This document shows positions 1-64,000 of a stretch of DNA of 64,000 nt, one piece after another. The position numbers were made by a program, and so were the translations under genes. The first letter of the stretch is position 1, and each line of letters starts with the position of its first letter. The notes below the pieces were generated by a model. It was not told where the DNA came from and searched no databases. It worked only from the letters and a program-made list of their open reading frames with translations. The DNA lies in NCBI RefSeq assembly GCF_964355755.1, contig NC_092673.1:27657001-27721000 (forward strand). Reading direction: 5' to 3'. This DNA comes from Antedon mediterranea. Its lineage: Eukaryota; Echinodermata; Crinoidea; Comatulida; Antedonidae.

Positions 1-1504
1 TTCTAAAAATATTAAAGGTTCTCTTTATATTTATGATTAACGCTCTATTGTAAATTATAATTTTGCTTATTATTTTACTTGTTTTTCATTACTGCAGTAA
101 ATTCTGTACAGTATTTTATTCATTAATATGAGCTGCAGTAACCATGTACTTAAAGATTATTTTAAATCGTGAAGTCCAATTGTCCTTGATTTTGTGTGCT
201 TTCATTTAGAAATATAACATTTTTCATGTATATATTAATCATTGTTCATATTTTAAATAATTATGTTATTTTATGAGGGTAGTGATCCTTTTGTGGCAGG
301 TGCAGAAGGTGCTTTGATGTGGTTTATTTGATTAAGTTTTTAATTTTTGTCAAATGAAATAAACATTCCATTTTCTATTCCATTTGCTATTCATGAATTT
401 TAAATAAACATTAATCACAAAGGGTGCATTTATACTAACATCTGTGACAGGGTAAACAACGCAATATGCTGCTTACGTTAATTTCACGACATTGTATAAT
501 GTTTTTTGTCATACGCAACAGCGAGGACAAACTCGCCAATTACAGGATGGATAAACTTTTAAAATTTATCGTGCTCATTTGAATAAAGTTGAAAAAGTCG
601 TGATTTACAACCCTGGCACTAGGTCAGGATTTAACCCGGACCTTGGGATTGAAAGGCAAGCACGTAACAGCTCCCTGTTACACACGGTGAAAAGACAAAA
701 CAAATGTTACTTCCGCGTTCATACAATCATTAGTAATGGTACACGCGCGCGTACACACGCTGATGAAAATAATACGCGCGCGTGAACTTTGGGGGTGCTG
801 CATGTTCTATAATATGGGCTGTATACGGGGCGGTATACTATGACGTAATTATTAACGGCGATGTCAAAGCATGCAATTGAACGGTTCATCGGGTTCGCTT
901 CCTAACTGGGGTCAATATTCAATAATATAATAGAGTAGAGTAGAGCAGTCCAGTAGTAGTAGTAGTGTTCAGTGTGCATGAGGTGTTATTTGCCTACTAG
1001 GCGTTTTATTTGAATACGGAGTGGTAAGTAAGGTGCGTAAGTTACTTTTGAGATATTATTCAATTGAATAATGAGGCATAATTGCAAATTATTCATTTAC
1101 GAAGTCTATATTTTCCCCAATTTTCACACGATTTGTTTTAGCGCCTAGTAGTAGGCCTTGTATAGGCAAGATTGTGTTTACTATACTGTCTGTACACACA
1201 ACACAGCTTGCATCGTAGCCTACTGTGGACTCTAAAAAGTGAAGGCTAGGCCTCTATTTTATTGAGATAGATATAATATCTGCAGTACAGTTGTGAATAG
1301 GTTGTTAGTAGGCTGTACTTCAAAGCCCCCTTCCCCCCCCCCCCCCATCTGCTATAAATAAAAACAACGGTACACCTTACGTACGGGATACACCGTCACG
1401 CATGCATAGGTCTATATAATTTTCCTCTCCTTTTTTTTTGTGTTTTGTGGTTAATTCCCTTTTTTCCATAATGATTTTTCCAGAATTTTCTAAACCTTGA
1501 CAAA
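1..1504. other. 5' flank of the first aminotransferase, no gene seen
   Basis: AT-rich non-coding DNA upstream of the first aminotransferase start codon. It contains alternating CG/CA tracts near 740-785 (CGCGCG flanked by CA repeats), an AGT-rich microsatellite near 950-965 and a C homopolymer around 1331-1346. No ORF with recognisable homology or splice-site support was found. The promoter should lie here, but I see no convincing TATA box or initiator that fixes a transcription start. Confidence 0.5.
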
Positions 1505-4500
1505 ATGGAGAACGGATTCAAGGTTGAGGATAGGGACTATAATCTATACCACACATCGTATTATGAAGATCATGATATTGGTGACGATAAAATATCACTA
1601 AATGTGGGTGCACCAGGAGTCGATGTTCTTCGATCTTCAGCCCAATTTATGCTGAAATCAACACAGATGAGACTAGTAAGAAACGTATTTTTTAAATGTG
1701 ATCTCGATAAAGTGTTTGTTTATGCGTTCGTTTTCCAAGCGCTCACATTTTACGCTCGATCGTAAAAAATCGTGGTTTTGTGAATTTGTTTTGTTGCTAA
1801 CACTCGCCATGGTCGAGTAACTCCATGCTCTGACTATATTACTAGGTATATCGCAAATTGCATGCGCGACGCATGGTGGAAAGGGTTTGGAAGCAAACGT
1901 CACAACGCGTACGTACGTGATTTGTTGTTTGTTGTACGTGCACGTCTTGACGTTTGCTCCCAAACCCTTCCCATCATACATTGTGCAATGACGTTCCTCG
2001 CGGAATCAAGCTGTTTGCGATCAACCTTATTACATAATATTTTCTAATTCCTATAGGAAAAAGAAATAGCTGGCAATGGAGACCTATTGCAGTATGGGAG
2101 TATGATGGGTGATCCCGATTACAGAAAAAACGTAGCTAAACTTCTATCAGAAGAATATAATGACGATGTCCACTGGTAAGTCAGATGTTTGCCCTACTTT
2201 AAATAAAGCTCTGTTTACACTATCAAATGATGTGCCCATTTATGGACATGATGATGTTGTATTAATACCATATTTGGGCATATTGTACGTTTAAGTCTAA
2301 ACAATTGTGAACACAAGTTGCGTATAATCTGCATTCAAATTTAAACTCAAAATGGGCTCGATTTCCAGGTCTTCTCTTTTAACTACTTCCGGTGCTACGG
2401 CTGGCCTGTCTCTACTTGCTGGTGCGTTCTTCAATGCCGGTGACTACATCTTCATTGAAGACCCCACTTACTTTCAAGTAAATCGGATCGTTGGTATTGA
2501 CTTAGGGCTCAAGACCGTACCAAGTAAGTTACATCAGTCGCCAGGAAGTAGATCAGGGGGTATCGTGTCGGGAATAAGTAGGCCTAAATGCTCCTATATA
2601 CACGTACCAGAAAAGTTTGTTGTGCGGCTAAACTGCGTTTGAATTAACGCCCTGCGCTCTTTTCTGCTGATTAATCACTAAAGCTCTGTCTACACTATCA
2701 AACTTTATGTAACAAACAAATGTGATGTCATATCACTACCATATTTGGGCAAGTTTGATAGTGTAGACAGAGCTTATACAATAATTCCAAATGACCAATA
2801 ATGATTTTTTGTTATATAAATAGTTCCATTTACTGACGATGGTATAAATTTGGAGATTTTGACGAAGGAAATCGAAGTTAGACGGCCGAAAGATTTCCGG
2901 CCAACTACTGAACGACCTTTCTGGGCTCTGATGTATGCTATCACCGTCTATCAAAACCCTACTGGAATATGCTATTCTAAAGGTAGATATTAACAGAGTT
3001 GTCACTGAAAACATGATCTGGGGCCAAAATCGGTCGTGTCGGACCAGTTTTGGCTCTAAATTGGTGGCCAAAAGCATTCCGCCACTGCAAAAATAGTTCG
3101 GGTTTTTCTTCTGTCGATTTTAATTAAATTATTAGGCATACGATATGTTTTAAGTAGTTTATGGCTAGAACAATATCAATAAGTTATCTCATCGGATAAA
3201 TACTATAAACAAATATATTTTATCTAAAAACATGACTTGATTTTAGCCTGCCACACACTCACATGGCGGGTACCGCTGATATTGCCAGCTAGGTGTTTTG
3301 AGGCCTTTTCCTTCCTCGGCCTAATCAATATAGGTATAATTGTTTTCAATTAACGTAAATTGATTAACCATAAATCAAAATAAATTTAATTGTTCGTCAT
3401 TATGGGGAAGCAAACAAAAGAGCAATTAAACGGATTTAAAAAAGCCGGCCGATTTGGGTGTGACACACTTCATCTACGTAGTTATAACAACCTTTATTCA
3501 TGGGGATTCAGATGTGTTTATTGGTTTCTAAATGAAATTAAATCCTTTTTTATTTCAGAAAAATGCGAAAAACTCCTGAAACTTGCTCGGAAAAACAATA
3601 TTATGATCATTTGCGATGATGTTTACAATTTACTATGCCTAAACAAGAACGACGGTGATGACTTTGAAAGAGCGCCGCCAAGGCTTCTGCAATACGATGT
3701 CAAATCAGACGAAGATTATTTCGGCAATGTTGTGTCAAATGGTAGCTTTTCCAAAGTTCTCGGACCGGGTCTTCGTTTGGGGTGGATTGAAGCACCCCTA
3801 GTTGTGCTCAGTAAACTTCTCATGAAGTGAGTCAATGTCTTTGTAATAATAGGAAACCTTGATTTTCGCAGACCTAGCCTATGACCTGCCCGGAAATTAC
3901 GTCATGTTTATTTATATTTTTTTGTTAATCTTTATAAATTTAATATAATTTTATTTGTTTCATATTTATGTCTTGTCATGTTGTATTTTTGTGAGGGTCA
4001 CTAATGATCAGCTTCGGCTGAATGGATGGACCACTCGTAAAATTGAGATAAGATTGAATAAAAAAAACTTTGCGCATGTGACATGAGGACATTTTTGGAC
4101 GTTAACCGCAACGTAAGCGAATTGACCAATCACAAGCAATGAATTTTTTCAACTTTAACTTGTGATTGGTCAATTTGGGAACCAAACATAATCGTACATA
4201 CGTATAGTAAACATAATGATACATATCTGTTCTTACAGTGGCTGCTTAATTGGTGGAGGTGCATTGAACCATTACACGTCCGGCATTGTTGCATGCTCAC
4301 TAAATACAGAGTTATTCAACAACTACTTATTGATGGTAAAAAACGAAGGAAAGGTATAACATTATGTTCTTCTCATTCGTTCCACAACTCCACTTTATCC
4401 ACTTCATCCACTTCACATAATGTTCTTGCTTATTCTCTGTATCTTCTTGTTCATTATCTCCTATTTTATTATCTCCTTACCGCCATTGCTCGGTTACCGC

Positions 4501-7500
4501 CATTGCTCGGTTACCGCCAATTCTCAATAACCATTACAACGACTGGGTAATTACATTCAACGAATACAGTGAGGAATTATACATCCCAGCATTCCCGCAT
4601 ATACAGCGTGCAATGACTTTACTAGGTCGTAGAATAATTGAAAGGTCCACATGTTTCAATGTGTCGCAACCAAGTTGAACCACTCAACTGGTTCGAGAAA
4701 CCAAAATAGACACACTCGCGTCATATTGCGAATTTTGGACAAAAAGTGTTTTGAGAGCGCTTTTGATTTAAACATTAGCGCGAGCCTATCTTACCGCTGA
4801 GAATTGTATTGGGAAACCCGAAGACTTCACGCGAGCGAGACGAACTGACTAAGAACATTATTACTATAGATTTTCACTTCATACACGCTTATTATTGAAC
4901 AATAGTTAGTATAAATAACTGCTAGTTAATTAGAGACATTCGATGTTACTAAGAATACTAAAGAAATTACTTATAATACAAATTTAAAAGATTTATAACG
5001 ATTCTAGTTTAGGTAACATTCGCCCATTAACAATGAAAACAAACAAATCCTGCGTAGGAAATCGCGGAACTCTAAAAAGTTTGTTTTAATATCACGCTAA
5101 AATTGTTTCCGAATTTTTAAATACATATTTGTAAATAGCATGTTAAATTTCAATATCTTTACTTTTAATCCTCAAAAAATCAAAATGTTGATATTTTTTA
5201 AAAGAATTTTATGATCATTTGAAATCGGGTATATTTACTATCGATCGCGCTCCGCCGGTGCCCGAGTAGGTGTGTACGCGTCGCTTTTGCAGGCTCTATT
5301 CCCAGTAGCGAGTTTCGGTCGCGCTAACATAAGCAATGTTTTCTACATTTACATGCATTAGGGGTAAATTATGTTTAATTGTTTTTACCGCATAACAAAA
5401 TTCCCAAATTTATTTCTTTTCTTGCCTAACCGTTTCTGTCACCCTAAAATCAAATACTTTAACTGCATAATTTTAAGTGACAATAACATACAAATAGGCC
5501 TACTTTAATTTGATCACTTCTTCGTAATACTTTAAAGTTGTTGTATACAATTATTTTAAGAATATAAATAAAAACACACAGAAACTAATAAAATGGCAAC
5601 TAATTGAAAAGTCAAACTCATTTATTTCATCAATTAAATATTTGAAAAAAAATCAAATCAAGTAAGGTACTGCTGTGTAGGCCTTAAATATGATTATTGT
5701 ATTTTTTAGTTTTAATTTGTATAATGGCCTAGGCCTAATAATATAGTACTAACAACATGTTTATTTCTAAAGGCAAGAATAACAAACAGCTTTATTTATT
5801 TACCTTCAATATTAAATCTATGAGAAACCTCAATTATGAGAATCATTTAAATTTCTGTCACCGTACATTTCATTATAATGAAAACCTTTAATTTAAAAGA
5901 CATTTAATTAATAAGAGCTGGTCAAATTTTTTTGAATGTCAACATGCTGTCCATAAATAGCCGCTTTCAAGTGATGCAAATGTTTTCTGGAGTCAGATCC
6001 TATAAAAAATATAGAAATATAAAAAGTATCTTAATTTAAATATGTATTTGAAAGATGGGCTAGAGGTATACTGCATGATAAATTAGGCTGAAAAACCTAA
6101 AATGTGGTCCTAGGCCTACTACAAGGCCTAGCTTAATGTTTTAAATCCCATAAAACGTTTGAATTTAATACAAGTACAAAATCTAATTTATATAGAGTTG
6201 TAAAGTGTGGTACATTCAGTACATTAATTAAAATAAATGAGAATGGGGCCTAATATTAATAAATAAACATGTAAAAAATTGGCCTAAACGACTACGTGTG
6301 TATCTATACGCATTGATTAACACACAGTACGCGTTGGACCATCAAGGCTAGGCCCAGCTTCGCACAAACCACCGTTATACATGTGATTTGTTTACCTATT
6401 TCAATCGCCATTTAAAAAATACCTGAAAATATCAACATGCCCATTTTTTGTCAAACGAATATTTACATTACATAGTAACTTTTTATTTAGTCACTCGTTT
6501 ACTCAAAAATTGAGGAATTTTTTTATGGTCTCGTAAAAATGTACAATATTATTATTGATAAAAACCGTATAAAATTTAACAAAAAGAAGAGCAAATTCAA
6601 TGATTACCTGACACGATCATAACTGCTATCCTGTTCCAAAAACCAAGTCACATGCTTCTTCAACCCTTGCTTTAATTATTGTCATGAATTATTCATAAGG
6701 AACTATAATTTAAGGCTTTCAATTGGTTAAAAGAGTTTAACCCTATTAAAATTTTTAATTCACATCATTTCCGGGTGATGTTGTCGCGCTTCGATGAATC
6801 TCAGAAATCACAAATGACCGCTAGAGGGCTCACTACTTTTTTTCTAGTCTAAATGAATGTGTAGACCTACTCGCATGCGCACGTTACAATGGCGATTTCT
6901 TGTCACTGTGTTTATTTCATTTTAGAGAAAACTGGACGCTGTTGCAGATGTAGTTACAAAATGTTGTCCTAAAACGGTTAAATACAAGATACCAGAGGTA
7001 AGCGACAGTCAACACAAGAATGCTTGGTAGAGGTTGTTTCAAACCCGAATCTTCTGACGAAGGGGTGGGCGGGGGAAGGGTGAAGATACATCCCCTCCTG
7101 TGATGATTCACTACATTTTTCCATATGGTGCATAATGGATTATCTAAAAACGACTATGCCTTACTAATTTGTATTATTTTATTTTCAGGGTGGATATTTT
7201 ATGTGGTTTGAGTTACCAAGTTCGTTTGATGTTCAAGCATTCGGTGATGTTTGTAAAAGAAAACACAACATATCATTCACTCATGGAGTAACGTAAGAAA
7301 CATTTTGTACAGGAACATATACGACGCACAAAGTAATTTGATCGACCAATCACAAGCGACGGATCATTCAAACTGTGGCTTTTGATTTGTCAGATTTCTA
7401 ACTAAAGCTGGGTTCCCACTACCGACGCAACGGAAGAAAATTCCCCTTCAATAATTGTGTTCCCCCTCCCCCCCCCCCCCCGCCTGCGTAAAAATAAAAC

Positions 7501-7797
7501 CTGCGGTGTTTGCAGTATTGTTGCGTCGTCGGTTTCCACTTGTGATTACGCAATGCAGCAGATCGCTAGTGGGAACCACGCTTAAAGCTGGATATAAATA
7601 GCATGTTATGTACGCGTACAAATACTGATAATAGTTAGCTTTGTTGAAATAAATAATGTTATCTTTACAGATGCTCAACGGCAGGCAATTGGCAGAACTG
7701 TATCCGTATATGTTTTATGTACTACCCTGTTGATGAGCTGGTTAAAGGCGTCCGAACGCTACTATGTGAACTTGATTCACGTCTGAACGCACAATAG
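1505..7797 (+). CDS. PLP-dependent class I/II aminotransferase, YER152C-like, copy 1 (9 exons, 429 aa)
   Basis: Predicted fold-type I PLP aminotransferase of the family that includes yeast YER152C and, more distantly, kynurenine/2-aminoadipate aminotransferases. Such enzymes transfer an amino group between an amino acid and a 2-oxo acid; the substrate cannot be read from sequence. Coding exons: 1505-1675, 2057-2175, 2369-2523, 2824-2982, 3559-3826, 4239-4353, 6926-6997, 7189-7292, 7671-7797. All junctions are GT-AG and the frame stays open to TAG at 7795. Visible motifs: LLQYG (67-71), phosphate-binding SGAT (104-107), NPTG with Asn193, CDDVY with Asp221 and Tyr224, Schiff-base Lys267 in NGSFSKVLGPGLRLGW with Arg274, and the likely carboxylate-binding Arg400 in CIRICF. 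There is no signal peptide or membrane segment, so it is probably cytosolic. The ATG at 1505 follows a stop-containing leader and matches the start of copy 2. Intron 6 is the longest (2.6 kb). All catalytic residues are present, so the gene looks functional. Confidence 0.9.
1882..1976. repeat. Imperfect inverted repeat (hairpin) in intron 1 of copy 1
   Basis: The segment AAGGGTTTGGAAGCAAACG near 1880-1900 is followed by its near-perfect reverse complement near 1949-1970, around a CG/GT-rich loop. The arms extend weakly outward. It looks like the core of a small foldback element in the first intron. Confidence 0.6.
2206..2285 (+). mobile_element. M2 family MITE, partial
   Basis: Starts with AAGCTCTGTTTACACTATC and carries the family core 'gtgcccat.tatggacatgatgatg'; the 3' terminal repeat is missing. 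It lies in intron 2 of the first aminotransferase. Confidence 0.65.
2681..2775. mobile_element. M2 family MITE, complete with both terminal inverted repeats
   Basis: Bounded by AAGCTCTGTCTACACTATCA and its reverse complement GATAGTGTAGACAGAGCTT, with the internal motif 'catatcactaccatatttggg' shared by the other M2 copies. TA lies at the left edge. It sits in intron 3 of the first aminotransferase. With a 95-bp body it cannot encode a transposase and is non-autonomous. Confidence 0.8.
4101..4195. mobile_element. M1 family MITE, degenerate copy
   Basis: Contains the M1 interior 'gaattgaccaatcacaagc' and its inverted partner 'cttgtgattggtcaattt', ending in GGGAACCAA. The left terminus is eroded. 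Lies in intron 5 of the first aminotransferase. Confidence 0.6.
4354..6925. other. Large intron 6 of aminotransferase copy 1
   Basis: About 2.6 kb of AT-rich intron with a short tandem of a 17-bp unit (CATTGCTCGGTTACCGC) near 4476-4518. Several TAGGCCTA-type motifs occur. No other exon or RNA gene was recognised. Confidence 0.6.
7405..7582. mobile_element. M1 family MITE (long subtype)
   Basis: Terminal repeats AAGCTGGGTTCCCACTA on the left and TAGTGGGAACCACGCT on the right, flanked by TA on both sides (7403-7404, 7583-7584). The interior holds a C homopolymer tract and 'gttgcgtcgtcggttt', shared with copies at 11875, 12548 and the split copy ending near 15736. It lies in intron 8 of the first aminotransferase. 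Confidence 0.8.
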
Positions 7798-8524
7798 AAT
7801 GATATGACGTAACGTAATGAAAATCAGTTTCATATTTTACGTTTTTATTATTACTGCTGACTACTGTGAGACCTTTCGATATTCGAAATCATTTTATTGT
7901 TTTAACTGTTTTAAAAGCAATCGAGTTGCAATGTATTTATATATATATTATTTTACATGCCATATTTATGTTTAAAACAAGACGACGAGAATACATTGTC
8001 TAGCTCATTTTTTTTACTATAAAAAAATTAATATTCTCGCAGAAATTCCCATCCTGTTCGCTAACCTCCTGGAGGTGGTTGGTATTTCATCGCTTAAATG
8101 ATTAAATTATAGTACGTTATAAATAAGTGAGATTATACATACCAACGATAAATACTCTATAGCGCACATTATTATATTAGGATTATTAACTTTAGTTTTA
8201 TGTCAACAATATGTTACGAGGGTGGTCTATGAGTACGTACGTACACGTATATTTAAGACAACTTCGCCGCTACGTCGTTAGCAACTGTATGAAAAAAAAC
8301 TCCTCTCCACGATATATTATTTTTTCTAAACAAATGTCTGCATAAGAGTATAATATAATATATTCAATTCAAATTTGTTATTATTAATTCAATTATATAT
8401 TTATTTACTTATTTACTCTTAAATTGCTTTTATTTTTGTTGGCCAATATTTATTATTTTCAAGGGTGCTTATTAGCTTAACGATTTGTGCACGCACATAT
8501 CTTAACAGTAGTATGTGGAAATAA

Positions 8525-8681
8525 AATAGAAGTAACGTTACATTGACACTATACGATTTTTCTTTAACGGTGCCGTCCTCCGATCATCGTGAATCGGGAC
8601 CGGTGTAAATGCACTTTTAATAGAAGTAACGTTGCATTGACATTATACGATTTTTCTTTAACGGTGCCGTCCTCCGATCAC
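8525..8681. repeat. Direct repeat pair, about 60 bp, offset 94 bp
   Basis: The block from AATAGAAGTAACGTT to CCGTCCTCCGATCA occurs at 8525-8586 and again at 8619-8680 with only a few substitutions. The 34-bp spacer is unrelated. Probably a local duplication. Confidence 0.8.
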
Positions 8682-10070
8682 CTAACTTCTTTAAAACCAA
8701 ACCAGTATAATGTTTGTTAATTTATTTTGTTCAACACACAATGAAAGAAATTTAAATAAAATTAATAAAAATATTACAATATCACTTGTAGGTTTACTGT
8801 AAATGTCAAATTAAAAATAAAAATCATTTAAAGGGTAATAAGAAACAGAATATTTGTTTGCCTGTGTTTTGTATTTGATCAGTAAATATATAATACCCGA
8901 ATTGTAAAACAAAAACAATGCCGAGCTACAAGAAAGCTAAATCACCGTTATAGCTTTTCAAATGTGCAGTTCCAAACTAAGTTGTCGTTCGTCTGGCATG
9001 ACGTATTATTATGCGAAACTGCTGGACCGAATACATGCAGCGGGAAAAGGGCGTAGTTATGATATAATGCAAATACGGTTCATAATTAATTCGTTTGGCA
9101 TTTAAATTCACTTTCCTGTTTTAACGGGTGGAATTTTTATTGAATTACCCTGGTGTGTGCATATATGTCTATATTTCGTGTATGTATTTAACGTGTAAGG
9201 TAAGGTTAGTTATTTATCAATATTAAGGGGCTGAACTTGATTAGTTTTAACTATTTTTAGCCCTTCTCTTGATTATTGATTTATTTATGTTACAATGTAT
9301 ATACTTTATATTTGTGGGTAAATAAAAGAAAGAAAGGCGTTGCAGTGACATTGTTGTAAGGCCACTACCCTAATAATTTGTAAATGGTATAAAATCAGAC
9401 ATTTCATTGTCTTAAAATGTAGGTCTATGAATTCATTGCCTATTTAATTTCATTCCTAAAAATAATAGTATGTACCAAGTAGGCCTAAGCTGAATGCTCG
9501 AATTGAAGTTAGCGACACGAATAGGATAATCGTGAAATACAAATGATACTCCAGGGCTACCCGTAGGCATAAGTCATTGTAAAACTATTAAGATAACAAT
9601 GTACTTCCTATGACGCGCAAAGCTTTTTGGCGCGGTTGCATTCTACCGAAAATATTAGTTTATAACCATTAGTATGTATAAGAAATGCTTAATAATCTAA
9701 GCTCAACGAATATTCGGCATCCATTCTGTAATTCTGATGATTGAAGCTTAGAATATTATGAGACGTCCTGTTATAATTATTATTTTCTAACTATCCTAGG
9801 CCTATGAAAAACATTGCGTAGTTATATTATGTACTAGGCCTACTGTATACTACATTGGCAAATAATGTGCATCGAATTTAAGATGTAGCTTCGTGGCCTG
9901 CCTACCGATCACAGGGTCCTGATCAGATCCAGTCAGAAGGAAAGGAATACTCCCGACTGAGTGATGTCGGCAACTGTATTTATAGTTTTTCCTGTGAACA
10001 GGTTTGCCATCTTTCAGAAGGACACAGTGAATGATGAATTATCATTATCCTTGGCAGTTTGCCTACATTA

Positions 10071-10246
10071 AGCGTGGTTCCCACTAGCGACACAACGCAA
10101 GGACGTAACGCAACGCAAGTGAATTTACCAATCACAAGCGATGGCTTATTCGCTTGTGATTGCTGTCTATAACTTCGCTTGTCATTGGTTAAAACGCTTG
10201 CGTTGCGTTTACGTCCTTGCGTTACGTTCTAGTGGGAACCAAGCTT
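10071..10246. mobile_element. M1 family MITE (short, highly palindromic subtype)
   Basis: Left end AGCGTGGTTCCCACTAGCGA, right end CTAGTGGGAACCAAGCT, then TA. The arms pair over most of their length (GCAAGGACGTAACGCAACGC against its inverse). Nearly identical in plan to the copy at 12214-12395, so both probably come from one recent burst. Confidence 0.85.
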
Positions 10247-10360
10247 TAGAAATAATTACGAGTCAGTCATACTTGACGAAGCGAACGGTCCACTGGAGTA
10301 AATGCAAAGTATTTTATCTTACAGTACTGAACTCTCTGGATATAACCTTCCTCAAAGAAG

Positions 10361-13300
10361 ATGGCTACCAAATTCCGCACAAAGGAGGAGGATTATTACG
10401 GCTATTACAAACACAAATATTATGAGATTTCGGCAATTGGCGAGGGAAGATATTCGTTAGACATGGGCGGACCTTCAGTCGATATCCTCCTATCTGCAGC
10501 TAAGCTCATGAGGAAGTCTACAGAAATTAGATTAGTAAGATTATTAAGAGATAACAGTGATCCCGATATGTATAATTGGGTGGGCTCTGTGTTGAACTTG
10601 CTTATGAAATGAACATATGTTTTATTTAATAATGGTAATATTTGGCAAACATGGCATTTCATAGTATCTGAGTACTTAAGTTGAAAACACAAGTTAAGTC
10701 TGGTGGAACAAACTAACAATCTAACAACTAGGATGCTAAGCTCCGGATATTAAAGGGTTTATTTATGGCTGCGTGTTCCACGACCATTAATAAATACAGT
10801 ACTGTTTGGTATTTGTCGCAGCCAAACATAAGATCAAAGGACTTTTACGAGTTCTTATTTTGCAAGGCGAACTGAATGTCCTGTTGTTAGATTGGGCCAA
10901 TGTTATGGCGCCCTAGAACTTTTCTTGTGAAAACCAACACTTGCTCAAGCCCAACCATACCACAAGTAACATCTAATTTCCAATCAACAGCAACAAGAAA
11001 TATCTGGCGATGCTGACTTGTTGCAGTATGGCAGTTCTTTAGGAGATCCAGACTACCGGACAAATGTTGCCAAATTCCTCTCAAGTCACTATCAGGACAG
11101 CGTAGATCCGTAAGTTACCTTAATGATTTAAAATGGAAAAGTTTTTACGAAACTTTTTATTTAGAGAGTTCATCTATAATTAATGCAAAGCTCCCCACAC
11201 AGTGACATCAAGTATAAATACCGTTCCGACCAAACAGTAAACCATTGTTGGACAATATCAATTCATGCTTAGTTGTTATTTACCCAATAATCGTGAAGCA
11301 AATTGTTACGTGCACACATTATACGACAGTGACCAACAATACGCGCGTGTACAAATATTGATATCAAAGTACGCGCGCTTCACTTGGTGTCGTCACTGAC
11401 GATGTTGTGTCTTCTATAATTTCAGTGAATCCATATTTACTACCTGTGGCGCTACGATTGGCCTGTCTATTCTAGTGAGTATCTTCTTCAATGCTGGTGA
11501 CGTCATCTTTGTTGAAGATCCTACTTTCTTCCGGGTCAATCAGATCGTGAGAGGTTATGGACTTACGGTTGTACCCAGTAAGTAGCCTAAACTTAACATA
11601 CAACGTCGACCTGTAAAGATCGGATTAGAAATTATGGTTGCTTTATTTGAATGACGCAATGAGCATAATCATGACTCGAAAAAAACGCAATACTATTGGT
11701 CAAATTTTCGCTGACGTAATGTTCCCACTAGGACGCAACGCAAGGAGGTACACGCAAAGCATGCGTGTTTACCAATGACAAGCGATAGTTTGAATAATCC
11801 ATCGCTTGTGGTTGGTCAACTCACTTACGTTGCATTACGTTCTTGTGTTGCGTCTCTAGTTGGAACCAAGCATAAAGCGTGGTTCCCAATAGAACGCAAC
11901 GTAACGCAGCGACGTATTGACGCAAGGTGCTGTATTGCGTAAATCACAAGTGTGAACCGACGACGGAACAGTGCTGTAAAGTCGCAGGTTTGATTTCACG
12001 CAGGCGGGAGCAAACACAATTATCGGAAGGGCATTTTCTTACGTTGCGTAGGTTGCGTTACGCTGCGTCGCTAGTGGGAACCACGCTTTAAGGCACAGCA
12101 TTTGACCAATTAAACTATACTCCCTGTACTACTGTTCTGTCTCTCCCAAGACTCCTATTTGTCAATCTTGTTTATCTTTTAAGGCCAATTTACACAGACG
12201 AGCGGTAACGGTAAAGCGTGGTTCTCACTAGCGACGCAACGCAAGGACGTAACGCAACGCAAGTGAATTGACCAATCACAAGCGATGGCTTATTCGCTTG
12301 TGATTGCTAACTGTCTATAACTTCGCTTGTCGTCATTGGTTAAAACGCTTGCGTTGCGTTTACGTCCTTGCGTTACGTTCTAGTGGGAACCAAGCTAGCG
12401 GAAACCCGTAGCTTGTCCCACGTAGAATCTGTATCTGTCCTGAGCGGAAACCGCCCGCCTGTCCGCTCCGCGTCGTGTGTAAATAGTCATAATGAATAAC
12501 ATAGATTCTATTTGTACTACCGTTACCGCTCGTCTGTGTTAATTGTTTCCCACAAGCGACGCAACGTAACGCATGCTACGCAACGTAAGAAAATGCCCTT
12601 CCAATAATTGTGTTTCCCCCCGCCTGCGTGAAATCAAACATGCGATTTTTGCTGCACTGTTGCGTCGTCGGTTCCCACTTGTGATTGCGCAATACATCAC
12701 TTTGCGTCGATACGTCGCTACGTTACGTTGCCTTACGTTCTAGTGGGAACCACGCTTTATACATTTTGGTGTTTTTGTATATTATTGTTTCATAGTTCCA
12801 CTTGTTGATGACGGGATAGAAGTTGAGATGCTTGAGAAAGAGGTGAAAGGAAAAAGGCCGCTAGATTTTCAGCCAACTGATCAACGACCATTCTGGGCGT
12901 GCATGTACCTGATGACCGTATACCACAATCCTACTGGAATATGTTATTCTAAAGGTAGGCCTGACGTCATACCTGTATTTAGACTATTTTGTCATCTATC
13001 GTATCGTGATTCCCCTAGGACGTAGCGCAGGGGTGGCGCCAGGATCTTCCCGACGCGGGGGCTACATTCCCCGACGAGGGGGCTATGCGAGCGAAGCGAG
13101 CATCACTAGGCTGGGGGCCAGGGGGCCGCCAAGGGCCCCCGGTGGGGGTCCAGGGGGCGAAGCCCCCGGAAGCAACGCGTTCTAGCGTCATTTGAGGTCA
13201 TTTTAATCAGATTTAGGGTAGCCATTTTTTCCATTTTTTATAATGCATAAATAAAATACTGCGTGCAAAAAAACGATGCGCGATGACTGTTTCAATCCAT

Positions 13301-16300
13301 ATTTTTCAATTTAAAAAATAAAATTTCAGAGAAAATTTAGAAAAATAGAGTTGGAGGTCCCGGAAATTGGACTTATTATACTTCAAAACATGAAACAAAA
13401 TATATAAGTCCCTATCATGGTTGTGACTGAGCTAAGAAATGTTTGAAAAATAGAGATGTTAGGTCCCGGAAAATGCACTTCTTGTACTTCAAAATATTAC
13501 CAGCTTTATTGTTGGGGCTGAGCTAAGAAACTGTTTAAAACTAGAGCTGCAGGTCTTCAAAAATTGCATTTTATACTTTGGAAAAATCAGGCCTAGAGGC
13601 TTAAAAAACGCAAGCGTAGACCTTTTTCAGTCGGGGAAATAAGTTTATTCCTCCCAAGTGTATGCGTGCGTACCATCTGGACTTCCGAGAGTTGAGAAAT
13701 TCATGACATACAGGACATTGAAAATGTAATAACTTAGCTATAATAAGATGTTGGCTAAGCGAAAATGGCATGTTTTTTTGTTTAGTAATGGATGAAAAAT
13801 TTATTTTAGGTGCCCCACGGTACAGAGAAGGTTACTTGTAAATTAAAAAATTGGTGAACATACGGACAATTAACATAATTCGTTTTTGCTGCTGTAGTGT
13901 AGCGTACGTCGACGCAGTACACGACGTAACCGTCAGTAAACTTCGCCTGGAAAATAACTACAGTACACATTTTGGTCCCTGGATGGAACATGATATCACG
14001 CGTTTCGACCCAACGTTGAACGATTCGTACAAAGGGATACCGACAGACAAGTGCGAACCTAGCTATTGTTTAGTAGTAAGTTAGATCGCTGGCAATAATG
14101 ATTGCATATAAAGTGCATAATATCACTCTGACGTACTCTCACGGTCAATGAAACGTCGTGGTTTTCTAGGCGCTGAAGCTAGCTACGAAGTGAACGCGAA
14201 CGCTTTTTACTGTATATTATATTCCCCGACAAAAAGTACCCGTGTTCCCTTCGGTAACCGCCGGTAAACTTCGCCTGGAAAATAACTACATTACACATTT
14301 TGGTCCCTGGATGGAGCTTGATATCACGCGTAAGCGTGTCGACCCAACGTTGAACGATTCGTACAAAGGGATACCGCCAGACAAGTGCGTACCTAGCTAA
14401 TGTTTAGTAGTATTGTAAGTTAGATCGCTGGCAATAAATGAATGCATAAAAGTGCATAATAGCCCTCTGATGTACTCTCACGGTCAATGGAACGTCGTGG
14501 TTTTCTAGGCGCTGAAGCTATATGAAGTGAACGCGAACATTTTTTACTGTATATTATATTCCCCGACAAAAAGTACCCGTGTTCCCCGACGGGGGGGCTA
14601 GGCTCCCCGACGAGGGGACTAGAGCCCCCGTAGCCCCCCCCCCCCCCCGCTGGCGCCACCACTGACGCAGCGACGTATTGACGCAAAGTGCTGTATAGTA
14701 TGGAACGCCGTTTACGCAACATTTCGATGATATGAATTTTATGACGCGATATGTGAATGAAATGCATCGATATGAATTAAATGGTGCGATATATGAATGA
14801 AATGTTTTGAATTGAATGCTTTGAATTGAATATTTTGAATGAAATGTTTTGAATGAAATGTTTTGAATGAAATGTTTTGAATGAAATGTTTTGAATGAAA
14901 TGTTTTAAATGAAATGTTTTAAATGAAATGTTTTGAATGAAATGTTTGAATTGAATTGAAAAGTCAAACTATTGGTGGCGTATGTCATTCTCGCTCGCGA
15001 TTATTTTCTCAACCTCTTAGGCCTAAGCCTGGGTACCCTCATCTCCTTTCTTCCACGCTGCCTTTACAGAGAATCCTAACAGACCTGGGTTCGGAAATAT
15101 GTATTCCAATGTTTCAGGTCTGTTAGGGAGTCTCTGTAAAGGATTCATATTGATGACAGCGTTGAAAGGAGATGAGGGTACCCATGCTTAGGCCTATTAA
15201 GAGGTTAAAAAAAAATCGCGAGCGGGAATGACATACGCCGCCAATAGTTTGATTTTCAATTCAATTCAAACATTTCATTCAAAACATTTCATTTAAAACA
15301 TTTAATTCAAAACATTTCATTCAAAACATTTCATTCAAAACATTGCATTCAAAACAATTTATTCAAAACATTTCATTCAAAACATTTCATTCAAAACATT
15401 TCATTCAAAACATTCAATTCAAAGCATTCAATTCAAAACATTTCATTCATATATCGCGCCATTCAATTCATATCGATGCATTTCATTCACATATCGCGTC
15501 ATAAAATTCATATCATTGAAATGTTGCGTAAACGGCGTTCCATAGTATTGCATAATCACAAGTGGGAAGGAACCGACGACGCAACAGTGCTGCAATCACC
15601 GCATGTTTGATTTCCCGCAGGCGGGGGCAAACACAATTTTTAGAAGGGCATTTTCTTACGTTGCGAAGGTTGCGTTACGTTGTCGCTAGTGGGAACCAAA
15701 ATTACACCCTACGTGCACTAGTGGGAACGAGCTTTAATGTAACCGCGTATTACGAAATTGATTTCTTTCAGAAAAATGCAAGGCGTTAATAAGACTAGCC
15801 CGAGACAACAACATTTTGATTATTTGCGATGACGTTTACAACTTACTTTGCTTTGAAAAAAATGGAAACGCATTCAAGAGAGCGCCACCAAGACTTTTTC
15901 AGTACGACGTGAAAGCAGACGATGATTATTTCGGCAATGTTGTATCAAACGGTAGCTTTTCTAAAGTACTAGCACCGGGTCTCCGGCTTGGTTGGTTTGA
16001 AGCTCCAAAGGTTGTCATTAATCAACTGCTGTTGGAGTAAGAAACAGTCTTTGTTAATATTTCGAGAACACAGTTATTGTAATGTCCTAGAAATACATTA
16101 TGGTTTTAAGTACAACGTGTGAATGAAGGTCTAATTGTTTGTATAGTGAAAATTCTGTATTAAATTTTTTCACACAAACTTAATTGCCATTTTAATTCCA
16201 AATTTATAATATTAACAATAGTGATATAGAATATGGGAGTTCACACACACAAACGGAAGACGGCGCCGTATAATTAATCCCTGTATATATACATTGTTTA

Positions 16301-17646
16301 ACTAAAATGCACCGTCTCGTTCTGTGAAACGAAAACAGTGTGAATACAGATTTATTGTTGTTAATGGGCGTGAAAAGTTATTGGAAAATAGATATGTGAT
16401 CGAAAGACGACGTAACGTCTTTTTCGGCTACGACTGAAAATCCTGGCTCAGTTTGAACACAGGTTTAACTTGGTGTTTTCTAGCGGACGTATACAAGGTG
16501 GAGGTTCTATGAACCATTACACATCCGGGATAGTTGCAAGTTCATTGAATACAGATTTGTTCAGCGATCATTTGCTAATGGTTAGGAGCAGAGGTAAGGT
16601 ACGTATATTACGGGTCAACCTTCTAAACACCACACGCTATCCAGTACCATATGCCGTGCCACACTATACCATCCCTAAATGGGATCGACACTGCACTGCT
16701 GGTTACCGAGTGGGTCCAATGGCCTACATGTAGCCCTACTCCAAATTTTCTCAGTTTCTAGTTAAGCTTGGGGACGATAAAAACACTTTAATTACTTTTT
16801 AGATGAAACAAGTAGGACTAAATACTTCAAATCTGAATTCAGTTGTGTGTGCAGAAAATGTTCGAATATGTTCTTGTTAGGCCCATATCTAATTGTTGTT
16901 GATTTTTTGTTTGTAGGAGAAACTTGACGCTATCCTTGGTGTTTTTCGTGAACGCTGCCCAGAAGGCGTAAAATTCAGCATACCAACGGTAACTTTTTTA
17001 TAGAAATTATTGAATATATCTTTTTCGTATTTCTTTCACAATGATAAACATTATTAGGCTGTCTTTCGCAATTGCGAAAGAGTTTTCCCGCGCAAGGCAA
17101 GTGGCGCGCTTACGTCATTGTATTGCGATCAATTGTGAGCAGCCAAGATTGAGTAGATTATTCATTTTATTTATAATATTGCAGGGTGGTTATTTCATGT
17201 GGATAGAATTGCCAGGTTCGGTTGACATCCCAGAGTTACACGAGTGTTGTTTGAAAAATCACAACATATCATTCCATCACGGAGTAAAGTAAGTGTTGAT
17301 TTTTTAAGCAAGTGCTAAAGAAACAAACGAGAATCCACTTAATTAACTTTCAATGTTACTTTGAGATCATTTAGGCCTACTTGACGTGTATAGTGCATCT
17401 GTAGCTTGGTGGTTAACGCACTTGTCTCGGGCCTTAATTGTTTTAAAAAATAGCGCTACATCTAGACACGGGATAACTTATTTCCATTTTAGGTGCTCCG
17501 TGCCTGGTAGATGTCAGAATTGTATACGCATTTGCTTCATGTACTATTCTGCAGCAGAGCTAGTTACAGCCGCTACCAAACTACTCGAAGAAATTGAAGT
17601 TCGTCTAACGGCGGTAAAGAATGTGGACAAGGCAGATACAAATTAA
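10361..17646 (+). CDS. PLP-dependent class I/II aminotransferase, YER152C-like, copy 2 (9 exons, 437 aa)
   Basis: Tandem paralogue of the gene at 1505-7797, same strand. Exons: 10361-10534, 10991-11109, 11426-11577, 12796-12954, 15772-16036, 16484-16598, 16917-16988, 17185-17288, 17493-17646 (TAA). Every intron falls at the same position and phase as in copy 1, which shows a whole-gene duplication rather than retroposition. Motifs: LLQYG (68-72), CGAT phosphate loop, NPTG with Asn193, ICDDVY with Asp221 and Tyr224, Schiff-base Lys266 in NGSFSKVLAPGLRLGW with Arg273, and Arg399 in NCIRICF. All key catalytic residues are kept. Differences from copy 1: a different N-terminus (MATKFRTKEEDYYGYYK), one residue lost before the Lys motif, and an eight-residue longer C-terminus rich in charged residues. 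Introns 3 and 4 are packed with transposons, yet the splice sites are intact. Probably cytosolic; the amino donor is unknown. Confidence 0.9.
11719..11872. mobile_element. M1 family MITE in intron 3 of copy 2
   Basis: Left end GTTCCCACTAGGACGCAACG, right end CTAGTTGGAACCAAGCA followed by TA. The interior carries 'accaatgacaagcgatagtttgaat', also seen in degenerate copies near 18196 and 44452. It abuts the next M1 element, sharing the TA. Confidence 0.8.
11875..12088. mobile_element. M1 family MITE (long subtype), intact reference copy
   Basis: AAGCGTGGTTCCCAATAG at the left and CTAGTGGGAACCACGCTT at the right, each bordered by TA. The interior 'gctgtattgcgtaaatcacaag' gives the undisturbed version of the site into which a palindrome is inserted at 14696-15545. 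It also matches the split copy (13003-15736) over its whole length. Confidence 0.85.
12187..12545. mobile_element. Inverted-repeat element carrying a nested M1 copy
   Basis: Left arm CAATTTACACAGACGAGCGG followed by TAACGGTA; the right arm at 12519-12545 is its reverse complement with few changes. An M1 copy (12214-12395) is inserted inside, flanked by TA. Without it the element is about 175 bp. The same terminal motif (GTTACCGCTCGTCT) reappears in both units of the 55-56 kb tandem duplication. Confidence 0.7.
12214..12395. mobile_element. M1 family MITE nested in another inverted-repeat element
   Basis: Ends AAGCGTGGTTCTCACTAG and CTAGTGGGAACCAAGC, flanked by TA at 12212-12213 and 12396-12397. 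It is near identical to the copy at 10071-10246. Removing it restores a continuous GCGGTAACGGTAGCGG host sequence. Confidence 0.85.
12548..12757. mobile_element. M1 family MITE (long subtype), inverted relative to 11875
   Basis: Starts TCCCACAAGCGACGCAACG and ends CTAGTGGGAACCACGCTT. The interior 'aagaaaatgcccttccaat' is the reverse complement of the interior of the copy at 11875-12088. It ends about 38 bp upstream of exon 4 of the second aminotransferase. Confidence 0.8.
13890..14076 (+). other. Exon-like coding segment carried by the hAT-like element
   Basis: A pyrimidine-rich stretch ending in TGTAG (to about 13899) precedes an open segment encoding SKLRLENNYSTHFGPWMEHD and continuing through SYKGIPTDKCEPSYCL; a strong GTAAGT donor starts near 14076. 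The second tandem unit encodes the same peptide with substitutions and an in-frame 6-bp insertion, but has TAA where the first has TAT. I do not recognise the family. It may be an exon captured by the transposon, or chance. Confidence 0.35.
13918..14590 (+). repeat. Tandem duplication inside the hAT-like element, period about 328 bp
   Basis: The two units begin near 13930 and 14258 (AAACTTCGCCTGGAAAATAA in each) and run to ATTCCCCGACAAAAAGTACC. They differ by scattered substitutions, a 6-bp insertion and small indels. Each contains an open segment described in the following entry. Confidence 0.85.
14696..15545. mobile_element. 850-bp near-perfect palindrome (foldback element) with 14-bp tandem arms
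   Basis: Left arm 14701-15087 and right arm 15115-15542 are reverse complements, separated by a loop of about 27 bp centred near 15101. Each arm holds an array of about a dozen TTTTGAATGAAATG units (or the inverse), then a unique part ending in the hairpin CCTTTACAGAGAATCC. TA lies on both sides (14694-14695, 15546-15547), and the uninterrupted M1 relative has a single TA there. This suggests TA-specific insertion as in Tc1/mariner-type elements. No ORF is present. Confidence 0.85.
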
Positions 17647-17689
17647 ACATGGTCCTTGTTCCGTCGGTAATGTGACTTTATGTGACAAA

Positions 17690-17765
17690 AAATGTGATGT
17701 GGCCATATTATATAGACATGGTGATGTCATATCACTACCATATTTGGACATTTCTCTACCATATT
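17690..17765 (+). mobile_element. M2 family MITE, partial
   Basis: Carries the M2 core 'gacatggtgatgtcatatcactaccatatttggac' without clear terminal repeats. It lies just behind the stop codon of the second aminotransferase. Confidence 0.55.
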
Positions 17766-18195
17766 TGGACAGAGTTTAAGTCAGTTGTTCTTGAAATGTC
17801 GGGCCGCTTGTTTTGTTGTCATTAATTAATTTTAATGTTAAAGTTTTACAGTAAAGCGTCTTTTAATATTTCTGTTTCAACCGTAATCGTAAATATATGG
17901 GATCATCAAGATATTACTTTTATCCTATGTAATCATGTTATAATGAACACCTTACAAGTTTAGTATAAGCATTAAAATGATAAAATGTGATGATATAGAC
18001 AAATATAACAAGCACAGGTGAAAATCAATTATTTATTTATCTTACAAAATACTGCAAATGGAATGTATTGAACTGCGCATGCAATAATAGAAATATTACC
18101 ATAGCATACAGCATGGAGCATAATATTATAAATCACAAATAATAAACAGATTTGAAAAACACAATCAATTATATTCATGTGCACTTTTTAAATTT

Positions 18196-18262
18196 GGTTC
18201 CCATGATTCCCACCAATTTCAAGCGACGGTTTGAATAATCCATCGCTTTTGATTGGTGTTTC
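18196..18262. mobile_element. M1 family MITE, degenerate
   Basis: Contains TTCCCACCAATTTCAAGCGA and its inverted partner 'ccatcgcttttgattggtg'. It matches the interior of the M1 copy at 11719-11872, but the termini are worn. Confidence 0.5.
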
Positions 18263-18833
18263 GGACACGTAGAAACGCACGCCTATATACAACAACTTGC
18301 ATAATGTACATATTATCGGCACGACCACCCCAGATCCCACCTCCCACACACACTCATTTTCGTTCAAAGAGAATGCTTGTGTAATCTTTTCCAGCATCGA
18401 CCAAAATGATCCCAAACCCCACCTTCCCTTTCCCTCCCTTCATAATCATATCGACCTTTTCCGATTGAAGCCATTTACATTAAGTGACGGTAGGGGAAAC
18501 AACTGAAGATTTTAATTAATATACAGACTTACTAATGACTTGTGCTTAGTTATTGCTACTTTTCTGGGCTAATTTTGTCTAGTACTTTTACAATATTTCG
18601 GACAATAATCAATTCAACTGGTTTGAGTTTTACCAATTTTGTAGAGCGCCCTCTTTACCGGCACACAAAATTGTTCGATCCGACCGTCAAGAAATTAGCA
18701 ACAATGTGGTTATTTTATGTTATAGCATTAATGGTCAACAAGTTGTATTTACTTTGGCTCAGCTATTCTATTTTCTCTGTACATTAATATTTACGATGCA
18801 GCATTTATTGTGGTCAGATATCGCTTAGGCCGC

Positions 18834-21800
18834 TCATGTCAACGAGGTCTGCATCGGAGTTTGTGCGATGCAGGTCGATGAAGTTGTTGATGGCCTGTGA
18901 CGAGCGCTCTTCTGGTGGGCCCTTAGTCCAGCTAATTGTGAATAGGCACTTTCGCAGACCAAGCATTTGTATGGCTTCTCACCTGAAACGTAAGAATTGT
19001 TTAGAATTTATAACGTGTCACGTGATTTGATTTGTGTATCGAACATGACGTCACACAAAAATAACGATTACGATCATTCATTGATAGAAATAAGATACAA
19101 ACAAAATACGAACATATTACGAATGGCAATGAAACGTTGGCTACTCTAATATTATAATAAACAAACTTGGATAATGAAAACACGTGACATGAATCACATT
19201 AATTAACATATTTACCTGTATGTAAACGAATGTGGTTCCTCAACGTCGACGATTGGCTGAATCGACGCTCACAAAATCTACACGCAAACGGCTTTTCAAG
19301 CGTGTGTATGCGCATATGCGAACGGAGGTTACTACGTGAGTTGAAGCCTCTGTGACAGACGACACAGTGCAGACGACAAGATGGCAAGGCGGGAATCTTT
19401 GTTACGTTCAAGTCTTCTGTAAAAACATTGTGTTTCGGTAAGTAATCTGTTATTTATGTATGTATGTAGTGCACTTTATTCAAATATTGAATGCTTGATT
19501 AACAAATACAACCATATAAGACAGATATGTATGATTATTCACTTATTTGTTATTTAAATTGATTTATTATTATTACTAAAACTTACCGTTTATTTGTTTG
19601 TGTTCTTCGGTTGATGTCGGTGACAACGGGATGCCGAGAAACGTTTCGTAAAAGTTACCGTAATAGACGAGTAATTCTTGGTTTGGAGGGATTGCCTATA
19701 AAGACAAGCAGACAAAACAAAAGTTATATCGTGCCTAAATATCTGTAAGTACAGTTTTACTACTGTCTATTGTTAAGCCTAACCATCGGATAAATTGGTT
19801 CTCATGTATTGTACGAGTAGTAGCTAACTCGTGCCACACATAGTGGTGGGTCTATGATTTTTTTTAACGAGGAGCTCCAAAATAATTCGTTTCTCCTATG
19901 CAGAAACAACAATTATAACAAATGTGACAATATGACCTTCAAAATAGATTGCTTTAGTCTATTAATATATAAAATAGATATGAAAATGTAGTTCGTAATG
20001 GCAAGGAAATCTAACAACAGGATGATGAGATCAAAGAGTTTATCTATGGCTGCAAGACGATGCGATCTTAACACAAAAGTACATATTACAGTACTGTATT
20101 TGTCGCAGCCAGACATAAAATCAAATGATTGTTACGAGTTCCTATCTTTGCAAAGCAAGCTCAGTGTCCTGTTTGTTAGATTGCCTTAGTAATGCTAGCT
20201 CTCCCTTGGACCCCAAACGCAACTGTTTTCGACTTACTTTTAAAGCCCTGTAATATATCTCGGTTCCTAATTGGAACACCTCCAAGTTCTGTTCATTCTC
20301 GTTACGAGCACAATTCACGTGACACATCCAGGTCTCGTAAGTTTCCTCCGACGCATCAAGATAGTGAGCAAAGTTACCGTCACTGTCAAACACCTCCCAT
20401 GCATAGCGATTATCAGTCATAAAGTCCATGTCTTCAGCGGAAACTATCTTACCCGTGAATGGACCCATTTCGGTTCCTTCTTTTATCCATGTTGTTGAGA
20501 ATATGCCGATATCGGAGCCCGGTAGAGAGCTAGGCATAATACTTAATTGGTTCGGTACTGGCAAGTCTGTGAAGTAAATACATTGCATTGATAACTTGTA
20601 TATACAACTGCACTGTATCCTTGAAAGTAACGAAAGAAATGGGCTATGAGTGGCTTAGGACCTTGTTGTCTACCCCGTCGTACTATGTCGTTTTTATATA
20701 TTTTGAAATTTTGTGTATTTTTGAAGAAATGAATATATTATTTACTATTACATTTAACGGAAACGATAACGGATACGACAGCGAACAAACAAACCAATTT
20801 TTCAGTACACAGTAGTAAAATTGGTTTTGCTTTGGTTTGAACTACCATTCTATATTGAAAGCAAAACTAATCGGAAAGTTTTAAGCCCGCAGATATGCTT
20901 ACTAGGCATGTTTGCATTTTGTTAATATTTTTATTCAAATCTATATTCATTATCTCTGATACAATTTCTCGGTTAAGTCGTCCTGTTTCGGTTTATATGG
21001 ACTAAATCCACTTAGTTGTACGCGATGATGGACATATTTATAGTTATGTGTAACCAAGTTTCATCGAATTGCACAAAATGGTCTAAAACGTCTCCACCTG
21101 TAACTTATGCCTATATTCATTGCATAGTAAGCAAATAAATAAAATTAAACAAGCGTGTAATATATGAACGCCAGCGCAGTGATAAAAGAGTAGGCCTAGC
21201 AGCTATAATGTTTTAATTAAAAGTTAAAAAAATACACATATGTCATTCAATGCCAGCCAACATACGTGAGCATATGGGTCGTCGCGATGCAACAACGTCA
21301 AGTTCACGTATCAAATTAGCAACAAGAGCGGAAATTAAAATTAACTGTTATTTAGCGGTAAAGTTAATGTGGCGATTCTGATTGATGGACCTATAGAAAA
21401 TGATCTTACATTGTGGTGTGTTTATCGAAGAAAACCTGTCGAAAATACAACGCTTTTTGGTCATCAATACTAACATTAAAAGCGTTGATTGTATTGTTCG
21501 CCATAAAAGAAAATAATATCACCCTGAAGCGGTAAAAGTAACTGTAATATTAAATCATCAAAAGTCATTTTAGTAGAGTAAAAAAACTACACCAGTCGTG
21601 TAATAGCGGTAACTAAGTATCCTACTAAGTAGTTGTCCGTATCCATTTTCTATTGTTTCACTAATAGGTCTTAACAATTACTTTAAGCTTTAACATAACG
21701 TCTTAAACAAGAGAGGTCAAATAGTTACAAAAGCCCCCGGAAAGTCGATCTGCAGCCTCCTGCTCAAAAGCCATTCACTGGGGTTAGCCTCAGGCTATCA

Positions 21801-24669
21801 TTTTCGTGTTTTCTACAGTAAAAGGGTGTAAGAACTATGATAAAAAAAAGGACCCGTTAATGCATACCCGTCCTCGTTTTGCATTGTGATTTTTTTCAAA
21901 GAAAGTTTGTGTAATTGTTGTGTTTACATTTTTCATTGTATACATCAATCAAGGAGCTATAACATTTTCTGCCTGCATCAATCAGTCAAGTTACTTAAAA
22001 CCAAGTTTGAAAATTGATCCAAGTTCTTTATATTCTAGTAATTAACCAATTAATTTATTTTCAATCAACAAATAAAGTTTTATAAATGGTTTTTCTGACT
22101 AGTTTTTTTTTTCAGTTTAAACCAATTAAAATGGGTACGTACGTACGTATACGACGTCTGGGCAACTAAACTATAGTAGTTAGGCCTATAATATAATGTG
22201 TGTCAGGTCATGAGGTAAATAATATGGTCTGGTTCTAACATTATTTAGACTTATACAATGTAAAATGCCATATCATGTGATCTGACAGAATGTGAAATAC
22301 GAGGGATTAACATTATACCTTTAAAATCGTGGGAATTTGATTTAGTGATAATGAATATGCTGTTATGGATGATTAAATTTATGATGTTAATGATAATAAA
22401 TGTTGATAAATATAAATAATTAACAAATATAAATAATAATCATTAGGCCTATTAATGATTACAACCACTTGAATTAAACCAACGAATTCTCACAATAATG
22501 GTATTAAAGATGTATTGTCCCGCAAAAACATGAACATGAAGATCAGACCATTGTTTGACAGACATTATTATTTTTTTTAATTACATTTTTTTTTTCAGGT
22601 AAATAATTATTTTTTCGATCCAGTGAACTATTAAGTGACATTAGAATGGCATATTAAAAAAGCATATGAAAAAAAAATAATTTTTTTAGGGGACAATATA
22701 TCTTTAAGTATCAATAATCGTGTAAATGAATAGGCCTACGGACGGTTGATGATGGTGATGATGATGGTATAATCGTAATCGTCCTAGAGGTCAATGACCT
22801 CCTCATCATTTTTATAGGTCAGCTTTTGTTTAATTATCCTAAATTAAAAATATGATGCTGGCAGTATTATATTGGATACGTTTGAATACTTTTAAAAATT
22901 TCTATTTTTAAAGTAATAAAGTATATCATAATGCGAATACAAACGTTGTAAAGAATACTGTTATTGTGATACTGTTATATATGCTGGTACTTTACGCCGG
23001 TTTTTGACCCTGATAACGTACGTTTTTTACCCCGCAAGTGCACATGAAATAGGCCTAAGAACCTTTTTTAAATTTTTTTTTCTATTTTCATCAGCTTTGT
23101 GTCTATTCATTGTACGTAATTAAAAGCCTATATAATGTACGTATACCAAGTAACATGTTTAACATTGTATTATTGTGAAATGTACATCATATTATGAAAA
23201 ATATTATTTATTGAGTTTATTATATTATTCCTTGGTTATAATATTTACTTATAGTGCGCTTTTTACTGTACATCTTTTGTCTCCGCCTTAAACAAAAAAA
23301 TTAAGAAAAATTATGATTTTAATTCTAAATAGTCCTATAGCAATAGAATAACATTGCGTATATATTTCTATTTAACATGGCAAATTTGTCGTATATGCTT
23401 CATTATAGGCCTACGTATATGTCTATATTAATATTATGGCATTCTTTCCTTTTTGTAACATTTTAAAACCATGAATTTACAAGGATGTTATGAGATTGTA
23501 GTCGTATTTAATAACCTTACTTTAAATGTGTTAACATGATTAGGCCTAACAAACGAAAAGCAATTGTTGATAAATAAGCTCTATAAACTACGTGCAAACG
23601 TAACATTGCTTTTAAATCATTCACATATTGTCTGAATTGTACCGCCAACTGACATACCTACATCGTAGGCCCAGAGTGCTAATGAAGACACAATATGTTC
23701 ATTTCAAACTCGCGTGATAACACTTTGCGCAATAACGCACGAGATTGGTTATGCATTGTTTCACTACGCCGGGTTCACACCGGTTGCGTTTTACGCCAAA
23801 CGTGTAGGACCTACCTGGATTCCGTGTACCTAAATTGTCACTGTTTACGACAATCATCTGTTGTCGGTCGGCTATCCTATATTTATTATATAGCTAGGTA
23901 TTAGTTGTGAGGTCGTCACACGTGCGTTGTATGTAGTTTATCATGCCGTTCTGCTTCTCCATTGTTTACATAACATATTATCTATTTTAGAGTGTCCAAC
24001 ATATTTCCAAATACCTACGATTATCATTTCGAATAATAGTTACATATACTCATAATAATATTATGTTTAATTCGGTATTATTCGTCAAAAACATTCTCGA
24101 CAAGAAACCAGTAGTAGTTATTAAAATTATATTACATAATTGAATGTTATTTATTATGATATTTTAGCTAAACATCGTTTAATGTAGTAGTTATGTAATA
24201 AACACATGATAGATATACTTGATGTCTTGTTATACTGGGCCGTTGGTGTCGTATGCTTGGCACATGCGTAATGACGTATTACAAAGGTCGAAATTTGTCG
24301 AAATTTCGACAAATGCCGAACAACTTGTCGAAACGCGCTGTTTATAAATTGTGTTTTTAGAGTTAAATTTCAACTTTTTATCACATAATCTGTTGATAAT
24401 GGCTATGGGAGTCTACACAGACTATATTTAACTGTAAATTAATGAAAATAATTATGTTTACCTTTCTTTTTCTCGATGATTTCGTTGGCACTGTGTTTCG
24501 TCTGCCGGGTGACCGTCTCCCCAACGACGTTACACCATTTACCGTAAAGCGCGTTTCGCAGCAACTCGGCTGTAATCAAATTACTCGGTAAAGAAGACTG
24601 GGACATTTTTAAATTTCGTGTATCTACCTCGATAGATGAACTGTTAAAACACTTGTTGAAATTTGCCAT
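18834..24669 (-). CDS. PRDM12: PR domain zinc finger protein 12 (5 coding exons, 331 aa)
   Basis: Orthologue of PRDM12, a nuclear transcriptional regulator of sensory-neuron and V1 spinal progenitor fate in vertebrates, thought to act by recruiting histone methyltransferase activity. Exons on the minus strand: 24669-24462, 20566-20238, 19695-19587, 19416-19216, 18982-18834 (TGA). Frame and GT-AG sites agree at every junction. The N-terminal box [20 protein letters not shown] matches the vertebrate PRDM12 N-terminus. The PR/SET domain covers about 79-198 ([43 protein letters not shown]). Three C2H2 fingers follow: 233-253 ([20 protein letters not shown]), 261-281 ([20 protein letters not shown]) and 289-311 ([18 protein letters not shown], ending SARH). 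The C-terminus is short (20 residues after the last His) and lacks the polyalanine tract of vertebrate PRDM12 (367 aa in human). Intron 1 is 3.9 kb. Confidence 0.95.
20567..24461. other. Prdm12 intron 1
   Basis: 3.9 kb of AT-rich intron with several TAGGCCTA motifs, a GATGGTGAT microsatellite near 22748-22770 and homopolymer A/T tracts. No other gene, RNA or clear transposon was recognised. Candidate neural enhancers could lie here, but nothing in the sequence alone shows them. Confidence 0.5.
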
Positions 24670-24670
24670 T

Positions 24671-24678
24671 TATATATA
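24671..24678 (-). promoter_or_regulatory. TATA-like element abutting the first ATG of Prdm12
   Basis: TATATATA on the minus strand lies directly before the first in-frame ATG (24669). If it works as a TATA box, transcription would begin about 25-30 bp downstream, inside the annotated ORF. Translation would then start at the next in-frame ATG (24606-24604, Met22), giving a 310-residue protein. The N-terminal conserved box is kept either way. Confidence 0.35.
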
Positions 24679-27142
24679 GCCAGCAGTCAAAGTGGTTGAA
24701 TGTTGTCGGGCAAACGCCACATTGTCCTAAATCGCATTTGATTAGTTGCTAATGAAGTAGCTAAACACTCTTTTAACAATCAGGCAATGTTGAACAAAGG
24801 CTGACTAAATTTGTGTATCTTAATACGACAAGTGTCTGTTATGATATGAAAACGTGGAGAACAGCAGCACGGTGGCTGCGCCTGTCCTGTAGTTCAAACC
24901 TCTAAGCGATGTGCACCTGCAAGTTGTTCTAGCGGGTGCCGCGTGTATCTGGTCAGGACGCAAACGTCAGAGTCATTAATTTCAATGCATAAGAAAAGAA
25001 GTAAAGCTGTACTGACAGGTGAAGAGCATGCTAGCTAGGGAAACTCAATTAATATAAATAAATGCCTGATAAATGGTGCGCCAACACACGCTCAAAGTTT
25101 GACAAAGTTCGTGGCAGCTGGTTTGGTTAACGTGTGTTCAACGTTACCAACTACACGTAGCCTACAAGCAACAACACAGAAATATAAAATACTTTGTTAA
25201 ATATTTAATAAGACAGCGATTAAACAAAGCGCGGCTACTAGATAAGTTAGAGTGATTACTAACTTGTTAGTTGGAATCGTTTACAAAGGAGAAATATTGG
25301 GGACGGAGAATGACTTATTGACGACATAACCGCGCCGCGAGAAAAAAAAAACAACACATGAGTACAGTCCACCCACACGAAACCATTCAAAACACTTGTT
25401 GCATTTACATTATACATTTTATTCAGGCAGATGTTATTAAAACGAATGATTTATCCAACAATGTCATACCAACATTTTCTTCACTTGAGATGTCTTCTTA
25501 TTAGCAAGATAACGTCATTGCAATTATTTTTTTCCAATATAAAGTTGATGTAAAACCCTTAAACGTATGCCATACGCACAATTCGAAAACACTGCGTATC
25601 TTAGCGCAAATATCATTATCGATTTAATACAGACTATTTTTACACAAAAAGTTGTTTTTTTTTTCAATCGTAGGCCCTGATTAAATCGACAAGATATAGT
25701 AACAGATTGCGCTAAAATTATTGTTTTATTGATGGTGTAAAAACCAAAAGACCATAAATAATACTTGTATCATTGACGTACAGCATATCATGGAGTAGTT
25801 TAAAAGTGATTTAGTACAAGATGATTATTGATTACGTTAAAAAATAAGTATTTCTAAGGCCATATTCTCATTCAATTATCAAAAATGTACATATGTAATA
25901 ACCAGCGGAATTATAGGCCAATTAGATAATTGTATATACTCTACAGTGTATAATATCTCGATTCCATCATCTTCTATTGGAATAATTTAAGTATCCGTAC
26001 GCACAATAAGATTCATAAAACTGTTTATAATGGTACACGAAGATACACTTTAACATGAATATGATTTATTTATCCTTTTGATATGTTATATAACCTGTAG
26101 GGTAACAGTACGTTCTAGTCCAGCCCCTTCTAGATAACTTTTGTTTTGCATTATGTCTTTGATGTTTGTTAGTTATACATTTTGATATTTTATACACTTT
26201 ATACCAGAATTCAGCTTTACAATTTTAATAAATAAACCTGAAATAATATTACCATAATCACCTCAACGAAAAAAGGTATTTGCAGTGTAAAAGAGAGTGA
26301 TGAAATATGGTCTTAGTAAACCAGAAAAGTGTCTATGTAGAGACATGTAAACGTTTGATCCCAACAATATTTTAGTGTTGTGATAAAAAAGTTTTATCAT
26401 CAACACAGATGTTAATACGCTATATATTTATATTGAATTTAGCCCTCGCATTTTCAAAGAATTGCTGCGGTTGTTACAACACAAAACAAACACTTGAGAT
26501 TCTTTGAATATATTAAATACATTTTCTAGCTAATTTGATAAAAACAATATGTTTGTGTGAATTGTATTATTGGAAGTACAAACCATCATTCAATGAATTG
26601 GATTAAAGAATTAATGGGAAGAAGAGAATTGGTGGTGTCCACAATCTTAGCCATCGCAACGCTTACGGCATATTTATTGAATTTGACGTTGCCGTAAATG
26701 ATTATTATGACAATTGAGTTATTTACTGAGAGCAGACAGTGATTATATGATGATGATGTTGAATATGACGATGCCATAGAATTGTTTATGGTGATGGGCC
26801 TACTAATACGCCTATGTAGGCCTATGTATTTGATTGGCTGTTTAAAGTATGGCGTAGGGGTGCATACGTTGTGCCCATTGGTTATAACATAAGAGGAGGC
26901 CAAAACAATATAGCCAATTGCGGATCCAGAACGAGAGGGAGGAGGACCCATGGAAGCTGTCGCTTCAATAGGTTTACATCCGGGTACATAAATCGGCTTT
27001 TCCGATATATATTTTATTTGTTAGGAGAGCAGACTAAACATTATGATTAAATAAAAAAAAAATGTCCATGCGTCTATATTAGGCATATCGAGAGTAGGCC
27101 CTATATCGAAGTAATTATATATAAAGGGCCTGAAAAAATGTT

Positions 27143-27256
27143 ATATGCCCATATATAGACATGATGATGTCATATCACTACCATATTTAAACATAGCACT
27201 ACCATGGGCACATCAAACTTTTTTGACACATAAAGTTTGATAGTGTAGACAAAGAT
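27143..27256. mobile_element. M2 family MITE
   Basis: Internal 'tgcccatatatagacatgatgatgtcatatcactacc' and right terminus AAGTTTGATAGTGTAGACAA. The left terminal repeat is eroded. Confidence 0.65.
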
Positions 27257-27450
27257 TAAAGATGTGTTTTCTCATTCTCCTCTTTCTTTTCTCTCCCATT
27301 TCTTTATTTCAGTGGAGGGAGGAGGGTGGTATTAACTACTAAGAAAAGCAATTTTTAAAGCTTAATATATTTATTTGAATTTTATGTTTTTACTTATGTT
27401 CTTATTGTAAAAAAAAATAAAAATTAAGAATAATTGAGTAATTGTATTGC

Positions 27451-27458
<8 letters not shown>

Positions 27459-27532
<74 letters not shown>
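27459..27532. repeat. (TA)n microsatellite
   Basis: About 37 uninterrupted TA units. It sits between the divergent Prdm12 and FUBP genes. Likely polymorphic in length and prone to assembly error. Confidence 0.95.
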
Positions 27533-27534
<2 letters not shown>

Positions 27535-27718
27535 ATATATATACCTTTGTCGTGGATATGTATGTGTGCAATTATGTACTCGAATATAATATGCACTTGT
27601 GTGTTTTTGTACAGAGACATAGACCTATTGGTTTTTGTTTGTTTTTTGTTTGTAGAGAGGAATAGTTAAAATAAAAGAAAGTTATGAAAAAAGTGGATAA
27701 TACATATAAAAGTATAAA

Positions 27719-27769
<51 letters not shown>
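27719..27769. repeat. (AT)n microsatellite
   Basis: About 25 uninterrupted AT units, 190 bp downstream of the longer TA array. Confidence 0.95.
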
Positions 27770-27770
<1 letters not shown>

Positions 27771-27875
27771 CTGAACGAATTGTTTCGATCAAATCGTATA
27801 AAAGATAAAAGAAAGTACAAGAAAATTAGGCCTACTGGAAAAAAAAATCAGAATAAGGCCAAATAAAAAAAAATA

Positions 27876-29097
27876 CTTGTTAAGCGTCACACCCTCATAA
27901 ATTTTCAGGGGCGGGGGGACGGTTTTTTTTTTTTTTTTTTACTTTTTATGGAGGTATAATTTTGTGCGATGGACGTTTTGGCCCACTTTTTTTTAGGACG
28001 AAACGTCAAACTTTTAAAATGCGAAACAGAACAAAATTGACTATGTATGAAATATTATTGCCGATGACAAAATTGAGTTTTGTATTGTTTATATCCAGAC
28101 GTAATTAAAACATTAAATTTAATTGCCACCGAGCGAAATTGTAGGCCCTAGGCTAATCCGTCCAAGCTGCCACCCCCGCCTCACTCACTCGTCCGCCGTC
28201 TCTCGCTCGACTCATCTATCCAGGAAATTCCCTATCGCGAGAAGCATGATGTTGGTCTCAATAATACTAAATAGTGGGCTGATTTTGAAAACAGCTTACG
28301 GCATTTCTTAAGTGAATTTTTATTCAACGTATTCATTCTTCTTTGATGAATCCTTTGCCAATTGCTGTGTAAATCAGTATTTAAAGTTGTGATGCGAAAA
28401 GTGTGTGTAATTATTCCACACAGGTAAACCAGGCATAAGAAAACGCATCGCCGGGCCCATCGCCCAACAGGACCTCGTGGTGTGCCGATCTCGAGCGCGA
28501 GATCATCGTAAACAAAATTGGTAGAGCCCATTATGTATGGGGTGTTTCCTATTTACGAACCTATAAAAAACGCGCCTCGACCACTGTGTAGGCAAAATAT
28601 TTATTTCGTTAAATCCCTAAATTGATAATCGTGTATTCTGTAATCACGTGACTGATGATGTAATCCTCAGCGACGTACTAAATGCACGTGATTTAATGTG
28701 TTGGGGAAAAAGCCTGCTGTTTACCACATTACATGATTCGCGGTGCTATTCGCGTTTCCTTGACGTAAATCGGCGGCGTGTAAATGAAACAATTGTTTTC
28801 ACCAAATTGCCGTTGTCGACAAAGAGCGATCGGTGGCTAGCTAGCGTGGCTAAGCTAAGAAGTACGTATTTTTCAAAAATTACACCAGCCTAGCAAACAT
28901 TTGCTAGTTTTTTGAAATTTTCAACTAGCAATTATGAAGAATCTACTAGCAAAATGCTAGTTGCTAGCGTGAATTTTGAGCCCTGCTCTGGAGCTGGGCC
29001 GGGCCGCTGAACTTTCCGTTATATATGGGTAAAAAAAAAAAAAAAATAAAAAGAGAGGCGGCTGGATAATCAGGAGCGGGCGGTGACGCTTAACAAG
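27876..29097. mobile_element. Inverted-repeat transposon, 1.2 kb, TA-flanked
   Basis: Left end CTTGTTAAGCGTCAC and right end its exact inverse, with TA immediately outside both (27874-27875, 29098-29099). TA flanks fit Tc1/mariner-type target duplication. The interior has no transposase-like ORF. It contains repeats of GCTAG near 28840-28970 and a GC-richer segment near 28440-28540. Probably a non-autonomous element. Confidence 0.7.
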
Positions 29098-29099
29098 TA

Positions 29100-30477
29100 T
29101 GTTTTTTTATTTGGCCTAACAAGGGAATATATAATTATTTGGATGAAGTGTAAAATCATTGTATTGATCATTTGAGAATGAAATGAATAAAATAGTGGTT
29201 AACGCCACAAAAGAGAAAAAAAAACTACTAGTTTTTATAATTAAAGATCGAATGCACTTTTGTAGGCTAACGTTATTAATCTCTCGCGTGTGGCAGTACG
29301 CAGGCCTATTGGCGAGCCCTGTATGTAAAAAACTGAATTACCAAGCGCGATGTTAGTATTGCTTCTTTCCACCATAATGTTAACAGTAGTAAGGGCTACT
29401 AAATAGGCTACTCTTATCTACGATCGGTAGGTAGGCCTACACAGTTATGATTGGCCTATTACCAATTACCCGATCGATATATTAATCTTGAATTCCTTAT
29501 ACAAACATCAATAAGCCACTATAATTGTCTATGTTTGACTTCCCTATTGACTCTTTCACGTAAGGCGCCTTAATAACTCATTTGAGGAATCTTAAGGGGC
29601 AGAATTTGAAGATTAAGATGGATAAATCAGCCGCGATACTCCCATTGTTAAAACAATATTTGTAATAATATCGGAGGCTACACAATAACGTAAGAAACTT
29701 AACTCCTCCGACGACTGCTGTTAGTGAACGTCACTTTCTGCGGCCATGTTTGATTGGTCCGTTCCTCTATGAAATAAATACAAATTTACCCCTCCCTCTA
29801 ACTTATTTTAATGTTGAAATGTCGTATCGTATTTTCAGAGAGCGGGATCAACGATGTTCATTAGTCTCATGTTGCAAGATTTAGGTGCGGATAAATGTAA
29901 GCCCCTACGTTCTGTTTTAAAATCACAAATTAAGGCCTGCAATAAAGAATGATCACACATTTACTACGGAGGTATATACCTCCATACATAAACAAACGAA
30001 TGTAACGACGTTAAAATTGTATCAAATCAAACATACTGGTACCGGTATAGGCTAGCTAAAAATTGAAAGTACTGAATTGTAATTATAATAATAAATGAAA
30101 AAAGTAATGAAATTAAACTTTAATGAAAGTATTTTTTTCTTCAATCAAACCCTCATAAATGTAAAATGAAAGATTCAAAGTACGAAAGCCGTAACATGTA
30201 CTCTGTCACACAGGATAATTAGTTAAACACTTTAACAATTTTTTTGCAGATCTGAAAATATATAGACTTTGCGTTTTAATATTGGATCTGTGAGTGGTAC
30301 AAAAGGATCACTTTTATTACTCTCTGCATGCTGTAAGCGTACTTTTTTTGGTCATCCGCCCTCTTTTGCCAAAATGCATATTATCACGTGACCTAATAAC
30401 GCCGACGACAAAGCCATTTTGGAGTTTGCTTCAGCACATGTTCGTTGTTAATATTTCTGTTTAAAATATTGTCTAAA
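29100..30477. promoter_or_regulatory. Upstream region of FUBP, with E-box and YY1-like motif
   Basis: The FUBP promoter should lie in the last few hundred bases. Near 30384 there is a palindromic E-box in ATCACGTGACC (bHLH/USF-type), and near 30413 AAAGCCATTTTGG, whose reverse CCAAAATGGCTTT resembles a YY1 site. No TATA box stands out. YY1-like motifs are typical of TATA-less housekeeping promoters, but function is inferred only. Confidence 0.4.
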
Positions 30478-33400
30478 ATGAATGATTTTTCTGCAGTACC
30501 ACCTCCAGGCACAGCTGGAAACAACCCAGCATTCGCTGATGCTCTGCAAAGAGCGAAACAGGTTTGTAAATGAATAAAAAATCCAAGTTTAAATGAGGCA
30601 CTCTTTGTGTCGTCTGAAAAATGTTCTGGCCCTCACTCTCTTTCTCGGCTGGCCTTTCGCGGCATGTACGCTTGGCATACATCAGACGCTTGGCGTGTCC
30701 CAGCCCCGTCACACAAGGAAACGAATTCTCATTCGATCCTCAGAGGCTATTATTTGCATTACTATGGCATATTTGCTGATCCGAACTTTATGCTAACATG
30801 AATATATGATGTTATGATGAATATCAAATCAAGTGAATAATTTATAACACTAAATTAAACAAAAAAACCACTTTATTTTGATTTCATTTCCTTTTGTGTA
30901 AAAAAAAGCTGAATACTCTTGTAATAAATGCCCTGTAATAATATAGGCCTAGTTAAAGCCCCATTCCCTACGTTTTTTAGATCTAATTTAAGAAAAATAA
31001 TACTATATGGTCCTATTGCGATAACTTTTTTCGTCTTTAAACGGTTAAAAATGTGAAAAATAAGTCGATTCTAATAATTATAGCGGCCCGCTATAAATCC
31101 CAAAATACATTGCGCGCGGATTGATATTTTTGTTTTTCACCTGTAATTCGCCCACTTTTCGATCGATCATGAGGCCAAAACAAATGGAAGACTCCTAACT
31201 TTTCAGCGAAAATACCGGGTTTCCCCAATTTTTATCAACGGAGTCTGGCAAAAATAGAAAGACAATTAATGCAGCAACTATACAACGTCAGGCTAGGGTA
31301 GATGTACCAGACCTCGGCAGGTTACAGGGAAATTCGTTATTTACGTGTATTTTTTAAAAGCATCACAAAATATATATATACTAAAGTTTTTAGTATTTAT
31401 ATAAGTAGTAAATACAGTGTGAATTATCGAATAAATATTTATAATTAACAAACAATAATAAAAAATGTGTTTTTTATTTATTTACCAAACCTCGGCATGT
31501 GTCTGCCAATCCTCGGCATACGCTGCCCAAGCAAGCCCTGGAATTACGCGCGAGCGATTGCGCAATCGATCGTCGATGAAATAGCAGGCCTAGCTAGGCT
31601 AGGCCTAGCCACGGCCAGATGTGAAATAAATGAGTCAAAAAACAGCAATATTAAATTTATTTTACCAACAATTATATTTTGAATAAAATTTAATAAACAA
31701 CATTGCAAATAATTTAATTTAATTAGTTATTTCCGTTAGGTGCCGAAGTCTGGCACATATCATTAATTATCAACCAAACATCTTAACACCCCTCATAAAC
31801 CCTATATTTTTTCATTGGTTTGAAAATGGAATATTCTGGAATGTTGATACACTACAGTAGGAGCCTATTTCAATCCCAGACGTGTCCCTCGTGTGTAATT
31901 TTTCATGCCCTGGAACTTTAAATGGAACAGTCACGTGTTAGCTCATTGGTCTATTTTGCTGAAATGTCACTTCAGGTTTCAGTGTTTATGGCTACTGGCA
32001 GACATGTTTCGCTGGTGTCTAGTAAACGATCGGTGGTTTATATTTACCACCTATAAATAAAGTATATTATACGTTAAGATAAACAAAAAATATCAATTAT
32101 TTAATTAATTATAACTAATATAAATACAACCTGCCGAGGTTTGGCACATTGCCGAGGTCTGGTACATCTACCCTAGGTATATAGCTCGCGTACGATGTTC
32201 GTACGTTACCGATGTTTACCAGCTAGGCCTACAAAACTAAGCCTAGCTAGGCTAGGCCTAAGACCGTCCACGAGAGGTCGATCGCCGCGAGCTACTTAGG
32301 TAGTGCATTGTTTCTCACTTTTTATCATAATTTACCATAAAACGTACATTTAAGACAAGGAATGACATGGTTTAATGTTTTTAAAGTGATATATATGTAT
32401 TATTTTCCAAAAAACGTCCAAAATTGCAGGGAAGGGGTCTTTAAATTGTTTTTTTGCCAAAACATTATTTTAGAGCATTTTATTATTTAATGCCCATTTT
32501 ATAAAAGAAATTAATAATACATAATAATAATATAGGATGTAGGCCTAACTAGGGTCTGTATTATTATTGAAAAACTTAATTTTTATTTCATAAAAATATG
32601 AAAGTCTGGATGTAGATTTCTATTACCCTCCTTATGATTGGGATTGATAGAATGGAAAATGTTAAAACTGTGGTCTACAATACAATATAAAATATTTGTT
32701 AATTATTTGCATACACAGATTGCAGCAAAGATTGGCAGTGCATCTGGTGGTCCACCACCACCAAGCATTATAGAACCCCCTCCTGGTATGAACCTAGGCA
32801 TGAAGCGACCCATAGATGACACAGATGGCATGCCAGATTCTAAAAGATCAGCAGCTGAAAATGACCGTAAGTTTTCATCTCAGCACGCAAAATTAAGTGT
32901 TTCTTTTAACTTTAATATATTGAATGCATATTTGTTTTCATTTATTCACAGCTTTTGGTGCACAGTTAGCAGCATTGGCCCAACAACGACAAGGGTAATT
33001 ATGTTAAACCTATCAAACTGTATGTGACATGATGATGTCAACTACCATTTATTTTCTAGTTTAATCGTGTAGACAGAGCTTTACACTGTAGTTGTATAAA
33101 TGGATGTAAATGAGTTTAATTGAAGTGGATGCAATCCATGCATTGGAATAGAGTTTAGGTGTAAAATAGGAACTGCATGTGGATATAAGGCCTAAAGAAT
33201 AATATTAAAGACCATTTTTGTATTCATGGTTTAAGAAAGCCTCTAACTAACAGAAAATATCCGAGACCAAAATAGCAGCATAAAAGTTGTTACTTTACTG
33301 TCTGAACAAAAACCTTCATTATTATATTAAAACAAGAAGAATGGTAGAAATTAAATATGTTTTGTTTAGAACATATATTCAAGTTGACTAATACTACCAA

Positions 33401-36400
33401 TGTATAAATGTTGACGTCTGACGTCCCACTTTGTTTCTACTTCAGCATGCCTGCACAAGCCTCAGAAGAATACAAAATACCAGACGGTCTCGTTGGATTA
33501 GGTATGAAAAAGATAATAATTGTCAATGTTTTTTATTTATTGTGCAATGTAGATGGATGTAGCCAGAAAATATGGCTGAATACTGATATGAAAGCATTTC
33601 ACACCCATGTCTTTTAAGCATTCACATCTTGTGGCAAAGATCTTACTTATAATAATAGCTGTGGATATCGCTGGCTGAATCTCAATGGAGATACAAATAT
33701 AAATAAGCAAAAAGCTAAATCAAAGTAAAACGGCCAGAAAGAAATTGCAGAGATTTTGGGTAACACTAATCATTCTTCAGTGAGAGTACTTAGACAAAAA
33801 ACTAGACTCAATCTAATAATATAGAATTAAAATACACATATTTTAGTTACATTTAACCATTTTGGGAATGCACAAATCAACTTTTTATATATAAATTGAA
33901 AGACTATATACACTTTAAGTAGGAATAGTGTTTTAAGACTATTTACACTCTCAGTAGGAATAGTATTGTAAGACTATATACACTTTAAGTAGGAATAGTA
34001 TTTTAATAGGTTCCCTAAATTATTAGTTACAATCACGATTGTCTTCCAGTTATCGGCCGAGGTGGGGAGCAAATCAACAGACTACAAACTGACACCGGTT
34101 GCAATGTTCAGATCTCACCAGGTAGGCCTCTCTTCCTCAAAAACTGCTAGGTCAACCGTTTAAAACATTTTGAAACGTTTATCGTTGAACTCCTATTTAC
34201 ATTTTAAATGGTCATTTTCAAAATGCTAGTGTTTAAACAATTTACTTAAATGTAATTAATAATTCTACTTATTTACAGTTTGGTTTTTAGTGATTGACAA
34301 ACTTAATTATAATTTAGTATATTTTAGTTCTAGGTCGTGACCCTTGACCCCTCATCCCGTTTTTACGCATGCATGATATCACTATACTATGTTGCTAATA
34401 CAAATCTGCATACATTAATCTATACATTAATCCATGTTGTCTCTTATTACTGCTTTTACCGTTTTTGTATGTCTTTTTCAGCAATATCGTCATTAATAAC
34501 TAAATAGTATGTTTAATGAACTTATTTTTTCTGCAGACAGCAACGGCATGTCTGATCGTGTGTGTACGCTGTCAGGCAGTACTGTTGCTGTAATGTAAGT
34601 ATTAATTTTTTTTTAAATACATTTTAAAGATAATAATAATGATACCAAATTTCTATAGCGCTCTTTTCATGAATGATCATGCTCAAAGATTTATTGTCCC
34701 CCTGAAAAAATAATGATTCATGCCTGGAAAAGTGAATAACTATTTAACTAAATTTATTTTGGTTTTATTCATCCTTTTTTTTCATAAGTGTGGAAACTAT
34801 ATCCTTTAAAAAAAAAGTTCAAAAAATGTGCTTATAAATTCTTTTTTGAAAAAAAAATTATGCAAATGTAGATTTTATTCTTAAAATGTACTTACTTACC
34901 GCAAGATAACTATCTGCTTTAACTTATTTCAGGACTGCAAAAAGTCAACTAGATAAAATAATAGCCAAAGCCAAAATGACCGAAGCAGAGGGTACAATGA
35001 CGGAAGAGATGATGATTCCAGGCAACAAAGTGGGACTTGTCATTGGCAAAGGAGGCGAGACGATAAGACAGTTACAGGTTAGTGAAATTAGAAGTTATTA
35101 AGGAAGACAGTGGAACCGTAATTACGTAGCCATAAGACCGGAAAGGGTTCAACGCTCACTCGCTCCATGGTTCTGGTGGTAGAACAAGTCTTCTCGGATA
35201 AGGACTATAAACCGTAGGTCCAGTGTACACATCTAGAAAGAACCTAGTACAGTAGACGAGTACGGGGTGACCCCGGTGTACTAGTACAGATGTTTTGCCC
35301 TTACTTGGATATATGAGAACACATTTTGGGTGCAACTAGCCCACGACCTCCTGATCACAAGCTTTACGCTCATACCACTAGACTACTAATATTGCACTGA
35401 TGACCAGGGTTAGGTTCTAGGCCTGAGGAAGCATCAACCGGATGATAATTTTCATTACTGAGAAGTAGTTTAGTATATTGCTGTCAATATCTAGTGTATG
35501 CAAATGATTTAATCCGATTTATATTCACAGGAGGAGATTGGTGTGAGAATGACCATGATACAGGATGGACCTCAAAATATTGGTATTGACAAACCACTTA
35601 GAGTAACCGGTGAACCATCTAAAGTGCAGGTATGGTAGCTCGTAACCAACTCTGTAAATGTTACATTAATTTGCACGAATGTGTGAAAGAATTTTAGTTT
35701 CTTATCATTATAAGTTATACTAATGTTAGGTTGAATCAATGAACAAAATGGTATCTTTTTAATTAAATATAAATGAACTTTATTCAATCAATCGTCCTTT
35801 TTTTTATAATGGTAACCATAATGAGGTATAATATTACAGTAGATTTTTACACAAACAAAAAACAATATAAATATTAATTATAAAATATATACAATGATTA
35901 TTTACAGTAATGATAATAAAAAAAATTAATTGTTTATATTGACTATTATTGGAAACGGAGTTGAATAATAAATACTGAAAAGTTTAATTAGAGGTTTACA
36001 GTCAATTTAAAAGATATAATATATAAGTAATATTGTAAGTATTAAAGTAGCAGATAGTGTTTCGGAAGATTACTGAAAATTGGCAACGGTCTACAAATGA
36101 ACATGGTTATCTGCTAACACATATTGCTTCCATGGTATGATTGGTGGATTGTGTCCGAAAACCAGTCATAAAATGAATCGTCGCTATCATTTATTAAGAT
36201 TTGTTTATAAATAACTTCCCTCAAAAGAGTATACAATTTCAATTGGGTAGTTATCATACTAATTTTCTATTTCAGGAAGCCTTCCGCAAAGTACATGACC
36301 TGCTGGAGTCAAAGGGAAATGAGGTAGGTAAAGTTATCTCTAAATAAGGATGTAAAGCTCTGTCTACACTATCAAACTAGTTTGACAAAACAAGTGTGAT

Positions 36401-39400
36401 GTGGCCAAATATGGTAGTGATATGCCTAAATATGGTAGTGATATGACTTCATCATGTCTATATATGGGCACATCAAATTTTTTTTGTCACAAAGTTTGAT
36501 AGAGCTTAACAAACTGAAACAATAATAAAAGCATGGACATAAGTGTGCGAAACAGAATAGAAAGACCTTTTGCACCTGTTGTAATTTGTTTATGTTTATT
36601 ATCTTTTAGATTAATCGTGGTGGAAACATGGGTAATTCATTTCAAAGACGAGGTCCACCACCTAATGGCCGTGAGGTAAGCAATCGCAGCACCTACATTT
36701 ATTTATAATTTTATTATAATACACATTTGTTCTTATATTATAGTTGTATATTTTTATTGTATAAGTACAATCTTATTATAGTTATAAATTTGGTAGTCCA
36801 GTCTTTGACTGAAGAGGTTACCCAGTATAAATAAATAACAAATTCCAAAATTGGTTTGTATAATTTTTTGGAAGATATCTGAATAAATAAAAATCAGCAA
36901 GTTTTTTACATAACAATTATTTATAATTTTATGCAATAGTAATAGTCGCATAAAACAATTTTTACTGACCCGTTTATTGACCTGTTTTTTACTTTAGGTG
37001 CCGGTTCCTAAATTTGCAGTAGGCATTGTGATTGGTAGACAAGGGGAGACGATTAAGAAAATCCAGGTGGAGTCTGGAGCCAGAGTCCAGTTCCAAGACG
37101 GTTGGTTTGTTTTTATATTTTGTAACTAGAAGAATTGCGAGACTTATACAGAATGCGCCGACGATATGAGAGTGATCTCACATTCACAAGCATGTGTTAA
37201 ATTTTTTGAACTAATTTGTGTTACTGTAGTTACTTAATAGTAGAAAAAGTCATGAGATTCAATAAAGATTGTTGATCTCACTTCTTGAGTTCGGTCAAAC
37301 CTAGTGAAGCCTTTACTGATCAATGCAACCCTCACAGCATATCAGTTATGTCTGGCAAAATTACTTTGTTTGCTGTTGCCCTACAAAGCCAGGATTTTTA
37401 TAGGAGCGTCCTTTTTCTGTCAAATTGGGGCAAGCATAAGCAACTGAAAAAAAATGTAGGTCTACCTAAAGGAGTAATCTGGCTAGGTATAGGACTGGAC
37501 AAAAAAATTTTAATGAGTTGAATAGCATTTTCGCAGATGGTCTCTGTTTGTTAAAAACACTTCAAACAAGCACGAATGTGCAATACTCGGTACAGCGAAA
37601 GAAGCTGTATACAGACATATACAGTTATTTCACCATAAAGTTAAAGAAAAATAGGTTTCGCCAGGGCTTGAACCGGGACCTTATGCGTGTTAAGCAGACT
37701 TGACAACCACTACACTATGAAACCCACTTACACTAAAAATGTGGGTTACAGAAAGTTTTTTAATCCATTTAAATTACAAATAAATATGGTAATAAGCACA
37801 AAGCAAAATAAACATGTGTAAAAGTGATAATTACCGATTACACAAAATAAGTATTTAAAAAATAATAAAAATAAGATATACTGTGTATAATTATCATATT
37901 CCGTATACAGTACTTTTCACCATAAAGTTTAAAAAAAAGGTTTCGCCCGGGCTCGAACCAGGTACCTTCTGCGTGTTAAGCAAACGTGATAATCACTACG
38001 CCAAGAAGCCGCATATAACTACATAACGCTGTGGTGTGTGTCACACATTGTGGCTTCTTAATTAAACAAATTAATTAACAAAAAAGCACGAATGTGCGAT
38101 ACTCGGGGTACAGCAAATGAAGCTGTAATGACGTCATAAGACGGGATGTGACGTCACATACACATGAATAACCTACCAAATACGGCTATATGGTACCATC
38201 TTCGAGACGTCATATGGCTGCATCCGGTTTGAAATTTAAAAATCCGGATCTATAGATTTGAGGACATGTCCCTGTAGTATATTCATGCCAAATCCCAGCT
38301 CAATACTACAACTAATAATGGAGGAGTAGTACTTTAAAAATCGCACTTTTTACTTAATAGTGTCCAGATGGAGGAGGAGAAAATGAGTAAGTCCTAGACT
38401 CGGGTACCCCGAGTAAAAAGAAGAGGGCTACATCCATGGCAACTCAAGATTAATGTTAATATCTTGTTTTTTTTCTCAGATGATGGTGGTCCTGAAAGAA
38501 TAGCTGTTGTGTCTGGAGCTGAGGATGCAGTCATGAAAGCTGCAAGTGAAATAGAGACACTCATTGCCAATGCTAATGTAAGTCAGCAGCTTAAATCCTT
38601 GTTTACACTATCAAACTTTATGTGCCCATATATGGACATGATTATTTATCACTACCATATTTAACCATATCACTACCATATTTGGGCATATCAAACTTTC
38701 CTTGTTTTGAGCTTGCAATGATGTTTGAATTTCTTCACCTGAATGTCCATGTGGATACAAAAACCGAGCTTTTTAATACTGAGCAAGCACGTGTGCTACC
38801 TTCACCATATGTATAATCGTACATTGTTTTTTTTTTACATGTGGTTAGTTGCTCTCTTTGTTAGAGAGAAAGTGTGTATGTGGTCAAGGACAAAGTCATG
38901 CAACATCTATTTATTAGTCAATACCACACCAATATCAATTTGTTAAAGAATACATTTTTTTTAGATTGTATTAGCCCTCTGGGAAAAAAACATTGGTGAA
39001 TATTACATTTTAATTTCACATAATAGTTATTCACTTTTACCAAAAAAAATGGATCAGAAAAAAAAATTATATGAAAAAACTAAATTAAAATCTTGAGTGG
39101 TGGTTGGTGTTGTATCCTTATTTTTGTTTTTTAAATGCAAAATTGCCTGATTTGATTAATTCTTCATTTTTTTAATGTTTTTAATTACCTGTTGATTTGT
39201 ATTTAAGAGTTTGTAAATAGTTACTTTATATGGTTTGTTTTGCCTAAAAAAACAACTTCAATTTGGGTTTAATTTTGTAGAGAGATGGTGATCGTGGAAA
39301 CGGCATGTCTATGAGAGGTGGTAGAGGAGGTGGACGTGGAGGATTTAGAGGTGGACGAGGGGGCTTCAATAGAGGACCACCAGGAATGGGAGGTCCACGA

Positions 39401-42400
39401 GGACCCCCACCTCATCATGGTGGTCCCCATGGTGGCCCCCCTCATGGAGGAGGAGGAGGAGGAGGAGGGCCAGGTGGTATGAATACACTGGAGTATGGTG
39501 TACCGGCTAACAAATGCGGCATTGTCATTGGTAAAGGTACATAATCAATCATAGTAATTTAATTAGGGATCCGGTCAAATTTATTTTACTGAAGTAACTG
39601 TTTTTTACTACAATGTATGATTTCAGAAAAAGTTTGCTAGATAATAATTTAAAAAAAAATTTTATCAATACTCTCCCAATACCACTTCCAAAACCAGAAT
39701 ATAAAAGGTCCCAAATTATTTGCACCTGCTAGAACCCACCATCTTTTACCATGGATGTTGGGCGTATAATGTGTGCTACAGAAAACACAGGCTAGGTTTT
39801 CGCTAACACTACCAGGGCATTGCCCAATTGGATGGGTTTGATAGTAGGCCTAGCCACAACTGAACAATTCTATTAAATAGAAAGGATTTATTTTGCTATT
39901 TTATTTTGTTATCTTATTTTGTTATCATTTGCTTTACTTAAGGATAAAGTAATTATTGTTAATGTATTTGCATATCTAATTTGCATAAATGACAGGTGGC
40001 GAAAGTATAAATAACATTAAGACTACAAGCGGTGCTCATGTTGAGATCAGTCGGAACAATGGGCCACCAGGACAGAAGTTGTTCTTTATTCGTGGTACAC
40101 AAGAACAGATTGATCACGCAAAGTTCTTAATTAATGAGAAAATAAATGGAAGTAATGTAAGTATCCATGTTTTCCTTCTGTAGTTGTAGAGCTCTGTCAA
40201 ATAAGTGTGATATGCCCAAATATGGTAGTGATGTGTCATTTTGTCCATATATGAGCACATCACATTGGTTGTCACAAAGTTTGGTAGTGTAGACAGAGCT
40301 TTACATTCCTAAGACCAATCAATATCTTGGGGTCATACGGTATCTCAACTTTCCCATTATCTTATAGACTAGAATTGTCATTTCTAAGAGGTCCCAAATT
40401 CTTTGCACCTGCTAGAACCCACCATCTTTTACCATGGATGTTGGGCGTATAATGTGTGCTACAGAAAACACAGGCTAGGTTTTCGCTAACACTACCAGGG
40501 CATTGCCCAATTGGATGGGTTTGATAGTAGGCCTAGCCACACGCATCATTTTGTTTTTGTTCTGTAGTAGTATTTGTTTTTTTTTGCTGCTTTTAATAAC
40601 AGATTGTAAAATATTATCTTGCTTATTATTGTGAATGAATCACTTCTGTGTAAAGCTTTGTCTACACAAAATAAGTGTGATATGCCCATATATGGTAGGG
40701 ATACGATGTCATCATGTCCATATATGGACACATCACATATTTTTGTCACAAAGTTTGATGTTTAGACAGAGTTTAAAACACTTAAAGAAACAACAGAAAA
40801 CCACAAAACTTTACTGAATTTTATTTATGTTTAAAACAACTTTTTTTTTGGCTGCTTTCCACACTGTTCTTCACAATCCATAAGAAACAAATGTACTATT
40901 TTCTGTTGTAGAATGATCCCAGAGGACCACCTCCTCCCCAAGGCGGTGCACCACCATATGGACAAGGTCCACCACAAGGGTATGTAGAATGATATTGTTT
41001 GAATCATCCTTCTATTTTTGATTGATTTTAGAAAATAAATCAAGACATGGTATATTCATAAATATATATAGTGTGTTTTTTCTAAATGATCCTATTATTT
41101 GGTTACAGAGGTCCACAGGGTGGACATCAGCCTCCCCAAGGAGGACCACCAGGAGGTCCTCCACAGCCATACAACCCACATGGATGGGGTAATTCATTTG
41201 GACAATGGAATCAACAGGTATGCTTTGATCTAATTCTGGTATTTATCATGTCCACAGCTAAACTTGGTCATTTCATAGTACCTATCGTGTCCACACTAGG
41301 ATTGACCACAGCAACACTTGGTTATTTCCTATTACCTGTCTTGTCTACTCCACGATTGACCACAGTAACACTTGGTCATTTTCTGGTACTCTCCAGGACT
41401 GACCACAGCAACACAGACGGAGCCATATTATTTTGATTTATAATTGTCTGACTGTCTTCGGGTCCTCTTTATGTTCCATAGTCCAAACTCAAATAATAGC
41501 AAGTAAGCCCTTTATGTAACCCTGTAGGTAAAGAATAACCAAGATTATTATCTTATTTTACAGTCAACTCTGACTCCCTGAATACCTAACCCTCTTCTTT
41601 CAATTGTGAAGTGGGCCGGCCCAAGGGTGTCCAGTTTCATAAAAGTTAACTGTACCACTTGCACCTGCTAGAACCCACCATCTTTTACCATGGATGTTGG
41701 GCGTATAATGTGTGCTACAGAAAACACAGGCTAGGTTTTCGCTAACACTACCAGGGCATTGCCCAATTGGATGGGTTTGATAGTAGGCCTAGCCACAAAT
41801 TATTTATAACTGATATAGATAATTATAATTTAAATCAAGTTAAATATGAATTGTATGAGTTTTTGGGCGAGTTAAAAAACTGTTTATTTTTGTGGTTGTC
41901 AAAAAATTATTGTTACTTGTTTTTACAGCAATCGCAGACAGACACAATGGCCGCTTGGGCCTCTTATTATGCCCAGTTCTACCCTCAGCAAGGAGGAGCG
42001 CAACCACAGCCATCATCGGCTTCAACTCCATCTACAAACACATCAACACAGTCACCGGCAGCCCCTCAAGGTACGTCCAAGTTCAAATATCAATACATAC
42101 ACCTTGCAATGCAATCATATTTAATACCCTTTTCAACACACTTTTTAGGGTTTGAGTTTTGCATGAAAATTAAATTGTTTTATTTATCACTGGTTTAAGG
42201 GAATTAACACAGTTGGCAATCGCGCGTGAGCTATTGCAATATAATATGTTAAGCGGCATATATATTCGACCCATACAGAAATCCATTCTACTAGACTGGT
42301 AAATGCGCATTTGTCGTAGCCTAGTACAACCGTGATAATGAACAATTTAAATGTTGACGTTCAGTGTGTGCATGCATAGTTAGCATAGCTATGATGCTGG

Positions 42401-44755
42401 CACTGTATTGGACAAATATTTAAGGTGTGAAATAAATCCTCCCTTATATTAATCTTTTTTTGCAATATCAAATGCATCCTAAAAAAGATTCTAAACCATC
42501 ATATAAAGTTCTGTCTACACTATCAAACTAGTTTGATCATGAAAAAGAGTGATGTGCCCAAATATGGTAGTGATATGATACCATCATGTCCTTGTATATC
42601 ACATTTTTTTGTCACACCAAGTTTGATAGTGTAGACAGAGCTTAAACCATCTTTTAAAACTCTTCTCTTTGTTACTCCCTTTCTTAATTCAACAACCCTC
42701 ATCGTTCAACAGAATACATCAACGCCCAGCTAACTATTTGATTGGTTCTCTACTTTAGGTGTGAAAATGTCTGCTGACGGCCAACCGGATTATAGCGGTG
42801 CCTGGGAGGAATACTACCGGCAATTACGACAACAACAAGGTGGCGCCGGTAGGTGGCGTTTTTCACATCCGACAGCTATCTGCAGCAATGTTGAATTTTC
42901 TTTACTCTTCTTTCTTCTAACTTACTTTTTCTTGCCTCCCTTTCTACACCTTAGCTTTTGTATGAAATTGTGCTTTTAAGCTTGCCAGGCATTTCACAGT
43001 TTTAGAATATCTATTTAGCAATTACAGTCACTTTATTTTATACAATTGTTGTCACAGATGATGCTCAGATTATTAATTATGACTGCCAACATTTAAAAAA
43101 TTTTTGGATGCTAAATTTAAACACCATCTTTAGCCCGTTTTGTTCTGGTAGGTGTTTCGCATAAAGTAGAAACTATTTGCACTCCTGCAAAAGCAATAAC
43201 AAAATTTTAAGAAACTAGAATTCATCGCAAAAAGAGATATAGATATAATTCTGATGCCGACACTTTTTATTTGTGCTTTTCGCCTAGTGTAAAACAGGCT
43301 TTAGGAGTGGGGAATGGGGGTGTCCCCAGGGGGTTCAGCATTGGAAGAGTTAACTATAATTAAAAATTATGAACAAATGGGTGATGTTACTGTATACAGT
43401 CTATCGTTGTATCTGGTTGCATGTTTGTGTGATGTGGGAATGCACAAGCACTGTGAGCTCACAACAATTTCAGTTTTTGATAAAACACATAATTTTGATA
43501 TAAACCACAGTTCACTTTAGCACTGCTGCAAGGACCCAAACATATGGCTATTTTAGCTTTACTGTATAGATGTTTAGAAAAAATTTTACCAAAATATTCA
43601 TAAAGGATATCCTAGTTGGAACCTTGTATGTACAATGTTTAGGTTGACCATGGTCACTCATAGATTATAATGCACAATAGAAATATGCAGAAATGTAGTT
43701 CTTGTGTATATTATCATGTGTTGAAACAGTTCACCCGCCATGTAATCTGTAATTTAATTCTAGTAACCAATACACACAATCCTAATTTTAACATTATTTT
43801 ACTAGTATGATATATTACTGTTTGTTAATACTGAAACATGCAGTAATAATGCATATCACTACCCTATTTGGGCACAGGAAGTTAAAACAGTTAAATTATT
43901 ATGTCCCTCTAGCTGCAGCAGCACCAACCAGCCAACCACAACAAGCACAACAACCAGCTCCAACGAGCCAGCCTCAGCCTGCCGCTCCCACATCACAAGG
44001 GTCAGCAGCAGCCGGCGGCTCTGGTTCACAGGACTACAGCGCTGAATGGGCAGAGTACTGGAGACAGCAAGGCTATTATTATCCACAGACACAGGGAGGA
44101 CAGGCACAACCACAGCCAACGCAACAACAGGTATTTTGAAGAATGTTATGTTAGTTTATTGTGCATATGTTGGAATATTGGGACGTGTGTCCTCGCTCCT
44201 TGTCTTGACACAGTTTTGATGGTTTCTAGGTCCAGGAGACGATCGATTCACCACCTGACCTAAGTCAGTCGTTCTTATCAAAAACTAGTCTTTTTCTTTG
44301 GTCAGCACAAAATGGAACTGATCTTTCTTTTGGGATTTTTCAATAGACTGAAAATCATTATAAAAAAATTTGTAATACTTGTTAAGGAAATGGCAATATG
44401 TACATAACATAACAGGTGCAGTTTGGTGGCAGAACCCGACATAGAGGGACCCTTAAGCATAAGCGAGTTGACCAATGACAAGCAACAGTTTAAATAATCA
44501 ATCGCCAGTGATTGGTCAAATCACTTGTGTTGCGTTATGTCTTTACGTTGCGTTATGTCTATGTTGCATTACGTTTTTACGTTGCCTCTAGTCGGAACCA
44601 AGCAAGCATTAGGGGAGAAGAAAGTGATTGAATGTGCCGTCCACATCTACTGCAACTTGTTATTTAGTAGATAACGAATTCAAGTTGTGGATTTTAATTG
44701 CTTTAATACATCAATTCTGAACCAAACCTTTTTTGTTTTTCAGCCTCAGTACTAG
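30478..44755 (+). CDS. FUBP: Far upstream element-binding protein, FUBP1/KHSRP/FUBP3 family (20 exons, 691 aa)
   Basis: Four-KH single-stranded DNA/RNA-binding protein. In vertebrates the family controls MYC transcription, AU-rich mRNA decay and splicing. Exons: 30478-30561, 32719-32866, 32952-32994, 33446-33501, 34050-34121, 34537-34594, 34933-35077, 35531-35629, 36276-36323, 36610-36675, 36998-37100, 38480-38577, 39281-39536, 39996-40156, 40912-40979, 41109-41217, 41929-42070, 42759-42848, 43913-44130, 44744-44755 (TAG). All junctions keep the frame. N-terminus [11 protein letters not shown] and [16 protein letters not shown] match family members. KH GxxG loops: GRGG (113-116), GKGG (192-195), GRQG (286-289), GKGG (424-427). 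An RGG/GP-rich linker (about 349-405) separates KH3 and KH4. Tyrosine-rich activation repeats follow: [14 protein letters not shown] (546-559), AWEEYYRQ (600-607), [14 protein letters not shown] (660-673). Human FUBP1 is 644 aa and KHSRP 711. Probably the single pro-orthologue of the vertebrate trio. Confidence 0.96.
31296..32173. mobile_element. Inverted-repeat transposon in FUBP intron 1, TA-flanked
   Basis: Left end GGGTAGATGTACCAGACC followed by TCGGCA; the right end is its inverse (to 32173). TA lies on both outer sides (31294-31295, 32174-32175). Internal copies of a CCTCGGCA / TGCCGA motif occur near 31490-31520, 31740 and 32130-32150. No transposase ORF was seen. Probably a non-autonomous Tc1/mariner-like element. 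Confidence 0.7.
33007..33082. mobile_element. M2 family MITE, short copy in FUBP intron 3
   Basis: CTATCAAACTGTATGTGACA on the left, GTGTAGACAGAGCTTTA on the right, and the 'atgatgatgtca' core between. Internally deleted compared with other M2 copies. Confidence 0.65.
33898..34006. repeat. Tandem repeat, about 37 bp x 3, in FUBP intron 4
   Basis: Unit AAGACTATATACACTTTAAG followed by TAGGAATAGT(G/A)TTTT occurs three times, the middle one with a few changes. It ends 43 bp before exon 5. Confidence 0.85.
36354..36510. mobile_element. M2 family MITE, complete, in FUBP intron 9
   Basis: AAGCTCTGTCTACACTATCA at the left; the right end CAAAGTTTGATAGAGCTTA is slightly shortened. Contains two copies of 'aaatatggtagtgatatg', the inverse of the core motif. 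Confidence 0.8.
37654..37724 (-). tRNA. tRNA-Val(AAC)-like gene or pseudogene
   Basis: Read on the minus strand, the 71 nt fold as a tRNA. The acceptor stem pairs GGTTTC with GAAACC, with an A-C mismatch at position 7. The anticodon loop is TTAACAC with AAC at 34-36, and the T-loop is TTCAAGC. The T-stem has one mismatch. A T5 run follows 3 bases behind the end, as expected for a Pol III terminator. The mismatches and the close relative 280 bp away suggest a decaying copy or SINE-like derivative in FUBP intron 11. Confidence 0.55.
37939..38010 (-). tRNA. tRNA-Val(AAC)-like gene or pseudogene, second copy
   Basis: Minus strand, 72 nt. It has an A-box-like TGGCGTAGTGATT, anticodon loop TTAACAC (AAC), intact T-arm CCTGG-TTCGAGC-CCGGG (B box GGTTCGAGCCC) and T8 directly behind the end. 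The acceptor stem has two mismatches (C-A and T-C) because the 5' half is GGCTTCT. It shares about 40 bp of downstream flank with the copy at 37654, so the pair arose by duplication together with flanking DNA. Confidence 0.6.
38597..38700. mobile_element. M2 family MITE in FUBP intron 12
   Basis: Left part TTGTTTACACTATCAAACTT and core 'tgcccatatatggacatgatt', with repeated 'atcactaccatattt'. The right terminus is truncated. Confidence 0.65.
39706..39856 (+). repeat. Dispersed 138-bp repeat in FUBP introns, copy 1
   Basis: Runs from about GGTCCCAAATTATTTGCACC to TAGTAGGCCTAGCCACA. Near identical to copies at 40389-40540 and 41659-41796, all in the same orientation in FUBP introns 13, 14 and 16. 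No ORF and no clear terminal inverted repeat. Family unknown. Confidence 0.85.
40190..40303. mobile_element. M2 family MITE in FUBP intron 14
   Basis: Left end AGCTCTGTCAAATAAGTGTG, right end GTAGTGTAGACAGAGCTTTA; core 'tatgcccaaatatggtagtg' and 'gtccatatatgagcacatc'. Confidence 0.75.
40389..40540 (+). repeat. Dispersed 138-bp repeat in FUBP introns, copy 2
   Basis: Shares the extra 5' piece AGGTCCCAAATT with copy 1, then TTGCACCTGCTAGAACCCACC-type body to GGCCTAGCCACA. It lies between two M2 elements in intron 14. Confidence 0.85.
40652..40775. mobile_element. M2 family MITE in FUBP intron 14, second copy
   Basis: AAGCTTTGTCTACACAAAAT at the left and GATGTTTAGACAGAGTTTA at the right, with the standard 'cccatatatgg' core and its inverse. 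Confidence 0.75.
41251..41415. repeat. Tandem repeat of about 60 bp in FUBP intron 16
   Basis: About 2.5 units containing GATTGACCACAGCAACACTT and CTTGGTCATTT, with CCTRTCNTGTC between. It starts about 35 bp behind the exon 16 donor. Confidence 0.75.
41659..41796 (+). repeat. Dispersed 138-bp repeat in FUBP introns, copy 3
   Basis: Shortest copy, from TTGCACCTGCTAGAACC to AGGCCTAGCCACA, lacking the GGTCCCAAATT prefix. This places the 5' boundary of the core repeat at TTGCACC. Confidence 0.85.
42506..42644. mobile_element. M2 family MITE, complete, in FUBP intron 17
   Basis: AAGTTCTGTCTACACTATCA on the left and GATAGTGTAGACAGAGCTTA on the right; the best-preserved terminal pair of the family in this window. 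Confidence 0.85.
44452..44606. mobile_element. M1 family MITE in FUBP intron 19
   Basis: Interior GAGTTGACCAATGACAAGCA and the inverted 'gtgattggtcaaatcactt', with right end CTAGTCGGAACCAAGCA. The left terminus is eroded. It is the only clear M1 copy outside the aminotransferase block. Confidence 0.7.
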
Positions 44756-47700
44756 AAGCAAGATAAACAATTTTCACTAGCAACTAAAACAGGTGAACTT
44801 ATGATTTCAAACTAATATTCATATGGCTCTTTTATTTAATTTGCCAAATTTTATGCAAACATTTTTTTAAACTTTCTAACAATTTTTGCAATGCTTTAAT
44901 ACTGTAGACTAATAGTAATTGTCATTTGTGCAATAAGTTTTTAATAATTCTTGAAATCCCTTTTCTTCATCGCCCGTCCTGCCATTTTTCATCCCCACTT
45001 TTTGTACGCTTGTGTGTTGATTGGTTGATGATGTTGAGGTGAAATTGACTTGTATTGTTATAAGAACATTTTATTCTTATTTCTGCATCAATTCCGATTC
45101 TCCTAACCTCCCCCAGCCATTATATCCGATCTGGATACAAGAGGGGTCGTATATTACCTCTTATTGGTGTGATTGTTGATGCGTATCATGATATTGAAAT
45201 ATACTTTTCCAGTTCAATCATTGTTTTCATTCTCTTGCCTCAAAACATCTATTAATTGTTTTATGTATACATGGATGTTATTGATTATTATTGTTTCTTT
45301 GATGTTAAATAGGCATAATTTGGTTTTGTCTGATTTTAGGTTTGTTTTGAGATAGTTAGGTTGGTTATTGATCTGAAATTGGAACTATTTTAATTGCATA
45401 ACTTTATAAATGATTTGATTATTTTATGAACTAAAGAATGATTTATTGATGAATTTGATCATGTCAATCTAATTAAACAATTCATGAAGTATGTTTTTTT
45501 ATATTTTTTTTACCATACATGTTTTTATTTTTAATACAATTGGAACTATTTCAATTGCATAACTATAAATAACTTGATAATTATTTTATGAAATAATGAA
45601 TGAATTATTAATGAATGATTATTTCAATCTAATCAAACAATTCATGAAGTATGTTTTTTGATATTTTTTTACCATATATGTTTATATTTTTATCCAAATG
45701 TTAAAAAATGTACTTATAATTTTTGGATTTTCAATGCATAAGCCCAATAGGTTCTTGCATACCAAAAGATTAGAGGTAAAAAACCCATAATGTAAATATA
45801 GCACGCGATATCACTGGTTAGCTCTCAAACGAAACTCCTTATCAAGCCCTTTACAGCGGTAAGTTTTGCTGGAAGGATAACATTTTTTGGTTTGTTTGGA
45901 ATACCAAAACACCCCCCATGGGCCTTGTAGCACCCTGTCTGTTTACCCTTACATTCACAAGTACATTTTACCCACAATAGCTGTTTACATTATTTACATA
46001 CTATAAATAAACATTCATAAAACTTAATACACCATCAGGGGAATTATTAGGAAAGTATTACTTATTATATAATAAGGCTTGTTGTTGCATGTAAGTTGTT
46101 GATGCATATCATTTACCAAGAAGACTTCTGCCAGGGCTGGGCTTGTACTGTAAGTATACAAATACAAATAGCAATGCTGTCTAAACGATTCATAATTGAT
46201 ATTAATGACAAAGATTTAATGAAATGTTTTTATTAATAACTGACTAAAAATAATATAATTAAATTAAAATTTAAATATTCTGATTATTGATTTATTATGT
46301 CTTCATTATAATATAAAATTTATTTATTTATTTATTAAAATGTATTTTTGATACCAATGATATATTTTGAAATATTAACAAACCAATCTTTTCACAATTA
46401 GCATAATATTGATGATGCTCACATTTTTTTTACAGTACATGTTTTAAATACAAAACTATTTCTTTTTTATGCTGTTGTATAAAACATAATTTTAATAAAT
46501 ATTTTGGAACAGTTTTACAATCATTCCAAAGAATTCCATATTTTTTCTATTGTATATAAAACTTACTATTACAGGGACATTGTTTGATATATAGTGGCCA
46601 TAACAATTTAATCTTAATAGGCTACAGAAACTTTTTTTGCCATCAGCTATGCATACTTATCGGTTGGTGTTATGTAATGCAATTTCAATGCCATATTTTC
46701 CATATGTTGAATGCCATATCATTTTTTTGTTTATTATGCGATTGATAAACTATTTGAATAACATGTGTTCCTATTTGAATATTGAAGTATAATTTACATA
46801 TGACTTTTAACCAATCAGTTTTGTCTTGATTTTTAAAGAATAACATTATGTCTGGTTTTTTTCCTAATAATTGTTAGTCTTTGATGATTATTTTTCAATG
46901 AATGAATTGTGTATATTATTATTATTTTATTATAGAATTATTCAACGTCAACGTGCATAGTATTTATAGAACATTCACTCAATTTGCATATTCAGTTAAT
47001 AAACACATGTGGTGCATTTTTAGAATTTGAAGACATTTGCATAAATGATATAATATGATATTTGTTGATATATTTGCTTAGCTTGATCCGTTTTTGTTTT
47101 TTACTTTCCAAACAGACTGCTAGAGTTGTATTCGGTGAAGCGTGTAGATACATCACCAAATTAAAGTAACAATTCATTTCATCTTGACAATGATTTTAAT
47201 AATTTAATACCATAACCATACATTGTTCTTTTTATGATGATACTGAATATGATATGAAATTATATATTTTTTTATGATGATAAACTATCGTACTACTATA
47301 CTATTGAATTTTAAATGTGATACATGATTAATATTTTGATAGGAAATTTAAATAAACTTCATCAATAACATTGTTTTGTTTTTTTTAAATAAAATAAATG
47401 CTTCTATTTTTATTGATCATACCATGATATTTTTAAACAATAATTCATGTCTGGTTTTTTTTTTTTGGTTGCTATTATAAAAATGAATTTCGTATCCTTG
47501 CAGATAATTTTACAGTTCTCATATTTTAATTGTGCTTTAAAACTCAAAATGGAATTTTAAATCTGCTGTTAACACTATAAGATTGACATTTTCCTCATTT
47601 ATTGATTATTGGCTATTGATAACTATTGATTGATTATTGGAAGTATTTTCTGATTGATCACGTTGATGTAATTTGTGTTTTTACTATTCTCAAATCTCAT

Positions 47701-48996
47701 TCTTTATTATTACTACTTTTTGAATGAATACATTTTGATTTATTCTTTTTTTTTTATTTATTCCTCCTCCATGAAAGACCATACATTCAATATTGCAGAT
47801 CTTTCATAAAAATAGTCCTTGTATTATATAATTTATTATCGGTGTTAAAACATAGGATTTTCTCTTATATACAGTATATCGTTTAAAGCTATCATATTTG
47901 ACTAAGCTCTATTATAACTAATGTTAGGATATATCTTAGACAGGCTGATTTTTGTTTCTGCATTTAAATATAATGAATGAATATATTAATTAGTATCTAT
48001 TACAGTACAGGGATAGTTTAAATGGTTACATTTCTAGTTTCTTCCAAATCATGAATTGTTTTTGTTGATGTTGTTTGTTTATTTTTTGTTTTGAGGATTT
48101 TTTAAATGTATATTATTTTTAATAATGTGATTTACATGTGTAAGTTTGTACATTTTACAAATACTAATAACTATGCATTTTATTTCACTTTTTATTAATT
48201 ATTCATTGCTTGAAATGAAAATGGGTATGAAGTTGAAAAATGGTGATGGGTTACCTAAGCATTTCAGTTTACATGTGATGGGTGCACATTTGCACAGGGG
48301 TGATTGACCTTAAATAGCGAGAATAGACGATGTCATTGCATGGTGGCGGAGTGGTTTTGCATGGTGATTTAGTGTTAAATGGTCAAGATTAAATTTGGCG
48401 TAGTGAGGATTGAATTTGGCGTAGTGAGGATTGAATTTACAGGGACATAGTGAGAATGAAGTCACACTTCCTGATATAGTATGCTTGTGTGAGTTTAATT
48501 GTTAATGAAGTTTGTTTTGTTTTTGCACCATGTTGATGAGTGACAGTGATGATGAAGTTGTTAATATTGTTTAAAACACTTGAATTCCATGATGTTGCAA
48601 CATGTATATTTTTATATATTTCCAGGCTACAATGTTGGAGTTGATCACACATTATGTATTGATAAATTTGATTGATTGGAATCGATCTATTGATTGATTC
48701 ATTATCGACGAGTATCATTGACCTTTTGACGTCCGATGATGACCATTACCTTCAGATGTTGATTTAAATACTTGCAAGTCCGGTCAAATTAGAATTTAAA
48801 TATTTAGGAAGTGTTTTTATAGTGTAAACTTCATGTAAATATTTAACGAAGGTAAGAAACGGTTACAAATGTTTTACTGTAGTTAAGATTATTGGGTCAA
48901 TTTAAGTTGTATTGTATACGCCTGTCAATTTTTTTACATTTTTTTTTCTGTAAATTATCGTTAATATGCTTAAGATGTGCTGTCTTCCTTGAGTAG
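44756..48996. other. AT-rich region behind the FUBP stop codon
   Basis: About 4.2 kb of very AT-rich DNA with no recognisable ORF and few transposon copies, unlike the rest of the window. It includes a tandem duplication of about 160 bp (45380-45697) and a short 21-bp tandem near 48393-48445. It may be the long 3' UTR of FUBP, or, if the exon-like segments at 48997 and 49611 are real, a terminal intron. AATAAA occurs near 46004. Confidence 0.5.
45380..45697. repeat. Tandem duplication, period about 160 bp
   Basis: TTGGAACTATTTTAATTGCA to CCATACATGTTTTTATTTTT is repeated from 45540 with about 10-15% visible change. Both units contain AAACAATTCATGAAGTATG. Confidence 0.85.
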
Positions 48997-49041
48997 GTGT
49001 CCGATGACCTCCGAGATTGGCAGGATGACCTCATCGTTGTC
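48997..49041 (+). other. Candidate alternative FUBP exon (45 bp, phase 0-0)
   Basis: A pyrimidine-rich tract plus TAG precedes GTGTCCGATGACCTCC, and the segment ends at a perfect GTAAGT donor. It encodes VSDDLRDWQDDLIVV in the phase that follows FUBP exon 19 (which ends in phase 0 at 44130). It is clearly GC-richer than its surroundings. Skipping exon 20 in favour of this segment is possible; no transcript evidence is available. Confidence 0.4.
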
Positions 49042-49610
49042 GTAAGTAACTAGTACAAATTTGAATCATTCAGTAAATGATTCCCTAATCAAATAATGTG
49101 CTTAATGTTCACATTCATTATGTATAAAATATAGCTTGTTAATTATATTATTTACCATTGACTTACATTAGAGATGTTAATTGATAATAATACTTGTCTT
49201 GGTTGAAATGTAAAATTTTATTTAAGTGAGGAATAAGCATTTAGGTAAGTATGTGTTACGACAACAGAGCCTACAATTTTGTTTCATGTTATTTTTAATT
49301 CCTGCAGTTAAACTATGTAGAATTTGGTGAAATACTAAATTAGTTACAGCACTGTATTTCCAATATAAATTTGCTAACTCACTTAATTCTTATCTTTTAG
49401 TTGTTTAACAACAAATTTACTATGGTTTTAGAATGATATCTAGTAACATGCACTACTAAATAGTTTGTGAAGCGAGTTCAGGAATTCTACATAATTAGAA
49501 ATATTGGCAGAATGTTCATTGTGTTTTTACTTCAGCTAATGTATAACTAAACAACATGTTATTGTTGACTTGTTTTTGTGTTTGTGATTGTTGTGTGTGT
49601 GTGTGTTTAG

Positions 49611-49649
49611 GATCAGGCACTCGCATTGAGGTGTAGGCCCAAGTTCTAG
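49611..49649 (+). other. Candidate alternative terminal FUBP exon
   Basis: A GT-repeat/T-rich acceptor ending TTTAG leads into an ORF encoding DQALALRCRPKF and then TAG (49647-49649), in the phase left by the 45-bp segment at 48997. An AATAAA lies near 49814. Together the two would replace the normal PQY ending of FUBP by 27 residues. Confidence 0.35.
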
Positions 49650-52600
49650 AGAAGTCTATGATCAGGTGTGTAGCAGGAGCTGGTACCCACCTCCGTACCA
49701 TGGATGGTTAATGCAAGCAAGAAGCCTAGTAGGCCTAGCATTTGGTGCATATTGTTAACAAATTAATTGTATTATTCACTTTCATGCTTGTAATTGATTT
49801 ATTGTATGTTTATAATAAAATGTTTCATTCGATATTTAAAGTTTATCATTTTGTATATTGATAATGGTCTACTACACTGTACAACACTAACATGGAGCAA
49901 ATATGAAAGCACCAGCTTAAAAGTGTTATTTATTTTATTTAGAAACTGTTCAAATTTTATTTTTGTACAGCTTACTATGTCGGTCTGTCTGTCGGTAAAC
50001 ACTAATTTGAGCATGCGACTGCAGTCATGTATATGGCCTTGTTTTTTAATAGACTTCATCACCGCAAACGATACAAATAAAAAAACCAAAGCACAAAGGC
50101 TGTGAATGAAAAGAAATGAACAGTTGGCAAGCACCTCTTTCTACATCCCCCTCCCCAGACTAAATAAAATTCCATGAAAACAAACATTTACGATATAAAG
50201 ATAGCTGAAATTGTACTTTTCGTATAATAAAAAAAATACAGTATTTTGTTTAAATCTACTTATAAAGTTCACTTTTACAGCTAACAAATTAAAATTATAT
50301 ATACTGTATTTACAGAAAAAATATTTAAGAAAAAAAAACGTTTAAAAATTAAACCCAGACAATGGACTGACTGATTACTGTTCTTAAATAAATAATGTTG
50401 GAAAAAGTGAATTGCTGTAATACATGGCCAATTATATTCAGTAACATCTCTCCTCGAAATGCAAACCTCGTCACGTATTTTGGATTCGTATAGCGCCCGC
50501 TAAAAATTCTTCGTATTTTGGACCGATGTTCACCAACCCGACTTCGACTTCGCTGGTCCATGGCCACCACGTGAATTAAAAGTTCAGGATTATCTTCGCG
50601 CCAAATTCCGACGATCTAATGTAAAAATACGACATCCGGAAATATAAAAAGTGAGTTTATAGGCTAAGTTTACAGTTATATTTATTTATAATTACTAATT
50701 ATTAAGGTATTTTTTCAAAGAAGTGAATGTTCTTGCTTGCTGTAGGCCTAGCCTACCTAGAGAGGCTATATTAATATTATGGGGACACTGGCCTCCTACG
50801 TTAGGCCGCCATGGACAAAACACCTATGGTGTTCGCCTCCTAGATTATTCGGTCACTCGGCCTACTAAAAAACTTCTAGGGAGGGCCTACTAACAGTCAC
50901 TGGGTAGAGGCATAAAACACTGAAAAGCAAGATTCTCCCCGACCTGCTCTTCACTGGTTTCACGTAGATTTCACCTTTCTACGAGCGATTAGTGAGCGAT
51001 GGGCTAGGCCTCGTAGGCCTAAACAGAAGTCGCTTCACCAAAATTGCGATCATCATAGTAAAAGCATCAACGAAAATCGGAAAAGGATGCCTTTGATACG
51101 ATTTTTGTAAAATTTCAATTTGTTCTCGAGTGGTTTTATGTTTTTTTTCGCAATTGAAACTATCAATTTGATAAATGGCGATCAAGTTCATTTGATGGTT
51201 TAAAATAATGTGGCATTATGAGTGAAAAAACGCAAAAAGTACAGAGGACTACAGTAGTTTAGTGAATCGTGAATGTTTCAAACCACGCGGACGCATAGGT
51301 CTATGATTTATCTGCTCATGTAGACGTTGAGGCCTACGATGGTGACAGATTTGGCAGCAATATATTGCTTATATAGCAGATTAGTTTATTATTATTTATT
51401 CAGGCAAAAGATACATTTTACAAAATATAATACACGACACAAGACAATTCTATACGTTGTTCAACTTCCGCCATATTTCAATGACAATCCTCTTTCTTCG
51501 TTAACATCCGCCAAGCCTAAATTAAGCAGCACACCGTAAGGCAAACATAGTGTGCTAATGTCATTTCTGGGGAAAAAAATTTCTAGTCTTTAACAAACGG
51601 CTTCTTTCATTTCTGTCATTTTTTCAAACATCGAACCAGACCGTAAAATCAAGCCTATGTACGTCTACATTACCCGTTGTCATCATTATTGTTTATTTCT
51701 TGTTCAAACGAGAGAAATAATCGCGGATTCGCTCAAATGTGACGCGTCATTTGACTGCTGATCCTACTGTACTTTGGAAAAATAGTGCAATCTCCAAAAT
51801 AGTGTCTCCTGTTACGTCGTGTTAGAATACTGTAGTCCAAACAACGAACTTTTCGCTAATTATCCCTACTCGTACAATGAGTCCATCCATAATATCTCTA
51901 TCCATATCCTGTCATATCTCTGGTCCAGCAGGCAATGAATACACCCAAATTATCTTGGTCTTTTCAACAGTGAAGTTCGACAAACCGGACGGAAATTTCA
52001 ACAACATTGTGTTTTCGATTGGTTATTTCTTCCGACGACAATGTTCTAAATGCTGTTATAAATCGATCGGCGTTTGACATTTCAGACACCAATCATATCA
52101 TTACACTATTAGCTAGATTGTCTATCCAGTACACAAATGTATTATAATAGTTCGTCAACCTGTGTATAATTTTATTGCTTAGTGGCGGGTTTCTCGATGT
52201 TAAATGCGAGTGAAAATAAATACATTACTGGTATAATATCAATAGTGTCAAATTAGCATGACAATACATGTTAAGTATTGTGGAACATAATATGTCCCAA
52301 TGAGGTAAAAGAAACTTCTGGTTGTCAAAATTTGAGAAAACATTGTTATGCAACATACAGTTCTTAAAGTAGTTTTAATGTGACGTGGAAATTAACATTT
52401 CTCAGATAGACATGCCACTATTTACAGTCACCATTGATGACTATATCATAACGTAAATAATAATAAATAAATAATTAAATAATTATTGTTATGTGTTATA
52501 TATTGTCTCGATAGTCGGTGAGCATTTTATCAAAATACAAAGCAAGTCATACTAAAGGAAAGTTGAAGCAAATTGACTTGTTTAAAAATTACTCTTTGCT

Positions 52601-54848
52601 GTTCAATATGGATACCAATCGATTTATATTGTTATATTGACTCAAATATGACTCACTTGTGTTTGAAATGAAATACCATTGGTGCAAGGCCCTTTGTCAA
52701 CATAAATGCTTGGAATGTTATGATGTAATGGTATTACGTTTTTATAGAAAAGCCATAAACTTCCTTATCGAGCAGTAACGAAATAGAGGCCTTGTATTGA
52801 TTTGTTATTGTTATTGCATGCTCGCAGGGTATTTGAATATTGTATGGATGGCTATTATGGTTCCCCGGGTATTTCCAATGAGTGTGACGGATGAACAATT
52901 TAAAACACGTGACACAATATGGTTCTTTTGAAAAATATTGTGATTGAAAGCTTTCAGAACAAATATGGTAAATTAAAATAAAAACTTTTTACCATGTCAA
53001 TTTTCTATGTTTTACTACTATCAATTGGCTGGAATAATAAAGGAGGTAGCACTTGTGATAGGCCTCTTACCATAAAAGAGTGATTAGTGATGTGTCGTTT
53101 TGCAAGACAATTAATAAATTAGATTTTTTTTTAAAGTGAGGTTTTTTTTATGATGCCAACATTTTATTGTTACCGTTATTGTTTTTGTATTTTTTTTCTT
53201 CTATTATAGTAATTTTTGAAAATTATAAATGTGTGTCGTGTATTTTTTAATATTTTAACAATTCAAAATGATTAATATAACATAATTAATTAATTATTGT
53301 ATGTGACGGATGAACAATTTAAAGCACGTGACACAGTTGAATCTTGAAACATGTTTGATTGAAAGCATTTATACAAACTTTATAACATTTTATTATGTCA
53401 ATTATTCTATGTTTTTACTGAGTATACTATCAATAGAAATTAATTTCGTCCGCATTAATAGAGAATGTCAACACAGACCTACATTACTTCGTTTGTACCG
53501 AATGTTTGGAACTTTACTTTGAGAAGTACATAATTGTTAATGTTTTTAATACTGAGAGTCATTTTTCGCGTTTCTCTTCGAGGAGGACTACAACTACAGA
53601 GGAAGACTTCGGTTGCAGAATCTTTAAATTGTACCTGGAATTATTTTCGACGTTTTTGGTAACCTTTTCAGTATTTTAAAATATAATAATGGTAATGTTT
53701 TTAGAATTAAAACCATTACTTGCAACTTTTTTATATAATATAGGCCTAGTCTTCGTAGGCATACAGTACATAATTAGAAATCCAATTATTTATTTACACA
53801 ATATGTAGGCTAGGCTCTATACATACATCTAGGCCTATAATCATTACATTGCAGCTTGCGTAGGCATAATATTAGCTTTTAAAATGATTAGTTATAATGC
53901 TTTCTTTAGTTAGTAAAGTAATATGACCATATTTTGCAGTATTTTGGGGAATGTTCGATTCACATGAAGGATTTGATTTATTTCCGTAATTACTACGGAA
54001 ATTCTGCCCAATATTACGGACGTAGGGAAATGAAGATAAATATATGGAACTACGGAAATACTTCAATGATGGGGAATCCCCGGCAAAATGCAATAATTCA
54101 ATTTATTACTTCGAAAACTGTTTTTTTCGTGCAGCAATTCGCCAAGCGGCCAACTGGAAAAAAAGCTTATTTTATGCTTATAAACTGCATATCAAAAACC
54201 GTGATAAATTTAAATGTGGCGTCTCGTCCCGGACCGAATCGTCTCAGGGCCGAATCGTCCCGCTACCAACAGCACTAGTCTAGGCCTAGAAGATAGTCTT
54301 AAAACAATTATACTAGCCTAGGAGGTAGGCCTAGCCTTGAAGAGAAAGCACATTATTAATTATTTTATTAATTATTATTAATAATAATAATAATAATTAT
54401 TATTATTTATTATTACTCAAGGACGGTCTAAGGACCTAGCCTAGAGAGAGTTAGGGCTAGGCTAGTAGTAGTAGGCCTCACTCAGCAGCTAGCAGTTATA
54501 CTATATAGGCCTAATATAATAGGCCTAGCGCTAGGAGTCGAGTAGGCTTTAGTTTATAATACAAAAATCCCCTATTATATTATGGACAACACAATGGATG
54601 GCGCACTACTCCAATAAAATCCCTTATTGTGGACAAAAAAATCCCCTATTTTGGACAGTCAATTATAAACCAGTAGTAGGCCTATTAATTATAGCGTTTG
54701 AGCGAAACTGTCCGTTATTATAAATTATGCAAATTAGGTGACCCAAGGGTCATTTCGCTTGGCACCCCCATCAAAAATGTAATTAGTATAGGGTAGGCAA
54801 CCTGCATACAAAATTTGGTGCTTTTGGAAAAAAAGTGAACAGACTCCA
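49650..54848. other. Gene-poor region
   Basis: Mostly AT-rich non-coding DNA. Weak candidates only: a minus-strand ORF at 51191-50979 with a homeodomain-like stretch, and a minus-strand ORF at 50570-50349 with no recognised homology. A TAA-rich microsatellite lies at about 54360-54415. TAGGCCTA motifs are dense at 53740-53870 and 54280-54540. I could not assemble any gene here. Confidence 0.45.
54099..54275 (+). repeat. Partial copy of the 59.35-59.88 kb repeat
   Basis: CAATTTATTACTTCGAAAAC, GCCAAGCGGCCAAC, AGCTTATTTTATGCTTATAA and the terminal CCGAATCGTC repeats occur in the same order as at 59531-59870. About 150 bp of the middle are missing in this copy. Confidence 0.75.
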
Positions 54849-54925
54849 CTAGATAGGCTATATTGTGGACAGATTTCACCAACACTAGATAGGCTATATT
54901 GTGGACAGATTTCACCAACACTATT
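54849..54925. repeat. Tandem repeat, 36-bp unit x 2
   Basis: ACTAGATAGGCTATATTGTG followed by GACAGATTTCACCAAC is repeated twice, then begins a third time and runs into the larger 720-bp duplication. Confidence 0.85.
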
Positions 54926-56349
54926 ATATTATATATTGGTACTTTCAGATTATTATTTTTATTGATGCGCGCCAAGTAGTTTAGACGGAAAAATTGTGAT
55001 TTTTTTTTCAATTTGGTGAGTTTATATAGTAAAATTGTTTACTGTTACATGGCAATGCACAATGGCCAATTCCGTTACCGCTCGTCTCTGTGTAGATTGG
55101 CCTTTGTTAATACTGCCATTGTTTTGTAGGCTGGTGGTTCTTATCGCTGAAAGTTTTGGCGCCAAAAACCGCCGACTAATTCTGAACACCTGTTCCGAGG
55201 CGGATTCCCGCTCATATTATATTGATTAATTCCAACAAGATTTAATTACAGTATAGGTCTAGGCTTTACCTATTTCAGATAATAAGATTTTGGTAAGAAC
55301 ATTTTAAATCAAACATTATTCGAAGTGAGTAGGCTTTTAGGCACGTCTATTTAGGCTAATTCCCCGTATACAACAATAGCACGGTATCAGGCGGTCTCTT
55401 GGCTAACGAGGATAGCGCGCCTACATGACGATTGACGGCCCGAGCACTGCCGGCCGGATCGTAAATAAAATGGGGCCATTCAGGTGTTATAGTTTGATAA
55501 AAATATTCATTGCTTCGATGGTGAAAAATTGTATGCAGGGGGACGGGAGTGGTAACATTTATTAAGGGCGCGGGACCCTCCCCGCGTTTTAATGTCATTA
55601 TTTGAACTCTTCCGTCAATCGAAAGGCGGACATTTCACCAACACTATTATATTATATTGGTACTTTCAGATTATTATTTTTATTGATGCGCGCCAAGTAG
55701 TTTAGACGGAAAAATTGTGATTTTTTTTTCAATTTGGTGAGTTTATAATAGTAAAATTGTTTACGGTTACATGGCAATGCACAATGGCCAATTCCGTTAC
55801 CGCTCGTCTCTGTGTAGATTGGCCTTTGTTAATACTGCCATTGTATTGTAGGCTGGTGGTTCTTATCGCTGAAAGTTTTGGCGCCAAAAACCGCCGACTA
55901 ATTCTGAACACCTGTTCCGAGGCGGATTCCCGCTCATATTATATTGATTAATTCCACCAAGATTTAATTTATAGGTCTAGGCTTTACCTATTTCAGATAA
56001 TAAGATTTTGGTAAGTACATTTTAAATCAAACATTATTCGAAGTGAGTAGGCTTGGGCACGTCTATTTAGGCTAATTCCCCGTATACAACAATAGCACGG
56101 TATCAGGCGGTCTCTTGGCTAACGAGGATAGCGCGCCTACATGACGATTGACGGCCCGAGCACTGCCGGCCGGATCGTAAATAAAATGGGGCCATTCAGG
56201 TGTTTTAGTTTGATAAAAATATTCATTGCTTCGATGGTGAAAAATTGTATGCAGGGGGACGGGAGTGGTAACATTTATTAGGGGCGCGGGACCCTCCCCG
56301 CGTTTTAATGTCATTATTTGAACTCTTCCGTCAATCGAAAGGCGGACAT
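54911..56349. repeat. Recent tandem duplication, two units of about 720 bp
   Basis: Unit 1 is about 54911-55632 and unit 2 about 55633-56349. They begin at TTTCACCAACACTATTATAT and end at GTCAATCGAAAGGCGGACAT. Differences are a handful of substitutions and short indels, so the duplication is young. Both units keep the same 80-codon minus-strand ORF (55598-55356 and 56314-56072) and a 64-codon plus-strand ORF, but the high overall identity alone explains that. Each unit also carries the GTTACCGCTCGTCT motif found in the inverted-repeat element at 12187-12545. Confidence 0.9.
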
Positions 56350-58530
56350 CAATAGCCTATTGACCGCGCCTACATTTATTATTACATTTTGTTCCTAAAT
56401 AAAATCGCGGATACGTACGTTACGTACCTATTTCGCTTGATTCCTATCGCCCTTTGGTACAGCTTACTAAAGAGTGTAGGCCACACTACCTGCCGTTCGT
56501 AGTCCCATTCCATTTATGAATTGATTTATGATTTGGTGATTTTCCCTACTCGATCCTCACACAGTTATTTGTCGTATTCGAGTGTACCGTTGAGTAGTTT
56601 TTCCGTTGAGTACTTCTTTAACGGAGTATTTTGAGCGTTGAGTTGAGACCCGCGTTGAGATTGTTCTTAACGAAAAAGCTTTCGTTTTCAACGTTTTCTA
56701 TTCGAATGACTTTCTGTTGAGCACAAATTTACAATTCGAATACAAAAAGTACTCAACGAATCTTTACGTTGACAACGGAAGTTCCCAATCGAATACGAAC
56801 AACATTTCCTCTTATCAATAGCGATCCTCGATAAAATAACCGACGGAACAAGGAAGTGATTGTATAAAGAGTAAAATTGTTATGGTCCTGAATACAAGTA
56901 TTATAATGAATTTAGGATAACAATTTGAAACACGTTTTGGGGGATTTTTCGTGATTAATCGGTCCTAAAATCGGCATTTTTAGACGATGATATTTGAAAT
57001 TGGAAGTAGGCTACTGAGTTTGTGTTATAGTAAACGTCCTCATAGAATGAAACTTTGTCTATCATTACGTACACTAGTATCATTAAACATATGAGTTGAA
57101 ATCGATTCGGAGCATTGCATTTTTGCGTAATTCCGGACACGACGATCAACACTCGCATAGAGAACATTGTAGTTGCTCTGGAATTATTTTCTAAACTTAT
57201 GGCTACAGTGTTTATATATTATTATTTTACTTTCACTGAAAATGGAAATCTCACTGATTGTATCTCAACGAAGACTAGCTTCAAGCATCCTACACCAAGT
57301 AAGTATTTAAATTTAAAAATGAATTTTAACTTGTTGCAAACAATAGGCCTAAACCCAATACACATGAGTCGACAATAAATTATTATATGCAGTATCGTGT
57401 CTTCTGACAGGATACTTGTGGGATTGTAGTGATTATTGGGTTATTAATAGGAGCTAATCAAGGTGATAAAGTTATCGAGCCTGTATGTTGCCGTTTCAGT
57501 AGACATGATACTGTTTATTGTGGCTAAGACATGTACTGTGTCCGAGAATCATCTGATTAGGTTTAAGTTGATTTAGACTGAGATATGAAAATGAAAAGCA
57601 CCACCCCGGAGGAGCGGGACAGGCCCCCATGACTCATCTGATCCGCATGATGGGCATGAAAAGGTTATTAAAATAACGTACTCTAATCTAAATTTAAAAG
57701 CATTAATTAGTTTGAGGAATTATTTTCATGTTTATTATTGTTTATTTTCATATTTTGTTCATACAATGGCGTTGTGGAATTCAATAAGTTTGTATACGTG
57801 TTTCTAATCCATTGTTACCCCGCTAGATAACGATTGTTAACTCACGCACGTAAATCACAATAACCATCCTTTTATAGTCTTTTCTGATATTTATTCCTTT
57901 ATAAGGGTACATTTTTGCGGTATCATCAAAACCAGAACTAGGCTAAACATGGTTAACTTTAAAAAGCTTGGTCGTAAGAGAAAATCATCAGACCGTCTGG
58001 GTTTGATAATTGTGTGCGGCATGACCACCTCGAGGAGTCCATACATTACATTTTCCAGGGAAGGGATCCGGGAAGGGATCATCGTAAATCAGGTAAGTAG
58101 TATTTTAGACTTTCCTAGGTTAAAGCATGGCACGGTTTACAACTATAGTAGAATGAGATGCGAAGCATCCTCTTATTGCATGATGTGGGTATCTTTCAGC
58201 ATCGACATTCATAGACAGTGTATACCGCGATCCCTATCCCTATACATCCCTATTAGTATTAGTTTTAGGGGCAAATCGTTGAACCTAAATTCGTTTTAAT
58301 TGGCAATAACTAATTATCTAACTCAACTTAATTAGTAAACAGGGTTACATTAGGTGGTTAACATCAGTAGCCTAACGAAAGTATGAACCAACTATATGTA
58401 GGCCCATCGAGTAGGCCTAAATATTTTAAAAGTAACGCGCGATTTACCGAATTTAACCCTTAGGCCTATACGTAAATTTATATTAATTAGTGACGGATTG
58501 TGCTTTAACATAAAAGTCCCAATCGCACGG
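56350..58530. other. Non-coding stretch with weak exon-like ORFs
   Basis: A region rich in CGTTGAG motifs in both orientations (about 56571-56801) looks like a worn inverted-repeat element. Two plus-strand ORFs end at good splice donors: 57115 to about 57299 (before GTAAGT) and 57949-58092 (before GTAAGT). Neither shows a family I recognise, and no joining exons were found. Confidence 0.4.
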
Positions 58531-58533
58531 GTG

Positions 58534-58704
58534 TCTAGAAAAACTCAGATCTCAGATATATTTGAGTTTTCTAGATCTAGAAAATCAGATATCTGAGTTT
58601 TCTAGATCTAGAAAAGTCAGATATCTGACTTTTCTAGATCTAGAAAACTCGGATATCAATATCTGACTTTTCTAGTTCCAAAATGGAACTAGAAAACTCA
58701 GATC
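58534..58704. repeat. Array of nested palindromes based on TTTCTAGATCTAGAAA
   Basis: Successive blocks CTCAGATATCTGAGTTTTC, TCTAGATCTAGAAAA and TCAGATATCTGACTTTTC alternate as perfect or near-perfect palindromes over about 170 bp, ending with a hairpin around TTCCAAAATGGAAC. Every short segment can pair with several neighbours. Confidence 0.85.
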
Positions 58705-59350
58705 ATCATTTGATTGGTCATTTGGATCGTTCCATTATTAATCAGGCAGCAGGTAGGTCATTTGAAATACTGGAGTATTATTAAAACTGATTACTGTGTA
58801 CGTTTTCTTACTATAATATTGTACAGTAACATGTAGAAGCGACCTACGGCTTAAATCATAAAGAAAATACAGTGCATGTTACCGTTAAAATGTAGGCTTA
58901 AAAATGAGGCATGTATGAGTTGGTGTGGGTACCAGTTGGTTAATGACGAGTTAGCCAAGTTGGGAATAGGAGGTACGAGTTGACCACTTCTAGTCTAGTA
59001 CTGTAGGACCAGGCCTACTCTTCACGATACATCGCGCGAGCGATAGCGCACACACGTTGAGCCTGAATTAAGTTTGCCTAGCTAGGCCTAAATGCTAAGC
59101 CTACAGTTTAAAAGGTGTATACTGTATTTCTTTATGATTTAAGTCGTAGGCTGCTACTGCAATTTAATTAATAATTATTATTATTAGTAAGAAAACGTAT
59201 AATATTAATACTGTGTAGTATTTCAAATATGCTACCCTCTAATAATAATGGAACGATCCATTTGATGATCTGGGTTTTATCTTTTATCTGGTATCTGGTA
59301 TTAGCAGATCCCCTCTGATGATTTTGACTTTCTAATTTGATGCGGGCGCC

Positions 59351-59882
59351 CACTTTTGGGCCGAAACATCCCACTTTGTGGGCCGAAACGTCTCACTTTA
59401 GACCAAATTCATATTAATTTTTTGGATATTTATCAAGTTTTTAAAGGTGTTTAACAATCCGTATTTTATTGATATTGACAATTTTGATATAATATATATA
59501 ATAAATTACAAAAAAAACGTAATTTTATATTCAATTTATTACTTCGAAAACCTTGTTTATTTCGTGCATTCGCCAAGCGGCCAACAGAGGGCGTAACTTG
59601 TTTACATCGTTCGCGTGACTAAAAATTGATCATTTTCGACAATGTTTTCAAAATGTTTGCTTTATTGCATCTTTATCCCTAGTAGTACTACCCCATAGTC
59701 TCTCTGGAAATAAAGTTTGGGGAAAAAGCTTATTTTATGCTTATAAAATGCATATCAAAGGCGATAAATTTAAGTGTGCCGAATCGTCTCAGGGCCGAAT
59801 CGTCCCGGGCCGAATAGTCCCGGGCCAAATCGTCCCAGGGCCGAATCGTCTCAGGGCGGAATCGTCCCGTTACCCTTCCCCC
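59351..59882 (+). repeat. Repeat ending in CCGAATCGTCCC tandem units
   Basis: Inserted between GCGGGCGCC and CTACTCC of the older 321-bp-family copy. It ends with about six units of a 16-bp repeat, GGGCCGAATCGTCCCA (59775-59870). A shortened relative lies at 54099-54275. No ORF or clear class. Confidence 0.7.
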
Positions 59883-59966
59883 CTACTCCATGGCTCACAA
59901 TGGCGCCACCCATAGCTCTATTCTATCCCACAATGCCTTTCGAAATTGTTACGCGTTTCGGACGAA

Positions 59967-60841
59967 CAGGGGCGGATTGCTATAAAACAGTCTTAACTAA
60001 TGGTCTTAACTCCCTGATTAAAGCCGGCTTTATCTGATAGACGGTCTTACTAAAGCCATGTATGTTTAGACCATTGCTATAAAACAGTCTTAGATAAGAC
60101 CAAAGAACTTATAACACAAGAATCTCCTGTTCTTCAATTTGCATTCAAAACACAGTATCGGAAGTACAGGGTTAAAAGGTCAAACTGGGCGACGCCATTT
60201 CACAGCATGGAGCAGCGCCCCCTCCAAACTAGGAAGTCAATTACTCTACCCCTCTAGAGCATTAGCAGATCCCCTCTATGATTTTGACTTTCTAATTTGA
60301 TGCGGGCGCCCTACTCCATGGCTCACAATGGCGCCACCCATAGCTCTATTCTATCCCACAATGCCTTTCGAAATTGTTACGCGCTTCGGACGAACAGGAG
60401 ATTCTTGTTTTATAAGTTCTTTGATAAGACCGCGTAAAGTAACAAATTGAGGGCGTACTTTGCGCGTAGAATACCAAATAAGGTAATGTTCGTCACGCTT
60501 GTTCAATTCACAATCATAACAGTACGTACATTTCTACGCAAGAAAATCTATTCTAGGGCTATATAAGAATAAAATCACCGTTATTATTTGATTTAACACT
60601 TAAAACTCGTTCTATTGGTTGTCTTTGACGATAAATAATACGTAAAAGCAACAAAAAGAGAGGTTTAAGACTGTTTTAAGACTCCTTCGAGTAGGCTTTA
60701 ATTTTAAAGACCGTTTACAGGTTAGACCGCGGTATAGCAATGGTCTATAATGTAAGACTACTTGCTACGTCACGAATTATAGCCGGCTCCTAAGCGCTAA
60801 GACCGGTTATAGACTGCTTAAATTATAGCAATCCGCCCCAG
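59967..60841. mobile_element. PIF/Harbinger-like MITE with CAG target duplication
   Basis: The element proper is 59970-60838. Left end GGGCGGATTGCTATAA and right end its inverse; CAG at 59967-59969 and 60839-60841. The uninterrupted relative at 60392-60422 has a single CAG at this point, which proves the insertion. A 3-bp CWG target and GGG-type ends fit PIF/Harbinger. Subterminal AGACCATTGCTATA occurs inverted near both ends. Without the nested 321-bp element it is about 540 bp and has no transposase. Confidence 0.8.
60093..60431. mobile_element. 321-bp inverted-repeat element with 9-bp direct flanks
   Basis: The element is 60102-60422 with 31-bp terminal inverted repeats (60102-60132 and 60392-60422, one mismatch), beginning AAAGAACTTATAA. 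Perfect GATAAGACC direct repeats flank it (60093-60101, 60423-60431). A 9-bp duplication with long terminal repeats resembles Mutator-like elements; an 8-bp reading (hAT-like) is also possible. It sits inside the Harbinger-like element. Confidence 0.8.
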
Positions 60842-61288
60842 GAGATTCTTGTGTTTAGTTCTTTGCTATGACGTAGGACTACTTCGCTTATGATGCTGCA
60901 TGCTGGGTGGGAGAGAGAGAGCGCACTAAACCAATGGGAGAGTCGAGTGCTGTGATGAAATGAATCGATGATGATCGGTTATGACGCCTAGGTTACGAAA
61001 TTGAGGACACGTCGTAGACCGGACTGCAGTTAGTAGTCTAGTACAGTAGTAGTATACAAACTTTTGGACATGCGCGTTACTCATAGGTCTAGTTAGTATC
61101 AGAAATCGCGATACGAAAGTATACAGGTAATGAAATTTTACATTGTTATGTTAATCACGAGGAAATGCTATAGCCTAGGTACTAATATTTTGTATGTTTT
61201 TGTGGCTTTAATGGCTGCTTCTTTTTACTTCCGCGACGCCCTCTAACCAGTCACACAGTATAATATTAATAATGTTATAAACGTATGC

Positions 61289-62110
61289 ATGGCGGCCGTT
61301 CCAAGGCAAAACCACGTAACTCGCATTTTGGTCAATTTTGAGATTTTTACATTTGGGTTTGGGAAATTATTACAAATTTATGAACAACCTGTAAAAATTT
61401 CAGGTTTCAGAGATCATTATTTTTAGAGATAGTACCACGTATCTTTAAGCAAAAAAACAAATAATTCTGGTATTTTCCAAGGCAAAACAACGTATCTACC
61501 AGATACGTTGTTCTGCCACGGAAATGCATACGATTTTCGCTTCAAATTCTCACAATCAGCTAAGTTACATGATGTTGAGACAGAAACCGCTGATTCATGA
61601 CGATATGCATAGCAACGATCTTAACTAAAAGTAAAATTTATTAGGCTAGACAACTAATTTTTAATGTATTAAATTTTTTTCTAAGAATTATAAACTAGGG
61701 CCTATAGCCTATTTACGAAAAAGTTCAGGCAAGCTTGAAACTAGGCTAGGCTATTATTTTTGACAGACCTACCTAATCTAGCCTAGGCCTAGGCCTATAT
61801 AGTACCCCAGTACTGTCAATGGAAATAGGCTAAAACGTTGTTTTGCCTCAGAAATGACTTTCTTTCTACTATGCACGTCATTTCCAAGGCAAAACAACGT
61901 ATCTGTTAAAAAAGTGGTAATAACTTTTGATCAAATTGTATAAATTATTTAAAATTTTGTATTTAATAATAATTATTATTTATTTATACTCAAAATTTCA
62001 CATCATTACGGTAATTTGTTTCTGAAATACAAACACTCAAACTTCAATTAAATTTTTCTCGAAAAGCAACATTTTGTAATTACGTTGTTTTGCCTTGGAA
62101 CGGCCGATGG
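61289..62110. mobile_element. Inverted-repeat element with internally reiterated terminal motif
   Basis: The element is 61293-62106 (814 bp). Left end CGGCCGTTCCAAGGCAAAAC; the right end is its inverse. ATGG flanks both sides (61289-61292, 62107-62110). The motif TTCCAAGGCAAAACAACGTA recurs internally near 61486 (direct), 61506 (inverted), 61830 (inverted) and 61884 (direct). No ORF. The superfamily is unclear. Confidence 0.75.
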
Positions 62111-62367
62111 ATGATTCATTTCTTGTGATACAGTATGTATTTGTTGAGGGAGTCACGCGTGACTGTATTTCCATTAAATCCTTTGTTCGTGAATGTATTA
62201 TTTTAGGCCTGTCTCTGATGTGTACTAATCCTACCACTGCTGGTGCATTTCATTCATTGCGCCTACCAACGTTTTTAATAGTTGGGTTGGGTGGTGGGCG
62301 ACCGTATCAAAATGAAGGACGAGGATATACGTAACAGCCGCTGGACGTACAATAGTACAACTACAAT

Positions 62368-62522
62368 GTGTAAAACTCGTATAAATAATAAAACTCGTCC
62401 TAAATAGTAAAACTCGTCCTAAATAGTAAAACTCGTTCCCAAATTATTAAACTTGTCCCCAAATTATAAAACTCGTTCTAAATAATATTAATAAAACTCG
62501 TCCTAAATAATAAAACTCCTCC
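62368..62522. repeat. Minisatellite, about 19-bp unit x 8
   Basis: Degenerate units of AATAGTAAAACTCGTCCTA; the count is about eight with length variation. Confidence 0.85.
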
Positions 62523-64000
62523 CACTACGCCACACAGCTGGCTTGCAGAAAATCCATAAATTTCCATAAATAAAAGAACGGAAAAAAGCTAACCTAAATC
62601 ACATGTTTTAACATGTGACATCTAAATGCTCTATAATTGGTTGCCTGTTGCGGTACATAAGCATTAACAGTTGTTATACGTACCGCAACTGTCTGTACGT
62701 ATAGCCAGTCCCAAAAATGAAATAGCCAACTTTGCGAGCAACATTGTCATTAGGCAGGTGGGGACGCCAAGGGCCCCCGGTTCTGAGTAATTTATAGGTA
62801 CGTTTCAATCGATTTCTGAGCACATCAAAATTCCACCCCATTACACACTTTTTAGGCACTGCTGGTCCTTCTGATGCGCCACTTTCTATTTCATTTCAAC
62901 AATTTAATGATTTTGCTGTTGAAAGGTGGGGGTGGGGGGACATGTCCCACGTCCTCCCATGTTCCCCCAGGATCTGCGCCGATGGTGGTGCCTACACGAT
63001 TTTCACAGCTACTGTGTACTGTATATTAATAGATAGCGCCATTTTGTACAATAAACAAGATTTCATGTCACTTGTGTTGTGACCTGCCAAGGCCCAAGTC
63101 TTTCATTTTGTACATAGTATATAATATTAATATGGTATATAATATAAGTAGTAAAAAACACTCTTTCTCTCTCCCCTGTGGGGGTGAATTTTGTGTGCAT
63201 CAACAAATTTTGTATTTATAATTAGTGTAAATTATTACTAATGAAGATAAATAATTAATGTAAATGTTGTATTATAATCAGTGTACTTTGTTGTTAATTA
63301 AGATAATTTAAAATCAGTGTAAATTGTTGGTAAATTAGTTAAATGAATATTATAATAAAATATGATAATTTTGTATACAAATTTATTAAATTATAAATAC
63401 AAAAATTATTCAAATTTACATTAATATTTATCTTCATTAGCATTAAGCAATAAATTACACTAATTATAAATGTAAAATGTATGCTACATTAAATATCTAT
63501 TATCAGCAAATTACACTGATTTTAAATACAAAATCATTAAATTTACATTAATTATTTATTTTAACTAGCACAAAACTAAACTGATTATAAATACAAAATA
63601 ATTTCTATAATAATATGTTGAGGGGTGATCTGTTTAGTTTACGTTTTATTTAGCTTTAAACAATACCAAAACAACCACACAATTTGGTCAAAAACAGAAA
63701 TTATTCATTAAAAAACCCCTGAAATCAGCTGTTATTGTTTGACATCGCGTATCGTTTAATGTGCTGCTAATTAAGATCAATATTTAATGTAATGTTTGCT
63801 ACAATACAAGATAAATATTAAATGTGATATGATATAATTTAATTGTTTTAGTCATTTTTTTTTATTTTATTCCATTTTATGTAAGATGCTGTTAGTCCTT
63901 ACACAGTTATAATAGGGAAAATCAGCATTGTGGTCATATGGTGTTGATTTCCATGACATCATGTGATGTTATGTTAATAATAGTAACTGTTAAAAGTGTT
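62523..64000. other. Non-coding end of window, with AT-rich inverted repeat
   Basis: No gene recognised. GGACGCCAAGGGCCCCCGG near 62761 resembles the subterminal GC block of the hAT-like element at 13028. From about 63215 to 63602, motifs of the type TTTATAATTAGTGTAAATT occur three times in one orientation and then three to four times inverted, forming a large imperfect AT-rich inverted repeat. Confidence 0.5.

Follow-up and report, generated by a model that had tools for sequence, protein, structure and literature searches.

The FUBP-PRDM12 neighbourhood of the feather star Antedon mediterranea: an adjacency probably inherited from the deuterostome ancestor, and a plausible regulatory reason for its retention

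Pain-sensing neurons and V1 spinal interneurons require PRDM12 for their formation; how the gene is controlled has been mapped poorly. The human gene has five exons and is taken here to lie beside FUBP3 on the same strand at 9q34.12, within the presumed order ASS1, FUBP3, PRDM12, EXOSC2, ABL1. In mouse, some 22 kb presumably separate the end of Fubp3 from the downstream Prdm12, a spacing that would put the Prdm12 enhancer e1 within Fubp3. This element (mm10 chr2:31,609,785-31,610,285), located more than 25 kb upstream of its target, directs reporter expression in the PRDM12 domain and is responsive to NEUROG1/2 (PMC5576485). The closeness of the two genes in human is also apparent from a single small 9q34.1 insertion containing both (PMC8383316). 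Ancient metazoan microsyntenic pairs and regulatory blocks of the Wnt7-Atxn10 type offer the nearest comparison, and the regulatory-block model predicts a regulated target beside a broadly expressed bystander (PMC8851819); for invertebrates, a bystander enhancer in the case of FUBP-PRDM12 is a proposal. The pair goes undiscussed in the full-text literature searched, where the two genes are co-mentioned in genome-wide association, trait and leukaemia copy-number studies, and full-text searching found no work joining PRDM12 with the term ‘genomic regulatory block’. Hundreds of ancient pairs like this one are reportedly known (Irimia et al. 2012), and FUBP-PRDM12 would join them as a case that is new or, failing that, undescribed.

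The window analysed here is a stretch of 64,000 nucleotides on chromosome C4 of Antedon mediterranea (C4:27,657,001-27,721,000), and its features are collected in Table 1. A sequence-only reading had placed a complete PRDM12 on the minus strand beside a complete FUBP-family gene on the plus strand, and spliced alignment, guided by human sequences, confirmed the two as divergent, head-to-head neighbours, their identities being established by independent PDB and Pfam matches. PRDM12 occupies five exons (18834-24669, minus strand) with AG/GT borders. The best match of its PR domain is human PRDM12 (3ep0, E=8e-37), followed by PRDM14 (1.6e-15), and the portion encoded by exon 2 is identical to human at 56 of 107 positions. 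Three C2H2 fingers lie 3' of the PR domain and share about 85% identity over 87 residues with the human protein. A genome-wide search found no second copy of PRDM12, the next PR match reaching just 7e-11, and by these matches the minus-strand gene is the PRDM12 orthologue. A sixth exon proposed by the spliced aligner (23737-23829) was dropped as filler across an unconserved stretch.

FUBP, an RNA/DNA-binding gene, comprises 18 exons on the plus strand (30478-44139), with AG/GT at all borders and a TGA stop at 44137-44139, and encodes four KH domains in series followed by a C-terminal FUBP_C repeat carrying tyrosine motifs. Its closest solved structures are those of FUBP1 and FUBP2. All eight strong matches in a genome search with the KH region were exons of this same gene, and with one locus found in the genome, it is, as judged from sequence, the single pre-duplication orthologue of FUBP1, KHSRP and FUBP3. 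Its introns hold scattered repeats, 14% of the gene being repeat-like in what is a small sample. One intron also contains a SNORD36 copy; two more exist in the genome, both in RPL7A introns (C4:28,241,280-28,241,972, minus strand) 0.55 Mb away. Human SNORD36 is likewise hosted by RPL7A introns, and this snoRNA may have copied itself into a nearby host gene. The extent of the locus had previously been set at 18834-44755; its right end lies about 0.6 kb beyond the FUBP stop, and no coding exon was confirmed between that stop and 44755.

Table 1. Features of the FUBP-PRDM12 window and its flanks (window coordinates unless prefixed C4)
Feature	Position	Strand	Remarks
Iterative polyketide synthase-type ORF	C4:27,606,385-27,613,284	-	2,300 aa; KS, AT, MT, ER, KR by eye
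Laminin-like gene	C4:27,636,660-27,655,131	+	~1.9-20.3 kb left of window
AADAT-like (kynurenine/aminoadipate) aminotransferase genes, two	1475-4550, 10346-17646	+	second broken by repeats
14-bp-unit arrays (TGAATGAAATGTTT), two	14794-14951, 15264-15449		mutually inverted; between aminotransferase exons
PRDM12 exon 5	18834-18982	-	zinc finger 3, C-terminus, stop 18834-18836
PRDM12 exon 4	19216-19416	-	zinc fingers 1-2; spliced alignment, domain match
PRDM12 exon 3	19587-19695	-	PR domain end; spliced alignment
PRDM12 exon 2	20238-20557	-	PR domain; spliced alignment, structure match
PRDM12 exon 1	24492-24669	-	N-terminal region; first ATG 24667-24669; spliced alignment; ORF 24442-24669
Spacer between start codons	24670-30477		5,808 bp; ~4.5 kb minus transposon
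DNA transposon, non-coding element	27853-29119		1.27 kb; inverted ends ~37 bp
FUBP exon 1	30478-30561	+	ATG 30478; peptide ends ...ALQRAKQ; spliced alignment
FUBP exons 2-6	32731-34594	+	linker and KH1
FUBP exons 7-8	34933-35634	+	KH2
FUBP exons 9-11	36251-38581	+	linker and KH3
SNORD36 C/D-box snoRNA	38713-38787	+	in FUBP intron; Rfam RF00049, 75 bits
FUBP exons 12-13	39384-40156	+	glycine-rich linker and KH4
FUBP exons 14-18	40912-44139	+	proline/glycine-rich, tyrosine-motif tail (AWASYY, AWEEYY, EWAEYW); FUBP_C; stop 44137-44139
CpG-depleted domain	32000-50000		FUBP body and ~6 kb past stop; CpG observed/expected 0.53-0.55
Near-identical open frames, local duplication	55359-55634, 56075-56356	-	92-94 aa; Pfam: no match
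TRAF2-like genes, two in tandem	63896-64000 on to C4:27,728,995		RING, zinc fingers, MATH domain

The genome is ambulacrarian, since it carries a canonical set of twelve Hox genes with posterior members of the 9/10 and 11/13 types, a set common to hemichordates. A search with the Antennapedia homeodomain located this ordered cluster at C2 7.83-8.21 Mb, comprising Hox1-Hox8, one gene each of the 9/10 and 11/13a types and another two of posterior kind, of which one is inverted (the individual names are a reading). Hox1-8, 9/10, 11/13a, b and c are also the genes reported for the feather star Anneissia japonica (PMC7351957), and the Antedon set matches it down to Hox4 and Hox6, in contrast to other echinoderms, which lost Hox4 or Hox6. 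Hemichordates likewise retain ordered Hox clusters (PMC6307216), and it is the low number of chromosomes that favours a crinoid.

About eleven large contigs carry almost all bases of this genome, and C4 accounts for 36.2 Mb of its 354.4 Mb (10.2%). All seven human 9q34 genes sought were found on C4: ASS1 (24.13 Mb), PRDM12 and FUBP (27.68 Mb), RPL7A (28.24 Mb, located via its intronic SNORD36 copies and presumed to be at 9q34.2 in human), EXOSC2 (31.17 Mb), ABL (31.49 Mb) and MIGA (35.19 Mb). The position of MIGA had been predicted before searching, because human MIGA2 and MIGA1 accompany FUBP3 and FUBP1. Given the size of C4, the chance that four genes chosen a priori would all fall on it is about 1e-4. 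GTF2F1, the human neighbour of the FUBP paralogue KHSRP, was tried as a further member of the block, turned up on C6 and served as a control. The gathering of 9q34 genes on C4, with the control elsewhere, marks C4 as a descendant of the linkage group from which human 9q34 arose. Local order within the chromosome is otherwise scrambled: ASS1 lies 3.5 Mb from FUBP/PRDM12, PRDM12 lies 3.5 Mb from EXOSC2, EXOSC2 and ABL are 0.32 Mb apart, and FUBP-PRDM12 (5.8 kb) is the one human adjacent pair found intact among the four tested.

Seen against its human counterpart, the Antedon locus keeps the orthologues adjacent and FUBP 5' of PRDM12, and it shares its chromosome with the other 9q34 genes. It differs in that FUBP is inverted (the human pair runs head to tail), in a gap of 5.8 kb as opposed to about 26 kb in human, and in that ASS1 and EXOSC2 are no neighbours of the pair. 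An inversion had been proposed to account for the difference in orientation, and the data bear this out in a narrower form: FUBP flanks PRDM12 on the 5' side in human as in Antedon, and a single turn of FUBP where it stands suffices. The same difference in orientation might be taken to mean that FUBP and PRDM12 met independently in the Antedon lineage and in vertebrates, the more so as genes do shuffle within chromosomes, but among an assumed 2,000-3,000 genes on C4 the probability of this particular pair is near 0.1%, and FUBP would have had to arrive on the same side of PRDM12 twice; such a double meeting is very improbable. Because C4 represents the ancestral 9q34 linkage and the pair was kept despite scrambled order, shared descent is well supported and convergence unlikely. 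The adjacency was thus in all likelihood inherited by common descent from the ancestor of ambulacrarians and vertebrates. A linkage older than the split between vertebrates and invertebrates, as the sequence-only reading had it, finds support back to the deuterostome ancestor in the seven genes located on C4; the evidence for the age of the pair reaches that ancestor at least, and its origin is perhaps older.

The wider neighbourhood was read for 60 kb on either side. From left to right it contains the polyketide synthase ORF, the laminin-like gene, the two AADAT-like genes, PRDM12, FUBP, the two TRAF2-like genes and PTPA. The LN domain of the laminin-like gene finds its best match in netrin-G1/G2 (E=1e-42, or 3e-61 with the first EGF repeats included; laminin beta-1 scores 1e-14), and beyond it the protein has numerous laminin EGF repeats, a laminin beta LF-like piece, an L4 (Laminin_B) domain and, as its tail, a coiled coil. 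To our knowledge, netrin-Gs are regarded as vertebrate-specific; this gene may represent the netrin-G ancestor in the form of a full laminin-like chain at a 9q34-like position. Taking human NTNG2, TRAF2 and PTPA to lie at 9q34.13, 9q34.3 and 9q34.11, respectively, the order PTPA-FUBP-PRDM12-netrin-G is the same in human 9q34 as in Antedon, spread in human over about 3 Mb. Since all of C4 is rich in 9q34 genes, the closeness of netrin-G-, TRAF2- and PTPA-type genes adds modest weight to the case for the pair, and also strengthens that for passive retention.

Base composition distinguishes the two neighbours. After masking of exons and repeats, FUBP introns 2-17 gave a CpG observed/expected ratio of 0.53 and an excess of TpG and CpA, as compared with ratios of 1.23 for the PRDM12 introns, 1.06 for the spacer and 1.09 for the first FUBP intron. 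In the same genome, 3-kb stretches at Hox and ParaHox homeodomains give 0.80-1.30, and those at RPL7A, EXOSC2 and GTF2F1 give 0.42-0.58. CpG depletion in invertebrates marks methylated, broadly expressed genes. Because their values match those of the respective gene classes, FUBP has the appearance of a housekeeping gene, PRDM12 that of a developmental, Hox-like one. Depletion as strong as that of the FUBP body continues over 44140-50000 and stops near 50 kb, which points either to a long 3' UTR or to a broadly transcribed gene that escaped recognition. As an indirect sign of expression class, the contrast between the two genes fits a regulatory block and argues against shared expression. It therefore weighs on the idea that co-expression from a shared two-way promoter keeps the pair together, a notion to which the head-to-head arrangement in Antedon lends some appeal. 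The distance between start codons, earlier put at about 5.8 kb and measured at 5,808 bp, is well above the roughly 1 kb customary between start sites of such promoters, and the human genes stand head to tail, so that a common promoter is the least probable of the explanations considered.

Under passive retention, FUBP and PRDM12 were inherited from the deuterostome ancestor and held by no selection, surviving by chance on a slowly reshuffling chromosome. The entire 9q34 group is still together on C4, and with several other 9q34 genes within 100 kb, netrin-G-type, TRAF2-type and PTPA genes being within 60 kb, local survival is not unique to the pair and part of the closeness may be a chromosome-level effect. 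The spacer itself tolerates insertions. It appears to hold no recognisable gene, its three longest ORFs (26589-26999, 28232-28549, 28621-28890) being free of Pfam domains, and at least 39 further copies of its transposon exist, with identities reaching 100%. Such a recent 1.27-kb insertion, with one sister elsewhere that is 100% identical, indicates that the spacer is not densely constrained. Moreover, the pair came to attention in hindsight, and unselected persistence may occur in a few percent of ancestral pairs. On the other hand, local order has mostly been lost, the outer human neighbours ASS1 and EXOSC2 now being 3.5 Mb off, and the CpG contrast between target and bystander together with the distant mouse enhancer are what would be expected of a held pair. 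Chance survival is a serious rival, its probability short of even. Inherited adjacency kept by cis-regulation of PRDM12 across FUBP is the best single explanation and a plausible one, its probability marginally above even, and unselected survival is nearly as likely.

According to the regulatory explanation, FUBP would already have been the direct neighbour of PRDM12, on its 5' side, when ambulacrarians and vertebrates last shared an ancestor, and would later have been flipped in place in one lineage. PRDM12 would be the regulated target and FUBP a housekeeping bystander, with some neural enhancers of PRDM12 located within or beyond FUBP, so that breaks between the two genes would be selected against and an in-place turn of FUBP tolerated. 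Mouse e1 resembles what is proposed here, as a neural control element of PRDM12 on the FUBP side and more than 25 kb upstream, and differs in being known from mouse alone, its source paper making no mention of Fubp3 and offering no test of deep conservation. That PRDM12 enhancers lie in or beyond FUBP in Antedon has about an even chance of being correct. The broader proposition, that a PRDM12 regulatory block predates the echinoderm/vertebrate split, neuronal enhancers within or beyond FUBP having kept the two genes together for more than half a billion years, and that it survived the in-place inversion of FUBP, is more tentative, its chances falling somewhat below even. With its outer neighbours dispersed on the same chromosome, FUBP-PRDM12 allows the idea of a regulatory block to be tested cleanly. 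If its link is regulatory and of such age, FUBP introns and the spacer would be where the oldest enhancers of PRDM12 should be sought, and non-coding variants of human FUBP3 could be interpreted as variants affecting PRDM12.
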